Source: Actinomycetes bacterium
GTDB lineage: Bacteria; Actinomycetota; Thermoleophilia; Solirubrobacterales; Solirubrobacteraceae
DNA: 57,282 nt
Direction of reading: 5' to 3'
Assembly: GCA_021792455.1 (NCBI GenBank)
Contig: JAJYUP010000005.1
Span: 1-57,282 of the forward strand
In this document: positions 1 to 57,282 of the stretch, piece by piece
How the letters are laid out: each line of letters opens with the position of its first letter
Numbering within the stretch: the stretch's first letter is position 1
Notes under the pieces: generated by a model
Database searches by the model: none
What the model was told of the DNA's origin: nothing
Seen by the model: only the letters and a program-made list of their open reading frames with translations
Translations under genes and position numbers: made by a program

Positions 1-1
1 G

Positions 2-727
2 GCGACGGTGATGGTGACGAGCTCGACCGGCGCCTTCTCGAACGCTGTGCCCCTGAAGATATCCTCGACGGGATCGCTTGCGATCTCCCTCGCCTCCCCG
101 TCCTCAGGGAAGGTGACCGAAGGGCAGAAGGTGACGATCACAGGCAAAGAACTCGGCTCCCCAGGGTGGGTGAGCCTGATCGACGCAGGGGTCTCGTGGG
201 GGGCACCCTCAGACGCGGCGAGGCTGCCGATCGACTCCTGGTCCACCAACGCAGAAGGGGTGACGAGCATCACCTTCACGATGCCAAGCCCGCAGGGGCC
301 GGCAAACGAATGGCAGCTGATCCCGAGCACGACCGCGACGATCGCTGTGACGAGCGAGGCGTGGAAGGTGTCGAACACCCTGAGCCTCACCGTCGAGCCG
401 ACGGGCTCGATCCCGCTGCTGTCGATCTCGCCGGCAGACCCAGAACCTGGGCAGGCGGTGACGCTGACCGGCTCAGGGTTCGGCGCGACGCAGGGATCGG
501 GCTATGTGACCCTGATCGACAACGGGGTCTCCTTCGGGGCGCCGAACGACGCCGCCGCCCTGACGATAGGCGAATGGCAGACCGACTCCACAGGCACCTC
601 GACGATCGTCTTCGACATGCCATCCTCGAGCGGAACCTGGCACCTCACACCAGGCACGACCGCGACGCTGTTCGTGACGAGCGCAGCTGGCGCGGTCTCC
701 AACGAGATCTCCTTCACGGTCCCGTAG
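2..727 (+). CDS. Secreted/surface protein of IPT/TIG-like repeats (5' end outside window)
   Basis: The frame is open to the left edge, so the true start is off the window. The first visible residues (ATVMVTSSTGAFSN) match the end of a repeat unit seen twice more (TTATIAVTS..., TTATLFVTS...). The visible part therefore holds the tail of one repeat and two full repeats of about 100 residues. Each full repeat has a 'vtItG..lGs.g.VsLiD.GVsWGAPsdAa' half, then a 'sITFtMPs...W.L.P.TTAT' half, and ends in a beta strand. This looks like the beta-sandwich IPT/TIG-like repeats of actinobacterial extracellular proteins. Ser/Thr/Gly richness and the absence of membrane segments fit an exported protein. 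Ligand and anchoring are unknown. Confidence 0.7.
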   Translation, partial: ATVMVTSSTGAFSNAVPLKISSTGSLAISLASPSSGKVTEGQKVTITGKELGSPGWVSLIDAGVSWGAPSDAARLPIDSWSTNAEGVTSITFTMPSPQGPANEWQLIPSTTATIAVTSEAWKVSNTLSLTVEPTGSIPLLSISPADPEPGQAVTLTGSGFGATQGSGYVTLIDNGVSFGAPNDAAALTIGEWQTDSTGTSTIVFDMPSSSGTWHLTPGTTATLFVTSAAGAVSNEISFTVP

Positions 728-765
728 CCCTTCACGGTCCCGCAGCGGGGCGGGCAGAGGATGCA

Positions 766-780
766 CTCCGCGGCGCGGAG
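766..780. terminator. Possible GC-rich hairpin terminator
   Basis: CTCCGC-ggc-GCGGAG forms a perfect 6-bp stem with a 3-nt loop, 39 nt after the stop of the repeat protein. There is no T-tract, which is common for high-GC actinobacterial terminators. The short stem keeps confidence low. Confidence 0.3.
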
Positions 781-881
781 GCTGGAGTCCGCGCTCGCCT
801 GCAGATATGTATCCTCACGCCACACATGTTGCGAAGTCAGATCTGCATCGATGATCAGCGCAGGCGGCGGATCGCGGGGGG

Positions 882-2198
882 ATGTGGCGATCCCGGCATG
901 GAGGGTGTGCGCTGAGCGGGCTCCGTCGCGCGCCTGGTCGGCTCTGCGGCGGGTTCCGCGCTCCTTTGCGCGCGGAGCTGCGGTCTGCTGCCGCGGCGGC
1001 GGCGATCGCGTGTGCGGCCGGGGTGATCTGCGCGGGGGCGGGCGCGGCTCAGGGCATCGCCGCCCGCTCCGAGGCAGCCCGCAGCGCCGCTGCCGAGCAT
1101 GCCGTCGTGAGCTCCTCAGCCTCCGCCGCGCCCCAGCTGGCGGCCACCGTGCTGCCGCACCCAAGCGCCTCGGTCACCTCCGTCGCCGGCCTCTCCTGCC
1201 TCTCGGCGAGGCTCTGCTTCGCAGTCGGCACCGCGACGATCATCCATGGGCGCAGCGCCCTGACCTCGAACACGGGGCTGATCTGGCGCTACGACGGCAG
1301 CTCCTGGAGGCTGCTCGACCGACTCCGCATACCGCAGAGCAGCCTTGCCGGCATCTCATGCAGCTCCGCCTCCTTCTGTTTGGCCGTCGGGCGCGCGGGC
1401 AACCCGGAGTCCGTCACCCTTGCACTGCGCTGGAACGGGCACACCTGGTCGCGCGCAAGCGCGGCGAGCCCTGCCTCGAGCGGCAACGGCGACGCCCTCG
1501 CCTCCGTCGCCTGCCCCTCGCGCGGAAGCTGCTTCGCGGTCGGCGGCATCAATCTCGGCGAGGCGAGCGCGGGCCTGCCCAACGTCCTGCTCGAGCACTG
1601 GGGCGGGAGGCGCCTGAGCGTCGTCAAAGCGCCTGACGCGGGCCTGCTCTCGATCGCCTGCGCTGGGAGCAGGGACTGCTGGGCCACGACCTACCCGCCT
1701 GGCGCGCAGGTCGAAACCAACGAGATCGAGCACTTCAACGGGCACAGCTGGTCGACCGTGAAGCTGCCGGTCTCGATGAGCGGCGGGGAGCCTGGGATCA
1801 GCTGCCGCACGAGCGCGGCCTGCTGGATCGTCGGCGACCGCAACGTGAACGGCCTGATCCCAGTGGCGGTCCACCTGGTCCACGGCGCCTGGCGCAGCAC
1901 CCCGATGCAGATCCCCCGCTACCCGGACGTCACACTGCAGGGGATCGACTGCGCCTCGTCAACCGACTGCTTCGCCGTCGGAGCCAACGAGATCGTCGGT
2001 CCCGGCATCACGAATCCCTCGAGCCAGGAACCCTTCGCCGAGCAGTGGAACGGCTCTGTCTGGCAGAGGGTGAACGTCGTCGGGGCGGGCAGCGCCTATC
2101 TTGCCGCGGTTTCATGCACGAGCGATGGCTTCTGCGTCGCCGGCGGATCGCAGCAGCGAGGCGCAAAGAGCGTGCCGATCGCAGCTGTCGCCAGGTGA
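882..2198 (+). CDS. Secreted protein with seven C-x5-C repeats (beta-propeller-like)
   Basis: This is a 438-residue protein with a basic N-terminus and a hydrophobic Ala-rich segment (about residues 36-56) that fits a signal peptide or anchor. The mature part contains seven evenly spaced motifs of the form ISCxxxxxCFAVG: CLSARLC, CSSASFC, CPSRGSC, CAGSRDC, CRTSAAC, CASSTDC and CTSDGFC. Most are followed by Trp-rich strands (W.YDGSSW, WNGHTWS, FNGHSWS, WNGSVWQ). Seven such units suggest a seven-bladed propeller with each blade pinned by a disulfide, which would require export. The start is the ATG just after a G-rich run. No enzymatic motif is visible; related proteins are common but uncharacterised in Solirubrobacterales. 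Confidence 0.7.
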   Translation: MWRSRHGGCALSGLRRAPGRLCGGFRAPLRAELRSAAAAAAIACAAGVICAGAGAAQGIAARSEAARSAAAEHAVVSSSASAAPQLAATVLPHPSASVTSVAGLSCLSARLCFAVGTATIIHGRSALTSNTGLIWRYDGSSWRLLDRLRIPQSSLAGISCSSASFCLAVGRAGNPESVTLALRWNGHTWSRASAASPASSGNGDALASVACPSRGSCFAVGGINLGEASAGLPNVLLEHWGGRRLSVVKAPDAGLLSIACAGSRDCWATTYPPGAQVETNEIEHFNGHSWSTVKLPVSMSGGEPGISCRTSAACWIVGDRNVNGLIPVAVHLVHGAWRSTPMQIPRYPDVTLQGIDCASSTDCFAVGANEIVGPGITNPSSQEPFAEQWNGSVWQRVNVVGAGSAYLAAVSCTSDGFCVAGGSQQRGAKSVPIAAVAR

Positions 2199-2280
2199 GG
2201 CGGCGTGATGCGGGGCGGCTGAGCTGAGGCGGCTGGCGCCGGTGCGAGAGAGCGCGCCGCGCAGAGGACGTGGCGGCTGA

Positions 2281-2389
2281 GAGGCCTGATCGCCGCTGCG
2301 GTGATCCTGATGCAGGCCATCAATGCGGGCGTGATGCCCACTCTGCTCACGAGGAGGCCTGATCGCCGCTGCGGTGATCCTGATGCAGG
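2281..2389. repeat. 36-bp perfect direct repeat, two copies (2281-2316, 2354-2389)
   Basis: Two identical 36-bp copies, beginning GAGGCCTGATCG and ending CCTGATGCAGG, are separated by 37 bp. The flanks and the spacer are not similar to each other. They fill most of the roughly 300-bp non-coding stretch 2199-2494, in which I see no gene. The spacing mimics a CRISPR unit, but there are only two copies and no cas genes. Confidence 0.8.
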
Positions 2390-2481
2390 AGTGTCACCCG
2401 ATCGGGAGTGCTGGCCGATCGTCCAGTGCCCTTCGCGTCTGCACCGGCCGATCGGATGGCCCGGCGCGCGCACCTGTCCCT

Positions 2482-2487
2482 TACAGT
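2482..2487 (+). promoter_or_regulatory. -10 box for leaderless deacetylase transcript
   Basis: TACAGT fits the actinobacterial -10 consensus TAnnnT and ends exactly 7 nt before the ATG at 2495. No Shine-Dalgarno sequence precedes that ATG, so transcription probably begins at or next to the start codon. No clear -35 element is visible. Confidence 0.5.
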
Positions 2488-2494
2488 CCGGCCG

Positions 2495-3277
2495 ATGCCC
2501 ACATTCGCGGCGAGCCCGCCAAGCACCTCTGAGCCTCCCGCCGTCAAGCCTCCCTCTCGAGCCTCACTGCGAGCGCTCCTGCCGAGGACCGCGCGAGAGC
2601 GCCTCTATGAATGGCACCCTGGACGTGCGCGCAGGTGGCGCAGGTATCCTGGCCTCCAGCATCTGCAGGTCCACGGGCAGGCGGTGCTCACCTTCGACGA
2701 CGGGCCAGACGAAGACGCGACGCCGGCGGTCTTGGATGCGCTCGAGCGCGCAGAGCTGAAGGCGACGTTCTTCGTGCTTGGCAGCCAGGTCGATGCGCAC
2801 CCTCATCTCGCGAGGGAGATCGTCGCGCGCGGCCACGAGCTTGGTCTGCATGGCCACCGCCACGAGCGCCACGACCGCATCGCTCCTGATCTCAGCCGGG
2901 AGGATCTCGCGCGCGGCTTCCACACGATCGCTGATCTGACCGGGGTGCGATGCCGTTGGTTTCGGCCTCCCTACGGGAAGAGCTCGCCAGCCGCCCAGCA
3001 GGCGTGTGCGGAGCTCGGAATGCAGGTGGTCTACTGGTCGGCGTGGGGCCTGGACTGGGAGGATGTCGGCGTTGCGCGCATAGTCGAGGTCGCACGCGGG
3101 CAGCTCGATCACGGCTCGATCCTGCTGCTGCACGACTCCGCATGCTGCGCGCGCCGGCGAAGTGCGATGCCGACTGCGGAAGCGATACCGCTCATTGCTC
3201 AGCATGCGCGATCCCGCGGCATCGCGCTCGTCTCGCTTCGAGAAGCGGTGAGCGCGGGCGCGATGTCGCCTGCATAG
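2495..3277 (+). CDS. Polysaccharide deacetylase (NodB domain)
   Basis: This 260-residue protein is a metal-dependent carbohydrate esterase (CE4/NodB fold) that removes N- or O-acetyl groups from cell-wall or extracellular polysaccharides. The family motifs appear in order: LTFDDGPDE (catalytic Asp and first metal Asp), GLHGHRHERH (metal His residues), RWFRPPYGKSS (Arg/Pro motif), WGLDWED (motif 4) and ILLLHDS (catalytic His). The N-terminal 40 residues are Pro/Ser/Arg-rich without a clear signal peptide. I chose the ATG at 2495 because a -10 box sits 7 nt upstream and the longer in-frame extension looks non-coding. It is transcribed alone. The substrate cannot be read from the sequence. Confidence 0.9.
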   Translation: MPTFAASPPSTSEPPAVKPPSRASLRALLPRTARERLYEWHPGRARRWRRYPGLQHLQVHGQAVLTFDDGPDEDATPAVLDALERAELKATFFVLGSQVDAHPHLAREIVARGHELGLHGHRHERHDRIAPDLSREDLARGFHTIADLTGVRCRWFRPPYGKSSPAAQQACAELGMQVVYWSAWGLDWEDVGVARIVEVARGQLDHGSILLLHDSACCARRRSAMPTAEAIPLIAQHARSRGIALVSLREAVSAGAMSPA

Positions 3278-3362
3278 CGGGAGGGCTCGAACGCGCGCCA
3301 TCCCAGCCGCGTGAGCAGGAGGGCTCATCTGCCGAGGCTGTCCGGCGACATATCCAAGCGTG

Positions 3363-3368
3363 TATAAT
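3363..3368 (+). promoter_or_regulatory. Consensus -10 (TATAAT) for leaderless XRE gene
   Basis: A perfect TATAAT ends 7 nt before the GTG start at 3376, and no ribosome-binding site lies between them. This is the geometry of a leaderless actinobacterial promoter. A -35 element is weak or absent. Confidence 0.65.
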
Positions 3369-3375
3369 TGTCTGC

Positions 3376-3984
3376 GTGGATGTCGGTGTTCTCCTCCAGC
3401 AGGCCCGCCGCGCAGCGCGCCTCACGCAGTCTGAGCTCGCGGCTCGGGCGCGCACGACCCAGCCGGCGATCGCCTCATACGAGAGGCGTGCGAAGACGCC
3501 GTCGATCGCGACGCTTGCACGGCTGCTCGACGCCTGCGGGCACGAGCTCGTGGTGCAGGCGCGGCCGAAGATCCGGCGCGGCGCGCTGTCACTGCGGGAA
3601 GTAGGTGAGCAGCTGCGCGAAGAGCTCGGCGAGGAGGGGGCCCTCGACGCAGAGGTCGAGAGGGACGCGCTGCGGCTGATCTTCGGCTTCGCCGACGACT
3701 TCAGGGGATCCTCGCTCCCCGGCAAGATCTCCTTGATCGAGCAGGAGCCGCCGCTCACCGGTTCGAGTCGTCTCGACGCGGCTTTGGCTGGCACCGCGGA
3801 GCTGTTCGCGCGCGAGGCGGCGATCGCAGCGCCTGGGTGGGTGGAGGCGCCGAGCCGCTTCGCCGAGCCGTGGTGGTTCGTCTCGAGCAGGCCGGCGTTC
3901 GACGCATACACGCTCGCTCACACCCCTGCGGTGTTCGCGCGCCACGGTGTGTTCATCGCCCGCGAGGTCTTCGACCGTGTCTGA
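3376..3984 (+). CDS. XRE-family HTH protein, partner of nucleotidyltransferase
   Basis: This 202-residue protein has an N-terminal helix-turn-helix at about residues 5-60 (LLQQARRAARLTQSELAARA, then TTQPAIASYERRAKTPSIATLARLLDACG), typical of DNA-binding XRE/Cro repressors. Residues 65-202 form a C-terminal domain I do not recognise, ending in an aromatic-rich stretch (EPWWFVSSRPAFDAYTL). It is followed 13 nt later by a DUF6036-like nucleotidyltransferase. An HTH protein beside a minimal nucleotidyltransferase is a common actinobacterial pair that resembles AbiE and type IV toxin-antitoxin modules. I infer that this is the regulatory or antitoxin half, probably autoregulated at the TATAAT promoter. 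Confidence 0.75.
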   Translation: MDVGVLLQQARRAARLTQSELAARARTTQPAIASYERRAKTPSIATLARLLDACGHELVVQARPKIRRGALSLREVGEQLREELGEEGALDAEVERDALRLIFGFADDFRGSSLPGKISLIEQEPPLTGSSRLDAALAGTAELFAREAAIAAPGWVEAPSRFAEPWWFVSSRPAFDAYTLAHTPAVFARHGVFIAREVFDRV

Positions 3985-3997
3985 GAGGCGGCCCGTC

Positions 3998-4525
3998 ATG
4001 CGGCTCGATCGGGCAGGCATCCTGCAGGCGCTGCGAGCCCTCGGGGCGGAGCTGAGCAGCCGGGGGATCCGCGGCGAGATGTTCGTCGTCGGCGGCGCCG
4101 CGATGGCGCTCGCGTACTCCTCGCGCCGAGTGACGAGGGACATCGACGCCGTGTTCGAGCCGAAGAGCGCGATCTATGAGGCGGCCGCTGAGATCGCCGA
4201 GCAGCTCGGCCTGCCTGACGACTGGCTGAACGACGCCGTCAAGGCGTTCATGCCCGGCAGGGACGAGGGCGCGCTGCCGATTCCCGAGATCGAGGGGATC
4301 GAGGTCACGACCGCCTCCGCCTCCTACCTGCTTGCGATGAAGCTGATCGCGATGCGTTTCGGCGAGGACGAGGAGGACATCGAAGTGCTGCTCCGCGAGT
4401 GTGGCATCGACACCGTCGAGCAGGCACTGTCACTGCTGAGGCGCCTGTACCCGAGACGAGAGCCGCCGCTGAAGACGAGGCTGTTCCTGGAAGAGCTGCT
4501 GGAGGGTGGCCAGCGCTCGCCGTGA
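3998..4525 (+). CDS. Nucleotidyltransferase, AbiEii/DUF6036-like
   Basis: This 175-residue protein has the start of a minimal nucleotidyltransferase fold: FVVGGAAMALAY, then RRVTRDIDAVFEP. These are the GG and D-x-D elements that bind the nucleotide phosphates and metal. A Leu-rich helix bundle follows (ASYLLAMKLIAMR, then the acidic GEDEEDIEVLLRECG), as in AbiEii and DUF6036 proteins. Such enzymes can transfer nucleotides to tRNA or protein and act as toxins. I chose the ATG at 3998 because GAGAGG lies 9 nt upstream; an alternative GTG at 3977 would overlap the upstream gene by 8 nt. The two genes form a probable bicistronic operon. Toxicity is an inference. Confidence 0.75.
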   Translation: MRLDRAGILQALRALGAELSSRGIRGEMFVVGGAAMALAYSSRRVTRDIDAVFEPKSAIYEAAAEIAEQLGLPDDWLNDAVKAFMPGRDEGALPIPEIEGIEVTTASASYLLAMKLIAMRFGEDEEDIEVLLRECGIDTVEQALSLLRRLYPRREPPLKTRLFLEELLEGGQRSP

Positions 4526-4599
4526 CACCGCTGAGCTCCATCCGCACCCCGCCGGCCACCGGCAACGACCACGCAACCCATGGACGCGCTCCCTCCACA

Positions 4600-5763
4600 T
4601 CAGTAGGAGCGCGGCAGGCCGAGCACGTTCTGGGCGAGGAACGCGAGCACCATGTTCGTCGAGACGGGGGCGACCTGGTAGAGACGGGTCTCGCGGAACT
4701 TGCGCTCGATGTCGTACTCCCGCGCGAACCCGGCGCCTCCGTAGGTGTCCAGGCAGACGTTGGCCGCCTGCCAGGAGGCGTCTGCGGCGAGCAGCTTCGC
4801 CATGTTCGCCTCCGCAGCGGCGCTGTGGCCGGAGTCGTAGAGGGATGCGGCGCGCCTGCGCATCAGGTCGGCCGCCTCTATGCGGGCGTGCGCCCACGCG
4901 ATCGGGAACGCGACGCCCTGGTTGCTGCCTATCGGACGCCCGAAGACCACGCGCTCGCGCGCGTGCGCGACGGCGCGCTCTATGAACCAGCGGCCGTCGC
5001 CAACGCACTCCGCCGCGATCAGGATGCGCTCTGCGTTCATCCCGTCGAGGATGTAGCGGAAGCCCATCCCCTCCTCTCCGACCCTGTTCTGCGCCGGGAC
5101 GAGCAGGCCGTCGATGAAGACCTCCGTCGTGTTGTGGTTCATCATCGTCTCGATCGGGACGATCCGCAGCTGCTCTTCGGGCACCTGCCGCAGGTCGACG
5201 ATGAACGTCGAGAGCCCATGCCAGCGGCCGCGGCTCTCCTCGGGCTCGGAGGTTCGCGCCAGCAGCAGCATGAGATCCGAGTACAGGGCCCGCGAGGTCC
5301 AGATCTTCTGGCCGGAGATCACGTAGTGATCACCCTGCCTGCGCGCGCGCGTGCGGATCCGCGTCGTATCGAGCCCTGCATCCGGCTCGGTCACCCCGAA
5401 GGCCTGGAGGCGCACGCGCCCAGAGGCTATCTCCGGCAGCCACTGCTGCTTCTGCTCCTCGCTGCCGTGGCGAAGGAGCGTCCCCATGATGTACATCTGG
5501 GCGTGGCAGGCCGCCGCGTTGGCACCTGCGCGTTGAATCTCCTCGAGGATCACCGCCGCCTGCGATATCGCCAGCCCCGCCCCTCCATACCGCTCCGGAA
5601 TCAGCGCACCAAGCCACCCAGCGGCGGTGAGCGCCTCGACGAACTCGCGTGGATAGGCGGAGCGCCTGTCCACATCACGCCAGTACTCATCGGAGAACCG
5701 CTCGCACAGCGCGCGCACGCCCGCTCGAATCTCCTGCTCGCTCACGGCTGCATCCTCGCTCAT
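4600..5763 (-). CDS. Acyl-CoA dehydrogenase
   Basis: This 387-residue FAD-dependent dehydrogenase oxidises an acyl-CoA to its 2-enoyl-CoA. The ACAD order is complete: N-terminal helical domain with LIPERYGGAGL, middle beta-domain (AFGVTEPDAGLDTTRIRTRA, ISGQKIWTS), and C-terminal helices (ERVVFGRPIGSNQGVAFPIA, DTYGGAGFAREYDIERKFRETRLYQVAPVSTNMVL). Where many short-chain members carry Glu-Gly-Thr, this one has Ala-Pro-Val-Ser, a variant seen in a recognisable subfamily; the catalytic base is then unclear. I chose the ATG at 5763 because GGAGGT precedes it closely. A GTG at 5796 overlaps the upstream alcohol dehydrogenase stop as GTGA and is a real alternative. It is co-transcribed with that gene. 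Confidence 0.88.
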   Translation of the reverse strand: MSEDAAVSEQEIRAGVRALCERFSDEYWRDVDRRSAYPREFVEALTAAGWLGALIPERYGGAGLAISQAAVILEEIQRAGANAAACHAQMYIMGTLLRHGSEEQKQQWLPEIASGRVRLQAFGVTEPDAGLDTTRIRTRARRQGDHYVISGQKIWTSRALYSDLMLLLARTSEPEESRGRWHGLSTFIVDLRQVPEEQLRIVPIETMMNHNTTEVFIDGLLVPAQNRVGEEGMGFRYILDGMNAERILIAAECVGDGRWFIERAVAHARERVVFGRPIGSNQGVAFPIAWAHARIEAADLMRRRAASLYDSGHSAAAEANMAKLLAADASWQAANVCLDTYGGAGFAREYDIERKFRETRLYQVAPVSTNMVLAFLAQNVLGLPRSY

Positions 5764-5792
5764 CGCACCTCCGACGGGATCGGAGGGCCTGC

Positions 5793-6827
5793 TCACGGGG
5801 TGAGCACGATCTTCAGTGCCTCGCGACGGTCATAGATCGCGTAGGCCTCAGGGGCCTCGTCGAGCGGCATGTGGCGTGAGACGAGCGGGCTGGGGTCGAG
5901 GACCCCTGCTGCCATCATCGCCAGCACGCGGTCGACGTGTCCGATCACGTTCGCTTGGCCCCCCCGCAGCGTGATCGCCTTCAGCCACAGCAGTCCGAGA
6001 TGGACCTCCGCCCGCTCCGCATAGACGCCGATCGCCTGGATCGCGCCGCAGTCACGGGTCATCCGGATCGCGCTCTCCAGCGCACGCGCATCGCCGACGG
6101 CCTCGATGCAGACGTCGACTCCGCGCCCTGCCGTCGCCGCGCGCGCTGCGGCGCGCGGATCCTGCTCGGTGAGGTGGACCGCCTCCGCTCCGAAGGATCG
6201 GGCGAGCTCCAGGCGCGACTCGACGGCATCGACGGCGATCACGTGGGCTGCGCCGGCGGCCTTGGCGATCTGAACGGCGCACAGCCCCACCGGCCCGAGT
6301 CCGAGCACGGCGACGACGTCGCCTGGACGCATCCCGCTCGCGTCGACCGCGTGGAAGCCGGTTCCCATCACATCCCCGGCGAACAGCGCCGCCTCCGCGC
6401 TCATCCCCTCCGGCACCTTGCGCAGCACGAGGTCCGCGTGGGGGACGAGCGCCATCTCCGCCTGGGTTCCCTGCAGCGATCCGAGGGTGGAGCCGTGGCC
6501 GAAGGTGCGCGATTCCACGCAGCGCTGGTACTCACCGCGCATACAGTGAAAGCACGAACCACACGCCGTCTGGAAGCAGCCGAGCACTCGGTCTCCGACG
6601 GCCACGCTGCGGACCTGCTCACCGGTCGCCACGACGGTGCCGACGTACTCGTGGCCGAGGGTGAAGCCCTGCTCGACCCTCACGCGTCCATGGTAGATGT
6701 GCAGGTCCGAGCCGCAGACGCCACTTGCCTCGATGCGAACGATCGCGTCCCCGAGATCGACCAGCTCCGGCTCGGGCCGCTCTTGAACAGTCACCTCTCC
6801 TGGGCCTTGGAAGGTCAGGGCACGCAT
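5793..6827 (-). CDS. Zinc-dependent alcohol dehydrogenase (MDR family)
   Basis: This 344-residue enzyme is a NAD(P)-dependent, zinc-binding alcohol or polyol dehydrogenase. Catalytic-zinc residues are in ASGVCGSDLHIYHG and TLGHEYVG. The structural-zinc loop ACGSCFHCMRGEYQRC has all four Cys. The Rossmann motif is VLGLGPVGLCAVQIAKAAG, followed by VIAVDAVESRLELA, whose Asp favours NAD. I prefer the ATG at 6827, with TATAGT about 10 nt upstream; a GTG at 6839 overlaps that -10 box. It is the first gene of a two-gene minus-strand operon with the acyl-CoA dehydrogenase, diverging from the 3-hydroxyacyl-CoA-dehydrogenase-like gene. The alcohol substrate is unknown. Confidence 0.9.
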   Translation of the reverse strand: MRALTFQGPGEVTVQERPEPELVDLGDAIVRIEASGVCGSDLHIYHGRVRVEQGFTLGHEYVGTVVATGEQVRSVAVGDRVLGCFQTACGSCFHCMRGEYQRCVESRTFGHGSTLGSLQGTQAEMALVPHADLVLRKVPEGMSAEAALFAGDVMGTGFHAVDASGMRPGDVVAVLGLGPVGLCAVQIAKAAGAAHVIAVDAVESRLELARSFGAEAVHLTEQDPRAAARAATAGRGVDVCIEAVGDARALESAIRMTRDCGAIQAIGVYAERAEVHLGLLWLKAITLRGGQANVIGHVDRVLAMMAAGVLDPSPLVSRHMPLDEAPEAYAIYDRREALKIVLTP

Positions 6828-7033
6828 TGGATGGGCCACTATAGCCGATCGATATGCTGCGTTTCCGTGCGATCAATCGTCCGCTCCCCCAGCGCATCGC
6901 GGCCGCATGGCCGAGGCCGGACGCCGCCCACCCGGCGGGACCGCACGTCTGCTCGCAACCGCGTTCGAGCAGCGTCGCATCGATCGGTTCGGTGCCCGCG
7001 CGGCTCGCGCTCCGATCGGAGGAGGGGGTCTGA
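6828..7033. promoter_or_regulatory. Divergent promoter region between adh and 3HCDH-like gene
   Basis: This is 206 bp between divergent genes. The left end holds TATAGT (6843-6838, minus strand) for the alcohol dehydrogenase and, just beside it, GATCGATATG, which resembles half of the operator found elsewhere in the window. Rightward transcription may use TATGCT at 6853-6858. The rest is GC-rich without a gene. Confidence 0.4.
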
Positions 7034-7939
7034 GTGCGCGTAGCGGTCGTCGGCGCTGGCCTGATGGGCGCGCAGATCGCTTGCGAGTATGCGCTTGGGG
7101 GCTATCCGGTGCTCGCGCTGGCTCGTGACGGTGATCGGTTGCAGCAACGCATCGAGGTGGCGCTCGAGCTCCTGCGCGAACATGGGTTGCGAACGCCTGA
7201 GCAGATCGACCGAGCTTCTGGACTGATCGAGCTGAGGGCAGGGGACGCCACGGTCGAGCACATGGATCTGGGGGTGAAGATCGACCTGCTCGTGGAGTCC
7301 CTGCCGGAGGATCTCGAGCTGAAGGCGAGGGGGCTGCGCGCACTGGCCTCCAGCCAGCCTGAGGCGCTGATCGCGACGAACACCTCCTCGATCTCGATCA
7401 GGACGCTGACGGAGGCTGCCGGCCTTCGTGGGCGTCTGATCGCCACCCACTACTGGAACCCGCCGCTGCTCATGCCCCTCGTCGAGGTGCTCGCCGCCGA
7501 TGGGACCCCAGAGCGTGCCCGCGATCGAGTGGTCGAGATGCTTCTGAAGATCGGCAAGAGGCCGGTTCTGCTCAACCGCGAGGTTCCGGGGCTGCTGTGG
7601 AACAGGCTGCAGGCAGCGCTGCTGCGTGAGGCGCTGTGGCTCGTCGAGCAGGGTGTCGCCACGCCGGCGGCGGTCGATGAGGTCGTGCGCGACGGCCTCG
7701 CGCGGCGCATGCGGCTGACGGGGCCGTTCGAGACCGTGGCTCTCGGCGGAGTTGCCACCTTCGAGGCGATCGCCGCCAACCTCTTTCCGACACTGTCAGA
7801 CGCGGAGTCCGCCGTCAGTCTCGGAACTCACCTGCCCGTCGACCCGGCGCAGCTGGCCGCGCTGCGCAAGAGCCGCGAGCGGGCACTCGCCCGCGAGCTG
7901 CTCGAGGAACGCGAGGGCGCCCACCGCCGGAAGGACTGA
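7034..7939 (+). CDS. 3-hydroxyacyl-CoA dehydrogenase-like NAD-dependent enzyme
   Basis: This 301-residue protein begins with a Rossmann motif, VAVVGAGLMGAQIACEYALGG. It also has the family's TNTSSISI and ATHYWNPPLLMPLVEVL segments, whose His-Asn region holds catalytic residues. The C-terminal helical domain (LLREALWLVEQGVATPAAVDEVVRDG) is like that of short monofunctional members such as L-carnitine dehydrogenase, L-gulonate dehydrogenase and lambda-crystallin. From memory, the 'NREVPG...REAL.LV..GVAT' run is close to carnitine dehydrogenase, so a beta-hydroxy acid substrate that is not a CoA ester is possible. The GTG start has GGAGG 8 nt upstream. It is transcribed alone, ahead of the TMADH-like gene. 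Confidence 0.85.
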   Translation: MRVAVVGAGLMGAQIACEYALGGYPVLALARDGDRLQQRIEVALELLREHGLRTPEQIDRASGLIELRAGDATVEHMDLGVKIDLLVESLPEDLELKARGLRALASSQPEALIATNTSSISIRTLTEAAGLRGRLIATHYWNPPLLMPLVEVLAADGTPERARDRVVEMLLKIGKRPVLLNREVPGLLWNRLQAALLREALWLVEQGVATPAAVDEVVRDGLARRMRLTGPFETVALGGVATFEAIAANLFPTLSDAESAVSLGTHLPVDPAQLAALRKSRERALARELLEEREGAHRRKD

Positions 7940-7959
7940 GTGCGGACGCTGCGGTCGGC

Positions 7960-8001
7960 GCGCGCGGGGCTGCGGTTGACGCGCGCGGGGCTGCGGTTGA
8001 C
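7960..8001. repeat. Perfect 21-bp tandem duplication in the TMADH-like promoter
   Basis: The 21-mer GCGCGCGGGG-CTGCGGTTGAC occurs at 7960-7980 and again, immediately adjacent and identical, at 7981-8001. Each copy ends in TTGAC, so the duplication provides two potential -35 hexamers. Confidence 0.9.
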
Positions 8002-8042
8002 TTGATCGCCTGGTCGTCTATTCTATACCGATCGGTCGGTAT
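7997..8042 (+). promoter_or_regulatory. Promoter plus 18-bp operator for the TMADH-like gene
   Basis: TTGACT (7997-8002) and TATTCT (8019-8024) are separated by 16 bp. The 18-bp imperfect palindrome ATACCGATCGGTCGGTAT (8025-8042) follows directly, covering the expected transcription start. A repressor bound there would block initiation. The palindrome is of a type typical of TetR-family operators and contains the 13-mer GATCRGTCGRTAY shared with four other regions of the window. Confidence 0.65.
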
Positions 8043-8104
8043 GACACGTCGGCCAGTCGGCCGGCGTGAGCCATTCAAGCCACGCGCGCAGGGAGGAGCA
8101 GCTG

Positions 8105-10240
8105 ATGAGCCGAGATCCCAGACACGACATCCTCTTCGAGCCGGTCCGGCTCGGTTCGAAGACGATGCCAAACCGCTTCTACCAAGCCCCCCACTGCACG
8201 AGCTTCGGGGTCGAGCTGCCAGGGGCGCAGGCGTACCACAGGGCTGTGAAGGCCGAGGGGGGATGGGGTGCGGTGAACACCGAGTTCTGCTCGGTGCATC
8301 CATCCTCCGACTCCCGTCCGCTCGTCTCTGCACGTCTTTGGGACGAAGATGACGTCCGCCGCCTCTCGGCGATGACGGAGCTCGCTCACGAGCAGGGCGC
8401 TCTTGCCGGCGTGGAGCTGTGGCACGGCGGGTGCGTGGCCGGGAACCTCGAGACGCGCCTGCCCGCCCGCAGCGTCAGCCAGCTGACCGACGAGAGCCTG
8501 TACTCCACGAGCTGCTACGAGCTCGACAAGGCTGGAATCCGAGAGGTGCAGGGTTACTACGTGGAAGCGGCGAAGCGGGCGCGCTCCGCGGGCTTCGACA
8601 TCATCAACATCGAGGGTGCGGAGTGCGGCGCGATCACCCAGCACTTCCTGATGGCGAAGTTCAACCATCGCACCGACGAGTACGGCGGCAGCTTCGAGAA
8701 CCGGGCCCGCTTTTGGATCGAGACGATCGACCGCGTGCGTGAGGCGGTCGGCGACGATCTCGCGATCACTGCGCGGCTGTGCGTGGACACGCTCAACGAC
8801 AGCCCGCTTGGCATCAGGGCAGCTGAGGAGGGCTACGGGTTCATTGCGCTCGCCGACCATCTCGTCGACTTTTGGGATCTTCAAGCCGGCGGTTGGGTGG
8901 CCGCCGAATGGGCGGGAGATGACGCGGTCGCCTCACGGTTCGCGGGGGAGTTCAGCCACCGCGAGTACATCGCCGCCGCACGCACGGCCACTCGCAAGCC
9001 GGTGACGGCGGTGGGCCGATTCACGAGCCCCGACACGATGGCACAGGCGATCCGCTCGGGGGTGATCGACATCATCGGGGCAGCGAGGCCGACGATCGCC
9101 GATCCGTTCCTTCCCCGAAAGATCGAAGAAGGACGCTACGAGGAGATTCGGGAGTGCATCGGGTGCAACATCTGCGCGGCCCGCTTCCCGCTGGGCGTGC
9201 AGATCATCTGCACCCAGAATCCGACCGTGGGAGAGGAGTACCGTCGCGGCTGGCATCCCGAGCGTCTGCCACCTGCACGGGAGCCCGACAAGGGCGTGCT
9301 CGTGATCGGAGCGGGTCCCGCCGGGATGGAGTGCGCGATGATCCTCGGCAAGCGGGGCATGGACAAAGTCCATCTCGTCGACGAGCGTTCGACTCTCGGC
9401 GGAAGGCTCCGCGAAGTCGCCGCCTATCCGCACCTCGCCGAGTGGGCGCGGGTGATCGACTATCGGCATGTCCAGCTGAGCAAGCTGTCCGGGGTCGAGG
9501 TGATCCTCAAGCGCAGGCTCGCAGTCGAGGAGGTGCTCGACTACGGGGCGCAGATCGTGGTCGTCGCGACGGGCGCACGGTGGCGATCTGACGGCTTCAA
9601 CGGCCCGACCCAGACGCCGATTCCCGGCGCCGGGCAGCGGTTCGTGCATACGCCCGAGCAGGTGCTGGCGGCACGTGGCGAGATCGAGGGAGAGCGAGTC
9701 CTCGTCTACGACACCGATGGCTATTTCACCGCGGTGGCGATGGCGCAGATGCTCAGGCGTGCAGGCAAGCAGGTCACCGTTGTGACGCCCTTTGCCAACT
9801 TCGCCCAATACATGTTCCTCACGGGGGAGGCCTTCCGGGTGAACCGCGAACTGCGCGCCGAAGGCGTCGAGATCCAGCCGGCCTGCATCCTCTCCTCGAT
9901 CGAGGAGGGCGGGCACCTGACAGGCCACGGAATCTGGTCGCCGCAGCCCCTTCGCTGGCATGCCGATGCGGTCGTGCTCGTCACGCAGCGGGAGCCCTGT
10001 GACGAGCTCTACCGTGCGCTGATCGCTGATCCTGAGCGACTTCGCCAGGAGAGCATCGAGGCGGTCTACAGGATCGGCGACTGCGTCAGTCCGCGACTGA
10101 TTGCGGACTGTGTGTTCGACGGGCACCGGCTGGCCCGGGAGATAGACGACGAGGACCCCTCGAGGCCGCTGCCGTACGTGCGCGAGGTGCCGTCGGCTCC
10201 GTCGGTGCTGCCGCGAGTCGGCGCAATGGGCCAGCTGTGA
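8105..10240 (+). CDS. Trimethylamine dehydrogenase-like iron-sulfur flavoprotein
   Basis: This 711-residue protein is colinear with trimethylamine/dimethylamine dehydrogenase: an N-terminal FMN TIM barrel of the Old Yellow Enzyme family, a 4Fe-4S site, then an FAD/ADP-binding module. The start (RDPRHDILFEPVRLG, NRFYQAPHC) is very close to the classic enzyme and keeps Cys31, equivalent to the Cys that covalently binds FMN. The cluster Cys are 351, 354, 357 and 369, followed by CTQNPTVGEEYRRGWHPE. The nucleotide motif is VLVIGAGPAGMECAMIL. Active-site positions differ: the bowl Tyr and one Trp are Phe (61, 361), and the Tyr/His pair is Glu in IEGAECG. I infer oxidative N-demethylation or deamination of another amine. 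GGAGGAG precedes the ATG. A cupin gene follows. Confidence 0.88.
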   Translation: MSRDPRHDILFEPVRLGSKTMPNRFYQAPHCTSFGVELPGAQAYHRAVKAEGGWGAVNTEFCSVHPSSDSRPLVSARLWDEDDVRRLSAMTELAHEQGALAGVELWHGGCVAGNLETRLPARSVSQLTDESLYSTSCYELDKAGIREVQGYYVEAAKRARSAGFDIINIEGAECGAITQHFLMAKFNHRTDEYGGSFENRARFWIETIDRVREAVGDDLAITARLCVDTLNDSPLGIRAAEEGYGFIALADHLVDFWDLQAGGWVAAEWAGDDAVASRFAGEFSHREYIAAARTATRKPVTAVGRFTSPDTMAQAIRSGVIDIIGAARPTIADPFLPRKIEEGRYEEIRECIGCNICAARFPLGVQIICTQNPTVGEEYRRGWHPERLPPAREPDKGVLVIGAGPAGMECAMILGKRGMDKVHLVDERSTLGGRLREVAAYPHLAEWARVIDYRHVQLSKLSGVEVILKRRLAVEEVLDYGAQIVVVATGARWRSDGFNGPTQTPIPGAGQRFVHTPEQVLAARGEIEGERVLVYDTDGYFTAVAMAQMLRRAGKQVTVVTPFANFAQYMFLTGEAFRVNRELRAEGVEIQPACILSSIEEGGHLTGHGIWSPQPLRWHADAVVLVTQREPCDELYRALIADPERLRQESIEAVYRIGDCVSPRLIADCVFDGHRLAREIDDEDPSRPLPYVREVPSAPSVLPRVGAMGQL

Positions 10241-10390
10241 GGGCGCTTCGCCACGCTGACGCATGTCCGGCGAGCGAGGGCGGAGGGGAAGCGTGATCGA
10301 CCATCAGAGCGGGCCGAAGAGAGACGGGAACAACGCCAACGAAGACCAACGTCTGCGCCCAGTGTGACGCAGCCGAGAGAGGAGCAGCTC

Positions 10391-10777
10391 ATGTCCACAA
10401 CCGAGACGACACCGCTCAAGCAGCACGTGTCCGATGCGCCAGTCGAGCCTGTGCCGATCCCCGAGCAGGATGTGATCGCAGGATCGCCCCGGTCGGCGAT
10501 GACGATCCTCTGGCGCTCGCACGACGGCAGGCTTTACAACGGCGTCTGGCACTGCACGCCGGGCATCTTCATGCTCACGCACCCCGCAGAGACGATCTGC
10601 GTGGTGGAGGGTCGCGTCACGATCACTCCGCAGGGCGGCGATCCCCTCGAGCTCGGGCCAGGCGATCTCGCGTTCATTCCGGAGGGGACCGTCGCCCGCT
10701 GGGAGGTGCACGAGACGATCAAGAAGGCCTTTCACTCCCACGACTCGACTGGAACGATGCTTGGTCCGCTGGGATGA
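10391..10777 (+). CDS. Cupin-domain protein (Cupin_3, EutQ/ureidoglycine-type)
   Basis: This 128-residue protein is a single small beta-barrel. The segment GRLYNGVWHCTPGIFMLTHPAETICVVEGRVTITPQGGDPLELGPGDLAFIPEGTVARWEV matches the Cupin_3 layout, with the GDLAFIPEG turn typical of the family. It lacks the full set of metal-binding His, so binding rather than catalysis is possible. The ATG has GAGGAG about 7 nt upstream. It lies 150 nt after the TMADH-like gene on the same strand and probably belongs to the same transcript; its role in that pathway is unknown. Confidence 0.8.
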   Translation: MSTTETTPLKQHVSDAPVEPVPIPEQDVIAGSPRSAMTILWRSHDGRLYNGVWHCTPGIFMLTHPAETICVVEGRVTITPQGGDPLELGPGDLAFIPEGTVARWEVHETIKKAFHSHDSTGTMLGPLG

Positions 10778-10850
10778 GGCAGGCGTGCACGGGCGGCGCG
10801 CGTGCTGTCGGGGCAATCAGCCGATGTCGCGGCCTCCCACATGCGCGGCG

Positions 10851-10967
10851 GCCGTGAAGGCCGTGAGGGCCGTGAACGCTGTGGGCTCCGTGAGCGCCGT
10901 GCGCTCCGTGAGCGCCGTGGGCGCCGTGAGCGCCGTGGGCGCCGTGGGCGCCGTGGGCGCCGTGGGC
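10851..10967. repeat. 9-bp minisatellite (about 13 units of GCCGTGRGC)
   Basis: Thirteen adjacent 9-bp units run through the convergent gap between the cupin gene and the XRE-cupin regulator. The left units vary (gccgtgaag, gctgtgggc, tccgtgagc) and the last four are identical gccgtgggc, which suggests recent expansion at the right end. Reading frames through it give only monotonous Ala-Val-Gly, Arg-Glu or His-Gly-Ala peptides, so I treat it as non-coding. Confidence 0.9.
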
Positions 10968-10980
10968 GGAAAGCGGCGGC

Positions 10981-11580
10981 TCAGCCGGTGGGTGCGGGCG
11001 CGTCCCGGTGGCGCGGATACTCATGCACCGAGACGAGTCGCACGTGACCTTCGAGCGCCTTGTAGGAATGGGGCCGGTCGGCGCGGAAGCTTATGAGGTC
11101 ACCCGGATGAAGCGTCTCTGCGAATACGTCGGTGCGGATCTCAACTGTGCCTTGAGCGACCACGATGTGCTCGAACAGCCCAGCGAAGTGACCATCCGAG
11201 CGCCTGATCGCCCCTTCCTGAAGCATCAGCGTGTAGATCTCGATCGCGCCACCGCCGCTCCGGGTCAGCATGTGTCGCACGATGAGTCCGCCCTGGCCCT
11301 TGCCGGCGCGGTCGATTGCCACGATCGCACCGTCGTCGTCGCGGACAACCGTGAGCTCCGCGTCGGTCGGCTCGTCGTGGAAGAGGCTTGCGAACGGGAC
11401 GTTGAGCTCGGACGCCAACGCCCATATCGTGTCGATCGAGGGGTTGGCGCGGCCGCGCTCGATCAGCGAGACCGTCGACTTGGCCACGCCGGCACGCTCG
11501 GCGAGCGCAGAGATCGTGAGCCCGCGCGTCAGGCGCCAACGGCGCAGATTGCGAGCTATCGGCTTGCGCGGCGTTTCCAT
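10981..11580 (-). CDS. XRE-family regulator with C-terminal cupin sensor
   Basis: This 199-residue protein has an HTH at about residues 10-65 (NLRRWRLTRGLTISALAERA, VAKSTVSLIERGRANPSIDTI). A Cupin_2 domain follows at about residues 105-190 (LQEGAIRRSDGHFAGLFEHIVVAQGTVEIRTDVFAETLHPGDLISFRADRPHSYKA). This architecture is that of small-molecule-responsive regulators controlling amine, amino-acid or polyamine catabolism, such as PuuR-like proteins. It diverges from the aminotransferase-RidA-isomerase operon across a 92-bp AT-richer gap, so that operon and its own gene are the likely targets. The ATG start is not preceded by a strong ribosome-binding site. Confidence 0.85.
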   Translation of the reverse strand: METPRKPIARNLRRWRLTRGLTISALAERAGVAKSTVSLIERGRANPSIDTIWALASELNVPFASLFHDEPTDAELTVVRDDDGAIVAIDRAGKGQGGLIVRHMLTRSGGGAIEIYTLMLQEGAIRRSDGHFAGLFEHIVVAQGTVEIRTDVFAETLHPGDLISFRADRPHSYKALEGHVRLVSVHEYPRHRDAPAPTG

Positions 11581-11633
11581 CGTGGCATTTCTACAGCATC
11601 GCGCTCGGCCGATCTCGCACGGGCGACGCCTGA

Positions 11634-11672
11634 TAGGTTATATACGCTTTCCGTTTCATATAGCGAACGCCT
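11634..11672. promoter_or_regulatory. Divergent promoter region, XRE-cupin / aminotransferase
   Basis: This AT-rich island sits in otherwise GC-rich DNA. Rightward, TATAGC (11659-11664) ends 8 nt before the GTG at 11673, suggesting a leaderless or nearly leaderless mRNA. Leftward, TATATA/TATAAC on the minus strand could serve the XRE-cupin gene with a leader of about 60 nt. I see no strong palindrome here. Confidence 0.45.
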
Positions 11673-13007
11673 GTGGAATCGATGACCGAGCTCGTCATAC
11701 CAGTGGATGCGTGGGGGCGCATCGAGAACATCTACCGTCAGCGGACGCCGCGCTCGGCGGCGGCGATGGCGCGGGCACGACGCGTGATGGTCAGGGGCAT
11801 CACGCGCGGCTGGGGCTACCACCGGCCCTACCCGATGGTCGCCCACCGAGGCGAAGGGCCGTATCTGATCGACATCGACGACAACCGCTATGTCGATCTG
11901 GTCAACAATGGCCTGAGCCTGATCCATGGGCACGCCTTCCCGCCGGTCGTGGAGGCGCTTCAGGCTGCGGCACAGCGAGGCTCAGGCTGGCTGGTCGCAT
12001 CTGAGGAGCAGATCGCGTTGGCGGAGATGCTCTGCGACCGGATCGCCGCGTTCGAGCGTGTCCGCTTCACCAACTCGGGCACAGAGTCGGGAATGCTGGC
12101 CGTGAAGGTGGCGCGCGCCGCGACAGGGCGACCGGCGGTGCTGAAGGCAATAGACGGATTTCACGGCTCATACGACGATCTCGAGGTTGGACTCTACGAG
12201 CGACCTGAGATCCCTGGCCGCGTCTACCTCGGCCGCTTCGGAGAAGCGGCGTCTTTCGAGCAGCAGCTCGAAGCGCATGGCGAGAGCATCGCGGCGGTGG
12301 TGCTCGAGCCGCTGATGTTCAGTGGGCTCGTGAGGACGGCACCAGCCGGATTCCTGCTGCGAGTCCAGGAGGCGGCCCGAGCAGCGGGGGCCCTGTTCGT
12401 GCTCGACGACTGTCTGATGCTGCGGCTCGCACCCGGCGGCTCTGCTGAGCGCTACGGCCTCGCGCCGGACCTCACCTTCCTCGGCAAGTTCGTCGGAGGC
12501 GGCATGCCTATGGGGGTGCTCGGCGGACGCGCCGAGATCATGGATGTGCTGGACCCGCACCGCGAGCGCCCCCTCTATCACGGCGGCTCGTTCAACGGCA
12601 ACCTGCTGAGCTGCGTCGCGTCTCTCGTCGCGCTCGAGCACTTCACAGCCGAGACGATCGAGGCCATGGAGCGGCGGACCGCCACGCTTCGCGCGGCGCT
12701 GCTGGCCCACGCGAACGCCCTCGGCCTGCCGTTGAGGATCGCTGGCGAGGGCTCTGTGATGGGCGTCTACGTCGCAGAGGAGCCTCGCGGCCACGACGCT
12801 TACACGTTCGACGTGGGGCCACCGACGAGGCTGCTTCACCTCGCGGCCCTGACGCATGGAGTTCTCATGGGTCCAGGCGGCGAGATCGCCCTCTCCAGCG
12901 TGGTGAGCGGGCAGGCTCTCGAGCGCGCCCACGACGGCCTGCTTCAGGCGCTCGAGGACGTCGCGGCCGCGATCTGTGTCAAAACCGACAAAAGGAGTTC
13001 GATGTGA
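11673..13007 (+). CDS. PLP aminotransferase, glutamate-1-semialdehyde aminomutase-like (paralog 1)
   Basis: This 444-residue class III fold-type I aminotransferase starts RRVMVRGITRGWGYHRPYP and has VNNGLSLIHGHAFPPV and FTNSGTESGMLAVKVARAATG (cofactor phosphate loop). The PLP Lys is in LGKFVGGGMPMGVLGG. The overall pattern resembles glutamate-1-semialdehyde aminomutase and D-phenylglycine aminotransferase. The usual DEVxTGFR segment is replaced by LDDCLMLRLAPGGSAERYGLAP, shared with the second copy at 27066-28361. A biosynthetic heme role is unlikely in this setting; I infer catabolic transamination. The GTG is favoured by a -10 box 8 nt upstream; ATG at 11682 is the alternative. It overlaps RidA as GTGA. 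Confidence 0.85.
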   Translation: MESMTELVIPVDAWGRIENIYRQRTPRSAAAMARARRVMVRGITRGWGYHRPYPMVAHRGEGPYLIDIDDNRYVDLVNNGLSLIHGHAFPPVVEALQAAAQRGSGWLVASEEQIALAEMLCDRIAAFERVRFTNSGTESGMLAVKVARAATGRPAVLKAIDGFHGSYDDLEVGLYERPEIPGRVYLGRFGEAASFEQQLEAHGESIAAVVLEPLMFSGLVRTAPAGFLLRVQEAARAAGALFVLDDCLMLRLAPGGSAERYGLAPDLTFLGKFVGGGMPMGVLGGRAEIMDVLDPHRERPLYHGGSFNGNLLSCVASLVALEHFTAETIEAMERRTATLRAALLAHANALGLPLRIAGEGSVMGVYVAEEPRGHDAYTFDVGPPTRLLHLAALTHGVLMGPGGEIALSSVVSGQALERAHDGLLQALEDVAAAICVKTDKRSSM

Positions 13008-13387
13008 GCAAGCAGCGCGTTGACAGCCCGTGGGGAAGCACCTTCTGCGACTCGATCAGCTTCGCTGGACCGGGGCGCTGGATATTCGTCTCAGGCCAGG
13101 TGGGGGCTGATGAGACGGGCAAGGTCGTGAAAGAGAGCTTTGCCGCCGAGGCCGACCAGTGCTTCGAGCGCATCCGACAGTCGCTGACGAAGGCGGGCGC
13201 GAAGATGAGCGATGTTGTGAAGATCACGGGCTATGTGACGAGCACTGAGCACTACCGCGACTACGATCTCGCCAGAGGCAGGGCGTTTCCCGGCACCCCA
13301 CCCAGCAGTGCGACCGTGCAGGTCGCGGGCCTCGTCGAGGACGCGCGCCTCGAGGTGGAGGCGATTGCATTCGTGCCCGCCGAGTGA
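13004..13387 (+). CDS. RidA family enamine/imine deaminase
   Basis: This 127-residue protein is of the RidA/YjgF/UK114 trimeric family, which hydrolyses reactive 2-aminoacrylate-type enamines formed by PLP enzymes. It contains GRWIFVSGQVGADETGKVV, the typical 'fvSGQ.g.d..G' strand, and FERIRQSLTKAGAKMSDVVKITGYVT. The C-terminus VQVAGLVEDARLEVEAIAFVP is also characteristic, although the archaetypal Arg of the active site is not obvious in it. The GTG start overlaps the aminotransferase stop by 4 nt (GTGA) and has AAAGGAG upstream, so translation is coupled. Its position fits detoxification or hydrolysis of the aminotransferase product. Confidence 0.88.
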   Translation: MSKQRVDSPWGSTFCDSISFAGPGRWIFVSGQVGADETGKVVKESFAAEADQCFERIRQSLTKAGAKMSDVVKITGYVTSTEHYRDYDLARGRAFPGTPPSSATVQVAGLVEDARLEVEAIAFVPAE

Positions 13388-14199
13388 GCCTGCGCTGGTC
13401 GGCCCACATCTCGTGGCTGTTCACGGAGTCGCCCTACGCTGAGCGAGTGCGCTGCGCGCGGCGCGCAGGCTTCGACACGATCGAGACCGCGTGGCCGGAT
13501 GCCGCTGAGGTCGCGGCTCTGATCGCGGCGGTGGCCGAGCAGCGCGTGCGCGTCGCGCTCCTGAACGCGCCAACGGGACGCGCTGATCTCGGCGAGCTCG
13601 GAACAGTCTCCGATCCGCGGCGCCGCAGGGAGACCGAGCGTGGGCTGCTGGCCGCGGCAGAGCTCGCCCACGAGGTCGGTGCGCCGATCATAAACGTGCC
13701 GCTCGGCACCCAGTCGTCGGCGAGCTCGTTGGCCCGTCAGCATCGAGAGGCGGTCGACGCCCTCCGCAGCCTGAGCCAGATGGCTGGTGAGCGAGGGCTG
13801 AGATTGGCGCTCGAGCCGCTGAATGAGCTGGACAATCCCGGCTACATCGCGCCGACCGTCGACGCAGTGAAGAGGCTGATCCATGAGATCGGATCTGCGA
13901 CGGTGGGCATCCTCTTCGACGCCTACCACGTTGCGCGCTCCGGGCTGGACCCGGTTGCGGCGCTGCGGGGATGCGAGGGTCTGGTGGCGCATGTGCAGGT
14001 CTCCGATCTGCCCGACAGGCGCCCGCCCGGCGAGGGACCGCTCGATCTCTGGAGGTTCATCGATGCGCTTGCCGGCTGTGGGTACGACGGCGCGATCGGG
14101 TTGGAGTATCGCCCGCGCGGGCTCACACTGGAGACGCTCTCGTTCCTGCGCGCGGCCAGAGAGCCGGCTCCGTGGCCCCCTGGTGTGGAGCTGGCCTGA
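13384..14199 (+). CDS. Hydroxypyruvate isomerase-like TIM-barrel protein
   Basis: This 271-residue protein is of the xylose isomerase-like / AP endonuclease 2 TIM-barrel superfamily. It begins WSAHISWLFTESPYAERVRCARRAGFDTIETAWP, the hydroxypyruvate isomerase pattern (F.E.P...R...A...GF..IE...P). It has RLALEPLNELDNPGYIAPTVDA (metal-binding Glu), VGILFDAYHVARSG (Asp, His), HVQVSDLPDRRPPGEGPLDLW and GLEYRPRG (last Glu). Metal ligands are therefore present. It is the last gene of a three-gene operon joined by GTGA overlaps, followed 4 nt later by a strong hairpin. Hydroxypyruvate or tartronate-semialdehyde isomerisation is the family's best-known role; the true substrate here is unproven. Confidence 0.82.
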   Translation: MSLRWSAHISWLFTESPYAERVRCARRAGFDTIETAWPDAAEVAALIAAVAEQRVRVALLNAPTGRADLGELGTVSDPRRRRETERGLLAAAELAHEVGAPIINVPLGTQSSASSLARQHREAVDALRSLSQMAGERGLRLALEPLNELDNPGYIAPTVDAVKRLIHEIGSATVGILFDAYHVARSGLDPVAALRGCEGLVAHVQVSDLPDRRPPGEGPLDLWRFIDALAGCGYDGAIGLEYRPRGLTLETLSFLRAAREPAPWPPGVELA

Positions 14200-14202
14200 A
14201 CA

Positions 14203-14227
14203 CCTCGTGTGGGTGCGCCACACGAGG
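14203..14227. terminator. Bidirectional hairpin terminator
   Basis: CCTCGTGTGG and CCACACGAGG form a perfect 10-bp stem around a 5-nt loop. It begins 4 nt after the isomerase stop and lies in the gap between convergent genes. There is no T-tract on the plus strand, as in many actinobacterial terminators. Confidence 0.75.
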
Positions 14228-14283
14228 GGCGACGGTCGACGAAGCACGCGTGCTGCAGGGCGATCGCGGGCGAGTTCCCCGCC

Positions 14284-15804
14284 TCAGGCAAGCCCCGTCC
14301 AGACCGTCTTGGTCTCCAGGTAGGCCTCGAGGCCCTCGCGGCCGTGCTCGCGGCCGACGCCCGATGCCTTGATGCCGCCAAAGGGCGCGGCGGGGTCGCT
14401 CAGGCCCCAGCGGTTGACGTAGACGGTGCCCGCGTGCAGCGAGGCAGCCAACCGGTGTGCGGTCCTCAGATCGTTCGTCCAGATTCCCGCGGCCAGCCCG
14501 TAGGCGCCTGCATTGGCCCGTTCGACAGCCTCCTCGAGGCTCTCGTACGGAGTTGCGACGAGCACGGGCCCGAAGATCTCCTCTCGCACGATCGTCAGCT
14601 CGTCCGAGGTGGTGCTGAAGATCGTCGGCGCGACGTAGTAGCCCCCGCTGTGCTCCAGGGCACGTGTCCCTCCTGTCACGAGCTCCGCCCCGGCGCTCCG
14701 TCCCTCTTCTATGTAGGAGAGCACACGCTCGAGCTGTTGGGCAGAGATCAGCGGTCCGAGCTGCGTGTGCGGGTCGAGCCCTGGGCCGAGCCTGCTGGCG
14801 GTTGCCCGCTCGCGCAGCGCCTCCAGGACATCGTCGTAGCGCTCGGCTGGCACGAGCAGCCGCGAACCGGCGTTGCAGGCCTGGCCGGAGTTGTAGTAGA
14901 CGGCTTGAAAGGCGCCCTTCACGGCGGCGTCGACGTCGGCATCGGGCGCGATGATCGCCGCCGACTTGCCTCCGAGCTCGAGGGTGACCCGCTTCAGCGA
15001 GCGGCCTGCCTTCATCCCAATCTCCCGTCCAACCGCGGTCGATCCCGTGAAGGCGATCTTGTCGACACCAGGATGGTCGACGAGCGCCGCGCCGGTGGCT
15101 CTGTCGCCGCTGAGCACGTTGAGCACGCCAGGCGGGATGCCGACCTCGAGCGCGAGCTCGCCGAGCCGCAGTGCGGTGAGTGGCGTCTGCTCCGCAGGCT
15201 TGAGTACGAGCGTGCATCCGCACGCCAGCGCTGGTGCGACCTTCCAGACGGCCATGAGCAGCGGGAAGTTCCAGGGCACGATCTGAGCGCAGACTCCGAC
15301 TGGTTCATGGCGCGTGTAGCAGTGCACCTCAGCCTGCGAGACAGGGAGCACGGAGCCCTCCAGCTTCGTGGGCCAGCCGGCGAAATAGCGCAGGTGCTCG
15401 ATGGCGAGGGTGACGTCGACCGCAAGCGCGAGCTTCACGGGCTTGCCGTTGTCGAGCGCCTCGATTTCGGCGAGCTCGGAGGCGTGCGCTTCCACGGCAT
15501 CCGCGAGTGCTGAGATCAGCCGAGCACGGCGCGCCGGGGGCATCGCGGCCCACGACGGCGACCGCAGGGCCACGCGGGCCGCACTGACAGCTCGCTCTGC
15601 ATCCTCCTCCCCGCCATTCGACACCGTGGCGATCGGCTGAGCTGTGGCCGGATCGACGATCGTGAGCACCCTGCCATCAGCGGCCGGCACGCGCTCACCG
15701 TCGATGAGCAGGCGATGCACGTCGCTGCTCTGCATCCAGGAGCGCGCCGCGGCCCCAAGCGCGTCCAGCGGGCTGCCTGCCGCTGTTGCCGAGGACTCGC
15801 TCAT
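14284..15804 (-). CDS. NAD(P)-dependent aldehyde dehydrogenase
   Basis: This 506-residue enzyme oxidises an aldehyde to its acid. Family landmarks are present in order: PWNFPLLMAVWKVAPALACG, LKPAEQTPLTALRL, FTGSTAVGREIG (cofactor loop), LELGGKSAAII (general-base Glu), NSGQACNAGSRLLV (nucleophilic Cys), EEIFGPVL and GGIKASGVGREHG. Overall it resembles the betaine-aldehyde / phenylacetaldehyde / aminoaldehyde group. The ATG at 15804 is chosen because the longer in-frame extension is just translated 19-bp tandem repeat. An operator-like palindrome sits 18 nt upstream of the ATG, so this gene probably has its own regulated promoter although it follows the HyuA2-HyuB2-EamA genes on the same strand. 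Confidence 0.9.
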   Translation of the reverse strand: MSESSATAAGSPLDALGAAARSWMQSSDVHRLLIDGERVPAADGRVLTIVDPATAQPIATVSNGGEEDAERAVSAARVALRSPSWAAMPPARRARLISALADAVEAHASELAEIEALDNGKPVKLALAVDVTLAIEHLRYFAGWPTKLEGSVLPVSQAEVHCYTRHEPVGVCAQIVPWNFPLLMAVWKVAPALACGCTLVLKPAEQTPLTALRLGELALEVGIPPGVLNVLSGDRATGAALVDHPGVDKIAFTGSTAVGREIGMKAGRSLKRVTLELGGKSAAIIAPDADVDAAVKGAFQAVYYNSGQACNAGSRLLVPAERYDDVLEALRERATASRLGPGLDPHTQLGPLISAQQLERVLSYIEEGRSAGAELVTGGTRALEHSGGYYVAPTIFSTTSDELTIVREEIFGPVLVATPYESLEEAVERANAGAYGLAAGIWTNDLRTAHRLAASLHAGTVYVNRWGLSDPAAPFGGIKASGVGREHGREGLEAYLETKTVWTGLA

Positions 15805-15822
15805 CACCAAAGCCAAAGTTGC

Positions 15823-15846
15823 ATCACGATCAGTCGATATCCTATC
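15823..15846 (-). promoter_or_regulatory. Operator and -10 upstream of aldehyde dehydrogenase
   Basis: The 18-mer ATCACGATCAGTCGATAT (15823-15840, plus strand) carries the shared 13-mer GATCAGTCGATAT and a degraded left half. On the minus strand a TAGGAT -10 box overlaps its distal end, so a bound regulator would cover the -10 and start site. The -35 region runs into the tandem repeat and is not clear. Confidence 0.55.
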
Positions 15847-15848
15847 AG

Positions 15849-16011
15849 CCTCGACGCCTGCCACTGTGCTCGACGGCTGCAACTGTGCTCGACGGCTGCA
15901 ACTGTGCTCGACGGCTGCAACTGTGCTCGACGGCTGCAACTGTGCTCGGTCGCGGCAACTGTGCTCGACGGCTGCAACTGTGCTCGGTCGCGGCAACTGT
16001 GCTCGACGGCT
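15849..16011. repeat. 19-bp minisatellite, 7 full units plus degenerate ends
   Basis: Units of 19 bp run without gaps. Type A is GCTCGACGGCTGCAACTGT and type B is GCTCGGTCGCGGCAACTGT. The order is degenerate, A (15868), A, A, A, B (15944), A, B (15982), partial A (16001). It lies between the aldehyde dehydrogenase operator and the end of the EamA gene. A 19-bp period is not a multiple of three, and translating it gives Ser/Arg/Gln monotony, so it is not coding. Confidence 0.95.
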
Positions 16012-16022
16012 GGCAAGGTCGC

Positions 16023-17060
16023 TCAGGGCGTGGCGAGCGGATCGTTTCCCGTTGCGCTGCGGTCAGCCCACTGCTTGACGAGGACCGCCGCGATCACGAC
16101 GCCGCCGCCGGCGAGCGTCGTCGCCGCCGGCCGTTCCGCGGTGCCGAGCCATGCCCAGAGCGAGCCGAGAACCGGCTCGAGCAGCACTATCAGGCCCATG
16201 CTCGCGGCGGACAGCATCCTCGCGGCACGCGTGAACAGTATGAGGCCGACGCCCTGCTGTCCCACTCCCAGCAGTGCGAGCCACAGCAGATCGATGCTCG
16301 TGATCTGGTCGGGATGAATGAAGGGCAGCCCACCGAGAACGAGGATCGCCTCAGCCAGGCAGGTCGCCGGCGCCATGGAGATCCGCCGGTGGCGGCGCGC
16401 CACCACGATGACGATCGCGAAAGCGGTCGGCGAGAGTGCGGCCATGCCGTCGCCCAGCAGTCCTCCGCCACCGGGCCCGGCCATCAGGAGGACTCCAACG
16501 GCTGCGAGTGAGATTGCGAGCCAGCCGCTCAGCGTCAGGTGCTCGCCGAGCAGCAGGAGCGCGAGCAGACCGGCGACGAGTGGGGTGAGCGCCTGGAAGA
16601 CGAGCGCGTGCGCGACGCTCGTGTGGTTGAGCGCGATGATGAAGCTCCCCGACGCGGTGGCGAGCCCGACGGCGACGAGGAGCCCAGCAGGGCTTGCGAG
16701 CGAGCGCACAGCGGCCGGTGCGCGACTGTCCTGGGAGGCGGCGCTCAGCAGCAGCAGGGCGAAGAGCGCGAAAAGCGCTCGGCCGACGAGCTGGTCGCCT
16801 GCGCCGGCTGAGACCTGCCGTTGGAGTATGCCGGCGGTCGACCAGCAGAGAACGGCCGCGAGCGCATAGATCTGTCCCCGCAGGCGCGATGGTCGCGCCG
16901 GGGGCACCGTGGGGGGCCCCACCGTGACGGCCTGCTTGCTGACGGACTGCCCGGCGCTCGTGCGGCTGGTTGCCGCTTGCGCATGCGCGCCCCGCGGCGT
17001 CTGATGAGCGCCGGTCTGCGCCCGCGCAGATGTGCGAGCGCCGCGCGAGGAGCGACTCAA
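16023..17060 (-). CDS. EamA/DMT-family transporter
   Basis: This 345-residue integral membrane protein has about ten hydrophobic segments in two EamA halves, beginning with QIYALAAVLCWSTAGILQRQV. The first half ends in FQALTPLVAGLLALLLLGEHLTLSGWLAISLAAVGVLLM; the second ends in LIVLLEPVLGSLWAWLGTAERPAATTLAGGGVVIAAVLV. These 'l.Pv.a.l.a...lgE..t..q..G..li..Gv.l' ends are diagnostic of drug/metabolite exporters. The first 60 residues are a polar Arg/Ser/Ala-rich extension. The start is uncertain: a TTG overlaps the HyuB2 stop (TTGA), and GTG codons further in are possible. As the last gene of the TetR-HyuA2-HyuB2 unit, it may export a pathway metabolite. Confidence 0.82.
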   Translation of the reverse strand: MSRSSRGARTSARAQTGAHQTPRGAHAQAATSRTSAGQSVSKQAVTVGPPTVPPARPSRLRGQIYALAAVLCWSTAGILQRQVSAGAGDQLVGRALFALFALLLLSAASQDSRAPAAVRSLASPAGLLVAVGLATASGSFIIALNHTSVAHALVFQALTPLVAGLLALLLLGEHLTLSGWLAISLAAVGVLLMAGPGGGGLLGDGMAALSPTAFAIVIVVARRHRRISMAPATCLAEAILVLGGLPFIHPDQITSIDLLWLALLGVGQQGVGLILFTRAARMLSAASMGLIVLLEPVLGSLWAWLGTAERPAATTLAGGGVVIAAVLVKQWADRSATGNDPLATP

Positions 17061-18934
17061 TCCTGCGATGCTGCGCCGGGGATCGGCTCGCCCGGTGCGA
17101 TCGCGCGGAGCACGGGGTCATCGGCCGGTTCGGGGATCGGCTCTCCGGCGGCCAGTCGTGCGCGACGGCGCGCTGTGGCGACGGGATCGACCGCGCCGGC
17201 GGAATCGAAGACAACGCCGTAGACAGCGGTCGCGCGCGCTGGGCTGATCCAGCCCTCCGCCACGTCGCGCCTGACGACATCGGGGTCTCGCTCCCAGGGT
17301 GGCCCGTATCCGCCTCCGGCCGAGGAGACCGAGATGATCGTCTCTCCCGACTCGAGCACCACGTGCCCCCACGCGCCGAGCTGCCTCACCTGGCCATCGG
17401 CGCTGCGGAGGAATGGGCGGACCGGGGCACCTGGGAGCCCGCCGCGTGCCCCGAGGGCTGGGTTGACTGTCCCGTCGGCCGCGTACATCACCTCGAGCTC
17501 GGTGCCGACAGGGCCATACTCGACGTACAGGGACGGAGCTCCGCGATGCCGACCGGCGCCCTCGGTGTCGGGCACGATCCTGTCGACCCACACGCGGATT
17601 GGGCGAAGCAGCTCGAGCACCTCGGTGCTGTCGCGCATCATCGACCCTCCGTCGCTCGCCTCGCCATTGACCATCCATCCGTCACCACGGGCGTGGCCAG
17701 CTCCGCCCGAATTTCCCAAGATCATCATGTCGACGAATGGCGCGTCGCTGTGGCGGGGATCGCGGCCCGACAGTCCGGCCACTGCGGGCGGGCACTCCGG
17801 ACCTGTGGCTGCCATACCGAGGCCGTCGCCGAACTCCGCGATGGTGCGTTGGACCGTGCTGGCCAGGCGCTCGGCAAGTCCGGAGGTGGCCATAGAGCAG
17901 CTGAACGGATGCACCGGCGTGCCGACGCAGCAGTTCTCGCGTGTCAGCACGCGCACGGCACGTTCGCTGCCGCTGTTGCGTGGGACGACCTCGCCGATGC
18001 TGTTGAACACGCCGATCAGCGCGGAGGTGTGCGATGTCGATTCGGTGAGGTTGAGTCCGCACGGCAGACAGTCGGGGTTCTCGCGCAGGTCGACCTCGAT
18101 CTCGCCCGCCTGCGGGTCGATCTCGACTGTGACCTGCAGCCGCACGCCGTGCTCGAGCCCGGGCAGCGGCACCGGGTCGTGGGTTTCCCACCCGGTGCGC
18201 CGGCCTGCCGGAAGAGAGCGGATGGTTGCGCGCATGCGCTCCTCGGAGTAGTCGAGCCAGTCCGCGACGTAGCGCTCGAAGGTGTCCCAGCCGACCTCGT
18301 CGGCGACCTTCAGCAGCTCACGCTCGCCGACACGAGCGGCTCCGATCATGCCGATGTAGTCTCCGTACCAGTCCTCCGGCACCCTGATCCGCGCCTGGCA
18401 GATCCGAATCACGTCCTCGATGTCGCGATAGGCCTCCTGGATCTTCACACAGGGGAAGATCAGCGCTCCCTCCTGGTAGACATCGCGCACTGTTGCCGTG
18501 AGCGTGGTGGGCTCGGCGTTGCCTATGTCGGCCATGTGCGCCTTCACGAGCGCGGTTGCCCGGTGGGTGCCCTCATCGTCGATCACCGGCACCACGATGC
18601 AGTGATCGCCGGCGTGCGAGTTGCCGTGGTAGGGGGAGTTGTGAAGAAAGGCGTCGCCGCGCGACAGGCGCGGGTGCAGGCGGGTGAGCCAGCGACTGAT
18701 CATGTCTGGGCCGCTGATCACGTGGATCGGCAGCGACTCTCCCATCACCAGCAGCTCGTGTTTGGCGGTGATCACGCAGCAGGAGAAGTCGCGCGCGGTG
18801 TTCAACACGGTTGAGCGTGCCGTTCTGAACAGCGTGTTGGTCATCTTGCGCACGACGCCCTCCATGCGGTTGGTCATCACCGCCAGCGAGACGACGTCGC
18901 GAGCGGGGTGAGCGCTGCTGGCCGGGGCACCCAT
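17057..18934 (-). CDS. Hydantoinase B/oxoprolinase-family subunit (pair 2)
   Basis: This 625-residue protein is the HyuB partner of HyuA in ATP-dependent amidohydrolases or carboxylases (N-methylhydantoinase, 5-oxoprolinase, acetone/acetophenone carboxylase). Family hallmarks are RKMTNTLFRTARSTVLNTARDFSC, GDAFLHNSPYHGNSHAGDHCIVVPV, EGALIFPCVKIQEAYRDIEDVIR, WYGDYIGMIGAARVGER and the Gly-rich end SSAGGGYGPPWERDPDVVRRDVAEGWIS. The ATG begins 1 nt after the HyuA2 stop, so translation is probably coupled. Reaction and substrate cannot be assigned from sequence; no biotin or gamma-subunit gene is nearby, which argues against acetone carboxylase. Confidence 0.9.
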   Translation of the reverse strand: MGAPASSAHPARDVVSLAVMTNRMEGVVRKMTNTLFRTARSTVLNTARDFSCCVITAKHELLVMGESLPIHVISGPDMISRWLTRLHPRLSRGDAFLHNSPYHGNSHAGDHCIVVPVIDDEGTHRATALVKAHMADIGNAEPTTLTATVRDVYQEGALIFPCVKIQEAYRDIEDVIRICQARIRVPEDWYGDYIGMIGAARVGERELLKVADEVGWDTFERYVADWLDYSEERMRATIRSLPAGRRTGWETHDPVPLPGLEHGVRLQVTVEIDPQAGEIEVDLRENPDCLPCGLNLTESTSHTSALIGVFNSIGEVVPRNSGSERAVRVLTRENCCVGTPVHPFSCSMATSGLAERLASTVQRTIAEFGDGLGMAATGPECPPAVAGLSGRDPRHSDAPFVDMMILGNSGGAGHARGDGWMVNGEASDGGSMMRDSTEVLELLRPIRVWVDRIVPDTEGAGRHRGAPSLYVEYGPVGTELEVMYAADGTVNPALGARGGLPGAPVRPFLRSADGQVRQLGAWGHVVLESGETIISVSSAGGGYGPPWERDPDVVRRDVAEGWISPARATAVYGVVFDSAGAVDPVATARRRARLAAGEPIPEPADDPVLRAIAPGEPIPGAASQD

Positions 18935-18935
18935 C

Positions 18936-21041
18936 TCAGCTGCCCGCCTCGGCGCTTGCTGCGCTCGGCTCTGGCCTGCCGGCCGGCAGCGGCGTGATGA
19001 GCAGGCTCCCTGAGCTCGTGCGCTCTGCGGATGCGCCGGGATTGAGAACGACAGTCGTGAACGACGACTCGATGATCGCGGGACCGCCGACGATCTCTCC
19101 GATTGCCATCGCCTCGAGGTTGAGAATGTCCGCCTGCACTGCGCCTGGACCGCTGAAGTAGACGAGGCGGCTCCGCCTGCACGGGTCGTGGGGCTCCGCA
19201 AGCGGCGCGTCGAGCTCATCTCGCCCCATCGGACAGCTCACGCGAGCTCGGACGTTGACGAGCTCGACGATCGCCTGCTCATCACGCACGGCGTAGACCT
19301 CCTCATGCAGGCAGTGGAAGTCTTCGACGAGCGTCGCAACCGACGGTGCGTCTTCCAAGCGGCCGCTTCTCAGCGGCAGGTCCAGCTGCCAGACCTGATG
19401 GCGATAGCGTGCCTCCGCGATGTAGTGGATCTCGGGCGGGCCGACCGATCCGCTGCGACTGGCGAATGTGGTGCAGCGCTCCCGCAGCCTCGAGAGAGTC
19501 TCTTCTGCGCGCTCGTAGTCGAAGGCGTCGGTGGCGGTGAAGAGGGCAGCGGAGTACTCGGCTACGAGGTCGGACATCAGCGCCCCGCGCGCGGACAGCA
19601 CAGCACCGGCCTGGGGGATGATGACCTTCGGGCAGCCCAGCCTGCGCGCGATTGCGACCGCGTTGAGACCGGCCGCGCCTCCGCCGCCGACGAGGACTGC
19701 GCTGCGCGGGTCGACGCCCTGGTTGATCGTGATCTCCTCGATTGCCTGGACCATGCGCTCCGTGACGACCGCCATGATCGCTGCGGCGGCCTCCTGGACG
19801 TCCAGTCCGATCGGCAGCGCTATTCGCCGCTCGATGGCCTCGTGGGCCGCCTGCAGATCGAGCGGCATCTTGCCGCCAAGGAAGTAGTCGGGGTCTATCC
19901 AGCCCAGTACGAGGCACGCATCTGTGACCGTCGGCTCGCTGCCGCCCCGTCCATAGCACACAGGGCCCGGGTCGGCCCCCGCGCTCTGAGGCCCGACGTG
20001 GAGCAGGCCGCCTGGATCGATCCAGGCGATCGAGCCGCCGCCGGCGCCGACGCTGCGCACATCCACCGCCGGAAAGCCGGTTATGTGTCCCTCGTACTCG
20101 ACGCCGAGCCAGGTCTCGCGCGTCATCGGCAGCCGGCCGCCGCGGACGAGTGCCACGTCATAGCTCGTACCGCCCGTGTCCGCAATCACCGCGTTGTCGC
20201 TCATCGCCTCGATCGCTGCGTAACGGCGTCCGGCGACTGGTGCCATCGAGGGCCCTGAGCTGATCGAGTGGATCGGTGCCGCAGCGACCTCGTGGGCGTC
20301 CAGCAAGCCGCCGCTCGATGTGACGATCAAAAGCCTCCCGCTGAAGCCTGCGCCGCGCAATCGCTCCTCCAGTCCGCGCAGATACGCGGTCATCAGCGGC
20401 TTGAGCGATGCATCGATAGCCGCAGAGGAGGCACGGCGATACTCGCGCAGGGTCGGGTTCAGGGCATGGGAGAGGGTGAACGGAACCCCAGGGAGGTGCT
20501 CCTCGAGCAGCTCCCCGAGACGAAGCTCATGCGCGGGGTTGGCAATCGACCACAGCAGGCACACGGCGACCGCCTCGACTCGCAGTTCGCGCAGCGTCCC
20601 GATGACACGCAGGACGGCTGCCTCGTCGAGCTCCTGCACCACCTCGCCGGCGGCGCCGATCCGCTCGGCGATCTCAAACGTGAGGGATCTCGGGATGTAT
20701 GGATCTGGGTATCCGTGGCGCCAGTCGAACGGTTCCCTGCGACCGCCCTCCCGCAGCAGCAGCATGTCCGGATGCCCGCGCGTGCACAAAAGGGCGGTTC
20801 GCGCGGTGCTTTCGGTGAGGATCGCGTTGATCGCTCGGGTGGTGGCATGGATGAAGACCGTCACCTGTGCGAGCAGGGCGGCGACGCTTTCGCCCGCATC
20901 CTCGGCAGCGAGCGCGAGTGCATCGAGGATGCCGCTTGCAGGGTCCTGAGGCGTGGTCGATGCCTTGTAGGCCTGCACCTGATGGCCCCTCTCGACGACG
21001 AGGTCCGTGAACGTCCCGCCTGTGTCGGCTGCAATCCGCAT
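18936..21041 (-). CDS. Hydantoinase A/oxoprolinase-family ATPase subunit (pair 2)
   Basis: This 701-residue HyuA subunit uses an actin-like ATPase fold to phosphorylate an amide or carbonyl oxygen. ATP-site motifs are MRIAADTGGTFTDLVV at the N-terminus, IHATTRAINAIL, and the second phosphate loop IADTGGTSYDVALV. The signatures VDVRSVGAGGGSIAWIDPGGLLHVGPQSAGADPGPVCYG and VGGGGAAGLNAVAIARRLG are typical. The ATG is preceded by AGGTGA 8 nt upstream and by the inverted repeat at 21078-21095. It follows the BetI-like TetR gene on the same strand and forms a unit with HyuB2. It is clearly diverged from HyuA1 at 22985, suggesting different substrates or successive steps. Confidence 0.9.
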   Translation of the reverse strand: MRIAADTGGTFTDLVVERGHQVQAYKASTTPQDPASGILDALALAAEDAGESVAALLAQVTVFIHATTRAINAILTESTARTALLCTRGHPDMLLLREGGRREPFDWRHGYPDPYIPRSLTFEIAERIGAAGEVVQELDEAAVLRVIGTLRELRVEAVAVCLLWSIANPAHELRLGELLEEHLPGVPFTLSHALNPTLREYRRASSAAIDASLKPLMTAYLRGLEERLRGAGFSGRLLIVTSSGGLLDAHEVAAAPIHSISSGPSMAPVAGRRYAAIEAMSDNAVIADTGGTSYDVALVRGGRLPMTRETWLGVEYEGHITGFPAVDVRSVGAGGGSIAWIDPGGLLHVGPQSAGADPGPVCYGRGGSEPTVTDACLVLGWIDPDYFLGGKMPLDLQAAHEAIERRIALPIGLDVQEAAAAIMAVVTERMVQAIEEITINQGVDPRSAVLVGGGGAAGLNAVAIARRLGCPKVIIPQAGAVLSARGALMSDLVAEYSAALFTATDAFDYERAEETLSRLRERCTTFASRSGSVGPPEIHYIAEARYRHQVWQLDLPLRSGRLEDAPSVATLVEDFHCLHEEVYAVRDEQAIVELVNVRARVSCPMGRDELDAPLAEPHDPCRRSRLVYFSGPGAVQADILNLEAMAIGEIVGGPAIIESSFTTVVLNPGASAERTSSGSLLITPLPAGRPEPSAASAEAGS

Positions 21042-21077
21042 GAGCGATCACCTACCGCGACCTTGTGCGTTCAATAA

Positions 21078-21101
21078 ATCGGATCATCGTCCGATATATA
21101 C
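21078..21101 (-). promoter_or_regulatory. Inverted repeat and -10 upstream of HyuA2
   Basis: ATCGGA-tcatcg-TCCGAT (21078-21095) is a perfect 6-bp inverted repeat with a 6-nt centre. On the minus strand a TATATA element touches it, so it probably overlaps the start site of the HyuA2 transcript. It resembles the shared operator family but does not contain the conserved 13-mer. Confidence 0.5.
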
Positions 21102-21167
21102 TACACATGCTGCAGCGCGACGTCCATCCCGCAGGTTCCACCACCCCCTCGGCGTCGTTGGCGGCAA

Positions 21168-21956
21168 TCACCGGCCTGTGCTGGCGCGCGTGGGAGCGGT
21201 GGTCGGCTGCGATCCCGCCTTCCCGTCGGAGGCCCGTCCGCCGCCTGCGCTTCTCTCAGACCGGCGCGAGGACCGGCGGCGGTCCGGCCGCGGGCGCGGC
21301 TTGGCTTCCGCGCGGGCCCGCCGGGAGCCCGCACGTCCGTCGACAGAGGCCGATCGGCGACCGCCTGCAGCCTGCGCTGATGCCTCAGGAAACAACGTGC
21401 GCAGCACTTCATCGCGTACGAGGAGAGGATCGAGCTGGGCCTCGGACGTCATCAACTGGATCGCGAGCCCGTTGAGCATGGCGTCCAGGAGCCAGCTCCA
21501 GGGAATCCTCCCCGGCTGCTGCGGCGGCGCGACACCCTCGAGCGCTTCGTCGATCAGCTCGTACCAGCTGCGCAGCCGCTCCTCGATCGTGTGGCGCAGC
21601 TGCGGCAGGCGGACGGCCTCACCGTAGGCGTTTATCCAAACCCGCCAAGTCTGGGTCGCCTGCTCTTCGTCGGCGAGGGCGCTGTCGAGCAGAGCGCACA
21701 GCCTGGGCACGCCGGGTGGCACGTCTTCGATTGCCGCCCGCATCCGCGCCTGTGCGGTGCACGAGACATGCACCAGCGCCTGGGTGAGCAGGTCCTGGCG
21801 GTTGGCGAAGTAGTGGTTGAGCATACCCGTGCTCACCTGTGCCTCCTCAGCAACCATCCGCATCGTCGTGCCCGCGAACCCCTCTCGCGCAATCACGACG
21901 GCCGCAGCGCGGCATATCTGCTCTCGTCGTATAGGGCCCATCCCAAGCTTCGGCAT
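21168..21956 (-). CDS. BetI-like TetR-family transcriptional regulator
   Basis: This 262-residue repressor opens with MPKLGMGPIRREQICRAA, nearly the same as the start of the choline-responsive repressor BetI (MPKLGM..IRR), which fixes the start codon. The HTH follows: REGFAGTTMRMVAEEAQVSTGMLNHYFANRQDLLTQAL. The ligand domain resembles TetR_C_6 (TQTWRVWINAYGEAVRLPQLRHTIEERLRSWYELIDEALEGV). The last 60 residues are an Arg/Ser/Ala-rich tail. It lies directly upstream of HyuA2-HyuB2 on the same strand, and a 26-bp palindrome sits near its own presumed promoter. It is the best local candidate regulator of the shared operator sites. Choline itself is only one possible inducer. Confidence 0.85.
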   Translation of the reverse strand: MPKLGMGPIRREQICRAAAVVIAREGFAGTTMRMVAEEAQVSTGMLNHYFANRQDLLTQALVHVSCTAQARMRAAIEDVPPGVPRLCALLDSALADEEQATQTWRVWINAYGEAVRLPQLRHTIEERLRSWYELIDEALEGVAPPQQPGRIPWSWLLDAMLNGLAIQLMTSEAQLDPLLVRDEVLRTLFPEASAQAAGGRRSASVDGRAGSRRARAEAKPRPRPDRRRSSRRSERSAGGGRASDGKAGSQPTTAPTRASTGR

Positions 21957-22123
21957 CGCACGTCTGCTCCTGTCGATCCTCTGGTTATCGATTCTCAGTG
22001 AGGTGCGTCCTGCCTGCTCTCTTTGTCCTCGCATCTGCGGCAGACCTGCCCAACGCACCTGCCCGACCGTGCTCCGCCCTCGCCAGCCACCCGGCCGGAC
22101 CAGGCGTCGTCGCGCGGTGCACG

Positions 22124-22156
22124 AATATAGTTGCATACCGCGCGATCGATATGCAA
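22124..22156 (-). promoter_or_regulatory. 26-bp palindrome and -10 in front of the BetI-like regulator
   Basis: The arms TTGCATACCG and CGATATGCAA (22131-22156) match at 9 of 10 positions around a 6-nt centre; the inner 18 bp (22135-22152) follow the window's operator pattern ATACCG...GATCGATAT. On the minus strand, TATATT (22129-22124) follows at once, so the palindrome occupies the -35/spacer region of a leftward promoter. Autoregulation by the TetR protein is the simplest reading. Confidence 0.6.
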
Positions 22157-22330
22157 TCATGCGCTGGTTTCACGGCGCTGCGCGCGGTGGAATCGGTCGC
22201 ACTGAGGCGACGGCGTGAGAAGGGCTCCCGCCACATGCTCGCGCGCGCTCGCACCTTCAGCCCGAATGACGCTCTACGCTCGAGCGCTGCGGTGCCGGCA
22301 CCCTGGGGTCGAACTCATCGTGCTGTGCTC

Positions 22331-22432
22331 GCCGCGTGCGTGGTCCTCGCGTCCCGCGTCGGCCGGGACGAACTCGCCGCGTGCGTGGTCCTCGCGTCCC
22401 GCGTTGGCCGGGACGAACTCGCCGCGTGCGTG
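22331..22432. repeat. 45-bp tandem repeat, 2.3 copies
   Basis: Two 45-bp copies (22331-22375 and 22376-22420) differ at one base and are followed by 12 bp of a third. Each copy contains the inverted repeat CGTCCCG...CGGGACG, so each can form a hairpin. The period equals 15 codons, but no believable gene spans it. Confidence 0.9.
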
Positions 22433-22504
22433 AGATCTCGCGCTCGGCGGGGTGGGTAGGCGCGATGATGGTCCTGCGAGAGTCGAGCGACGGCGGGCGT
22501 GCTC

Positions 22505-22533
22505 TTGACAGGAAACCGATCAGTCGATATCGT
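22505..22533 (+). promoter_or_regulatory. Strong promoter with embedded operator, HyuA1 operon
   Basis: A perfect -35 TTGACA (22505-22510) and TATCGT (22528-22533) have ideal 17-bp spacing. The 18-mer AAACCGATCAGTCGATAT (22513-22530) lies between them and contains the shared 13-mer GATCAGTCGATAT. A protein bound there would compete directly with RNA polymerase. The promoter points towards HyuA1, about 450 bp downstream. Confidence 0.7.
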
Positions 22534-22579
22534 TTGGCGCGAGATGTGGCTTGGCTCACGGTCGGCGGATGGAGGCGTG

Positions 22580-22965
22580 ATGAGAGATTCGCTGTGCGAC
22601 AGCCGCCGGTGGCACCTTCATCGACCCAGAGAGCGGGGAGGAGATCTCGGGTGCGAATCGCGCCCTTCGCCTTGGCGACCTGGCCTTCATCGACCCAGAG
22701 GGCGAGGAGGAGATCTCGGTCTTCAGGCGCCCAGCGACCGCGGCAGATCGCCTCAGCTGGGTGCTCGCCGCCGTCCGCCATGCAGCCCGCCGTTGTCCGG
22801 CTGGCAGCCGATCAGAGGCTCGATCTGATGCTCTCGACCGACTCCCACGTGTGCCCGGCGGCTGAGCGCACATCATCGGGCGGCGGTGGCGAGCTCGAGG
22901 TGCGCCGCCCTGAAATCGCCGTGGCGCTCGACGGTCGCCTGGCGCGGAAAGACCCGGGGCGTTGA
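22580..22965 (+). pseudogene. Possible broken small coding sequence upstream of HyuA1
   Basis: An ATG at 22580 has GGAGG 4 nt upstream but opens an Arg-rich frame that looks non-coding. A different frame from 22584 reads GGTFIDPESGEEISGANRAL...LAFIDPEGEEEISVF and onwards to a stop near 22865, with protein-like composition but no start codon. A third frame gives a 61-residue peptide from ATG 22780. The repeated 'FIDPE.GEEIS' comes from a 69-bp (23-codon) spaced DNA repeat at about 22617 and 22686. A frameshifted or decayed gene is possible; I do not recognise its family. Confidence 0.3.
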
Positions 22966-22968
22966 TGA

Positions 22969-22995
22969 TATTTTTCCAAACCGCATGATCGGTTT
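22969..22995 (+). promoter_or_regulatory. -10 and inverted repeat at the HyuA1 start
   Basis: TATTTT (22969-22974) ends 10 nt before the HyuA1 ATG at 22985, and no Shine-Dalgarno sequence is visible. The perfect 6-bp inverted repeat AAACCG-catgat-CGGTTT (22978-22995) spans the start codon itself. It could be an operator or a hairpin that hides the start. Confidence 0.45.
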
Positions 22996-25117
22996 GCCTT
23001 CTTCCACTGCTGGCGCGCCTGCCCAGGACTCGCTCGAGAGCGCGCGCATCACCTGCGACATCGGGGGCACCTTCACCGATGTCGTGGTCAGCGAGCTGAG
23101 CGGCAGGACGACGCTCGCGAAGGCCCTCACCGCTCCTGCACAGCTCTTCGACGGGCTGCTCGAGGCGCTTCAGCGAGCCGCTGAGTCTCTGGCTGAGCCG
23201 GTCGAGCGCCTGCTCGGGCGCACGCAGCTGTTCATCTTCAGCACGACACAGGCGACCAATGCGATCCTCGAGCGGACGACCGCGCGAACTGGACTGCTGT
23301 GTACGGCCGGCTTTCCGGACATCCTCGTGCGGCGCGAGGGCGGATCGCTGCGACCGTATGACTACTCGCGGGCATTTCCCGACCCGTACATCCCGAGGGC
23401 CCTGACGTTCGAGGTTCCGGAGCGGATCGACGTCGACGGCAACGTCCTGTGCGGCCTGCAGGAGGAGGCAGCCCGCGAACGCCTGCTGGAAGCCGCGCGC
23501 CTAGGCGTAGAGGCACTGGCGGTCTGCCTGCTGTGGTCGACGGCGAATCCAGTGCACGAGCTGGCACTTGGGGCGCTGATCGAGCAGGAGCTGCCCGGAG
23601 TGCCCTACACGCTCTCCCACCAGCTGAACCCGGTGGTGCGGGAGTATCGACGCGCATCTGGTGCGGCGATCGACGCGTCGCTGAAGCCTTTGATGCAGCA
23701 GCACCTGCCGGAGATCGCCGCCGGTCTCGCGCGTCACGGCTTCGCCGGCGAGCTGCTCGCCGCAAGCTCAGCTGGCGGGGTTGTGCCGATCTGGGAGCTG
23801 ATCGAACGACCACTTTGGTCAGTCCGGTCTGGGCCTTCGCTCGCCCCGGTTGCAGGCCGGACCGTGGCGGCCGCTGAGACAGGCAGCAGGGATGTGATCG
23901 TCTGCGATACGGGCGGCACCAGCTTCGACGTCAGCCTGGTCCGCGCGGGGGAACTCGTCTTCACTCGCGAGACGTGGCTTGGTGAGCCGTTCGTGGGGCA
24001 TTTGACGGGGCTCTCCTCTGTCGATGTGCGCAGCATCGGCGCCGGCGGCGGGTCGATCGCCTGGACTGACCCCGGCGGCCTCTTGCGTGTCGGCCCACAG
24101 AGCGCGGGCGCGCAGCCTGGCCCGGCCTGCTACGGACTCGGGGGCACGCAGCCCACCGTAACCGATGCGGCGCTCGTGCTCGGCTACATCGACCCCGACA
24201 ACTTCCTCGGTGGCGCAATGAAGCTCGACGCCGCCGCCGCTGCGGCCGCGCTCGCGCCGCTTGCCGAGCGCCTCGGGCTCGCTCTGCAGCAGGCTGCGCA
24301 CGCCATCCTTGCGGTGGCCAACGAGCGGATGATCTCAGCGATCAACGAGCTGACAGTCAACGAGGGCGTGGATCCGCGCGAGAGCCTGCTGCTGGCCGGC
24401 GGTGGTGCCGCGGGACTCACGATCATGCCGATCGCGCGTGAGCTGGGCTGCCGTGAGGTGCTCATTCCCCGTGCCGCCGGCGTCCTCTCCGCCTACGGCG
24501 GCCAGCAGAGCGACATAGTGCGCGAGCTCACGGCTCCGCGCGCGACCAACTCACGGGAGTTCGACTACGAGGGCGTTGCAGCAACGATCGACGGGCTGCG
24601 TGGACGGCTTGCCGCCTTCGAGTCCGAGCTTCCCCGCGATCTCATCGGAGAGTGCGAGCGGCAGTGGTTCGTGGAGGTGCGATATGCCCATCAGGTCTGG
24701 GATCTCTCGGTCCCACTCGACGGCGACGGCGTGGCCGACGAGCCTGCGCTGGCGCGGTTGGTGGAACGCTTCCACGACGCCCATGAGCGCGTGTTCGCGG
24801 TCCGCGAGCCGGGGCAGACGATCCAGATGAGCCAGTGGAAGGGCAGGACCTGCGTGAAGACGTCGAAGCCGCCGCTTCGCGATCTGGAGCGCAGGGACCG
24901 GTGTGCAGACGGGAGGGCGCCGGCGGAGCAGCGGCGGGCGTTCTTCGACGAGCTCGGCGAGGTGGCGATCGAGGTCCATCGCGGCGGCCAGCTGAGCGAC
25001 GGCGCGGTGGTCTGTGGGCCTGCGCTCGTGGTGGAGCCGGAGACGACGATCGTCGTCTATCCGGGATGGCGGCTGCGAGTCACCTCACTCGGCAACTACC
25101 TGGCGGAGAGCGAATGA
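22985..25117 (+). CDS. Hydantoinase A/oxoprolinase-family ATPase subunit (pair 1)
   Basis: This 710-residue HyuA protein has the actin-like ATPase motifs ITCDIGGTFTDVVVSEL (about residues 22-38), FSTTQATNAILERTTARTGLL and IVCDTGGTSFDVSLV. The conserved SVDVRSIGAGGGSIAWTDPGGLLRVGPQSAGAQPGPACYG and LLAGGGAAGLTIMPIARELG are also present. With HyuB it should catalyse ATP-driven ring opening of a cyclic amide or ATP-driven carboxylation. The ATG at 22985 is chosen because the upstream in-frame part lacks start codons and coding character near the promoter. It overlaps HyuB1 by ATGA and heads a HyuA1-HyuB1-aminotransferase-enoyl-CoA hydratase-MaoC transcript. Confidence 0.9.
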   Translation: MIGLPSSTAGAPAQDSLESARITCDIGGTFTDVVVSELSGRTTLAKALTAPAQLFDGLLEALQRAAESLAEPVERLLGRTQLFIFSTTQATNAILERTTARTGLLCTAGFPDILVRREGGSLRPYDYSRAFPDPYIPRALTFEVPERIDVDGNVLCGLQEEAARERLLEAARLGVEALAVCLLWSTANPVHELALGALIEQELPGVPYTLSHQLNPVVREYRRASGAAIDASLKPLMQQHLPEIAAGLARHGFAGELLAASSAGGVVPIWELIERPLWSVRSGPSLAPVAGRTVAAAETGSRDVIVCDTGGTSFDVSLVRAGELVFTRETWLGEPFVGHLTGLSSVDVRSIGAGGGSIAWTDPGGLLRVGPQSAGAQPGPACYGLGGTQPTVTDAALVLGYIDPDNFLGGAMKLDAAAAAAALAPLAERLGLALQQAAHAILAVANERMISAINELTVNEGVDPRESLLLAGGGAAGLTIMPIARELGCREVLIPRAAGVLSAYGGQQSDIVRELTAPRATNSREFDYEGVAATIDGLRGRLAAFESELPRDLIGECERQWFVEVRYAHQVWDLSVPLDGDGVADEPALARLVERFHDAHERVFAVREPGQTIQMSQWKGRTCVKTSKPPLRDLERRDRCADGRAPAEQRRAFFDELGEVAIEVHRGGQLSDGAVVCGPALVVEPETTIVVYPGWRLRVTSLGNYLAESE

Positions 25118-27069
25118 GCGACCGACCTCTAGAAAGCGTGCCGAGCCCGGACGAGGCGACCCCGATCGCGGCTGCCGGATCCCTGGATCCCACTCTCACC
25201 GCCGTTCTCGCACACCGTTTCGAAGCGATCGTCCGCGAGATGACCAACACGCTGTTCCGGACCGGGCGCTCATCGATCCTGAACATGGCACGTGACTTCT
25301 CCTGCTCGATCGTGACGGGTGACGATCAGCTGCTCGCGGCGGCGGAGGGCCTGCAGGTTCACGTGCTCGGCGCGGGAATGCAGACAGCGTCGATGCGGCG
25401 CCTGCACCCAGATCTGCGCCCAGGCGACGCGTTCCTGCACAACGACCCGCTGCTCGGTAACACGCACACCGCCGACCACACGATATTGGTGCCGGTGATC
25501 GTCGATGGCGAGCATCTGTTCACCGCATCGGCGAAGGCCCACCAGGCAGACTGCGGCAACTCCGCGCCGTCGACCTACATGACCTATGCGGAGGACGTCT
25601 ATGCGGAGGGAGGGCTGATCTTCCCCTGTGTGCAGGTACAGCGCGATTACCGTGACATCGACGACGTGATCCGGATGTGCCGCAGGCGGATCAGGGTCCC
25701 CGAGGTGTGGTACGGCGACTACCTGGCGGCTGTGGGCGCCGCCCGGATCGGCGAGAGACGTCTGAAGGAGCTCGTCGGCAAGTACGGAGTGCCGACCGTC
25801 CGCTCGTTCGTGGCGGAGTGGCTCGATTACTCGGAGCGTTCGATGGAGCACGCGATTGCCAAGCTGCCAGCGCGTACGCTGCACGCCAGCTCGCGGCACG
25901 ACCCGATTCCCGGCCTGCCGGGCGGCGTGGAGGTGAATGTCACGATCGAGGTCGATCCGGACGCCGGGCGGGTGCGCTTCGACCTGCGCGAGAACCCCGA
26001 CTGCATTCCGTTTGGCCTGAACGTCTCACGGGCCTGTGCTACGGGTGGCTGCATCATCGCGCTCCTCAATTGCCTCGAGGACGATGTGCCGCGCAACGCC
26101 GGCGCCTTCCGACGTGTGGAGGTCCTCATCCGAGAGGGATCGGTCGCCGGTGGCCTGTCCGAGCCCTATTCTGCGTCGGTCGCTACAACGAACGTCCTCA
26201 ACCGGATCATCAACTGCGCTCAGAATGCGTTCTGCCAGCTCGGTGACGGCTACGGGCTGGCGGAGGGCGGCGGTGCACTCGGCGTCGGGTTCGCCGTCTT
26301 CTCCGGTTCACATCCGCGCAGCGGCGAGCCGTATGTGAGCGAGTTCGTTCTCGGCAACAACGGTGGCCCCGCCTCGCCCCACTGCGACGGCTGGGTCACC
26401 TACGCGATGCCCGACTGTGCGAAGACGATCTACATCGACAGCGTCGAGATGCTCGAGCTCACCTATCCCCTCCAGATCCGATCGCTGCGGATGTTGACCG
26501 ACTCCGGTGGCCCGGGACGCCTGCGCGGCGGCCCGGCGGCTGAGGTCGTCTACGGGCCGCGCTCAACGCCTATGCGCGTCTTCTACATGGCGGACTTCGC
26601 GCGCAATCCCCCCCAGGGCGTGCTCGGCGGCGGCGCGGGGCGCGCGGCGATCGCGGTCGTGATCGACGGCGGCGGCGTCGAGTCCGCGGTTGAGCCGGTC
26701 GGCGACTCGCTCCTGCTGCCGGGGGAATGGATCCGCGGAGTGGAAGCGGGTGGGGGGGGCTACGGAGATCCGCTCGAGCGTGATCCTGAGCAGGTGCGTC
26801 GAGACGTTCTCGAACGCTGGGTGAGCTTGGAGGCCGCTGCTGAGACCTACGGCGTCGTCTTCGGTCGAGACGGGCAGGGGCTGCCCGTGGTCGACGAGCA
26901 GGCCACCTCCACGCGGCGGGCGGCGCTGCGTGCGGCTCGCCGCGGGGCAAGCGGTCGGTGCGACGCCGCCGCCGATGCCGAGTGCGGCCACGGGAGCGAG
27001 ACGCCGGCGAGCCGCTCGACCGAAGGAGATCAGCTGATCGGAATGCACATCGAAAGGAAGGCGCCATGA
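25114..27069 (+). CDS. Hydantoinase B/oxoprolinase-family subunit (pair 1)
   Basis: This 651-residue HyuB protein shows the family signatures REMTNTLFRTGRSSILNMARDFSC, GDAFLHNDPLLGNTHTADHTILVPV, EGGLIFPCVQVQRDYRDIDDVIRMC, WYGDYLAAVGAARIGERRL, DLRENPDCIPFGLN and VEAGGGGYGDPLERDPEQVRRDVLERWVS. It starts at an ATG overlapping the HyuA1 stop (ATGA). The last 60 residues are a poorly conserved Ala/Arg-rich tail running into the next gene's ribosome-binding site. It is about as long as HyuB2 but clearly diverged. Substrate is not assignable: hydantoin, N-methylhydantoin, 5-oxoproline and ketone carboxylation all occur in the family. Confidence 0.9.
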   Translation: MSDRPLESVPSPDEATPIAAAGSLDPTLTAVLAHRFEAIVREMTNTLFRTGRSSILNMARDFSCSIVTGDDQLLAAAEGLQVHVLGAGMQTASMRRLHPDLRPGDAFLHNDPLLGNTHTADHTILVPVIVDGEHLFTASAKAHQADCGNSAPSTYMTYAEDVYAEGGLIFPCVQVQRDYRDIDDVIRMCRRRIRVPEVWYGDYLAAVGAARIGERRLKELVGKYGVPTVRSFVAEWLDYSERSMEHAIAKLPARTLHASSRHDPIPGLPGGVEVNVTIEVDPDAGRVRFDLRENPDCIPFGLNVSRACATGGCIIALLNCLEDDVPRNAGAFRRVEVLIREGSVAGGLSEPYSASVATTNVLNRIINCAQNAFCQLGDGYGLAEGGGALGVGFAVFSGSHPRSGEPYVSEFVLGNNGGPASPHCDGWVTYAMPDCAKTIYIDSVEMLELTYPLQIRSLRMLTDSGGPGRLRGGPAAEVVYGPRSTPMRVFYMADFARNPPQGVLGGGAGRAAIAVVIDGGGVESAVEPVGDSLLLPGEWIRGVEAGGGGYGDPLERDPEQVRRDVLERWVSLEAAAETYGVVFGRDGQGLPVVDEQATSTRRAALRAARRGASGRCDAAADAECGHGSETPASRSTEGDQLIGMHIERKAP

Positions 27070-28361
27070 CAGCGAAGCGAAGCGAGACGGCGGTGCTCGA
27101 CGATGGCTCAGCCACCGCGATCGAACACGCTTACACAAAGATGACGCCAACCTCCGCCGCGATGATGCGGCGGGCATCTCAGAGCATGACGCGTGGGATC
27201 ACTCGCAGCCTCAGCTGGTTCGCGCCCTACCCGGTCGTCTTTGAGCGTGGAGAGGAATCTGCGCTCTACGATCTGGATGGAAACCGCTACATAGACCTGT
27301 TCAGCAATGGCTTGAGCCTCATCCACGGTCACGCATATCGGCCCATCGACGAGGCTTTGCGCACCGCCCTCTCGCGCGGCACCGCGTGGCCAGGCGCATC
27401 GGATGCCCAGGTGGAGTTCGCCGAGCTCTTGTGTGAGCGCGTTCCCGGCGTCGAGCAGGTGCGTTTCACCAACACGGGGACCGAGGCCACGATGCTTGCG
27501 GTGAAACTCGCCCGCCATCTCACCGGCAGACAGCTGGTCGTCAAGGGCGTACACGCCTATCACGGCTCATTCGAAGACCTCGAGGCGGGGCTGCTGGGTA
27601 GGGGCGCGATCGCAGGGCGCGTCGCGCTCGCCTCCTTCGGCGATCTCGACTCCTGGTCTGAGGAGCTCGACAGACACGCCGGCGAGGTCGCCGCGGTGAT
27701 CGTCGAGCCGATTCAGTACACGGGAGTGGTCACGACTCCTCCCGACGGATTCCTGCGCGAGCTTCAGCGGCTGACACGCGACGCGGGCGCGCTGTTCATC
27801 CTCGACGACTGCCTGATGTTCAGGCTCGCCGAGGGCGGCTCGGCGGAGCGCTTCGGCCTTGCGCCAGCCGACATCACCTGTCTTGGCAAGTGGATTGGCG
27901 GCGGCCTGCCTGTCGGCGTGATCGGTGCGCGGCGCGAGCTGATGAAGTGCTTCGACCCCGACTCGGCACACCCCCTCTACCACGGAGGCTCCTTCAACGG
28001 CAACCTCCTCGGCTCCGTCGCTGGCCGGATCGCGGTTCGCGACTTCACTGCGGAGGCGATCCAGCGGATCGACAGCTGCGGCGATCGGCTGCGAGCGGCG
28101 CTCCACACGGCTGCCGCCGCCGCCGGCATCTCACTGTACACGCCTGGTCTCGGCTCTGTCTTCGGCCTGTACGTGCTCGACGGCGCGGATGGGGCGATCG
28201 ACTGGCGGGCCACCGCTCATCTGCATCTGGCTGCGGTCACCCACGGGGTCTATTACGGCAGTGGGGGCGAGTTCGGCCTGAACACCGCGCTCGGTGAGGA
28301 GGATCTCGAGCGGGCGATCGGTGGGCTGGAAGGCGCGATCAGAGACTTGGCGAGCCGCTGA
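27066..28361 (+). CDS. PLP aminotransferase, glutamate-1-semialdehyde aminomutase-like (paralog 2)
   Basis: This 431-residue paralog of the enzyme at 11673-13007 shares NGLSLIHGHA, FTNTGTEATMLAVKLARHLTG and FILDDCLMFRLAEGGSAERFGLAP. It also shares the PLP-lysine segment LGKWIGGGLPVGVIG (Lys275) and LYHGGSFNGNLLGSVAG. Like paralog 1 it has LDDCLM.RL where classical enzymes have DEVxTGFR, marking one subfamily. It overlaps HyuB1 by ATGA and is 1 nt from the enoyl-CoA hydratase start. Its place after a HyuAB pair suggests that it transaminates, or moves the amino group of, an amino acid released by ring opening. That is an inference. Confidence 0.86.
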   Translation: MTAKRSETAVLDDGSATAIEHAYTKMTPTSAAMMRRASQSMTRGITRSLSWFAPYPVVFERGEESALYDLDGNRYIDLFSNGLSLIHGHAYRPIDEALRTALSRGTAWPGASDAQVEFAELLCERVPGVEQVRFTNTGTEATMLAVKLARHLTGRQLVVKGVHAYHGSFEDLEAGLLGRGAIAGRVALASFGDLDSWSEELDRHAGEVAAVIVEPIQYTGVVTTPPDGFLRELQRLTRDAGALFILDDCLMFRLAEGGSAERFGLAPADITCLGKWIGGGLPVGVIGARRELMKCFDPDSAHPLYHGGSFNGNLLGSVAGRIAVRDFTAEAIQRIDSCGDRLRAALHTAAAAAGISLYTPGLGSVFGLYVLDGADGAIDWRATAHLHLAAVTHGVYYGSGGEFGLNTALGEEDLERAIGGLEGAIRDLASR

Positions 28362-28362
28362 G

Positions 28363-29157
28363 ATGCACGCCCACCAGACACTCACGCTCAGCCGCAGCGG
28401 CGCACTCGCGACGCTCACCCTCAACCGCCCGCACGCCCTGAACGCCTGGAACGAGGCACTTGCGGGCGAGCTGAGTGAGGCCATCGGCGACCTGTCGTCC
28501 GACAGTTCGGTCCGAGCTGTGGTGATCACAGGCAACGGAAGGGCCTTCTGCGCCGGCGCGGACGTCAGGGAGGGCTTTCCAACAGGTCCTGACGGTCACT
28601 GGGACATTCACACACGCCTCGTGGAGGTGCATCATCCGGTGATCACAGGGATTCGCGCGATGCCGAAGCCTGTGATAGCCGCGGTGAACGGGCCCGCCGC
28701 GGGCATCGGCTGCTCACTTGCGCTCGCATGTGACATCGTGCTCGCCGCCGAGTCCGCCTACTTCCTGCTCGCCTTCGTGAACATCGGGCTCGCACCCGAC
28801 GGAGGAGCGTCAGCGTTCGTGCCTGCGAGGGCCGGACTCGGGCGCGCGGTCGAGATGGCGATGCTCGGAGAGCCCGTCCACGCCCCGAAGGCGCTCGAAT
28901 GGGGGCTCGCAAATCGCGTTGTGCCCGATGGCGAGCTCATGAGTGCAGCGACCGCGCTTGGGGCACGTCTCGCGCAGGGCCCGACGCTCGCCTATGCAGC
29001 TGCGAAGCGCGAGCTCAACGCGTGGGCTCTCGGCCATCTGCGCCAGCAGCTTGCACTCGAGGCGGACGAGCAGCAGACGCTCGCGCGCTCTGCAGATCAC
29101 GCGGAGGGCGTGCGCGCGTTCCTCGAGAGGCGACCGGCGGAGTTCATCGGCGGCTGA
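28363..29157 (+). CDS. Enoyl-CoA hydratase/isomerase (PaaG-like)
   Basis: This 264-residue crotonase-fold enzyme has LTLNRPHALNAWNEAL, VVITGNGRAFCAGADVREG (first oxyanion-hole strand, AGAD) and VIAAVNGPAAGIGCSLALACDIVLAAESAYFLLAFVNIGLAPDGGASAFVPARAGL (second oxyanion loop). The C-terminus RSADHAEGVRAFLERRPAEFIGG is typical of hydratases and isomerases of the PaaG/PaaB group. The acidic residues of the classical hydratase are not all evident (LAPDGGAS), so isomerase or another crotonase reaction is possible. The start is 1 nt after the aminotransferase stop. The gene shows that the pathway served by this operon passes through CoA thioesters. Confidence 0.88.
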   Translation: MHAHQTLTLSRSGALATLTLNRPHALNAWNEALAGELSEAIGDLSSDSSVRAVVITGNGRAFCAGADVREGFPTGPDGHWDIHTRLVEVHHPVITGIRAMPKPVIAAVNGPAAGIGCSLALACDIVLAAESAYFLLAFVNIGLAPDGGASAFVPARAGLGRAVEMAMLGEPVHAPKALEWGLANRVVPDGELMSAATALGARLAQGPTLAYAAAKRELNAWALGHLRQQLALEADEQQTLARSADHAEGVRAFLERRPAEFIGG

Positions 29158-29290
29158 TGCGATCGAATCCCGTCGCAGCTGCAGGTCGCTCGCCGGAGCC
29201 GCGAACAGGCGGCGCCGCGATCCGGTGGTCTCGGGCCGTCCACGAGGCAGGGGTCGAGGTTCGTCAGCCTGAAGATCGGAGACGACGCTC

Positions 29291-29740
29291 TTGACAGTTC
29301 ACATCGAGGACATCGAGGTCGGCCTGAGGTTCGAGACGAGCAGGCGGACGGTCACTGAGGCCGATGTCGTCGCGTTCGCGGGAGTCTCCGGTGATTTCAA
29401 CCCGCTGCACACCGACGAGATATTCGCTTCGACGGAGAGTCGCTTCGGCAGGAGGATCGCACATGGTCCGCTCGTGCTGTCGATCAGCTACGGCCTGCGG
29501 AGCGTGAGGGACGACTGGAAGATCCTCGCGCTCGTCGAGTGCCAACGGCGCTTCCGCGCGCCGGTGTTCCCAGGTGACACCGTGTGGGGCGAGTATGAGG
29601 TGATCGAGGTCCGTGACAGTCGCTCACAGCCGCACGCGGGGTTCGTCTCGCTGCAGGTGTACATCCGCAGCGACCGGAGCGAGGTCGTACAGGAAGGACG
29701 CGACGTGCTGATGGTCGCGGCGGCGCGCCGGCGCGACTAG
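29291..29740 (+). CDS. MaoC-like hotdog dehydratase
   Basis: This 149-residue single-hotdog protein has the MaoC/(R)-hydratase 2 motif: VSGDFNPLHTDEIFA (Asp and His of the catalytic dyad), RIAHGPLVLSISYGL and FRAPVFPGDTVWGEYEVIEVRDSRSQPHAGFVSLQV. It probably hydrates or dehydrates a CoA thioester. The TTG start follows GGAGA by about 8 nt; the 133-bp gap from the hydratase holds no promoter I trust, so it is probably the last gene of the HyuA1 operon. Its stop TAG overlaps the stop of the convergent ABC ATPase within the sequence CTAG. Confidence 0.85.
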   Translation: MTVHIEDIEVGLRFETSRRTVTEADVVAFAGVSGDFNPLHTDEIFASTESRFGRRIAHGPLVLSISYGLRSVRDDWKILALVECQRRFRAPVFPGDTVWGEYEVIEVRDSRSQPHAGFVSLQVYIRSDRSEVVQEGRDVLMVAAARRRD

Positions 29741-30888
29741 GCCGGTTGGGTGCTGCTGCGTCGGGGCTCGGTGTCGAGAGCGGGTTGGGGGGCCACTGCG
29801 GTGGTCGGACGGTGCGCGAAAGCCTCTGTCGTCTCTGTTCGCGCGGGGAGGGGCACCTCCCCCGGAAAGTGACAGGCAACCCAATGCTCTGAGCCGAGCT
29901 CACGCAGCGGCGGCCTCTCCTGCCTGCAGATCTCGCGGCCCCGGCCGACCGGGCAGCGCGGCTCGAAAGGGCAACCAGGTGGCCGCTCGGTCAGCGAAGC
30001 GACTTCGCCGACCAGCTGTGGCCTCGCGGCACGCCGCGTGCGGCCGCCGAGCGCCGGGACCGGAACGGCGGACAGCAGAGAGACGGCATATGGGTGCAGC
30101 GCGGCACGGAAGAGCGTCTCGCGCCCGGCCAGCTCGACGACCTCGCCGAGGTACAGGACGGCCACACGATCACAGAAGTACTCGGCGACGGCGAGATCGT
30201 GGGTGATGAAGACGTATGTGAGACCGTGCTCCACCTGCAGTCGCCGCAGCAGGTTCAGCACCTGGGCCTGAACGGAGACGTCGAGCGCTGAAATCGGCTC
30301 ATCGAGAACTGCGACGTCGGGCCGCAGCACGAACGCTCGGGCGATCCCGATCCTCTGGCGCTGCCCGCCCGAAAACGCGTGTGGCGGCCGCTGCGCCTGC
30401 TCCGCCGTCAGCCCGACCTCCGCGAGGACCCCAAGCGCTGCCTGCCGGCGCTGCTCACGATCGCCGAGGCGGTGCACGAGCAGCGGCTCTTCGACGATCG
30501 CGCGTGCGCTCATCCGGGGATCGAGCGAGGCGAACGGATCCTGGAAGACGAACTGCAGGCGTCGCCGCACCGCCCGCAGCGCACCGCGATCGAGGGTTGC
30601 GAGGTCGACGCCGTCGAACACCACGCGTCCGTCACTCGGCTCGAGCAGTCGGAGCAGGCATCGCGCGAGAGTCGACTTGCCGCAGCCCGACTCGCCGACC
30701 AGTCCAAAGGTCTCGCCACGCCGCACACTGAGCGAGACGTCGTCGAGCACGGTCACCTCGAGCGCTCTGCCCAGTCGGCGCTCGCTGCGCACTGCGAAGC
30801 GCTTGCAGAGGTGCTGAGCCTCCAGGATGCTCTGCTCAGCCGGAGCGGGAGCGGCCTTTGGAGCGTGCTGTTGGTGCTGCTCAGTCAT
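29737..30888 (-). CDS. dppF: Peptide/nickel-type ABC transporter ATPase (DppF/OppF)
   Basis: This 383-residue ATPase has Walker A GLVGESGCGKSTLARCL, the Q-loop FVFQDPFASLDPRM, signature HAFSGGQRQRIGIARAF, Walker B VAVLDEPISALD and switch His in FITHDLAVAEY. The C-terminal oligopeptide-transporter domain contains the Cys pattern CPFEPRCPVGRGREIC...CH found in OppF/DppF proteins. The tail of about 35 residues is low complexity. It is the last gene of dppC-dppB-dppD-dppF and overlaps dppD by ATGA. The substrate could be a dipeptide, but this family also imports opines, betaines and other small nitrogen compounds. Confidence 0.92.
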   Translation of the reverse strand: MTEQHQQHAPKAAPAPAEQSILEAQHLCKRFAVRSERRLGRALEVTVLDDVSLSVRRGETFGLVGESGCGKSTLARCLLRLLEPSDGRVVFDGVDLATLDRGALRAVRRRLQFVFQDPFASLDPRMSARAIVEEPLLVHRLGDREQRRQAALGVLAEVGLTAEQAQRPPHAFSGGQRQRIGIARAFVLRPDVAVLDEPISALDVSVQAQVLNLLRRLQVEHGLTYVFITHDLAVAEYFCDRVAVLYLGEVVELAGRETLFRAALHPYAVSLLSAVPVPALGGRTRRAARPQLVGEVASLTERPPGCPFEPRCPVGRGREICRQERPPLRELGSEHWVACHFPGEVPLPARTETTEAFAHRPTTAVAPQPALDTEPRRSSTQPA

Positions 30889-31994
30889 CGGGACCCACGA
30901 GCCGCCCGCTCACGCGCGAAATGGCACTCGACGATCGCGCTGCCCGATGGTCCCTCGACGAGCTCGGGAACCGGCGTCTGCTCGTGACAGACAGCGAGCT
31001 CGCGCCCAACTGAGCACCGCGGGGCGAAGGTGCAGCCTCCAGGCAGAGCGGAGAGGTCGGGAGGGAACCCCGGGATGGCAGGCAGCGGCCCCTCGGCGAG
31101 CCGCTCAGGGTTCGGCACGCACCGCAGCAGCGCTTCGCTGTAGGGGTGGGTCGCACCGAGGAAGATGTGCTCGCAGGACGAGCTCTCCACGAGCCGTCCG
31201 GCATACATGACGGAGACCGAGTCACAGAACTCCGAGACGATCCCGAGATTGTGGGTGATGAGGATGACCGCCGCCCGATGCTCGTCGACCAGCCGATCGA
31301 GCAGACCCAGAACCTGGGCCTGGGTCGTCACGTCCAGCGCCGTGGTCGGCTCGTCTGCGATCAGCACGCTCGGGTTGTTCGCAATCGCCATCGCGATCGC
31401 GACGCGCTGGCGCATCCCCCCGGAGTACTGGTGGGGGTAGTCGTCGAGACGACGCTCGGCCTGGGGGATGTCCACCTCGCGCAGGAGCTCGGCGGCGCGC
31501 CTGCGCAGCGCGGAGCGACGCAGCTGGGGGTTGTGCACGGCGATCGCCTCGTGCAGCTGCGCGCCGATCGTCTTCACAGGGTCGAGGGCGCTCATCGGGT
31601 CCTGCAGAATCAACGCGATCTCCCTTCCCCTGATCGAGCTCAGCTGGCGCTCGGAGAGGCCGACGATGTTGCGTCCGTTCAGCAGCACTTCGCCGCCGCC
31701 GACGCGGCCCGGGGGCTCGATCAGGCCGAGGATGGAGAGCGCGAGCGCGGACTTGCCTGAGCCGGACTCCCCGACGACCCCGAGCCGCTCTGTTGGACGC
31801 AGGTCGAAGCTGACCTCGCGCACCGCCTGGACGGTCGCGTGCCCCAGCTCGTAGACGGTGCGCAGGTTTCGCACCGACAGCGCGAATGGCCCGTCCGCGT
31901 CGTCGGTCGCCGCCTGCGGCGCACGCACGCCGGCGGGCGCCCCGCGATCCTCCCGCAGGCCGCGCATGCGCTCGAGGACGCTCAGCGCACCCAT
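30885..31994 (-). CDS. dppD: Peptide/nickel-type ABC transporter ATPase (DppD/OppD)
   Basis: This 369-residue ATPase has Walker A GVVGESGSGKSALALSIL, Q-loop LILQDPMSALDPVKTIG, signature HQYSGGMRQRVAIAMAIAN, Walker B VLIADEPTTALD and LITHNLGIVSEFCD. The SGGM signature and the end PGGCTFAPRCSVGRELAVC are typical of the OppD/DppD half of the heterodimer. The N-terminal 35 residues are a variable extension. The start lies 2 nt after the dppB stop and the end overlaps dppF, so the four genes form one tight operon. Confidence 0.92.
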   Translation of the reverse strand: MGALSVLERMRGLREDRGAPAGVRAPQAATDDADGPFALSVRNLRTVYELGHATVQAVREVSFDLRPTERLGVVGESGSGKSALALSILGLIEPPGRVGGGEVLLNGRNIVGLSERQLSSIRGREIALILQDPMSALDPVKTIGAQLHEAIAVHNPQLRRSALRRRAAELLREVDIPQAERRLDDYPHQYSGGMRQRVAIAMAIANNPSVLIADEPTTALDVTTQAQVLGLLDRLVDEHRAAVILITHNLGIVSEFCDSVSVMYAGRLVESSSCEHIFLGATHPYSEALLRCVPNPERLAEGPLPAIPGFPPDLSALPGGCTFAPRCSVGRELAVCHEQTPVPELVEGPSGSAIVECHFARERAARGSR

Positions 31995-31996
31995 CG

Positions 31997-33022
31997 CTAT
32001 GCGGTCACCACCGACCTCACGCGCACGCGCGGGTCGATCACGGCATAGAGGAGGTCGACGCCGAGGTTGACGAGCACGAACATCACGGCACTCAGGAGGA
32101 TGAAGGTCTGGACGATCGAGAAGTCCTGCTTCAGGATCGCTTCATAGACGAGCGAGCCGACGCCAGGCCAGTTGAACACCTTTTCGACCAGGACGCTTCC
32201 TGCGAGGAATTCGCCGAGAACCAGTCCGCCCGCGGTGAGAGTCGGCAGAGAGGCGTTCGGCAGAGCGTGGCGGCGGAAGGCGGTCCAGCGGCGCAGACCC
32301 TTGCCGCGGACGACTGTGATGAAGGGCTCGCGCGAGACCTCGAGCAGGTTGGCGCGGAGCAGGCGCACCAGAAACGCGAAGTTGGCCATGCCGAGCGCCA
32401 CGCCCGGCAGGACGAGGTGTTCGACCGCTTCCAAGAACTTGCCCGGTTCGCCCGCGATCAGCGCATCGATCGTGTAGAGGTGCGTGACCGTTGCCGGCGG
32501 GGTGACCTGTGCGCCCAGTCGGCCTTCGGGGCCGGGGAGGATCTTCAAGGTGGAGAAGAACACGATCAGAAGGATCAGCGAGACGAAGAACGGGGGGGTT
32601 CCGAAGCCGATGTAGGCGATCGCCCGCACGATCCGGTCGGCGATCGGCCGTCGGCGATATGTGACCAGCAGCGCCAGCACGATAGAGGCGAGCATCGTGA
32701 TCAGGAAAGCGAACAGTGCGAGCTCGATCGTGGCCGGCAGCCGTTCGCCTATCAGCGTACGCACCGGTGCGCCATCGCTGTAAGAGTATCCCCACTGGCC
32801 TTGGAAGAACTGTGTGATGTAGCGCCAGTATTGAACATAGATGGGCCTGTCGAGCCCGAGCTGCCTGTACAGCGAGTGCACCGTGGAGGGCGGTGCAAGC
32901 GGCCCGAGGATCAGTCGTGCGGGGTTTCCGGGCAGAACGCGCATGATCACGAAGGCGATGATCGATGCGCCGAAGATCGCGCCGAGGGACCCGAGCAGCC
33001 GGCGCGCGATCACCCCTGTCAT
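31997..33022 (-). CDS. dppB: ABC transporter permease (DppB)
   Basis: This 341-residue protein has six hydrophobic segments and the DppB/OppB N-terminus: IARRLLGSLGAIFGASIIAFVIMRVLPGNPARLILG, then STVHSLYRQLGLDRPIYVQYWRYI. The cytoplasmic EAA loop is VSREPFITVVRGKGLRRWTAFRRHALPNASLPTLT, and the end FNWPGVGSLVYEAILKQDFSIVQTFILLSAVMFVLVNLGVDLLYAVIDPRVR is diagnostic. A stretch of roughly 30 residues (GPEGRLGAQVTPPATVTHLYTIDALI) gives a periplasmic loop longer than I expect. It pairs with dppC, 13 nt upstream. Confidence 0.92.
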   Translation of the reverse strand: MTGVIARRLLGSLGAIFGASIIAFVIMRVLPGNPARLILGPLAPPSTVHSLYRQLGLDRPIYVQYWRYITQFFQGQWGYSYSDGAPVRTLIGERLPATIELALFAFLITMLASIVLALLVTYRRRPIADRIVRAIAYIGFGTPPFFVSLILLIVFFSTLKILPGPEGRLGAQVTPPATVTHLYTIDALIAGEPGKFLEAVEHLVLPGVALGMANFAFLVRLLRANLLEVSREPFITVVRGKGLRRWTAFRRHALPNASLPTLTAGGLVLGEFLAGSVLVEKVFNWPGVGSLVYEAILKQDFSIVQTFILLSAVMFVLVNLGVDLLYAVIDPRVRVRSVVTA

Positions 33023-33035
33023 CGTCTGTCCCTCA

Positions 33036-33956
33036 TCAGCTGCGCAGGCCTGAGCTGCGCGGGTCGAGCACGTCGCGCAGCCGATCGGAGAGCATGCTCG
33101 CGGCGGTCACGGTGACGAGCAGCGCTACGCCGGGAAAGACGCTCACCCACCACTGCCCGGTCAACGAGTAGGTGAGACCATCGGTGATCATCGCGCCCCA
33201 CTCAGGGGTCGGTATCTGGGCTCCGAGTCCGAGAAAGCTGAGCCCGGCGAGCAGCAGCACGGCGTAGGCGAAGCCGGCGGCGATCTGAATGGCGAGCGTC
33301 GGCATCACGTGCGGAACGACGTGGCGGGCGATGATCCGCCGTCGACTCGCCCCGATCGCGTGGGCAGCCTCGATGAAGGGGAGCGAACGGATCCTGATCG
33401 CCTCGCTGCGCACCAGCCGCGCGTACCAGGGTATGAGAACGAGCGTTGCGCCGATGGCAGCCGTCTTCAGGCCGACGCCCAGCCCAACCGTCACCGCCAT
33501 CGCGAGGATGAGCGGCGGGAAGGCGAGGATTGCATCCATGACGCGCATGAGCACGGCGTCGCTTGCGCCCGCGGTCGTACCGGCGAGCAGCCCGATCACT
33601 CCGCCGATCACCGCCCCGATCACGGCGATGAGCGTGCCGTCCAGCAGGGAGATGCGCGCCCCTTCGGCCACGCGGGCAAAGATGTCCCGCCCGAGCTGGT
33701 CGGTCCCCATCGGATGCGCCAGCGACGGCGCCTTCAGAGAGGCGAGCAGGTTCTGCGTGTCGGGACCGACGCCCCATGCCAGGGGGGCGATGATCGCGAA
33801 CAGGACGATCGCGACCAGCACGAGCGTCGGCACCGCCAGCCGGCGGTCGCCCAGCACCGCTGCCAGCGCTCGGCGCACGCGGCTGCCGTCGCCCAGCGGC
33901 GGCACCTCTCTGATGGCCCCGTCAGGCGGTGCGAACGTCAGCAGGCCGCTGCTCAT
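33036..33956 (-). CDS. dppC: ABC transporter permease (DppC)
   Basis: This 306-residue permease has the DppC features: a first membrane segment (VPTLVLVAIVLFAIIAPLAWG), the signature HPMGTDQLGRDIFARVAEGARISLLDGTLIAVIGAVIGGVIGLLAG, the EAA loop FIEAAHAIGASRRRIIARHVVPHVMPTL, and the end VSVFPGVALLVTVTAASMLSDRLRDVLDPR. It is the first gene of the minus-strand transporter operon; the ATG has a GGGAGGG-type ribosome-binding site. The binding-protein gene lies 1.5 kb away on the other strand beyond a beta-keto acid cleavage enzyme, so the transporter is transcribed from two divergent units. Confidence 0.92.
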   Translation of the reverse strand: MSSGLLTFAPPDGAIREVPPLGDGSRVRRALAAVLGDRRLAVPTLVLVAIVLFAIIAPLAWGVGPDTQNLLASLKAPSLAHPMGTDQLGRDIFARVAEGARISLLDGTLIAVIGAVIGGVIGLLAGTTAGASDAVLMRVMDAILAFPPLILAMAVTVGLGVGLKTAAIGATLVLIPWYARLVRSEAIRIRSLPFIEAAHAIGASRRRIIARHVVPHVMPTLAIQIAAGFAYAVLLLAGLSFLGLGAQIPTPEWGAMITDGLTYSLTGQWWVSVFPGVALLVTVTAASMLSDRLRDVLDPRSSGLRS

Positions 33957-34125
33957 CGCCGGCTTTTCCCTCCCGTCCCACGCATTCGATTTACGCTCCC
34001 ATCGTACGATATATTACTGCTGTGGCGTGCCTGGATGCAGCGGCACAGAGATGAAGCGTCCCGTCGGGCGCTTGGACGAAAGGGAGTGCAAGTGATCGTG
34101 TTGAGCGGCTCGAGGCGGCATTCGG
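33957..34125. promoter_or_regulatory. Divergent promoter region dppC / BKACE
   Basis: This 169-bp gap is AT-rich at its centre. The perfect 10-bp palindrome ATCGTACGAT (34001-34010) is joined to TATATT (34010-34015), a likely rightward -10; TACGAT on the minus strand could serve dppC. The palindrome is the probable control site for both units. The remainder shows no gene. Confidence 0.45.
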
Positions 34126-34950
34126 ATGAGCGATGAGGCGATTCTCACCTGTGCCGTGGTAGGGGGTATCTTGACAGGCAACCCGAATCAGCCGAGGAGA
34201 AGGGACGAGGTGATCACATCGGCGATCGAGGCGGCTCGCGCCGGCGCAAGCGTGCTCCACATTCACGCGCGCAGCCCGACGGGCGAGATCACTCAAGACC
34301 CTGAGGACTTCCTCGCGATCAAGGAGGGCATCCGTTCGGCGGTCGATGACATCGTCCTCAACTTCACGACCGGGGGGCGCCTCGGCATGCCCGCTGAGGA
34401 GCGGCGCCGGTCGCTCGAGGCGGGTCCCGAACTCGCTTCGTTGAACTGCGGCAGCATCAACTTCGGGCCGGGCGAGGACATCTTTCTCAACCCAAAGAGA
34501 CTGATCGGCGAACTCGCCGCCGAGATGGACAGGCGCGGGGTGGTCCGCGAGTATGAGTGCTTCGACGTCGGTATGGCGATCACCGCCCGCGACCTCGCGC
34601 AGTCTGCGCCGAGCGCTCCGGGGCTCATGCACATGGTCCTCGGCGTGATCGGTGGTGCGCCGCCGAGCGTCGACCTCATCACGACCTTCGCCCGCATCGT
34701 GCCTGAGGGGCTGCCCTGGATGGTGACCGCGATCGGCCGGCAGAACTTCCCGATGATGGCTGTCACGCTCGCGCTCGGCGGCCACATCCGCACGGGGCTC
34801 GAGGACGTCGTCTACATCGCGCCGCGGGAGTATGCCGCCTCCAATGCTCAACTCGTTGCGAGGGCGCGCTCGTTGTGCGAGGCGGTAGGCCGTCCAGTCG
34901 CCTCCCCGGCACGGGCACGGGAGATCCTGGGGATCGCCTGCTCTGCTTGA
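34126..34950 (+). CDS. Beta-keto acid cleavage enzyme (BKACE, DUF849)
   Basis: This 274-residue TIM-barrel enzyme opens LTCAVVGGILTGNPNQP and carries ASVLHIHARSPTGEITQD with the His-x-His zinc ligands. LNFTTGGRLGMPAEER, SLNCGSINFG, ECFDVGM and HIRTGLEDVVYIAP (ligand Glu) complete the family pattern. BKACEs condense a beta-keto acid with acetyl-CoA to give acetoacetate and a new CoA ester; known substrates include 3-keto-5-aminohexanoate and dehydrocarnitine, so cationic nitrogenous substrates are common. Its place between the two halves of an ABC transporter suggests that it acts on the imported compound or a derivative. Acetoacetate could feed the acetoacetyl-CoA synthetase at 39 kb. Confidence 0.9.
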   Translation: MSDEAILTCAVVGGILTGNPNQPRRRDEVITSAIEAARAGASVLHIHARSPTGEITQDPEDFLAIKEGIRSAVDDIVLNFTTGGRLGMPAEERRRSLEAGPELASLNCGSINFGPGEDIFLNPKRLIGELAAEMDRRGVVREYECFDVGMAITARDLAQSAPSAPGLMHMVLGVIGGAPPSVDLITTFARIVPEGLPWMVTAIGRQNFPMMAVTLALGGHIRTGLEDVVYIAPREYAASNAQLVARARSLCEAVGRPVASPARAREILGIACSA

Positions 34951-35061
34951 GCGCATCGGCGTGGCCCTCGGCATGCGGGTGAGCTGCTGTGGGAGGTGGC
35001 GCATATCTGCATCAGCCGACTGAAGCGTCACGCGCCCGCGGGCACGGACCTCCGAGATCGC

Positions 35062-35089
35062 ATATCGATCAGTCGGTACGCAACGTACC
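35062..35089. promoter_or_regulatory. Upstream operator with adjoining palindrome
   Basis: ATATCGATCAGTCGGTAC (35062-35079) matches the shared 18-bp operator and contains GATCAGTCGGTAC. The perfect inverted repeat GGTACG-caa-CGTACC (35075-35089) overlaps its right end. No -10/-35 pair is evident here, so it may be an auxiliary site for the promoter 280 bp downstream. Confidence 0.55.
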
Positions 35090-35328
35090 AAGATGGTCAC
35101 CGTCTGTCAAGGAGGCGATCATCTGCCGAGATGAGGGCGCCCGCCTCCCGGCGGTGTGCTCCTGCGCCTGCACGACCCCCCTCGTCCTCCGAGCGGGGCT
35201 CTTCAGAGGGTGGGCCGCCTCGTGCTGGGATTGTGTCGCGCAGGCCCGCGTCTGGTGCTCTCTGCGTGCGCGGAATGGCTGCAGCAGGGCCGTTCGCGGC
35301 GGGATTCGCCGCGCGGTCCGCCGCGACC

Positions 35329-35379
35329 TTGACCAGTCGCCGCGAAACCTGTACTCTTCTTATACCGACTGATCGTCTT
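35329..35379 (+). promoter_or_regulatory. Promoter plus operator for the ABC binding protein
   Basis: TTGACC (35329-35334) and TACTCT (35352-35357) are separated by 17 bp. The operator ATACCGACTGATCGTCTT (35362-35379) follows and covers the expected start site; its minus strand contains GATCAGTCGGTAT. The arrangement is the same as at 7997-8042. Confidence 0.7.
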
Positions 35380-35459
35380 GAATAAAAGTCGGTGGTGTGG
35401 CCGGTCATCGGGGCGTCCGCAGACGTTCCGGAAGCGAGGACAGGGAGGAAGAAGCCAAC

Positions 35460-37193
35460 ATGGATCACCAGTCGAGCCCCAGGTGCATCAGCACCCCACG
35501 GCGCAGGACGACGAGAGCTGCCGCGGCCGCCGTGCTCGCGCTCGCGACGGCCGCCGTCCTTGCCGCCTGCGGCAGCAGTTCGAGTCCGAGTTCGACCTCG
35601 ACGAGCACGAGCTCGGGCGCGGCTGCCAGCTCGGGAGGTCTCAGCAAAGCGGCGAGCAACCCGAACGCCACGATGGTTGTCAACTACGCGGTGCCTCCAG
35701 CGACGCTCGACCCTGACTTCACGGAGGCAAACCAGGAAGTGGGTATCGACAGCGCGCTCTACTCGACGCTGACGCAGCAGGCCCACGAACCTGGGCCGCT
35801 GCCGGGGACCGAACAGACTGACCTCAACCCTACCGCGGTCAAGCCGTATCTCGCCACTTCGTGGCAGTTCAGCAACGGTGACAAGACTCTCACGTTCCAC
35901 CTGCGCCCGGGACTGAAGTTCCCAAGCGGCGATCCCCTCGACGCCGAAGCCGTGAAGTGGTCGCTGGAACGCGACATCACCTCCGGAAGCGGAGGATCGT
36001 CGGTGCTGCTCGAATCTCAGTACAAGCCGCGGCTGATCACCTCGATCGCCGCTCCGAATCCGACCACGTTGGTGATCAACTACGTGCGCCCCGCCCCCAA
36101 CCAGCCGGCGGTGTTCGCCTCTCCTGAGATATCGATCTACGATCCGAAGCTGGTGGAAGCACACGGTGGCCAGCAGGGTACGAAGCCCAACCAATGGCTC
36201 GCAAGCCACAGCGCCGGTTACGGTCCATACCTGCTCGAGAGCTACGTGCCTGGTCACGAGCTCGTGCTCGAACGAAACCCGAGCTTCTTCGAACCGGCGA
36301 AGACGAAGAAGATCATCGTGAACTTCATCTCGGATCCCGAAACGCTGCTGCTCGACGCGCGCTCAGGTGCGGCGGACGTGACCTTCGGGCTTCCCAACCA
36401 GGCGGCACACAGCCTCGTCGGAAATTCATGCTGCGTGGTCGGGGCCTTCAGCTCGCGGGAAGGCTACGGCATCATCCTTCCCGAGAACTCGAAGAATCCG
36501 TTCTTCCAGAGTGAAAAGTTCAGGCAGGCCCTCAGCTACGCCGTGCCCTATGAAGGGATCCTCAAGACGGTCGCCTACGGCTATGGCAAGCTGTACTTCG
36601 GGGAGTGGATGCCCACGTACTCCTTCTATGACCCCAAGGTCGGCGCCCCTCGCGCGTACGATCTCACGAAGGCCAAGCAGCTGTTGAAGGAATCGGGCGT
36701 CAAGACCCCGGTCAGCTTCCCGCTGTACGTCGCGCAGGGCTCGCTGCCGAGCAAGGAAATAGCAACTGAGGTCTCCGCCACCTGGCACGAACTCGGTGTG
36801 AACGCGACGGTCCAGGTGGTCTCGGCCGCCCAGTCGCTGGAAATCGAGTACGAATCCCACACTGGGCCTGAGGTGATCGCGATCGGCCCGCAGATCGTCG
36901 CTCCGGAATATTACTGGGGTTACGATCTCCAGTGCCCGGAACACAATCCGTTCAACGACACGCTGGTGTGTCTCCCGGCGGCGGACAAGCTGATGAAGGA
37001 ACTGCCCTACGTGCGTGCCGCAGGCAACAGTGCCAAGGCGCAGCAGATCGTCAACGAAGCCGATGAAATGTACATCAAGGCCACTCCACAGATCTGGATC
37101 TACAACCAGAAGCTCGTCACGGTGCTCAGCAACCAGATCACGAGCTTCTACTCAGACGACATGCCGGAAATGCGCTTCTGGGCTATGCGCTGA
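35460..37193 (+). CDS. ABC transporter substrate-binding lipoprotein (SBP family 5)
   Basis: This 577-residue extracellular solute-binding protein of the DppA/OppA family starts with an Arg-rich n-region and hydrophobic core, and the lipobox LAAC gives a lipid-anchored Cys. A Ser/Thr/Gly-rich linker (STSTSTSSGAAASSG) follows. The family-5 domain begins at NYAVPPATLDPDF and includes LATSWQFSNGDKTLTFHLRPGLKFPSGDPLDAEAVKWSLER and GYGPYLLESYVPGHELVLERNPSFF. GGGAGGAAG precedes the ATG. It probably serves the DppBCDF complex encoded on the other strand. The conserved Asp that binds the N-terminus of peptides in DppA-type proteins cannot be confirmed by eye. A large hairpin follows the gene. Confidence 0.92.
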   Translation: MDHQSSPRCISTPRRRTTRAAAAAVLALATAAVLAACGSSSSPSSTSTSTSSGAAASSGGLSKAASNPNATMVVNYAVPPATLDPDFTEANQEVGIDSALYSTLTQQAHEPGPLPGTEQTDLNPTAVKPYLATSWQFSNGDKTLTFHLRPGLKFPSGDPLDAEAVKWSLERDITSGSGGSSVLLESQYKPRLITSIAAPNPTTLVINYVRPAPNQPAVFASPEISIYDPKLVEAHGGQQGTKPNQWLASHSAGYGPYLLESYVPGHELVLERNPSFFEPAKTKKIIVNFISDPETLLLDARSGAADVTFGLPNQAAHSLVGNSCCVVGAFSSREGYGIILPENSKNPFFQSEKFRQALSYAVPYEGILKTVAYGYGKLYFGEWMPTYSFYDPKVGAPRAYDLTKAKQLLKESGVKTPVSFPLYVAQGSLPSKEIATEVSATWHELGVNATVQVVSAAQSLEIEYESHTGPEVIAIGPQIVAPEYYWGYDLQCPEHNPFNDTLVCLPAADKLMKELPYVRAAGNSAKAQQIVNEADEMYIKATPQIWIYNQKLVTVLSNQITSFYSDDMPEMRFWAMR

Positions 37194-37219
37194 AGCTCTC
37201 CCCGCATGAGGGGACCTGG

Positions 37220-37260
37220 GACGCGGGCATCGCGGTCTGCGGCAGACCGCATCCCGCGTC
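37220..37260 (+). terminator. Long hairpin after the binding-protein gene
   Basis: GACGCGGG...GCGGTCTGC pairs with GCAGACCGC...CCCGCGTC, a stem of about 19 bp with two bulged C residues and a minimal loop. It starts 27 nt after the binding-protein stop and lacks a T-tract. It would end or attenuate transcription into the MFS gene. Confidence 0.65.
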
Positions 37261-37328
37261 TGTCTGGGTTGCCTGGGCAGCGGCGCAGCCGGACGGGGCG
37301 GCTGCCTGCTGCTGGGCAGGGGCGCGGC

Positions 37329-38501
37329 GTGCGCTGGAGCGTCGGCGGCGTCATCCTGCTCGACGGGATCTTCTACACGGTGCTCACGCCCATGCTGCCG
37401 GGGCTGACTGCGGCGTTTCGGCTCTCCGAGGCGGCGGCGGGGGTGTTGAGCGCGTGTTATGCGATCGGCGCGTTCCTGGGCACGCCACCGAGCCTTGCCT
37501 TTGTCTCGAGCTGGGGGCCGCGCGCGGGGGTTGCCGCAGGCACCCTGCTGTTCGTGCTCTCCAGTGTTCTCTTCGGGGTTGCCCGGGATCCGGTGCCGCT
37601 GTTCGTGGGGCGTTTGGGACAGGGGCTTGGGGCGGCGTTCACCTGGACGGCCGGCCTGTCCTGGATGCTCGCAGTAGCCGCGCCCGAGCGTCGTGGACGC
37701 GCGATCGGCGCGGTGGAGTCGGTATCGCTCGTCGGCTCGCTGATGGGGCCTGCCGTCGGCGCGACCGCCGCCTCGATCGGGAGGGCGCCGGTGTTTCTGG
37801 CAGCTGCACTCGCGGCGGGCGTGCTGCTCGCTGGAGTTGCGCGCGCGCCGGCGATCCTGCTGCCTGGAGGCTGCCGAGTGCAGGACCTGCGATCGAGTGT
37901 CTCCTCTCCTGAGTTGGGGGCTGCGATGTGGCTGCTCGCACTCGCTGGACTGCTCGTCGGCACCATCTCGGTGCTCATGCCACTTCGCCTCGCTGCACTC
38001 GGCGTCGGCGCGAGCGGCATCGGGGCGACCTTTCTCGGCGCTGCGGTCGCGCTCGCAGTGGTCAACCCCGTTCTCGGCGTCTCACAGGACCGTGGATGGG
38101 TGCACGCAGCAGTTTTCGGGGCGCTTGCGCTGTCCGCGGGCTCGATCGCATCGCTGGCCCTGCCCGTGGGGGCGGTCACGGCGGCCGTGCTCACCGCGAT
38201 CTCCACGTTCGCGGTCGGCATGATTTGGACTCCTGCGATCGCGATGCTCACTCGAGCATGCGAAGCGGCGAGGATGAGTCTCGCGGTGAGCGCGGCCCTG
38301 TTGAGCCTCTGTTGGGCGCCTGCGCTCACGGTCGGCGCGGTGGCGGCCAGCGCGATCGCCGGATCGATCGGCAACGCTCCCGTCATGCTCGGCGGAGCGC
38401 TGTTGTGCGTCGCTGCAGTCCTCCGCCTCGCAGCGGCGCCGGCGGTGATCGTCGACCCCGCTCAGCGCGCGCGGATTCCGTCGAGGAGCAGGTCGCAGTA
38501 G
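37329..38501 (+). CDS. MFS transporter
   Basis: This 390-residue membrane protein has about 12 hydrophobic segments. The first (SVGGVILLDGIFYTVLTPMLPGL) and the loop after helix 2 (VSSWGPRAGVAAGTLLFVLSSVLFG) match major facilitator exporters, and LFVGRLGQGLGAAFTWTAGLSWML fits helix 4. A longer frame opens at ATG 37206, but its first 41 codons cover the hairpin at 37220-37260 and give a polar Arg-rich peptide, so GTG at 37329 is preferred. Its 3' end overlaps the convergent TetR gene by 40 bp. Substrate unknown; its position after the binding protein suggests export of a related metabolite. Confidence 0.82.
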   Translation: MRWSVGGVILLDGIFYTVLTPMLPGLTAAFRLSEAAAGVLSACYAIGAFLGTPPSLAFVSSWGPRAGVAAGTLLFVLSSVLFGVARDPVPLFVGRLGQGLGAAFTWTAGLSWMLAVAAPERRGRAIGAVESVSLVGSLMGPAVGATAASIGRAPVFLAAALAAGVLLAGVARAPAILLPGGCRVQDLRSSVSSPELGAAMWLLALAGLLVGTISVLMPLRLAALGVGASGIGATFLGAAVALAVVNPVLGVSQDRGWVHAAVFGALALSAGSIASLALPVGAVTAAVLTAISTFAVGMIWTPAIAMLTRACEAARMSLAVSAALLSLCWAPALTVGAVAASAIAGSIGNAPVMLGGALLCVAAVLRLAAAPAVIVDPAQRARIPSRSRSQ

Positions 38502-39073
38502 CGCTCGGCGATCTCTGCGGGGGTGAGGCGCCCTGAGGATCGCAGCCATTGGGGCATGTAGTTGACCGCCCCGAGCACCATCATCAGCGCGATCTGGGGA
38601 TCGACGATCGCGAAGCTGCCCTCCTCCGCGCCGCGCTCGAGCAGGGTTGCAAGGATCTGCTCGAAGCGGTCGCGGTCGGCTCGCAGCTGATCCCAGTCGG
38701 GCTCGTGCTGCAGGGTGCGCCGCTCCTGGTCGAAGACGATCATGTGGTCGATGTGGGTGGCGACGTGCTGCAGCCAGACGACCATCAGCTTGCGCAGCTG
38801 CCGCTCGGCAGGGGCGGGGACCTCGAGGATCTCGCCTGCCTGCCGCAGCAGGGGCTCCATCAGCTCCTGCAGCACGCCGAGCAGAAGCTCCCGCTTGCTT
38901 TCGGTGTAGTGGTAGAGCCCGCCCCTCGTCATCCCCGTCGCGGCGATGAGGTCGTCGATCGAGGTTGCGTGGTAGCCCTTCTGTGCAAAGACCCGTGCCG
39001 CCTGGTCGATCAGCCCTCGGCGGCGCGCGTCGTACCGTGCACGGAGGGCGGGCCGGCTCGGAGGGGTCGCCAT
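38462..39073 (-). CDS. TetR-family regulator next to acetoacetyl-CoA synthetase
   Basis: This 203-residue regulator has an N-terminal HTH, RRRGLIDQAARVFAQKGYHATSIDDLIAATGMTRGGLYHYTESKRELLLGVLQEL. The ligand domain resembles that of KstR2/FadR-like TetR proteins (HIDHMIVFDQERRTLQHEPDWDQLRADRDRFEQILATLLERGAEEGSFAIVDPQIALMMVLGAVNYMPQWLRSSGRLTPAEIAERYCDLLLDGI). It starts 5 nt after the synthetase stop, so the two genes are co-transcribed. It probably senses an acyl-CoA and controls the divergent synthetase and leucine-pathway promoters through the palindrome at 41091-41108. Confidence 0.88.
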   Translation of the reverse strand: MATPPSRPALRARYDARRRGLIDQAARVFAQKGYHATSIDDLIAATGMTRGGLYHYTESKRELLLGVLQELMEPLLRQAGEILEVPAPAERQLRKLMVVWLQHVATHIDHMIVFDQERRTLQHEPDWDQLRADRDRFEQILATLLERGAEEGSFAIVDPQIALMMVLGAVNYMPQWLRSSGRLTPAEIAERYCDLLLDGIRAR

Positions 39074-39078
39074 CGCGC

Positions 39079-41058
39079 CTAGCCCTGCTCGCGCTGAGGC
39101 GCCCCCGCAGGACTGCTTGGCGCCCTCGCCGCGGCAAGCGCGGTGAAGGGCTCGAGAGAGTCGGGGTCGGCGAGCGCCTCGCGGCTTGCGGCCGACTCGG
39201 GTGGGACGCCGGCGAGGATCCGCTTCACCGGCACCTCGAGCAGCTTGCCCGTTCTCGTGCGGGGGATCGTCGCGACCTCGATCACATCGCTTGGCAGGTG
39301 CCTCGGGGAGCAGTCCTCGCGGATGCGCTGCCTGATCTGCTGCCTCAGCGCCTCGTCCAGCGTTGCCCCAGGCCTCAGGCTGACGAACAGCGGCATCCAG
39401 CCGTCGACGTCGACGACGAGAGCGTCCTCGATCTCCGGGATCGCGAGCACGGCGCGGTAGATCTCGCTGCTGCCCATCCGCACGCCGCCACGGTTTATCG
39501 TCGCGTCGCTTCTGCCGTAGAGGATCGCGCTGCCGCGCGGCGTGATCTGCACCCAGTCTCCGTGACGCCACAAGCCGGGGTAGACGGAGAAGTAGCTCTC
39601 CCGGTAGCGCGAGCCGTCCGGGTCGTTCCAGAGACCGAGGGGCATCGATGGCATGGGCTGGGCGATGACGAGCTCACCGACCTGCCCGACGACCGGGTGT
39701 CCCTGCTCGTCGAGAGCTCGGACGTCGGCCCCGAGCGCCCTGCACTGGAGCTCGCCGAGGTGGACCGGCAGCAGCGGGCAGCCGCCGAGGAACGCGGTGC
39801 AGACGTCTGTGCCGCCGCTCGCCGAGAACAGCCACATCCGCTCGCCGAGCTCCTCGTAGACCCAGCCGAACCCCTCTGGGGGCAGCGTGGATCCGGTTGA
39901 GCCGATGCTTTGGAGGCGGCTGAGATCCCGCCCCGCCGTGGGGTGGACACCCCGCTTCATGCAGGCGGAGATGTAGCCGGCGCTCGTCCCGAGGCAGTCC
40001 ATCTCGGTGTCGGCTGCGAGCTGCCAGAGAGCGTCCATGTCCGGGAAGCCCGGGCTGCCGTCGTAGAGGATGATCGTGGTGCCGAGCAGCAGCGCGCCGA
40101 CGAGGAAGTTCCACATCATCCACCCGGTCGTCGTGAACCAGAACATCCGCTCGCCCGGGTGCAGATCGAGGTGGAGGCTGAGAGCCTTCAGGTGCTCGAG
40201 CACGATCCCGCCCTGGCTGTGGACGATCGCCTTTGGAAGCCCAGTCGTGCCTGAGGAGTAGAGGATCCACAGGGGGTGCTCGAACTCCACCTGCTCGAAG
40301 CGGAGATCGCCAGCGGTCTGCCGCAGCCGCTCCCAGCCGATCGTGCCCTTCAGCTCCGCCTCCGGGTTCAGGACGCCAAGCAGCACGCATCGACGCAGAG
40401 AGGGCAGCTGCTCGATCAGGCTCTGCACGACGGGGAGGCGGTCGTACTGCCGGCCCTCGAAGACGTAGCCGTCCACTGCGAGCAGCACTGAAGGCTCGAT
40501 CTGGGCGAAGCGGTCGAGCACCCCGCGTGCACCGAAGTCTGGGGAGCAGCTGGACCAGATCGCGCCGATCGATGCGCAGGCGAGGAAAGCCGCGACCGTC
40601 TGGGGGATGTTCGGCATGTAGGCGACGACCCGGTCGCCGGGACCGACCCCGAGCTCTCGAAGCCCGGTCGCGATCCTCGCCGTCTCCTGCCGCAGCTGAC
40701 CCCAGGTCCAGCTCTGCGGGCCCTCCCGCTCGCTCGCGAAGACGATCGCAACGTCGTCCTGCCGCCGGTCGGTGAGGGCCTGTTGCGCGTAGTTGAGCTT
40801 CGCGCCGGGGAACCATCGTGCTCCCGGCATCTCCGCGCTGGCGAGCACGCGCTCGTAGGGGCTCGAGGTCCTGACTTCAAAGAAGTCGAAGATCGAGGCC
40901 CAGAACGCCTCGAGCTCGTTCACCGACCAGCGCCACAGCGCCTCATACCCGTCCACCTGCACCCCGAGCCGCTCGCGCAGGAAGCGGATGTAGCGCGTGA
41001 GGTTCGCCCGCTCCAACCGTTCAGGTGAGGGGGACCAGAGGATCGGAGGGTCCACCAT
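39079..41058 (-). CDS. aacS: Acetoacetyl-CoA synthetase
   Basis: This 659-residue adenylate-forming enzyme activates acetoacetate with ATP and CoA. It has the AACS-type N-terminal domain (WRWSVNELEAFWASIFDFFEV), MPNIPQTVAAFLACASIGAIWSSCSPDFGARGVLDRF, the P-loop LYSSGTTGLPKAIVHSQGG, FWFTTTGWMMWNFLVGALLLG, GRSDATINRGGVRMGSSEIY and RTRTGKLLEVPVKRIL with the catalytic Lys. Length and order match the family well. The ATG at 41058 lies 8 nt after a TACGCT -10 box, so the mRNA is probably leaderless. It is divergent from the leucine operon, whose final lyase makes acetoacetate; in M. tuberculosis a CoA transferase does this job. Confidence 0.93.
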   Translation of the reverse strand: MVDPPILWSPSPERLERANLTRYIRFLRERLGVQVDGYEALWRWSVNELEAFWASIFDFFEVRTSSPYERVLASAEMPGARWFPGAKLNYAQQALTDRRQDDVAIVFASEREGPQSWTWGQLRQETARIATGLRELGVGPGDRVVAYMPNIPQTVAAFLACASIGAIWSSCSPDFGARGVLDRFAQIEPSVLLAVDGYVFEGRQYDRLPVVQSLIEQLPSLRRCVLLGVLNPEAELKGTIGWERLRQTAGDLRFEQVEFEHPLWILYSSGTTGLPKAIVHSQGGIVLEHLKALSLHLDLHPGERMFWFTTTGWMMWNFLVGALLLGTTIILYDGSPGFPDMDALWQLAADTEMDCLGTSAGYISACMKRGVHPTAGRDLSRLQSIGSTGSTLPPEGFGWVYEELGERMWLFSASGGTDVCTAFLGGCPLLPVHLGELQCRALGADVRALDEQGHPVVGQVGELVIAQPMPSMPLGLWNDPDGSRYRESYFSVYPGLWRHGDWVQITPRGSAILYGRSDATINRGGVRMGSSEIYRAVLAIPEIEDALVVDVDGWMPLFVSLRPGATLDEALRQQIRQRIREDCSPRHLPSDVIEVATIPRTRTGKLLEVPVKRILAGVPPESAASREALADPDSLEPFTALAAARAPSSPAGAPQREQG

Positions 41059-41066
41059 GGCGGCAG

Positions 41067-41111
41067 AGCGTACCACAGATGACGTCAGAAAAACCGTCTG
41101 TTCGGTATAAC
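41067..41111. promoter_or_regulatory. Divergent leaderless promoters with central operator
   Basis: Rightward, TATAAC (41106-41111) ends 7 nt before the dehydrogenase ATG at 41119. Leftward, TACGCT (minus strand, 41072-41067) ends 8 nt before the synthetase ATG at 41058. The imperfect palindrome AAACCGTCTGTTCGGTAT (41091-41108) overlaps the right -10 and lies in the -35 area of the left promoter, so one regulator could control both. Confidence 0.6.
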
Positions 41112-41118
41112 TTGGGCG

Positions 41119-42420
41119 ATGGATCTGGACCTGTCCGCACAGCACCGCCTGATAGCCGCGACCGTTCGCGAATTCGCGCAGGGGGAGGTCGCCCCGCTCG
41201 CCGCGGAGCTCGACAGGACGAAGTCGTTTCCCTACGAGATCGTCGCGAAGCTCGGCAGCCTCGGGCTGATGGGGATCCCCTTCCCGGAGCGCTATGGAGG
41301 AGCCGGTGCGGACACGCTCGCCTACGTTCTCGCCGTCGAGGAGCTCGCGCGCGTGGACTCCTCGGTCGCGATCACCCTGTGCGCCCACACCTCGCTTGGC
41401 ACTCAGCCCATCTATCTGTTCGGCACTGAGGGTCAGCGTGAGGAGTGGATGCCGAGACTCTGCTCTGGAGAGATCCTCGGCGCGTTCGGGCTCACCGAGC
41501 CTGAGGCCGGCTCTGATGCCGCCAACACGCGCACGAGGGCGCGCCTTCAGGGTGGAGAGTGGGTGATCGACGGCGCCAAGCAGTTCATCACGAACGCGGG
41601 AACCGACATCTCAGGCGTCGTCTGCATCACCGCAATCACCGGCGAACAGGTCGACGGCGCTGCCGAGGGTGCCCTCGGGCTCTCGAGAGCCGAGAGAGAG
41701 GCCGCTTCCGCTGAGAGCAGCCGCCCTGCCGGCGCAGGGTCAGCCGAGCGTGCTGCAGCCCGCGAGATCGGTGGCGGTCGGCGGTCGGACCACGAGGCCG
41801 ATCGCGATCGCGCGCGGGAGATCTCGAACATTCTCGTCCCCAACGGCAGCCCCGGCTACGAGCAGGGCCAGCTCTACCGCAAGATGGGTTGGAACGCCTC
41901 CGACACCCGTCCACTCACCTTCAGTGGATGCAGGGTTCCTGAGCAGAACCTGCTTGGGCAGCGGGGCGCGGGTCTTGCGCAGTCCTTCGCGGTTCTCGAC
42001 ATCGGCAGGATCGGTGTCGCGGCGATGGGTGTCGGGCTGGCCCAGGGTGCGCTCGATCAGGCGCTCGCCTATGCGAGACAGCGACATGCATTCGGGCGGC
42101 CCATCTCCAAGCTCCAGGCGATCCAGGCGAAGCTCGCCGACATGTCGACCGAGATCGAGGCGGCGCGGCTGCTCGTGTACAGGGCGGCGCTCGCGAAGGA
42201 CGCCGGGCGCAGCTTCACTCTTGCTGCCGCCCAGGCGAAGCTGAAGACCGGACGCCTCGCCGTGCGCTGCGCTGAGGAGGCGGTCCAGATCCACGGCGGG
42301 TATGGCTACATCGAGGAGTACCCCGTCTGTCGGTTCTACCGAGACGCGAAGATCCTCACGATCGGCGAGGGCACCGATGAGATCCAGCAGCTGGTGATCG
42401 CAAGGAGCCTGGGTGCCTGA
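41119..42420 (+). CDS. Short-chain acyl-CoA dehydrogenase of leucine operon (FadE19-like)
   Basis: This 433-residue acyl-CoA dehydrogenase begins the leucine-type operon. Landmarks are GIPFPERYGGAGADTLAYVLAVEELARVDSSVA, FGLTEPEAGSDAANTRTRA, KQFITNAG, RQRHAFGRPISKLQAIQAKLADM and IHGGYGYIEEYPVCRFYRDAKILTIGEGTDEIQ. The Glu in GEGT is the usual short-chain catalytic base; true isovaleryl-CoA dehydrogenases differ there, so FadE19 of M. tuberculosis is the closer model. Residues about 175-234 are a polar, Ala/Glu/Arg-rich insertion in the middle domain that normal members (about 380 residues) lack. The start is set by TATAAC 7 nt upstream. Confidence 0.9.
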   Translation: MDLDLSAQHRLIAATVREFAQGEVAPLAAELDRTKSFPYEIVAKLGSLGLMGIPFPERYGGAGADTLAYVLAVEELARVDSSVAITLCAHTSLGTQPIYLFGTEGQREEWMPRLCSGEILGAFGLTEPEAGSDAANTRTRARLQGGEWVIDGAKQFITNAGTDISGVVCITAITGEQVDGAAEGALGLSRAEREAASAESSRPAGAGSAERAAAREIGGGRRSDHEADRDRAREISNILVPNGSPGYEQGQLYRKMGWNASDTRPLTFSGCRVPEQNLLGQRGAGLAQSFAVLDIGRIGVAAMGVGLAQGALDQALAYARQRHAFGRPISKLQAIQAKLADMSTEIEAARLLVYRAALAKDAGRSFTLAAAQAKLKTGRLAVRCAEEAVQIHGGYGYIEEYPVCRFYRDAKILTIGEGTDEIQQLVIARSLGA

Positions 42421-42447
42421 CTGGAACCTCCCCCGCGCCGCCGCGCA

Positions 42448-44967
42448 ATGTTCGCGAGCGTTCTGATAGCCAACCGCGGCGAGATCGCCGTTCGGATCGC
42501 GCGCACGCTGCACAGGATGGGGATCGAGGCGATCGCGGTCTTCAGCGACGCGGATCTGCACGCCAAGCACGTGCGCATCGCAGACCGCGCGATCCGCATC
42601 GGCCCAGCACCCGCCTCGCAGTCGTACCTGAACATCGAGCGGATCGTGCAGGCGGCGATCCACAGCGGCGCGGAGGCGGTCCATCCAGGGTATGGCTTTC
42701 TCTCCGAGCGGGCAGAGCTCGCGAAGGCGTGCATGCAGGCTGGCCTTCGCTTCGTCGGGCCGAGTCCAGAGGCGATCGCTCTGCTCGGCGACAAGGCCGC
42801 TGCGAAGAGGGTCGCGGCTGCGGCTGGGATCCCCGTGATAGAAGGGCTGCTGCCGCCTCCTCCCTCCGACTCCTCGCAGGAGCCTGAACGGCAGCTGAGC
42901 GACGAGCGGATCATCGCCTGGGCGCGCTCGCAGCCGCTGCCGCTGCTGCTGAAGGCCGCCGCCGGCGGCGGTGGAAGGGGGATGAGGCTCGTTCGCGAGC
43001 TGGCGGAGCTTCCTGATGCCATCGCGGCCGCGAGGCGCGAGGCGAGCTCCGCGTTCGGTGACGGGAGCCTGATCGTCGAGCGCTGCATCGAGCATGCGCG
43101 GCACATCGAGGTTCAGGTGCTCGCCGACCACTTCGACAACGTCATTCATCTCGGTGAGCGGGAGTGCAGCCTCCAGCGCCGACACCAGAAGGTGATCGAG
43201 GAGGCGCCATCGCCGATCGTCGGGGAGGCGCTGAGGCAGAGGATCGGCGAGGCCGCCGTCGCGCTCGCCCGCGCCTGTCGCTACACCGGTGCCGGCACCG
43301 TCGAGCTGCTCGTTGAGCGCGATGATCCTGAGCGGTTCCATTTCCTCGAGATGAACGCCCGCCTGCAGGTCGAGCACGCCGTCACAGAGGCGGTGAGTGG
43401 GCTCGACCTCGTCGAGATGCAGCTCAGGGTCGCCGCTGGTGAGCCGCTGCCGATCGGCCAAGAGGATCTGAGGATCGAAGGCCACGCGATAGAGGCGCGA
43501 ATCTACGCGGAGGATCCAGGGGCTGGATTCCTGCCCTCCACTGGGCGCGTGCTCGTCTACCGCAAGCCACGAGCGGCGGCTGCTCGGGAGTGCTCTGAGA
43601 GCGGGGGAGAAGCGCTGCAGGGCGGGCTGGCCCCGCCAGATTGTGACGAGCAGCCCCGTGCCGCAGGGTGCCCTCGAGGTGGACGGCGGCTGCGCCTCGA
43701 CACCGCGCTCTGCGAGGGTGATGTGATCGTCGGGGAGTACGACCCGATGCTCGCGAAGCTGATCGCACACGCGGAGGACCGCAGCAGCGCGCTCTCGCTG
43801 CTGCGGAGTGGGCTCGCGCAGATGAGAGTGATCGGGCCTGCTACGAACATCCCGTGGCTTGCGGGGCTGCTTGCGCGTGAAGAGGTGCGCGAGGGCGAGA
43901 TCGACACGACCCTGCTCGAGCGCATCAGCGGCGAGCTCTGTCTCCCGCCCGCAGACGAGCCGATGCTCGCCTGCGCGGCCCTCGTCGCACTGGTCGAGGA
44001 CGGGCGTGGGGCTGGTCGCCTCGGGTCGGGCGCCGTGGGGCCTGAAGGCGCCCTGGGGCCTGAAGGCGCCCTTGGGTCTGCGGGCGCCTTGGGGTCTGCG
44101 GGCGCCTTGGGGTCGGGCGCGGCTGGTGTCGACGCCTGCGGCTTGGATGCCTGGGGTCTTGCCGACGGCTGGCGGCTTGATGGCCGTGCGCTCGCGAGGA
44201 TGCGGCTGCGCGGTCCCTCTCGTGAGGTCGAGGCGCGGGCCCTGCCGCTTGGCGGCGGCCGCTGGCGGATCCCCTCGACACGGTCGCTTGCGCAGGAAGG
44301 TGCGGCTGCTGACGATCGCTCCCCTTCAGGGGATTCGGCGCTGCCTGGGGATGAAGTGCCGCCTGCTGCGGATGAAGTGCCGCCCGAGGGTCAGCGGCTG
44401 CCAGAGGATTGCCGCACCGATCCGAGAGGGGGTGCCTTCGGGCTCGAAGTGATCGCAACGCCAGGTGGCTCGGAGATCCTCCTCCTCGACGGCGGCACCG
44501 GACAGCTGCGCCGCATCGAGGTCCACCGCGACGCCGACGCGCTCTGGCTCGTCGATGACGGCACGCCGCTGCGCTTCACGCCGACTGCTCAGCGCGTCGC
44601 AAGGGGGGCCGTGAAGCGCTCGCTGCAGGCGCCGATGCCCGGCCGCGTCCTCGAGGTGAGGGCGGCACAGGGACAGGCGGTGAGCGAGGGGCAGGTGCTC
44701 GTCGTGCTCGAGTCGATGAAGATGGAGCTGTCGATCACCTGTCCCGAAGATGGGCTCGTCGAGCTCGTCAACGTCGCGCCCGGCAGCCAGGTGCAGGAGG
44801 GCGAGACCCTGCTCGCCCTTGCCCCACCGCCGGCAGGCGAGGAGCTGCCTCCTGCGGGCGAGGTGCGGCTGCCTGCGGGCGAGGTGCGGCTGCCTGCGGG
44901 CGAGAAGCTGCCTCCTGCGGGCGAGAAGCTGCCGCCGGCGACGGCAGAGATGCAGGCGCAGCGATGA
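42448..44967 (+). CDS. Methylcrotonyl-CoA carboxylase alpha (biotin carboxylase/BCCP) subunit
   Basis: This 839-residue protein combines biotin carboxylase and biotin carrier domains. It has [53 protein letters not shown] (ATP grasp loop), [38 protein letters not shown] and [14 protein letters not shown]. The biotinyl site is [10 protein letters not shown]. It is much longer than usual (about 650-670 residues) because of low-complexity insertions near residues 373-415, 525-560 ([19 protein letters not shown]) and 610-667, and a C-terminal [11 protein letters not shown] repeat tail. It lies 27 nt after the dehydrogenase and overlaps the beta subunit by ATGA. Confidence 0.92.
44032..44112 (+). 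repeat. 18-bp in-frame tandem repeat inside carboxylase alpha
   Basis: The DNA encoding [16 protein letters not shown] followed by [14 protein letters not shown] is built of about four 18-bp units of the form ggggcctgaaggcgccct and ggtctgcgggcgccttgg. The reading frame is kept. It falls between the biotin carboxylase and biotin-carrier domains. Confidence 0.85.
44820..44940 (+). repeat. 21-bp in-frame repeats in the carboxylase alpha C-terminus
   Basis: Units of about 21 bp (gcgggcgaggtgcggctgcct and gcgggcgagaagctgcctcct) encode [35 protein letters not shown] after the end of the biotinyl domain. They extend the protein past its normal end. Confidence 0.85.
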
Positions 44968-46607
44968 CTGTGCTCGCCAGTCACGCCGATCTCTCCTCCC
45001 CTCAGTTCTCAGCGAACCAGGCTGAGCATGAAAGGCTTTGCGCCGACCTGCGCAAGCGTCTGCGCCGCGCCGCCGCGGGTGGGGGGCCGCGCGCTCTGCA
45101 GCGCCACCTCCGTCGCGGCAAGCTCGCTCCCCGCGAGCGGATCGAGCGCCTGCTCGATCCGGCTTCCCCATTCCTCGAGCTCTCTCCGCTCGCCGCTGAG
45201 GGGCTCTACGGAGGCGATGCACCTGGGGCGGGGATCATCACTGGCGTTGGCCTGGTCGCCGATCGGCACGTGCTCGTCATCGCCAACGATGCGACAGTGA
45301 AGGGCGGCAGCTACTACCCGCTGACCGTCAAGAAGCATCTGCGTGCCCAGCAGGTCGCGATCGAGAACAGGCTGCCCTGCATCTACCTCGTCGACTCTGG
45401 TGGCGCATTCCTGCCAGCCCAAGACGAGGTTTTCCCTGACAGGGAGCACTTTGGCCGGATCTTCTTCAACCAGGCGAGGATGTCGGCGGCGGGCATCCCC
45501 CAGGTAGCGGCGGTGATGGGCTCCTGCACCGCTGGGGGCGCGTACGTGCCTGCGATGAGCGATGAGACTGTCATCGTCGCCGGGCAGGGGACGATCTTCC
45601 TTGGGGGCCCGCCGCTCGTAAAGGCCGCAACTGGGGAAGTCGTCTCGGCGGAGGAGCTTGGGGGCGCGCAGCTCCACGCTCAGCGCTCCGGCGTTGCAGA
45701 TCACCTCGCGCAGGACGAGGAGCATGCGCTCTCGATCCTCCGCTCGATCGTCGCGACGCTGCCCGCGCCGCAGAGCGCGCCCTGGCAACGCACAGCGTCG
45801 CGCGAGCCGAAAGCCTCGATGCAGACGCTCTACGGCGCGATCCCTCCTGACAGCAGGACCCCATATGACCCGCGGGAGATCCTCGCCCGGATCCTCGACG
45901 CCAGCGAGCTCCACGAGTTCAAGGCGCAGTACGGCACGACGATCGTCTGCGGATTCGGCCACATCTTTGGCCACCCTGTCGGAGTGCTCGCCAACCATGG
46001 CATCCTCTTCAGCGAGAGCGCGCTGAAGGCGGCCCACTTCATCGAGATCTGCGACCAGAGAGGGGTGCCCCTCGTCTTCCTCCAGAACATCAGCGGCTTC
46101 ATCGTTGGACGCACCTACGAGGAAAGGGGGATCGCGAAGGATGGCGCGAAGATGGTCGCAGCCGTCGCGACAGCGAGAGTCCCGAAGCTCACGGTGGTCG
46201 TAGGGGGGTCCTTCGGCGCCGGCAACTATGCGATGGCGGGCAGGGCTTACGATCCCCGGTTTCTGTGGATGTGGCCAAACGCACGGATATCGGTGATGGG
46301 GGGCGAGCAGGCGGCGAGGGTCCTCGCGAGCGTGAAAGCAGATGACTCAGGAGGGCAGGCCGACTCGGCGGGGCAGGCCGACTCGGCGGGGCAGGCCGAC
46401 TCGGCGGGGCAGGCCGACTCGGCGGGGCAGGGCGACTTGCTGCGGGAGCAGTATGAGCGCCAGGGCCACCCCTACTACTCGACCGCCCGTCTCTGGGATG
46501 ACGGCGTCATCGACCCGAAGCAGACCAGGCGGGTCCTTGGCCTCGCGCTTGGCATCTGCGCGAACGCGCCGCTGCCTGACCGGGCGACGACGATGTTCAG
46601 GATGTGA
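44964..46607 (+). CDS. Methylcrotonyl-CoA carboxylase beta (carboxyltransferase) subunit
   Basis: This 547-residue carboxyltransferase matches the methylcrotonyl-CoA carboxylase beta group closely: [151 protein letters not shown] and [37 protein letters not shown]. It carboxylates 3-methylcrotonyl-CoA on the leucine route. Residues about 464-493 are a (GQADSA)n repeat where relatives have a non-repetitive loop. The start overlaps the alpha stop (ATGA). Confidence 0.93.
46353..46442 (+). repeat. 18-bp in-frame tandem repeat inside carboxylase beta
   Basis: Four perfect 18-bp units GGGCAGGCCGACTCGGCG (46353-46424) are followed by one diverged unit. They encode GQADSA repeats and keep the frame. 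Identity of the four copies suggests recent expansion. Confidence 0.95.
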
Positions 46608-46771
46608 GAGGTGACCGCACGCTTCCACATCTCAGCATCGCGCCTCTGCGCCCCTGCTTCCTCGACGCCGCTCAGCACGCCACGCCGCATCGCTGCGCAG
46701 CGTCGCGCGTCTGTTCATCCGCGCAGTTGCGTTCACCGCACTCACACCGGACCGCTTCACAGGAGAGCGAG

Positions 46772-47662
46772 ATGATGTACCGCTCGATGCTGTTCGTTCC
46801 CGGCCAGCAGGCGAGCTGGGTGGAGAAGGCCACAGCGGCGCAGCCTGACGCGATCATTCTCGACCTCGAGGATGCGGTGCCTGAGTCTCAGAAGGATCTC
46901 GCGAGAGTCACCGTCGCGAGCTCCATCGACGCCGTTCACCAGCGCGCTCGCGGCGATCTCAGCGATGTCTGGGTGCGGCCGAACGCGTGGGAGAGCAGAC
47001 GGGCTGGTGGCGATGTGGAGGCAACGGTTCGCCCTGGGCTGTCAGGGTTCGTGCTGCCAAAGGTCTATGGACGGGATGATGTCCTGCGCTTCGATGCGCT
47101 CGTCAGCCACTGCGAGATTCGCAGTGGCCTCATCGAGAACAGCATCCGTCTCATCCCCGTCCTCGAGACAGCTGAGGCGATGGCCCAGTGCGAGGAGATC
47201 GCAGCCGCATCACCGCGGGTCGCAAGCCTCGTCGCGATCGCCGCGAGGGACGGAGACGCCTCGCGCGCCCTTCGCTGCGGCTTCACTGACGATGGCCTCG
47301 AGACGCTCTACCTCAGAAGCAGGGCGCTGCTCGCCTCTCGGGCGGCACATCACCAGTTCGCGCTGTGCGGACTCTGGCAGGAGGTTCGCGATCTCGAGGG
47401 CCTCACGCGCTTCGCGCGCAGAGAACACACGCTTGGCTATGACGGCCAGCTCGTCATTCACCCTTCTCATGTCGAGCCTGTGCATCAGGTGTATACGCCT
47501 TCTGCTCAGATGATCGAGCTCTATGAAGGCCTCATAGAGGCGTTCTCTGTCGCGGAGGCGGAAGGCAAGGGTGCTGTCGAGTACCGCGGGCAGCACGTCG
47601 ATCGCGCGCACTATCAGACGGCCCGTGCGATCGTCGAACGGGCTCGACGAGGTGACACCTGA
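46772..47662 (+). CDS. CitE-like CoA ester lyase (HpcH/HpaI family, Rv2498c-like)
   Basis: This 296-residue TIM-barrel protein of the CitE-like family starts RSMLFVPGQQASWVEKATAAQPDAIILDLEDAVPESQKDLAR. It has VWVRPNAW, GFVLPKVYGRDDVLRF, RLIPVLETAEAM (metal-binding Glu), GDASRALRCGFTDDG and YDGQLVIHPSHVEPVHQVYTPS. The operon order dehydrogenase-carboxylase-CitE-MaoC equals the M. tuberculosis leucine operon, where Rv2498c is an (R)-3-hydroxy-3-methylglutaryl-CoA lyase giving acetyl-CoA and acetoacetate. The start is the first of two ATGs, with AGGAG 6 nt upstream. A 164-bp gap without a gene separates it from the beta subunit. Confidence 0.88.
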   Translation: MMYRSMLFVPGQQASWVEKATAAQPDAIILDLEDAVPESQKDLARVTVASSIDAVHQRARGDLSDVWVRPNAWESRRAGGDVEATVRPGLSGFVLPKVYGRDDVLRFDALVSHCEIRSGLIENSIRLIPVLETAEAMAQCEEIAAASPRVASLVAIAARDGDASRALRCGFTDDGLETLYLRSRALLASRAAHHQFALCGLWQEVRDLEGLTRFARREHTLGYDGQLVIHPSHVEPVHQVYTPSAQMIELYEGLIEAFSVAEAEGKGAVEYRGQHVDRAHYQTARAIVERARRGDT

Positions 47663-47692
47663 TCTCGAGCGCCAGCTCGAGGAGAAAGGAGA

Positions 47693-48172
47693 ATGGCTCG
47701 CGTGCCTGGGATGTTCTTCGAGGATTTCGAGGTGGGCGTCGTCCTCGCCCACGAGATGCGACGGACTGTCACAGAGTCTGACAACGTCTGGTTTTCAGCC
47801 ATAACGATGAATCCACAGCCGCTGCACATCGATGAGGAGTTCTCGAAGGGCTCGATGTACAAACAGCGGATCGTCAACAGCATTCTCACGCTTGGACTCG
47901 TCGTTGGGCTGACGGTCGCTGAGACGACGCTCGGGACGACGCTCGGAAACCTCGGCTTCAGAGAGGTCAGATTCCCGAAGCCGGTATTTCATGGTGACAC
48001 GATCCGCGCTGAGACGGAGGTGCTGCAGGTGCGCGATTCCCGTTCCCAGCCGCAGGCGGGAATCGTCACAGTCCGACACCGAGGCTTCAACCAGCACGAC
48101 GAGCTCGTCTGCGAATGTGAACGCGTGTTCATGATGAAGCGCCGTCTCACGCCGGCGAGTCCTGACGCCTGA
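47693..48172 (+). CDS. MaoC-like hydratase of leucine operon (Rv2499c-like)
   Basis: This 159-residue hotdog protein has the MaoC catalytic segment TMNPQPLHIDEEFSKGSMYKQRIVNSILTLGLVVGLTV and FPKPVFHGDTIRAETEVLQVRDSRSQPQAGIVTVRHRGFNQ. It matches the MaoC partner of CitE-like lyases in actinobacteria, expected to hydrate 3-methylglutaconyl-CoA to (R)-3-hydroxy-3-methylglutaryl-CoA. It lies 30 nt after the lyase, with AAAGGAG just before the ATG. Together with the upstream genes it completes isovaleryl-CoA to acetyl-CoA plus acetoacetate without a classical HMG-CoA lyase or crotonase-type AUH hydratase. Confidence 0.88.
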   Translation: MARVPGMFFEDFEVGVVLAHEMRRTVTESDNVWFSAITMNPQPLHIDEEFSKGSMYKQRIVNSILTLGLVVGLTVAETTLGTTLGNLGFREVRFPKPVFHGDTIRAETEVLQVRDSRSQPQAGIVTVRHRGFNQHDELVCECERVFMMKRRLTPASPDA

Positions 48173-48181
48173 CCGCGTCCC

Positions 48182-49255
48182 TCAAGCGGACTTTCGCGCT
48201 GCGCCCGCTTCGGTTGCGCCCGTCGCTGAGGCGCGTGCCTGCGCGAGCGCGGCTTCGACGACCTGCCGCTGGTTTTCGATCTTCAGCCGCCTGGCCAGGA
48301 TCTTCACCGCTTCGGTCGGATCGCCGCTCAGCTGCAGCGCGCGCCCGAGATCGTAGAGGGCGTAGGCGTAGGTGAGGCAGCTTTCGCTCACCGGTGTGAG
48401 GCAGCTGCTCAGGCTCTGCCCCGTCGCTGCAAGCGCGGCACGCAGCAGGGGCACCGCTTCCTGTGATCGCCCTTCGAGCAGCAGGCTGTGGCCTTCAGCC
48501 TCCAACGCGGCGGCGCGGCTGCTCGAGACGATCGAGCTCTGTCTCTGTGAGGCTTCACCGGCGGGCGCTCGCTGCGCGGCCGCACCTGCTGCGCTCCGAT
48601 TCGTGCCCTTTGAAGCGCGCGCTGTGCGCCCCGAGCGCGCGGCCCCCGTGCGCGCGGCCCCCGTGCGTGTGGCCCCTGTGCGTGCGGCTCCCGTGCGTGT
48701 GGACCCCGTGCCCGTGGACCCCGTGCGCGCGGCGCGGCCACCTGCTTTGGCCCTCGATGTCTGGACGCCGGCGCGCGGAGTCGCGCCGGCGTGGGTTTCG
48801 GCGCTCGCCCTCAGGCGTTCAGGCCTGCCTCGCGAGTGCCCGCCAGTGGCAGCGAGGGCAACGCCCACCGCTGCGATCAGGATCGCAAGCGCAGCGAGCG
48901 CGCCCGCCCGTGCTCGCACGCGGCCTGGTCGCGAAGGCGCCTCGGTGGCAGCGACTGCCGAGGTCGAGGGCTCCCTCATCCGCAGGGCTGGCAGGCGCGC
49001 GCGCCTCTCGCCTGGCCTGCTGCCGATCTCGCAGTGCTCGATCGGCGCACCTGAGAGCTCCAGCTCGCATGCGACGCTTGCGGGGAACTCGACCCCCGCC
49101 TGCTGCAGCGTCGCGAAGCTCACAGGGCTGCCATCGGCATCTCGCAGCAGGTGCAGAAGGAGCGCCTGCTGCTGGTCGAGCGGCTCGAATGGTGCCTGCC
49201 ACAGCCCCGTTGCCTCACCGCGATCATCGACCGTTCTGCTGCTGCGCGATCGCAA
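48182..49255 (-). CDS. Membrane protein with repetitive linker and C-terminal TPR region
   Basis: This 357-residue protein of unknown function has a soluble N-terminus (about 110 residues) with a Leu-rich helix LDQQQALLLHLLRDADG. One membrane segment follows (ALAALAILIAAVGVALAATGG), then an 80-residue Arg/Thr/Gly/Ala linker of ARTG/TRTG repeats from tandem DNA (about 48640-48740). A TPR-like helical C-terminus comes last (AALEAEGHSLLLEGRSQEAVPLLRAALAATG...YALYDLGRALQLSGDPTEAVKILARRLKI). The TTG start is weakly supported; a start further in is possible. It converges on the MaoC gene with only 9 nt between the stops. Confidence 0.65.
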   Translation of the reverse strand: MRSRSSRTVDDRGEATGLWQAPFEPLDQQQALLLHLLRDADGSPVSFATLQQAGVEFPASVACELELSGAPIEHCEIGSRPGERRARLPALRMREPSTSAVAATEAPSRPGRVRARAGALAALAILIAAVGVALAATGGHSRGRPERLRASAETHAGATPRAGVQTSRAKAGGRAARTGSTGTGSTRTGAARTGATRTGAARTGAARSGRTARASKGTNRSAAGAAAQRAPAGEASQRQSSIVSSSRAAALEAEGHSLLLEGRSQEAVPLLRAALAATGQSLSSCLTPVSESCLTYAYALYDLGRALQLSGDPTEAVKILARRLKIENQRQVVEAALAQARASATGATEAGAARKSA

Positions 49256-49320
49256 ACGAATCTCTTGCCCTGTCGCTTGAATGATCTCCTGATCTTCTAC
49301 CCGGATTCGCTCACGCGTAT

Positions 49321-49468
49321 TCTGGGCCCTCGCGCGCGCGGGCGCGCCGACTTGATGGCACTGCGGTGGGTCGCCAAGCTCTCTGGGCCCTTGCGCGCGC
49401 GGGCGCGCCGCGGCCTGGGTGCCTGGCGCCCGTAGCAGTGGCCTTGGCCCCTTGCGCGCGGGCGCGCC
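49321..49468. repeat. Three copies of a 26-28-nt GC-rich hairpin element
   Basis: Copies at 49321-49348, 49382-49409 (one base different) and 49443-49468 (shorter) share the pattern TGGGCCC-TYGCGCGCGCG-GGCGCGCC. Each contains self-complementary GCGCGC/GGCGCGCC runs and can fold. They occupy the 231-bp gap after the pyruvate phosphate dikinase stop and may act as a terminator cluster or REP-like element. Confidence 0.8.
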
Positions 49469-49486
49469 GGCCAGCCCTGCTGCCCC

Positions 49487-52057
<2,571 letters not shown>

Positions 52058-52141
52058 CTGCATGCATATTGTCAGGACTGCGCCGATATCGTCAGGCCTG
52101 CTCCGCGCGATGCCGTGCCGGCGGCGCTCGCAGATAGCGGG

Positions 52142-52147
52142 TATTAT
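52142..52147 (+). promoter_or_regulatory. -10 box before the small ORF and methyltransferase
   Basis: TATTAT ends 9 nt before the ATG at 52157. The dikinase gene runs the other way, so this is the rightward promoter of the divergent pair. No clear -35 is seen. Confidence 0.45.
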
Positions 52148-52156
52148 CTCGAGGCG

Positions 52157-52273
52157 ATGCCCGCCGATGCCAGCTTCTCCGAGGCGGCCTGTGAAGGGGT
52201 CGCTCCGCCGCTCTCGCACCCCGCCGCGGGCGTGTCCCGCCTTTCTTCCCGCCTGCCCTCAGGGGTGTCGTGA
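52157..52273 (+). CDS. Small 38-residue upstream ORF coupled to methyltransferase
   Basis: ATG at 52157 lies 9 nt after a TATTAT -10 box and has GAGG just upstream. The peptide starts MPADASFSEAACEGVAPPLS and ends in TGA at 52271-52273, overlapping the methyltransferase GTG as GTGA. It has no known domain. It may be a leader peptide that couples translation, a small protein, or chance. I include it because promoter, start and overlap all agree. Confidence 0.35.
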   Translation: MPADASFSEAACEGVAPPLSHPAAGVSRLSSRLPSGVS

Positions 52274-53169
52274 TCGTCGGCGGACCTGGCGGGATCGGCC
52301 CCACTGCGCACTACACCGCCCACGTCTGGGCGCGCAACGGGCTCTCCCACCCGGAGCTTGCGACCTGGCGGGGCAGGGTGATGTTCGAGGCGCTGCGGCC
52401 CGTGATGTGCATGAGCGGCGCCCTCGGCGGCCCGACGCTCGAGGCGCACCTGCTCGCGCGCCACCATGCGATCGACGTGCTGCTGCGGCGCCTGATCGAC
52501 TCCGAGGAAGCAAGCCAGGTCGTCGAGCTCGCGTGCGGGCTTTCCCCGCGTGGGTGGCGCTTCGCCGGGGATCATGGCGATCGTCTCACCTACGTCGAGG
52601 CGGACCTGCCCGCGATGGCGCAGCGCAAGCGCGAGGCCCTCCGCCGCCTCGGCTCGCTCAGCGCGACCCATCGCGTCGCCTCCGTCGACGTGCTCGAGCC
52701 CGCAGGCGAGCACAGCCTCGAGCAGCTCGTCTCGACGCTGAAGCCGGAGGCGGGCCTCATCGTCATCACTGAGGGCCTGCTCGGGTATCTGCAGCGGCCG
52801 GCGCTCGAGGGACTGTGGGCTCGGATCGCCTCGCAGCTCGAGCGCTTCAGCGTGGGGCACTATCTCAGCGATCTGCATCTCGCAAGTGGTGCGGGCCGAG
52901 CGGTCGATGCCTTCCGGCTTGCGCTCGGCGTGTTCGTTGGCGCGAGCGTGCCGCTGCACCACTTCAGCGAGCGCGGCGAAGCGCAGGACGCGCTGAGACG
53001 GGCGGGCTTCACGAGTGCGATCGTCGCCGATGCGCGCGATCCCGGCGGCGGCGCAGCCCTCAGGCACGACGGCGATGGTCTCACCTGCGTGCTCCACGCA
53101 CGCGTCGCGCATGCCTCGCCGCGTGCACCGGGCCGCCCAGCGCCCGCTCAGCAGGGGCTGCGATCCTGA
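52270..53169 (+). CDS. SAM-dependent methyltransferase (leucine carboxyl methyltransferase-like)
   Basis: This 299-residue protein of the LCMT/PPM1 class has IGPTAHYTAHVWARNGLSHPELAT, LEAHLLARHHAIDVLLRRLI, the SAM-binding strand VVELACGLSPRGWRFA, LTYVEADLPAMAQRKREAL, and VITEGLLGYLQRPALEGLWARIA, the 'EGl..YL' motif of the family. Members methylate carboxylates or hydroxyls of small molecules or polyketides; the acceptor here is unknown. The GTG start overlaps a 38-codon upstream ORF by 4 nt. The C-terminal 20 residues are Pro/Ala-rich. It lies 20 nt before the next gene's start, which has its own -10 box. Confidence 0.85.
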   Translation: MIVGGPGGIGPTAHYTAHVWARNGLSHPELATWRGRVMFEALRPVMCMSGALGGPTLEAHLLARHHAIDVLLRRLIDSEEASQVVELACGLSPRGWRFAGDHGDRLTYVEADLPAMAQRKREALRRLGSLSATHRVASVDVLEPAGEHSLEQLVSTLKPEAGLIVITEGLLGYLQRPALEGLWARIASQLERFSVGHYLSDLHLASGAGRAVDAFRLALGVFVGASVPLHHFSERGEAQDALRRAGFTSAIVADARDPGGGAALRHDGDGLTCVLHARVAHASPRAPGRPAPAQQGLRS

Positions 53170-53175
53170 CGCCGC

Positions 53176-53181
53176 TACGAT
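53176..53181 (+). promoter_or_regulatory. -10 box for leaderless secreted-protein gene
   Basis: TACGAT ends exactly 7 nt before the ATG at 53189, with no ribosome-binding site between. This repeats the leaderless geometry seen at the deacetylase, XRE and leucine-operon starts. Confidence 0.5.
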
Positions 53182-53188
53182 TGCTCAG

Positions 53189-54151
53189 ATGCGGCCTGTC
53201 CGCCGGCGATCAGATGCGGTGAAACGCTCCTCTTCGCGCCCTCGTCGAGTGGCGGCCTGCGCTGCGGCGGTCCTCTGCGCGGCGCTTGCGCTCGCGCTGG
53301 GCATTCCGTCGGTGGGACTCGCCGAGCGGCTCGGCGGTCACGCTCGCCTGCGCGAGCAGGTGCACAGGCACAGCGGGCGCTCTCATCGGCATCGTCAGCC
53401 GCATCGCCGGAAGGTGCGGCGCGTGCCGATGCGCCCGCCGCACCGGCGGCCATACACGCCGGTGCTCGGCGACTGGGAGGGGATCGCCGAAGGGATGCCG
53501 ATCAGCTTCCGGCTCGTCTACAGGCCGAAGTACCTCGCCGTCCACGACGCTCCCTACGGCTATGAAGATCTCGTGCTCGTGCGGCATGGCTTCAACGCAG
53601 AAGAACCCGGCTGCGCGCCCGCGTACTCAGGGACCTCGCAGGAAGGCTCCGCCGACGGCATCGTCAGCCCGATCGCCGCGAGCGGCATCTTCGAGAGCCC
53701 AGGCTTCTCCGCGAAGGGGGGGTTGACCGGCCCGCGCAGCGCCGTCTTCCAGCGCGAAGAATCAGCTTTGCCCATCGGCCGATACGGGCAGGCCTGCAGG
53801 CGGGTGATCACCTGGCATCTGCATCCTGCCCACAGGCTGCCTGTAGCCGACGGAGAATGGACGCTGAAGTTCGCAAGCGGCGAAACCGAGACCTTCCGCG
53901 TGCTTGCCGGCGGGCGTGTCGCGAGCGGGATCGGCCTGCCTTCGATGCCGCCGGAATGCGGCGCTCCGGCGGGCGGGGTGGAACTGTTCATCGCCGCCGG
54001 GGGGTCGTCGAGCCACGAAGAGCCGGAATACGCAACGAAGATCGAGATCACCTTCTCCGGCTCCAGTGCATCTGGTCAGATGTCGTTCGGCTCCTCGCCC
54101 GGCTGTGTGGCATCGCTCACCGCCTCGCTGACGAAGCCTGCGCGATCGTAG
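53189..54151 (+). CDS. Secreted protein of unknown function
   Basis: This 320-residue protein begins with a basic n-region (MRPVRRRSDAVKRSSSRPRR) and a hydrophobic core (VAACAAAVLCAALALALGIPSVGLA), a clear signal peptide. A His/Arg-rich stretch follows (about residues 60-85: HRHSGRSHRHRQPHRRKVRR), which could bind metal or polyanions. The rest is predicted beta-rich, with GDWEGIAEGMPISFRLVY, paired Cys (CAPAY, ACRRVITWHLHP, PECGAPAG, PGCVAS) and TKIEITFSGSSASGQMSFG, resembling a small lipocalin or beta-barrel. I do not recognise a family. Its 3' end overlaps the convergent glycosyltransferase gene by 35 bp. Confidence 0.65.
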   Translation: MRPVRRRSDAVKRSSSRPRRVAACAAAVLCAALALALGIPSVGLAERLGGHARLREQVHRHSGRSHRHRQPHRRKVRRVPMRPPHRRPYTPVLGDWEGIAEGMPISFRLVYRPKYLAVHDAPYGYEDLVLVRHGFNAEEPGCAPAYSGTSQEGSADGIVSPIAASGIFESPGFSAKGGLTGPRSAVFQREESALPIGRYGQACRRVITWHLHPAHRLPVADGEWTLKFASGETETFRVLAGGRVASGIGLPSMPPECGAPAGGVELFIAAGGSSSHEEPEYATKIEITFSGSSASGQMSFGSSPGCVASLTASLTKPARS

Positions 54152-55187
54152 TGAGCAGCTTTGTGCGGAACGCCTCTTTTGAGAAGCGCTGCGCGTGACG
54201 CGCGATCTCGGCGGGAGGGGTCGCGATCTCCTCGCAGCGCTCGATCGCGCGAAGCACGCTCTGCGGCGAGTGATCGTAGAAGAACGCTCCAGTGACCCCG
54301 TCGATCACGGTCTCGAGCGCGCCGCCCCTGCCAAGTGCGACGACCGGCTTGCCCGCCGCCTGGGCCTCGACCGGCACGATCCCGAAGTCCTCCTCTCCAG
54401 GGACGCAGACGGCGCGCGCGCTCTGCATCAGCTGCCTGAGCTCCTCGTCCTGCAGGCGGCCGTGGAAGGTGACGGTCGGCCCTGCGATTGAGCGCAGCTT
54501 CTGCTCAGCAGGGCCTGTGCCGACCACGTCGAGACCGATCCCCGCGAGGCTCGCCGCGGCGACGATCGCATCGACGCGCTTGTAGGGCAGCAGCCTGCAG
54601 AGCACGAGCAGCCGCTCCCCGCGCGGGCTGGGGGTGAAGCGCTCCGTGTCGACGGGCGGGTGGACGATCGGGGCTTCCCGGCCGTAGGCATCCCAGATGC
54701 GCTGCCGCACCGCACCGCTGTTTGCGACGTAGAGGCTCGGCCTCGCCGCCGCCCTGCCGTCCCAGGCGCGCAGCGCCGGTGACAGCGGCTTCAGCAGCGC
54801 CTGCCTCGGCGAGGCGCGCAGGTACTCGCTGCCATACAACCACCGCGCAGGAGTGTGGCAGTAGACCACGTGAAACGTGCCAGGCCCGGTTCTGACCGAA
54901 TGCGCCCACCCACTCGAGCTCGAGATCACGAGATCCTGATCGAGCCTGCCGAAGGAGCGGAACGCGAGCGGGTAGAGGGGCAGCAGGTTCCTGAAGGACC
55001 GATCGACGGGCAGGTGCTGCAGCGGTGAGGTGCGGATGTCGAGGCTCTGAAACTCTGGAAAGGTGGACTCGCGCCGGTAGAGGGAGGTGCAGATGGGCGC
55101 CTCCGGCCAGATCCTCGCGAGCTCGAGCACGACCCGCTCAGCACCCCCTCGCTGGTTGAGGTAGTCGTGGACGATCGCGACTGACAC
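54117..55187 (-). CDS. Glycosyltransferase family 4
   Basis: This 356-residue GT-B fold enzyme has an N-terminus (MSVAIVHDYLNQRGGAERVVLELARIWPEA) with the acceptor-domain loop typical of GT4 proteins. The donor domain carries ERLLVLCRLLPYKRVDAIVAAA, LDVVGTGPAEQKLRSIAGPTVTFHGRLQDEELRQLMQSARAVCVPGEEDFGIVPVEAQAAGKPVVALGRGGALETV with the E-x7-E motif (EDFGIVPVEA). It transfers a sugar from a nucleotide donor during glycan or exopolysaccharide synthesis. The GTG start lies 6 nt after TAGGAT on the minus strand, so it is probably leaderless. It is transcribed singly and divergent from the AidB-like gene. Confidence 0.9.
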   Translation of the reverse strand: MSVAIVHDYLNQRGGAERVVLELARIWPEAPICTSLYRRESTFPEFQSLDIRTSPLQHLPVDRSFRNLLPLYPLAFRSFGRLDQDLVISSSSGWAHSVRTGPGTFHVVYCHTPARWLYGSEYLRASPRQALLKPLSPALRAWDGRAAARPSLYVANSGAVRQRIWDAYGREAPIVHPPVDTERFTPSPRGERLLVLCRLLPYKRVDAIVAAASLAGIGLDVVGTGPAEQKLRSIAGPTVTFHGRLQDEELRQLMQSARAVCVPGEEDFGIVPVEAQAAGKPVVALGRGGALETVIDGVTGAFFYDHSPQSVLRAIERCEEIATPPAEIARHAQRFSKEAFRTKLLTTIAQASSARR

Positions 55188-55362
55188 GGCGCGATCCTAT
55201 GGAATGAGACGAGGCTGCCCGACCAGCCCAGCCCGGAGGGGCTGGGCCGCAAAGCCCCACAGCGGCGATCCCGGCGCGAGCACGACCGATCCCGGTAGAC
55301 TCGAAGCAGCAGGTCCGGCCGTCGGCGCCAGGCGCGCGACGCACGCGAGGAGGCGATCGCAG

Positions 55363-56988
55363 ATGAAGACGCAGCTTCGAGACCCGGTTCGGGAGGTCTC
55401 AAATCAGCCCCCACCGCTGCAGCCAGTCGACTTCTTCGCGGTCGACCTGGCGCTGCAGGAGGCGCTTGCGCGCGAGGGCGGCGGGTGGGGGGTCGACCGC
55501 GCGCGGGAGGTGGGCGCTGCGGCCGGCAGCGAGCAGGCGCTCGAGCATGGCAGGCGCGCAGAGCGCAACCTGCCGGTGCTGCACACCCACGACCGCTTCG
55601 GAGCTCGCATCGACGAGGTCGAGCTCGACCCCTCCTGGCACTGGCTTCTGGCGGGCGCGATCGAGCGCGAGCTGCACTGCCTGCCGTGGCGTGAGCAGCG
55701 CGCGGGCGCGCATGTGGTGCGCGCCGCCCTGTTCATCCTCTGGGGCAACGTGAACGCGGGGGTGATGTGCCCAGTCTCGATGACCTTCGCGGCGGTGCCC
55801 GCGCTGCGCAAAGGCGCCCCCGCGCTTGCTTCGAAGTGGGAGGGGCGGCTGACGCGGCCCGACTACGCCGGCGGCGCGATCGCAGGGATGGCGATGACGG
55901 AGCGCCAGGGCGGCTCAGATGTGCGCGCGAACATCACGGAGGCCGAGCGAGGGAGCGATGGCACCTACGAGATAACGGGGCACAAGTGGTTCTGCTCCTA
56001 CCCGCCCTGCGATGTGTTCCTGATCCTGGCGCAGGCTCCAGAGGGGCTCTCCTGCTTTCTGGTGGAGCGCGGGCGTGGCATGGAGTTCCAGAGGCTGAAG
56101 GACAAGCTCGGCACGCGGTCGCTGCCCTCATCGGAGCTCGAGCTCCACGGTGTGCGCGGCGAGCTGGTCGGCGAGGAGGGGCGCGGCGTGCAGGCGATCA
56201 TCGAGATGGTGAACCACACGCGCCTGGACTGCATGCTCGGAGCGTGCACAGGGCTGCGCCGCGGCACCGTGGAGGCGATCCACCACGCCAGGCACCGCTC
56301 AGCCTTCGGTGCGACCCTCGCAGAGCAGCCGGCGATGATGAACGTGCTCGCCGACCTGGCGCTCGAGTCAGAGGCGGCGACCGCGGCGGCGCTGCGGGTC
56401 GCCCGCAGCTGGGACGAAGCGGAGGCGGTCCCATTCCGGCGTGCAGCGACCGCGGTGATGAAGTACTGGCTGTGCAAGCGCGCCCCTGCGCACGCCGCCG
56501 AGGCTCTGGAGTGCGTCGGCGGCAACGGGTTCGTGGAGGACTCGGGGATGCCGCTGCTCTACCGCGACGCGCCCGTGAACTCCGTCTGGGAGGGCTCCGG
56601 CAACGTGGCCGCCCTCGATGTGCTGCGGGCGCTCGTGACGGTGCCAGAGGCCCTCGAGGCGTTTCTGGCCGAGTGCGAGCTGGCCGGTGGCTCGCAGCGG
56701 CGCCTGACCGAGCACATCGCGCAGGTGAGGAGGCGTGCCGGTGCGCTGATCTCAGGCGATGGGCCCGCATCGCAGCGGCTGTATGAGAGCCAGTTCACCG
56801 CCCGCGCGCTCGTCGAGGATCTCGCCGTGGCGCTGCAGGCTTCGCTTCTGATCCGGCACAGCCCGCCGGCGATTGCGGATGCGTTCTGCGCCTCGAGGCT
56901 GAGCGGCGAGGGTGGCGGGCGCACCTACGGCACGCTGCCTGCGAGCGTGGACGCGAAGGCGATCATCGAGCGGGCGCTGCCAAGCTGA
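55363..56988 (+). CDS. AidB-like acyl-CoA dehydrogenase
   Basis: This 541-residue long-form acyl-CoA dehydrogenase is of the AidB/DNA-alkylation-response type. Landmarks are FAVDLALQEALAREGGGWG, AAGSEQALEHGRRAERNLPVLHTHDRFGARIDEVE, GMAMTERQGGSDVRANITEA, ITGHKWFCSYPPCDVFLILAQ, HHARHRSAFGATLAEQPAMMNVLADLALE, ECVGGNGFVEDSGMPLLYRDAPVNSVWEGSGNVAALDVLRAL (Glu in WEGSGN) and the C-terminal domain absent from short ACADs. The natural substrate of AidB proteins is unclear, possibly branched acyl-CoAs or a protective role. GAGGAGG lies 9 nt before the ATG. Confidence 0.9.
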   Translation: MKTQLRDPVREVSNQPPPLQPVDFFAVDLALQEALAREGGGWGVDRAREVGAAAGSEQALEHGRRAERNLPVLHTHDRFGARIDEVELDPSWHWLLAGAIERELHCLPWREQRAGAHVVRAALFILWGNVNAGVMCPVSMTFAAVPALRKGAPALASKWEGRLTRPDYAGGAIAGMAMTERQGGSDVRANITEAERGSDGTYEITGHKWFCSYPPCDVFLILAQAPEGLSCFLVERGRGMEFQRLKDKLGTRSLPSSELELHGVRGELVGEEGRGVQAIIEMVNHTRLDCMLGACTGLRRGTVEAIHHARHRSAFGATLAEQPAMMNVLADLALESEAATAAALRVARSWDEAEAVPFRRAATAVMKYWLCKRAPAHAAEALECVGGNGFVEDSGMPLLYRDAPVNSVWEGSGNVAALDVLRALVTVPEALEAFLAECELAGGSQRRLTEHIAQVRRRAGALISGDGPASQRLYESQFTARALVEDLAVALQASLLIRHSPPAIADAFCASRLSGEGGGRTYGTLPASVDAKAIIERALPS

Positions 56989-57031
56989 GGGGCGAGCGGT
57001 GCCTCAGCTCCTGGCGGCTGTGCAGCCGTGA

Positions 57032-57049
57032 TACTGTGATTCTGTGATG
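57032..57049 (+). promoter_or_regulatory. -10 and short direct repeats before VapB-like gene
   Basis: TACTGT (57032-57037) is a fair -10 box; CTGTGAT occurs twice in a row (57034-57040 and 57042-57048). Such small repeats near an antitoxin start could be an autorepression site. Confidence 0.35.
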
Positions 57050-57054
57050 ACCAA

Positions 57055-57282
57055 ATGACCAACATCACCGTCTCCGTGCCGGAGGACGTGTACCGCGCCG
57101 CCCGCATTCGGGCGGCAGAGCAGGACACGTCGGTGAGCGCGCTCGTGGCCGAGTATCTGCAGTCGCTCGCTGGTCGGGATGTGGAGCTCTCACGGCTCGA
57201 GGCGCAGCGCAAGCGGACCATCGCGGCTCTGACGAGCTTCAGAGCGAGCGACAGGCTGAGTCGCGACGAGGTCCACGAGCGC
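57055..57282 (+). CDS. VapB-like ribbon-helix-helix antitoxin (3' end outside window)
   Basis: The 76 visible codons start MTNITVSVPEDVYRAARIRA and continue AEQDTSVSALVAEYLQSLAG, the ribbon-helix-helix pattern (beta strand, then two helices) of VapB/CopG antitoxins. A charged C-terminal arm follows (SRLEAQRKRTIAAL..FRASDRLSRDEVHER), of the type that wraps the toxin. The frame is open to the window edge, and the end matches the usual last residues of VapB, so the stop should be close. A VapC PIN-domain toxin gene is expected next but is not in the window. Confidence 0.75.
   Translation, partial: MTNITVSVPEDVYRAARIRAAEQDTSVSALVAEYLQSLAGRDVELSRLEAQRKRTIAALTSFRASDRLSRDEVHER

What the first reader, a model, noticed from the sequence alone, without database searches (positions are those of the whole stretch)
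8025..35379. A 13-mer operator shared by five promoter regions defines an undescribed catabolic regulon
GATCRGTCGRTAY occurs exactly at 8025-8042 (ATACCGATCGGTCGGTAT), 15823-15840, 22513-22530, 35062-35079 and 35362-35379 (minus strand), each inside an 18-bp imperfect palindrome AWACCGATCRGTCGRTAT. By base counting, this degenerate 13-mer should occur about 0.01 times in both strands of 57 kb at equal base frequencies. All five copies are between genes, and three overlap or abut TTGAC-16/17-TAnnnT promoters. They precede the TMADH-like enzyme, the aldehyde dehydrogenase, the HyuA1 operon and the ABC binding protein. Weaker relatives lie at 22135-22152, 22978-22995 and 41091-41108. The form is typical of TetR operators, and the BetI-like protein at 21168-21956 is the best local candidate. 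One inducer would switch on uptake and breakdown together.
Basis: partly seen in the sequence, partly recalled or inferred. Interest (0 to 1): 0.88.

Follow-up and report, generated by a model that had tools for sequence, protein, structure and literature searches.

The report
TetR-type repressor's local catabolic regulon
A bacterium of the Solirubrobacteraceae carries a block of genes for taking up and breaking down an unidentified nitrogen compound, and the same short DNA switch, conserved in three sister species, sits at several of its promoters and most likely binds a repressor encoded in the block.

Summary
The 13-mer occurs 5 times in the window (0.01 expected) and 6 times in the 3.15-Mb genome. 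It is the core of an imperfect 18-bp dyad.

Orthologous clusters in three same-genus genomes (G002, G003, G021) carry the dyad upstream of orthologous genes: TMADH-like enzyme (4 of 4), a second aminotransferase (3 of 4), a two-operator interval before the ABC binding protein (3 of 3 testable), and the BetI-like TetR gene (3 of 3 cluster-bearing genomes with upstream sequence; two cluster-less genomes lack it). At the clearest promoters the operator follows the -10 or fills the -35/-10 spacer, as expected for repression.

The best candidate regulator is the BetI-like TetR at 21168-21956, probably autoregulated through the weaker 22135 site. The window's second TetR is essentially excluded. An XRE-cupin regulator is less likely and may have its own motif, ATATCGAAC. 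Binding itself is inferred.

Addition: the 35062 operator adjoins a conserved promoter-like sequence antisense to the BKACE gene and pointing toward oppCBDF.

An ordinary kind of system, apparently undescribed here, with unknown substrate and inducer.

The parts
8025..8042 (+). Operator O1, upstream of TMADH-like gene; abuts promoter-like TTGACT(7997-8002)-16-TATTCT(8019-8024)
   Evidence: operator before the TMADH ortholog in G002, G003, G021
8105..10240 (+). TMADH-like flavoenzyme (Oxidored_FMN + Pyr_redox_2), likely ATG at 8105
15823..15840 (+). Operator O2, 18 bases upstream of the likely aldehyde dehydrogenase ATG (15804, minus strand)
   Evidence: seen in this genome only
14284..15804 (-). 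Aldehyde dehydrogenase (BADH/StyD-like, below those cut-offs)
22135..22152 (-). Operator O3 (weaker sequence), upstream of the TetR gene; probable autoregulatory site, counterpart in G002 and G003
21168..21956 (-). BetI-like TetR regulator (TetR_N + TetR_C_6), best candidate repressor
18936..21041 (-). HyuA2, hydantoinase A / CapA-like; downstream of TetR, possibly the same operon
17057..19219 (-). HyuB2, hydantoinase B (ORF limits; true start unsure)
22513..22530 (+). Operator O4, filling the spacer between TTGACA (22505-22510) and TATCGT (22528-22533) upstream of hyuA1
   Evidence: counterparts in G002 and G021
22978..22995 (-). Weak relative with perfect outer dyad AAACCG-N6-CGGTTT near the hyuA1 start; possible second operator
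   Evidence: no counterpart noted in relatives
22886..25117 (+). HyuA1, hydantoinase A / CapA-like (ORF limits; true start unsure)
24835..27069 (+). HyuB1, hydantoinase B / CapB-like (ORF limits)
26958..28361 (+). Class III aminotransferase AT3b; operator before its orthologs in G002, G003 and G021, only a degenerate trace at 27027 here
35062..35079 (+). Operator O5, next to a minus-strand promoter-like pair TTGACA(35110-35105)-17-TACGTT(35087-35082); similar pair in G002 and G021; antisense to BKACE, toward oppCBDF
35362..35379 (-). Operator O6, four bases after TTGACC(35329)-17-TACTCT upstream of the ABC binding protein
35460..37193 (+). ABC solute-binding protein (SBP_bac_5), lipoprotein-like N-terminus, likely ATG at 35460
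34126..34950 (+). BKACE (beta-keto acid cleavage enzyme), divergent from oppC
29737..33956 (-). oppC-oppB-oppD-oppF ABC transporter genes
10981..11580 (-). XRE-cupin regulator (PuuR-like order of domains, below the PuuR cut-off): rival regulator, perhaps with its own motif
41091..41108 (-). Weak relative upstream of the acyl-CoA dehydrogenase/carboxylase operon; a similar weak site at the same place in G021 (L107:8458)

Best explanation
The 18-bp dyad (about AWAYCGATCRGTCGRTAT, often flanked by GC) is the operator of the BetI-like TetR regulator at 21168-21956. A TetR dimer binds it at the promoters of the TMADH-like enzyme, hyuA1B1, the aldehyde dehydrogenase, the ABC binding protein, a divergent promoter pointing toward oppCBDF, and its own gene. 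It blocks RNA polymerase because the site lies just after the -10 or between -35 and -10. When the pathway's substrate or an intermediate binds, the repressor leaves, and uptake, first enzymes and repressor rise together. Shown by sequence: the motif, its near-confinement to the cluster, its conservation, its overlap with promoter-like sequences at about half of the sites, and conservation of TetR. Inferred: that this TetR is the binder, that it represses, and that there is one inducer. Substrate unknown; the enzymes (TMADH-like, two HyuAB-type ATP-dependent amidohydrolases, class III aminotransferases, ALDH, BKACE) suggest an N-methylated or cyclic amide/amine compound.
For: Motif 5 times in window, 6 in genome. 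Six of 24 same-genus genomes hold the TetR ortholog at E <= 1e-30. With AWAYCGATCRGTCGRTAT at up to 2 mismatches, the four with TetR and cluster (G000, G002, G003, G021) hold 24 distinct sites, 19 of them in cluster contigs; the two with TetR only (G011, G019) hold 4; the 18 without TetR hold 7, at most 1 each; the backward control gives 3 in all 24 (counted; the Y at position 4 was chosen after seeing the G002/G003 sites, G021 was unseen). TMADH and HyuA1 orthologs (E <= 1e-150) occur only in those four. Operators precede orthologous genes: TMADH 4 of 4; AT3b 3 of 4; hyuA1 directly 3 of 4 (in G003 the TetR/Rid operator precedes Rid-hyuA1); TetR in 3 of 3 cluster-bearing genomes with upstream DNA; binding protein, two sites in the same orientation, 3 of 3 testable. 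12 of 21 sites have a -35/-10 pair with at least 8 of 12 consensus matches, against 5.9% of 4000 GC-matched positions. The HTH is nearly identical in six orthologs, the model is all-helical with TetR-family structures as matches, and the site is a dyad.
Against: No binding or expression data. G011 and G019 carry the TetR (64 and 71% identical, same HTH) but no recognisable operator beside it, so over all five orthologs with upstream DNA the count is 3 of 5; in G021 the TetR starts 34 bases from a contig end. The XRE-cupin regulator is also present in all four operator-bearing genomes. The TetR site lies about 180 bp before the TetR start and the hyuA1 operator over 350 bp before its ORF. Nine of 21 sites, among them all three TetR, all three AT3b and the ALDH site, have only 7 of 12 promoter matches, a level that 35% of controls reach; the reading direction of the three site-2 rows was chosen by me (without them 9 of 18 reach 8), two of the 12 are pairs in unexpected places, and the control does not correct for the AT-richness of the operator itself.
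Confidence: 0.82

Rival explanations
1. The XRE-cupin regulator at 10981-11580 binds the operator, and the TetR controls something else.
For: It is present in all four operator-bearing genomes and conserved in the cluster.
Against: It also occurs in G004 and G015 (82-83% complete drafts), which have no operator match at up to 2 mismatches. No operator was scored in its upstream gap in G000, G002, G003 or G021, while that gap carries a different word, ATATCGAAC, in 4 of 7 genomes (G002, G003, G004, G015; not exactly in G000, G019, G021). The dyad is typical of TetR rather than of PuuR-like proteins (recalled).
Confidence: 0.08
2. An unlinked regulator elsewhere in the genome binds the operator.
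For: Regulators need not be linked; G009 has a similar dyad (AAACCGACCAGTCGGTAT) beside a different TetR, so related sites exist for other TetRs.
Against: The sites are nearly confined to the cluster and include the promoter of the linked TetR in three genomes.
Confidence: 0.08
3. The second TetR (38462-39049, TetR_C_24, FadR-like below cut-off) is the regulator.
For: It is in the window, near the 41091 weak site.
Against: No ortholog at E <= 1e-25 in 23 of 24 genus genomes, including G002, G003 and G021, which carry the operators.
Confidence: 0.01
4. The sites are a dispersed repeat or a chance match, not an operator.
For: None beyond shortness.
Against: Flanks differ between copies; positions conserved before orthologous genes; 0.01 expected.
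Confidence: 0.01

Closest known systems
TetR-family locally acting, autoregulated catabolic repressors (for example BetI; recalled)
   Same: Linked TetR with BetI-type C-terminal domain, dyad operators at promoters, own promoter included.
   Different: BetI equivalog cut-off not reached (90.2 of 201.3 bits); no choline dehydrogenase among the 49 window ORFs scanned; operator unlike the BetI operator as I recall it; six operator words found in no paper of the held library.
Caprolactam cluster of Pseudomonas jessenii (PMC6061476; passages seen)
   Same: HyuAB/CapAB-type ATP-dependent lactam hydrolase, class III aminotransferase, aldehyde dehydrogenase, beta-oxidation-type enzymes.
   Different: CapA/CapB cut-offs not met (497 and 266 of 1000 bits; HyuA2 537); here also a TMADH-like enzyme, BKACE, an Opp-type importer, a second HyuAB pair and a linked TetR.
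Trimethylamine dehydrogenase
   Same: Best solved relative of the 8105 protein (1djn, E 1.3e-193, 648 bits; histamine dehydrogenase 525 bits).
   Different: Substrate not established; no other methylamine-pathway gene recognised among the ORFs scanned.

Membership tests
TetR family regulator | TetR_N HTH above Pfam cut-off | tested here: met
   45.6 bits, cut-off 24
TetR family regulator | All-helical fold with N-terminal HTH and C-terminal ligand domain | tested here: met
   10 helices, mean pLDDT 76.9, pTM 0.66, tail 199-255 below 50; the 50 Foldseek rows shown are TetR-family or transcriptional-regulator entries, some solved with choline (4kwa), TMAO (7acm) or an N,N-dimethyl compound (4nel, title cut)
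BetI | NCBIfam BetI equivalog score above cut-off | tested here: not met
   TIGR03384 90.2 of 201.3 bits; NF001978 80.8 of 118
BetI | Linked choline-to-betaine genes | tested here: not met
   ALDH resembles BADH but below cut-off (TIGR01804 516.7 of 668.6); no choline dehydrogenase among the 49 ORFs scanned
Autoregulated local TetR regulon | Shared dyad operator at several promoters, confined to the cluster and conserved | tested here: met
Autoregulated local TetR regulon | Operator at the regulator's own promoter | tested here: met
   22135, L040:17675, L043:7757; cluster-less G011 and G019 orthologs lack it
Autoregulated local TetR regulon | Direct binding and ligand-dependent release | not testable with these tools
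   needs bench work
Caprolactamase CapAB | NCBIfam equivalog score above cut-off | tested here: not met
   HyuA1 497.4, HyuB1 266.2, HyuA2 537.4, each of 1000 bits; HyuB2 not scanned with NCBIfam

The most novel reading that the evidence does not exclude
Two-layer logic: besides switching on the pathway, loss of TetR repression fires a conserved promoter (TTGACA-17-TAsGTT next to the 35062 operator) whose transcript runs antisense through the BKACE gene and on into oppCBDF, so one RNA would both lower an enzyme and express the importer (excludon-like), while a second regulator (XRE-cupin) reads ATATCGAAC at the opp, hyuA2 and XRE-cupin/aminotransferase promoters.
Probability: 0.3. Interest if true: 0.5.

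Novelty: new member of a known kind. Interest (0 to 1): 0.36.

Why it matters
It gives a testable regulator-operator pair and a defined set of probably co-regulated genes for a Solirubrobacteraceae genus seen here only as draft genomes. The regulon boundary says which enzymes and which importer belong to one pathway, which narrows the search for the substrate. If binding is shown, the repressor could serve as a sensor for that compound.

Tried and rejected
TetR_C_24 protein as regulator: rejected, found in 1 of 24 genomes. XRE-cupin as binder: judged unlikely. The sixth exact genome match (C28) and the G019 match in the infB-rbfA gap: judged chance, because they lie in or beside housekeeping genes. 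C145:1799 overlaps a 562-aa ORF with no Pfam family: undecided. Operators beside TetR in G011 and G019: looked for with a matrix and a half-site dyad scan, none found. Rfam: no match in the window at gathering thresholds. Caprolactam, carnitine or hydantoin as substrate: not decidable, equivalog cut-offs not met. ATATCGAAC genome-wide: 0 to 9 per genome in 14 hand-picked genomes (7 with XRE-cupin, 39 matches; 7 without, 22 matches), so the word alone is not specific. The stricter sigma-70 consensus tool found no promoter at 33850-35500; the promoter-like pairs rest on my looser count. Literature: six operator words, 0 papers of the held library; the listings showed no description of this regulon (each shows only the best-ranked papers). 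One search used five window proteins in a wrong frame (HyuB2, HyuB1, AT3b, TetR24, AMP ligase); it was redone correctly, which the counts rest on.
Full report
What was claimed and what is there. The 13-mer GATCRGTCGRTAY is present at the five stated places; 0.01 are expected in shuffled sequence. The own genome has six exact matches in 3.15 Mb, five of them here (probability of at least 5 of 6 in this 1.8% of the genome 1.2e-8). With the 18-mer at up to 3 mismatches the genome has 10 distinct places, 8 in the window. Two of the five sites match the full 18-mer; the other three differ at two positions. The sixth exact match lies in an ORF with a tRNA (guanine-1) methyltransferase domain.

Where the window comes from. 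The own genome is an unnamed draft in 242 contigs, 83% complete.

Gene content. Pfam and NCBIfam scans (49 window ORFs by Pfam, 20 by NCBIfam) give a TMADH-like flavoenzyme, a 3-hydroxyacyl-CoA-dehydrogenase-like protein, a cupin, an XRE-cupin regulator, two class III aminotransferases, a Rid protein, a TIM-barrel isomerase, an aldehyde dehydrogenase, an EamA transporter, two hydantoinase A/B pairs, the BetI-like TetR, an enoyl-CoA hydratase, MaoC, oppCBDF, BKACE and a family 5 binding protein, followed by an MFS protein, a second TetR, an AMP ligase and an acyl-CoA dehydrogenase/carboxylase operon. The TMADH-like protein is closest in the PDB to trimethylamine dehydrogenase, hydantoinase A1 to entries named 5-oxoprolinase and N-methylhydantoinase, and AT3b to a class III aminotransferase and beta-phenylalanine aminotransferase. 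NCBIfam's caprolactamase models score best for HyuA1, HyuB1 and HyuA2 but far below cut-off, so the substrate is open.

Relatives. The TetR ortholog is found in 6 of 24 genomes of the genus at E <= 1e-30. Four of these (G000, G002, G003, G021) also hold the TMADH-like and HyuA1 genes at E <= 1e-150, and no other of the 24 does. In these four the operator recurs upstream of orthologous genes although gene order differs: before TMADH in 4 of 4; before AT3b in 3 of 4 (here only a degenerate trace at 27027); directly before hyuA1 in 3 of 4, with G003 carrying instead the TetR/Rid operator before Rid-hyuA1; before the TetR gene in 3 of 3 with upstream sequence; and as a pair in the same orientation between BKACE and the binding protein in 3 of 3 (one of the pair is weak in G021). 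G003 could not be tested for the last, since its contig starts inside oppD and no binding-protein match at E <= 1e-60 was found. G002 also has a site before an MFS gene. The aldehyde dehydrogenase site is seen only here.

Counts across the genus. With AWAYCGATCRGTCGRTAT at up to 2 mismatches, distinct places are 8 (G000), 8 (G002), 5 (G003) and 3 (G021), 24 in all, of which 6, 7, 3 and 3 (19) lie in cluster contigs. G011 has 3 and G019 has 1. The 18 genomes without TetR hold 7 in all, none more than one. The pattern read backwards gives 3 in 24 genomes. The pattern was widened by one letter after the G002 and G003 sites had been seen; the G021 sites were new. Against a simple story: G011 and G019 have the TetR but neither the cluster genes nor a recognisable operator at the TetR.

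Operator form and position. Over 21 sites in the four genomes the dyad is AWAYCGATCRGTCGRTAT with symmetric outer half-sites and a common GC on either side. Twelve of 21 sites have a -35/-10 pair with at least 8 of 12 consensus matches within reach, against 5.9% of 4000 GC-matched control positions; no resample of 5000 reached the observed mean. Limits: I chose the reading direction, for the three site-2 rows after seeing the promoter-like pair (without them 9 of 18); two of the 12 (G002 binding protein, G002 MFS) are pairs in unexpected places; the other nine sites have 7 of 12, which 35% of controls reach; and the operator's own AT-richness is not controlled. Clear layouts are TTGACT-16-TATTCT followed at once by the operator (TMADH), TTGACA with the operator filling the spacer (hyuA1), and TTGACC-17-TACTCT with the operator four bases later (binding protein). 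These are repressor positions.

Which regulator. The TetR has the motif at its own promoter in three genomes, a nearly invariant HTH among six orthologs and a TetR-like model. Among its Foldseek matches are a Saccharomonospora TetR solved with choline (4kwa) and with an N,N-dimethyl compound (4nel, title cut), and RcdA with TMAO (7acm); RcdA with Tris, FadR with stearoyl-CoA and others are there too, so this hints only weakly at an amine inducer. The second TetR of the window has no ortholog in 23 of 24 genomes. The XRE-cupin regulator is in 7 of 24, including G004 and G015, which have no operator match.

A second motif. The gap upstream of the XRE-cupin gene carries ATATCGAAC in G002, G003, G004 and G015, not exactly in G000, G019 or G021. 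The word AWATCGAAY occurs 9 times in the 25 loci I scanned (377 kb): XRE-cupin/aminotransferase or XRE-cupin/ADH gap 4, BKACE/oppC gap 3, upstream of hyuA2 2, elsewhere none; about 1.5 are expected. Seven of the nine are in the gaps from which I derived the word; only the two hyuA2 sites and the lack of others are independent. The loci were chosen for TetR, XRE-cupin or operator hits, so this is no blind sample, and in whole genomes the word occurs 0 to 9 times (14 genomes). I take it as a lead for the XRE-cupin protein's own site.

The antisense promoter. Two bases from the 35062 operator lies a minus-strand promoter-like pair, TTGACA-17-TACGTT. G002 and G021 have TTGACA-17-TAGGTT at the same distance from the operator, while the spacers differ. 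It points away from the binding protein, antisense to BKACE and on toward oppC. The stricter consensus scan did not list it. The BKACE-oppC gap has other conserved words, among them the second motif, so opp may also have its own promoter. Whether the long transcript exists is untested.

Literature. Passages of PMC6061476 (caprolactam pathway of P. jessenii) were seen; other papers only as search listings. Six operator words gave no paper in the held library. I therefore call this regulon apparently undescribed, within those searches.

Verdict. The finding is real and correctly interpreted in outline. It is a new example of a familiar kind of system: a linked, probably autoregulating TetR repressor controlling uptake and breakdown genes. 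The substrate, inducer and direct binding remain to be shown.

Noticed in passing
window 33984-33992; L040:7346 and 16281; L041:6031; L043:16555; L077:2163; L081:1404; L106:4934; L107:2825: Second word AWATCGAAY upstream of XRE-cupin, oppC and hyuA2 genes, perhaps the XRE-cupin regulator's site.
   Followed up: partly
window 35082-35110 (minus strand): Conserved operator-linked promoter-like pair antisense to BKACE and pointing toward oppCBDF (not listed by the stricter scan).
   Followed up: partly
L072:1501 (G002:C3), L085:6436 (G003:C209), L086:6208 (G011:C111): Relatives of the operator upstream of an IclR-family gene; the three proteins are 81-94% identical and all three genomes carry the TetR. 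Whether TetR-less genomes have the gene without the site is untested.
   Followed up: partly
L089:6287 (G009:C5:186286): Near-perfect dyad AAACCGACCAGTCGGTAT beside a different TetR and a divergent DUF4267 gene.
   Followed up: partly
window 41091-41108 and L107:8458: Weak dyad between the AMP-ligase and acyl-CoA dehydrogenase genes, similar in G021, where the window's neighbouring second TetR was not found; regulator unknown.
   Followed up: partly
window 15850-16012: 8.6 copies of a 19-bp tandem repeat just upstream of the aldehyde dehydrogenase operator.
   Followed up: no
window 7948-8001: 21-bp tandem repeat carrying TTGAC, so the -35 region of the TMADH promoter is duplicated.
   Followed up: no
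window 3947-4525: Nucleotidyltransferase-like protein (DUF6036/AbiEii) next to the cluster.
   Followed up: no
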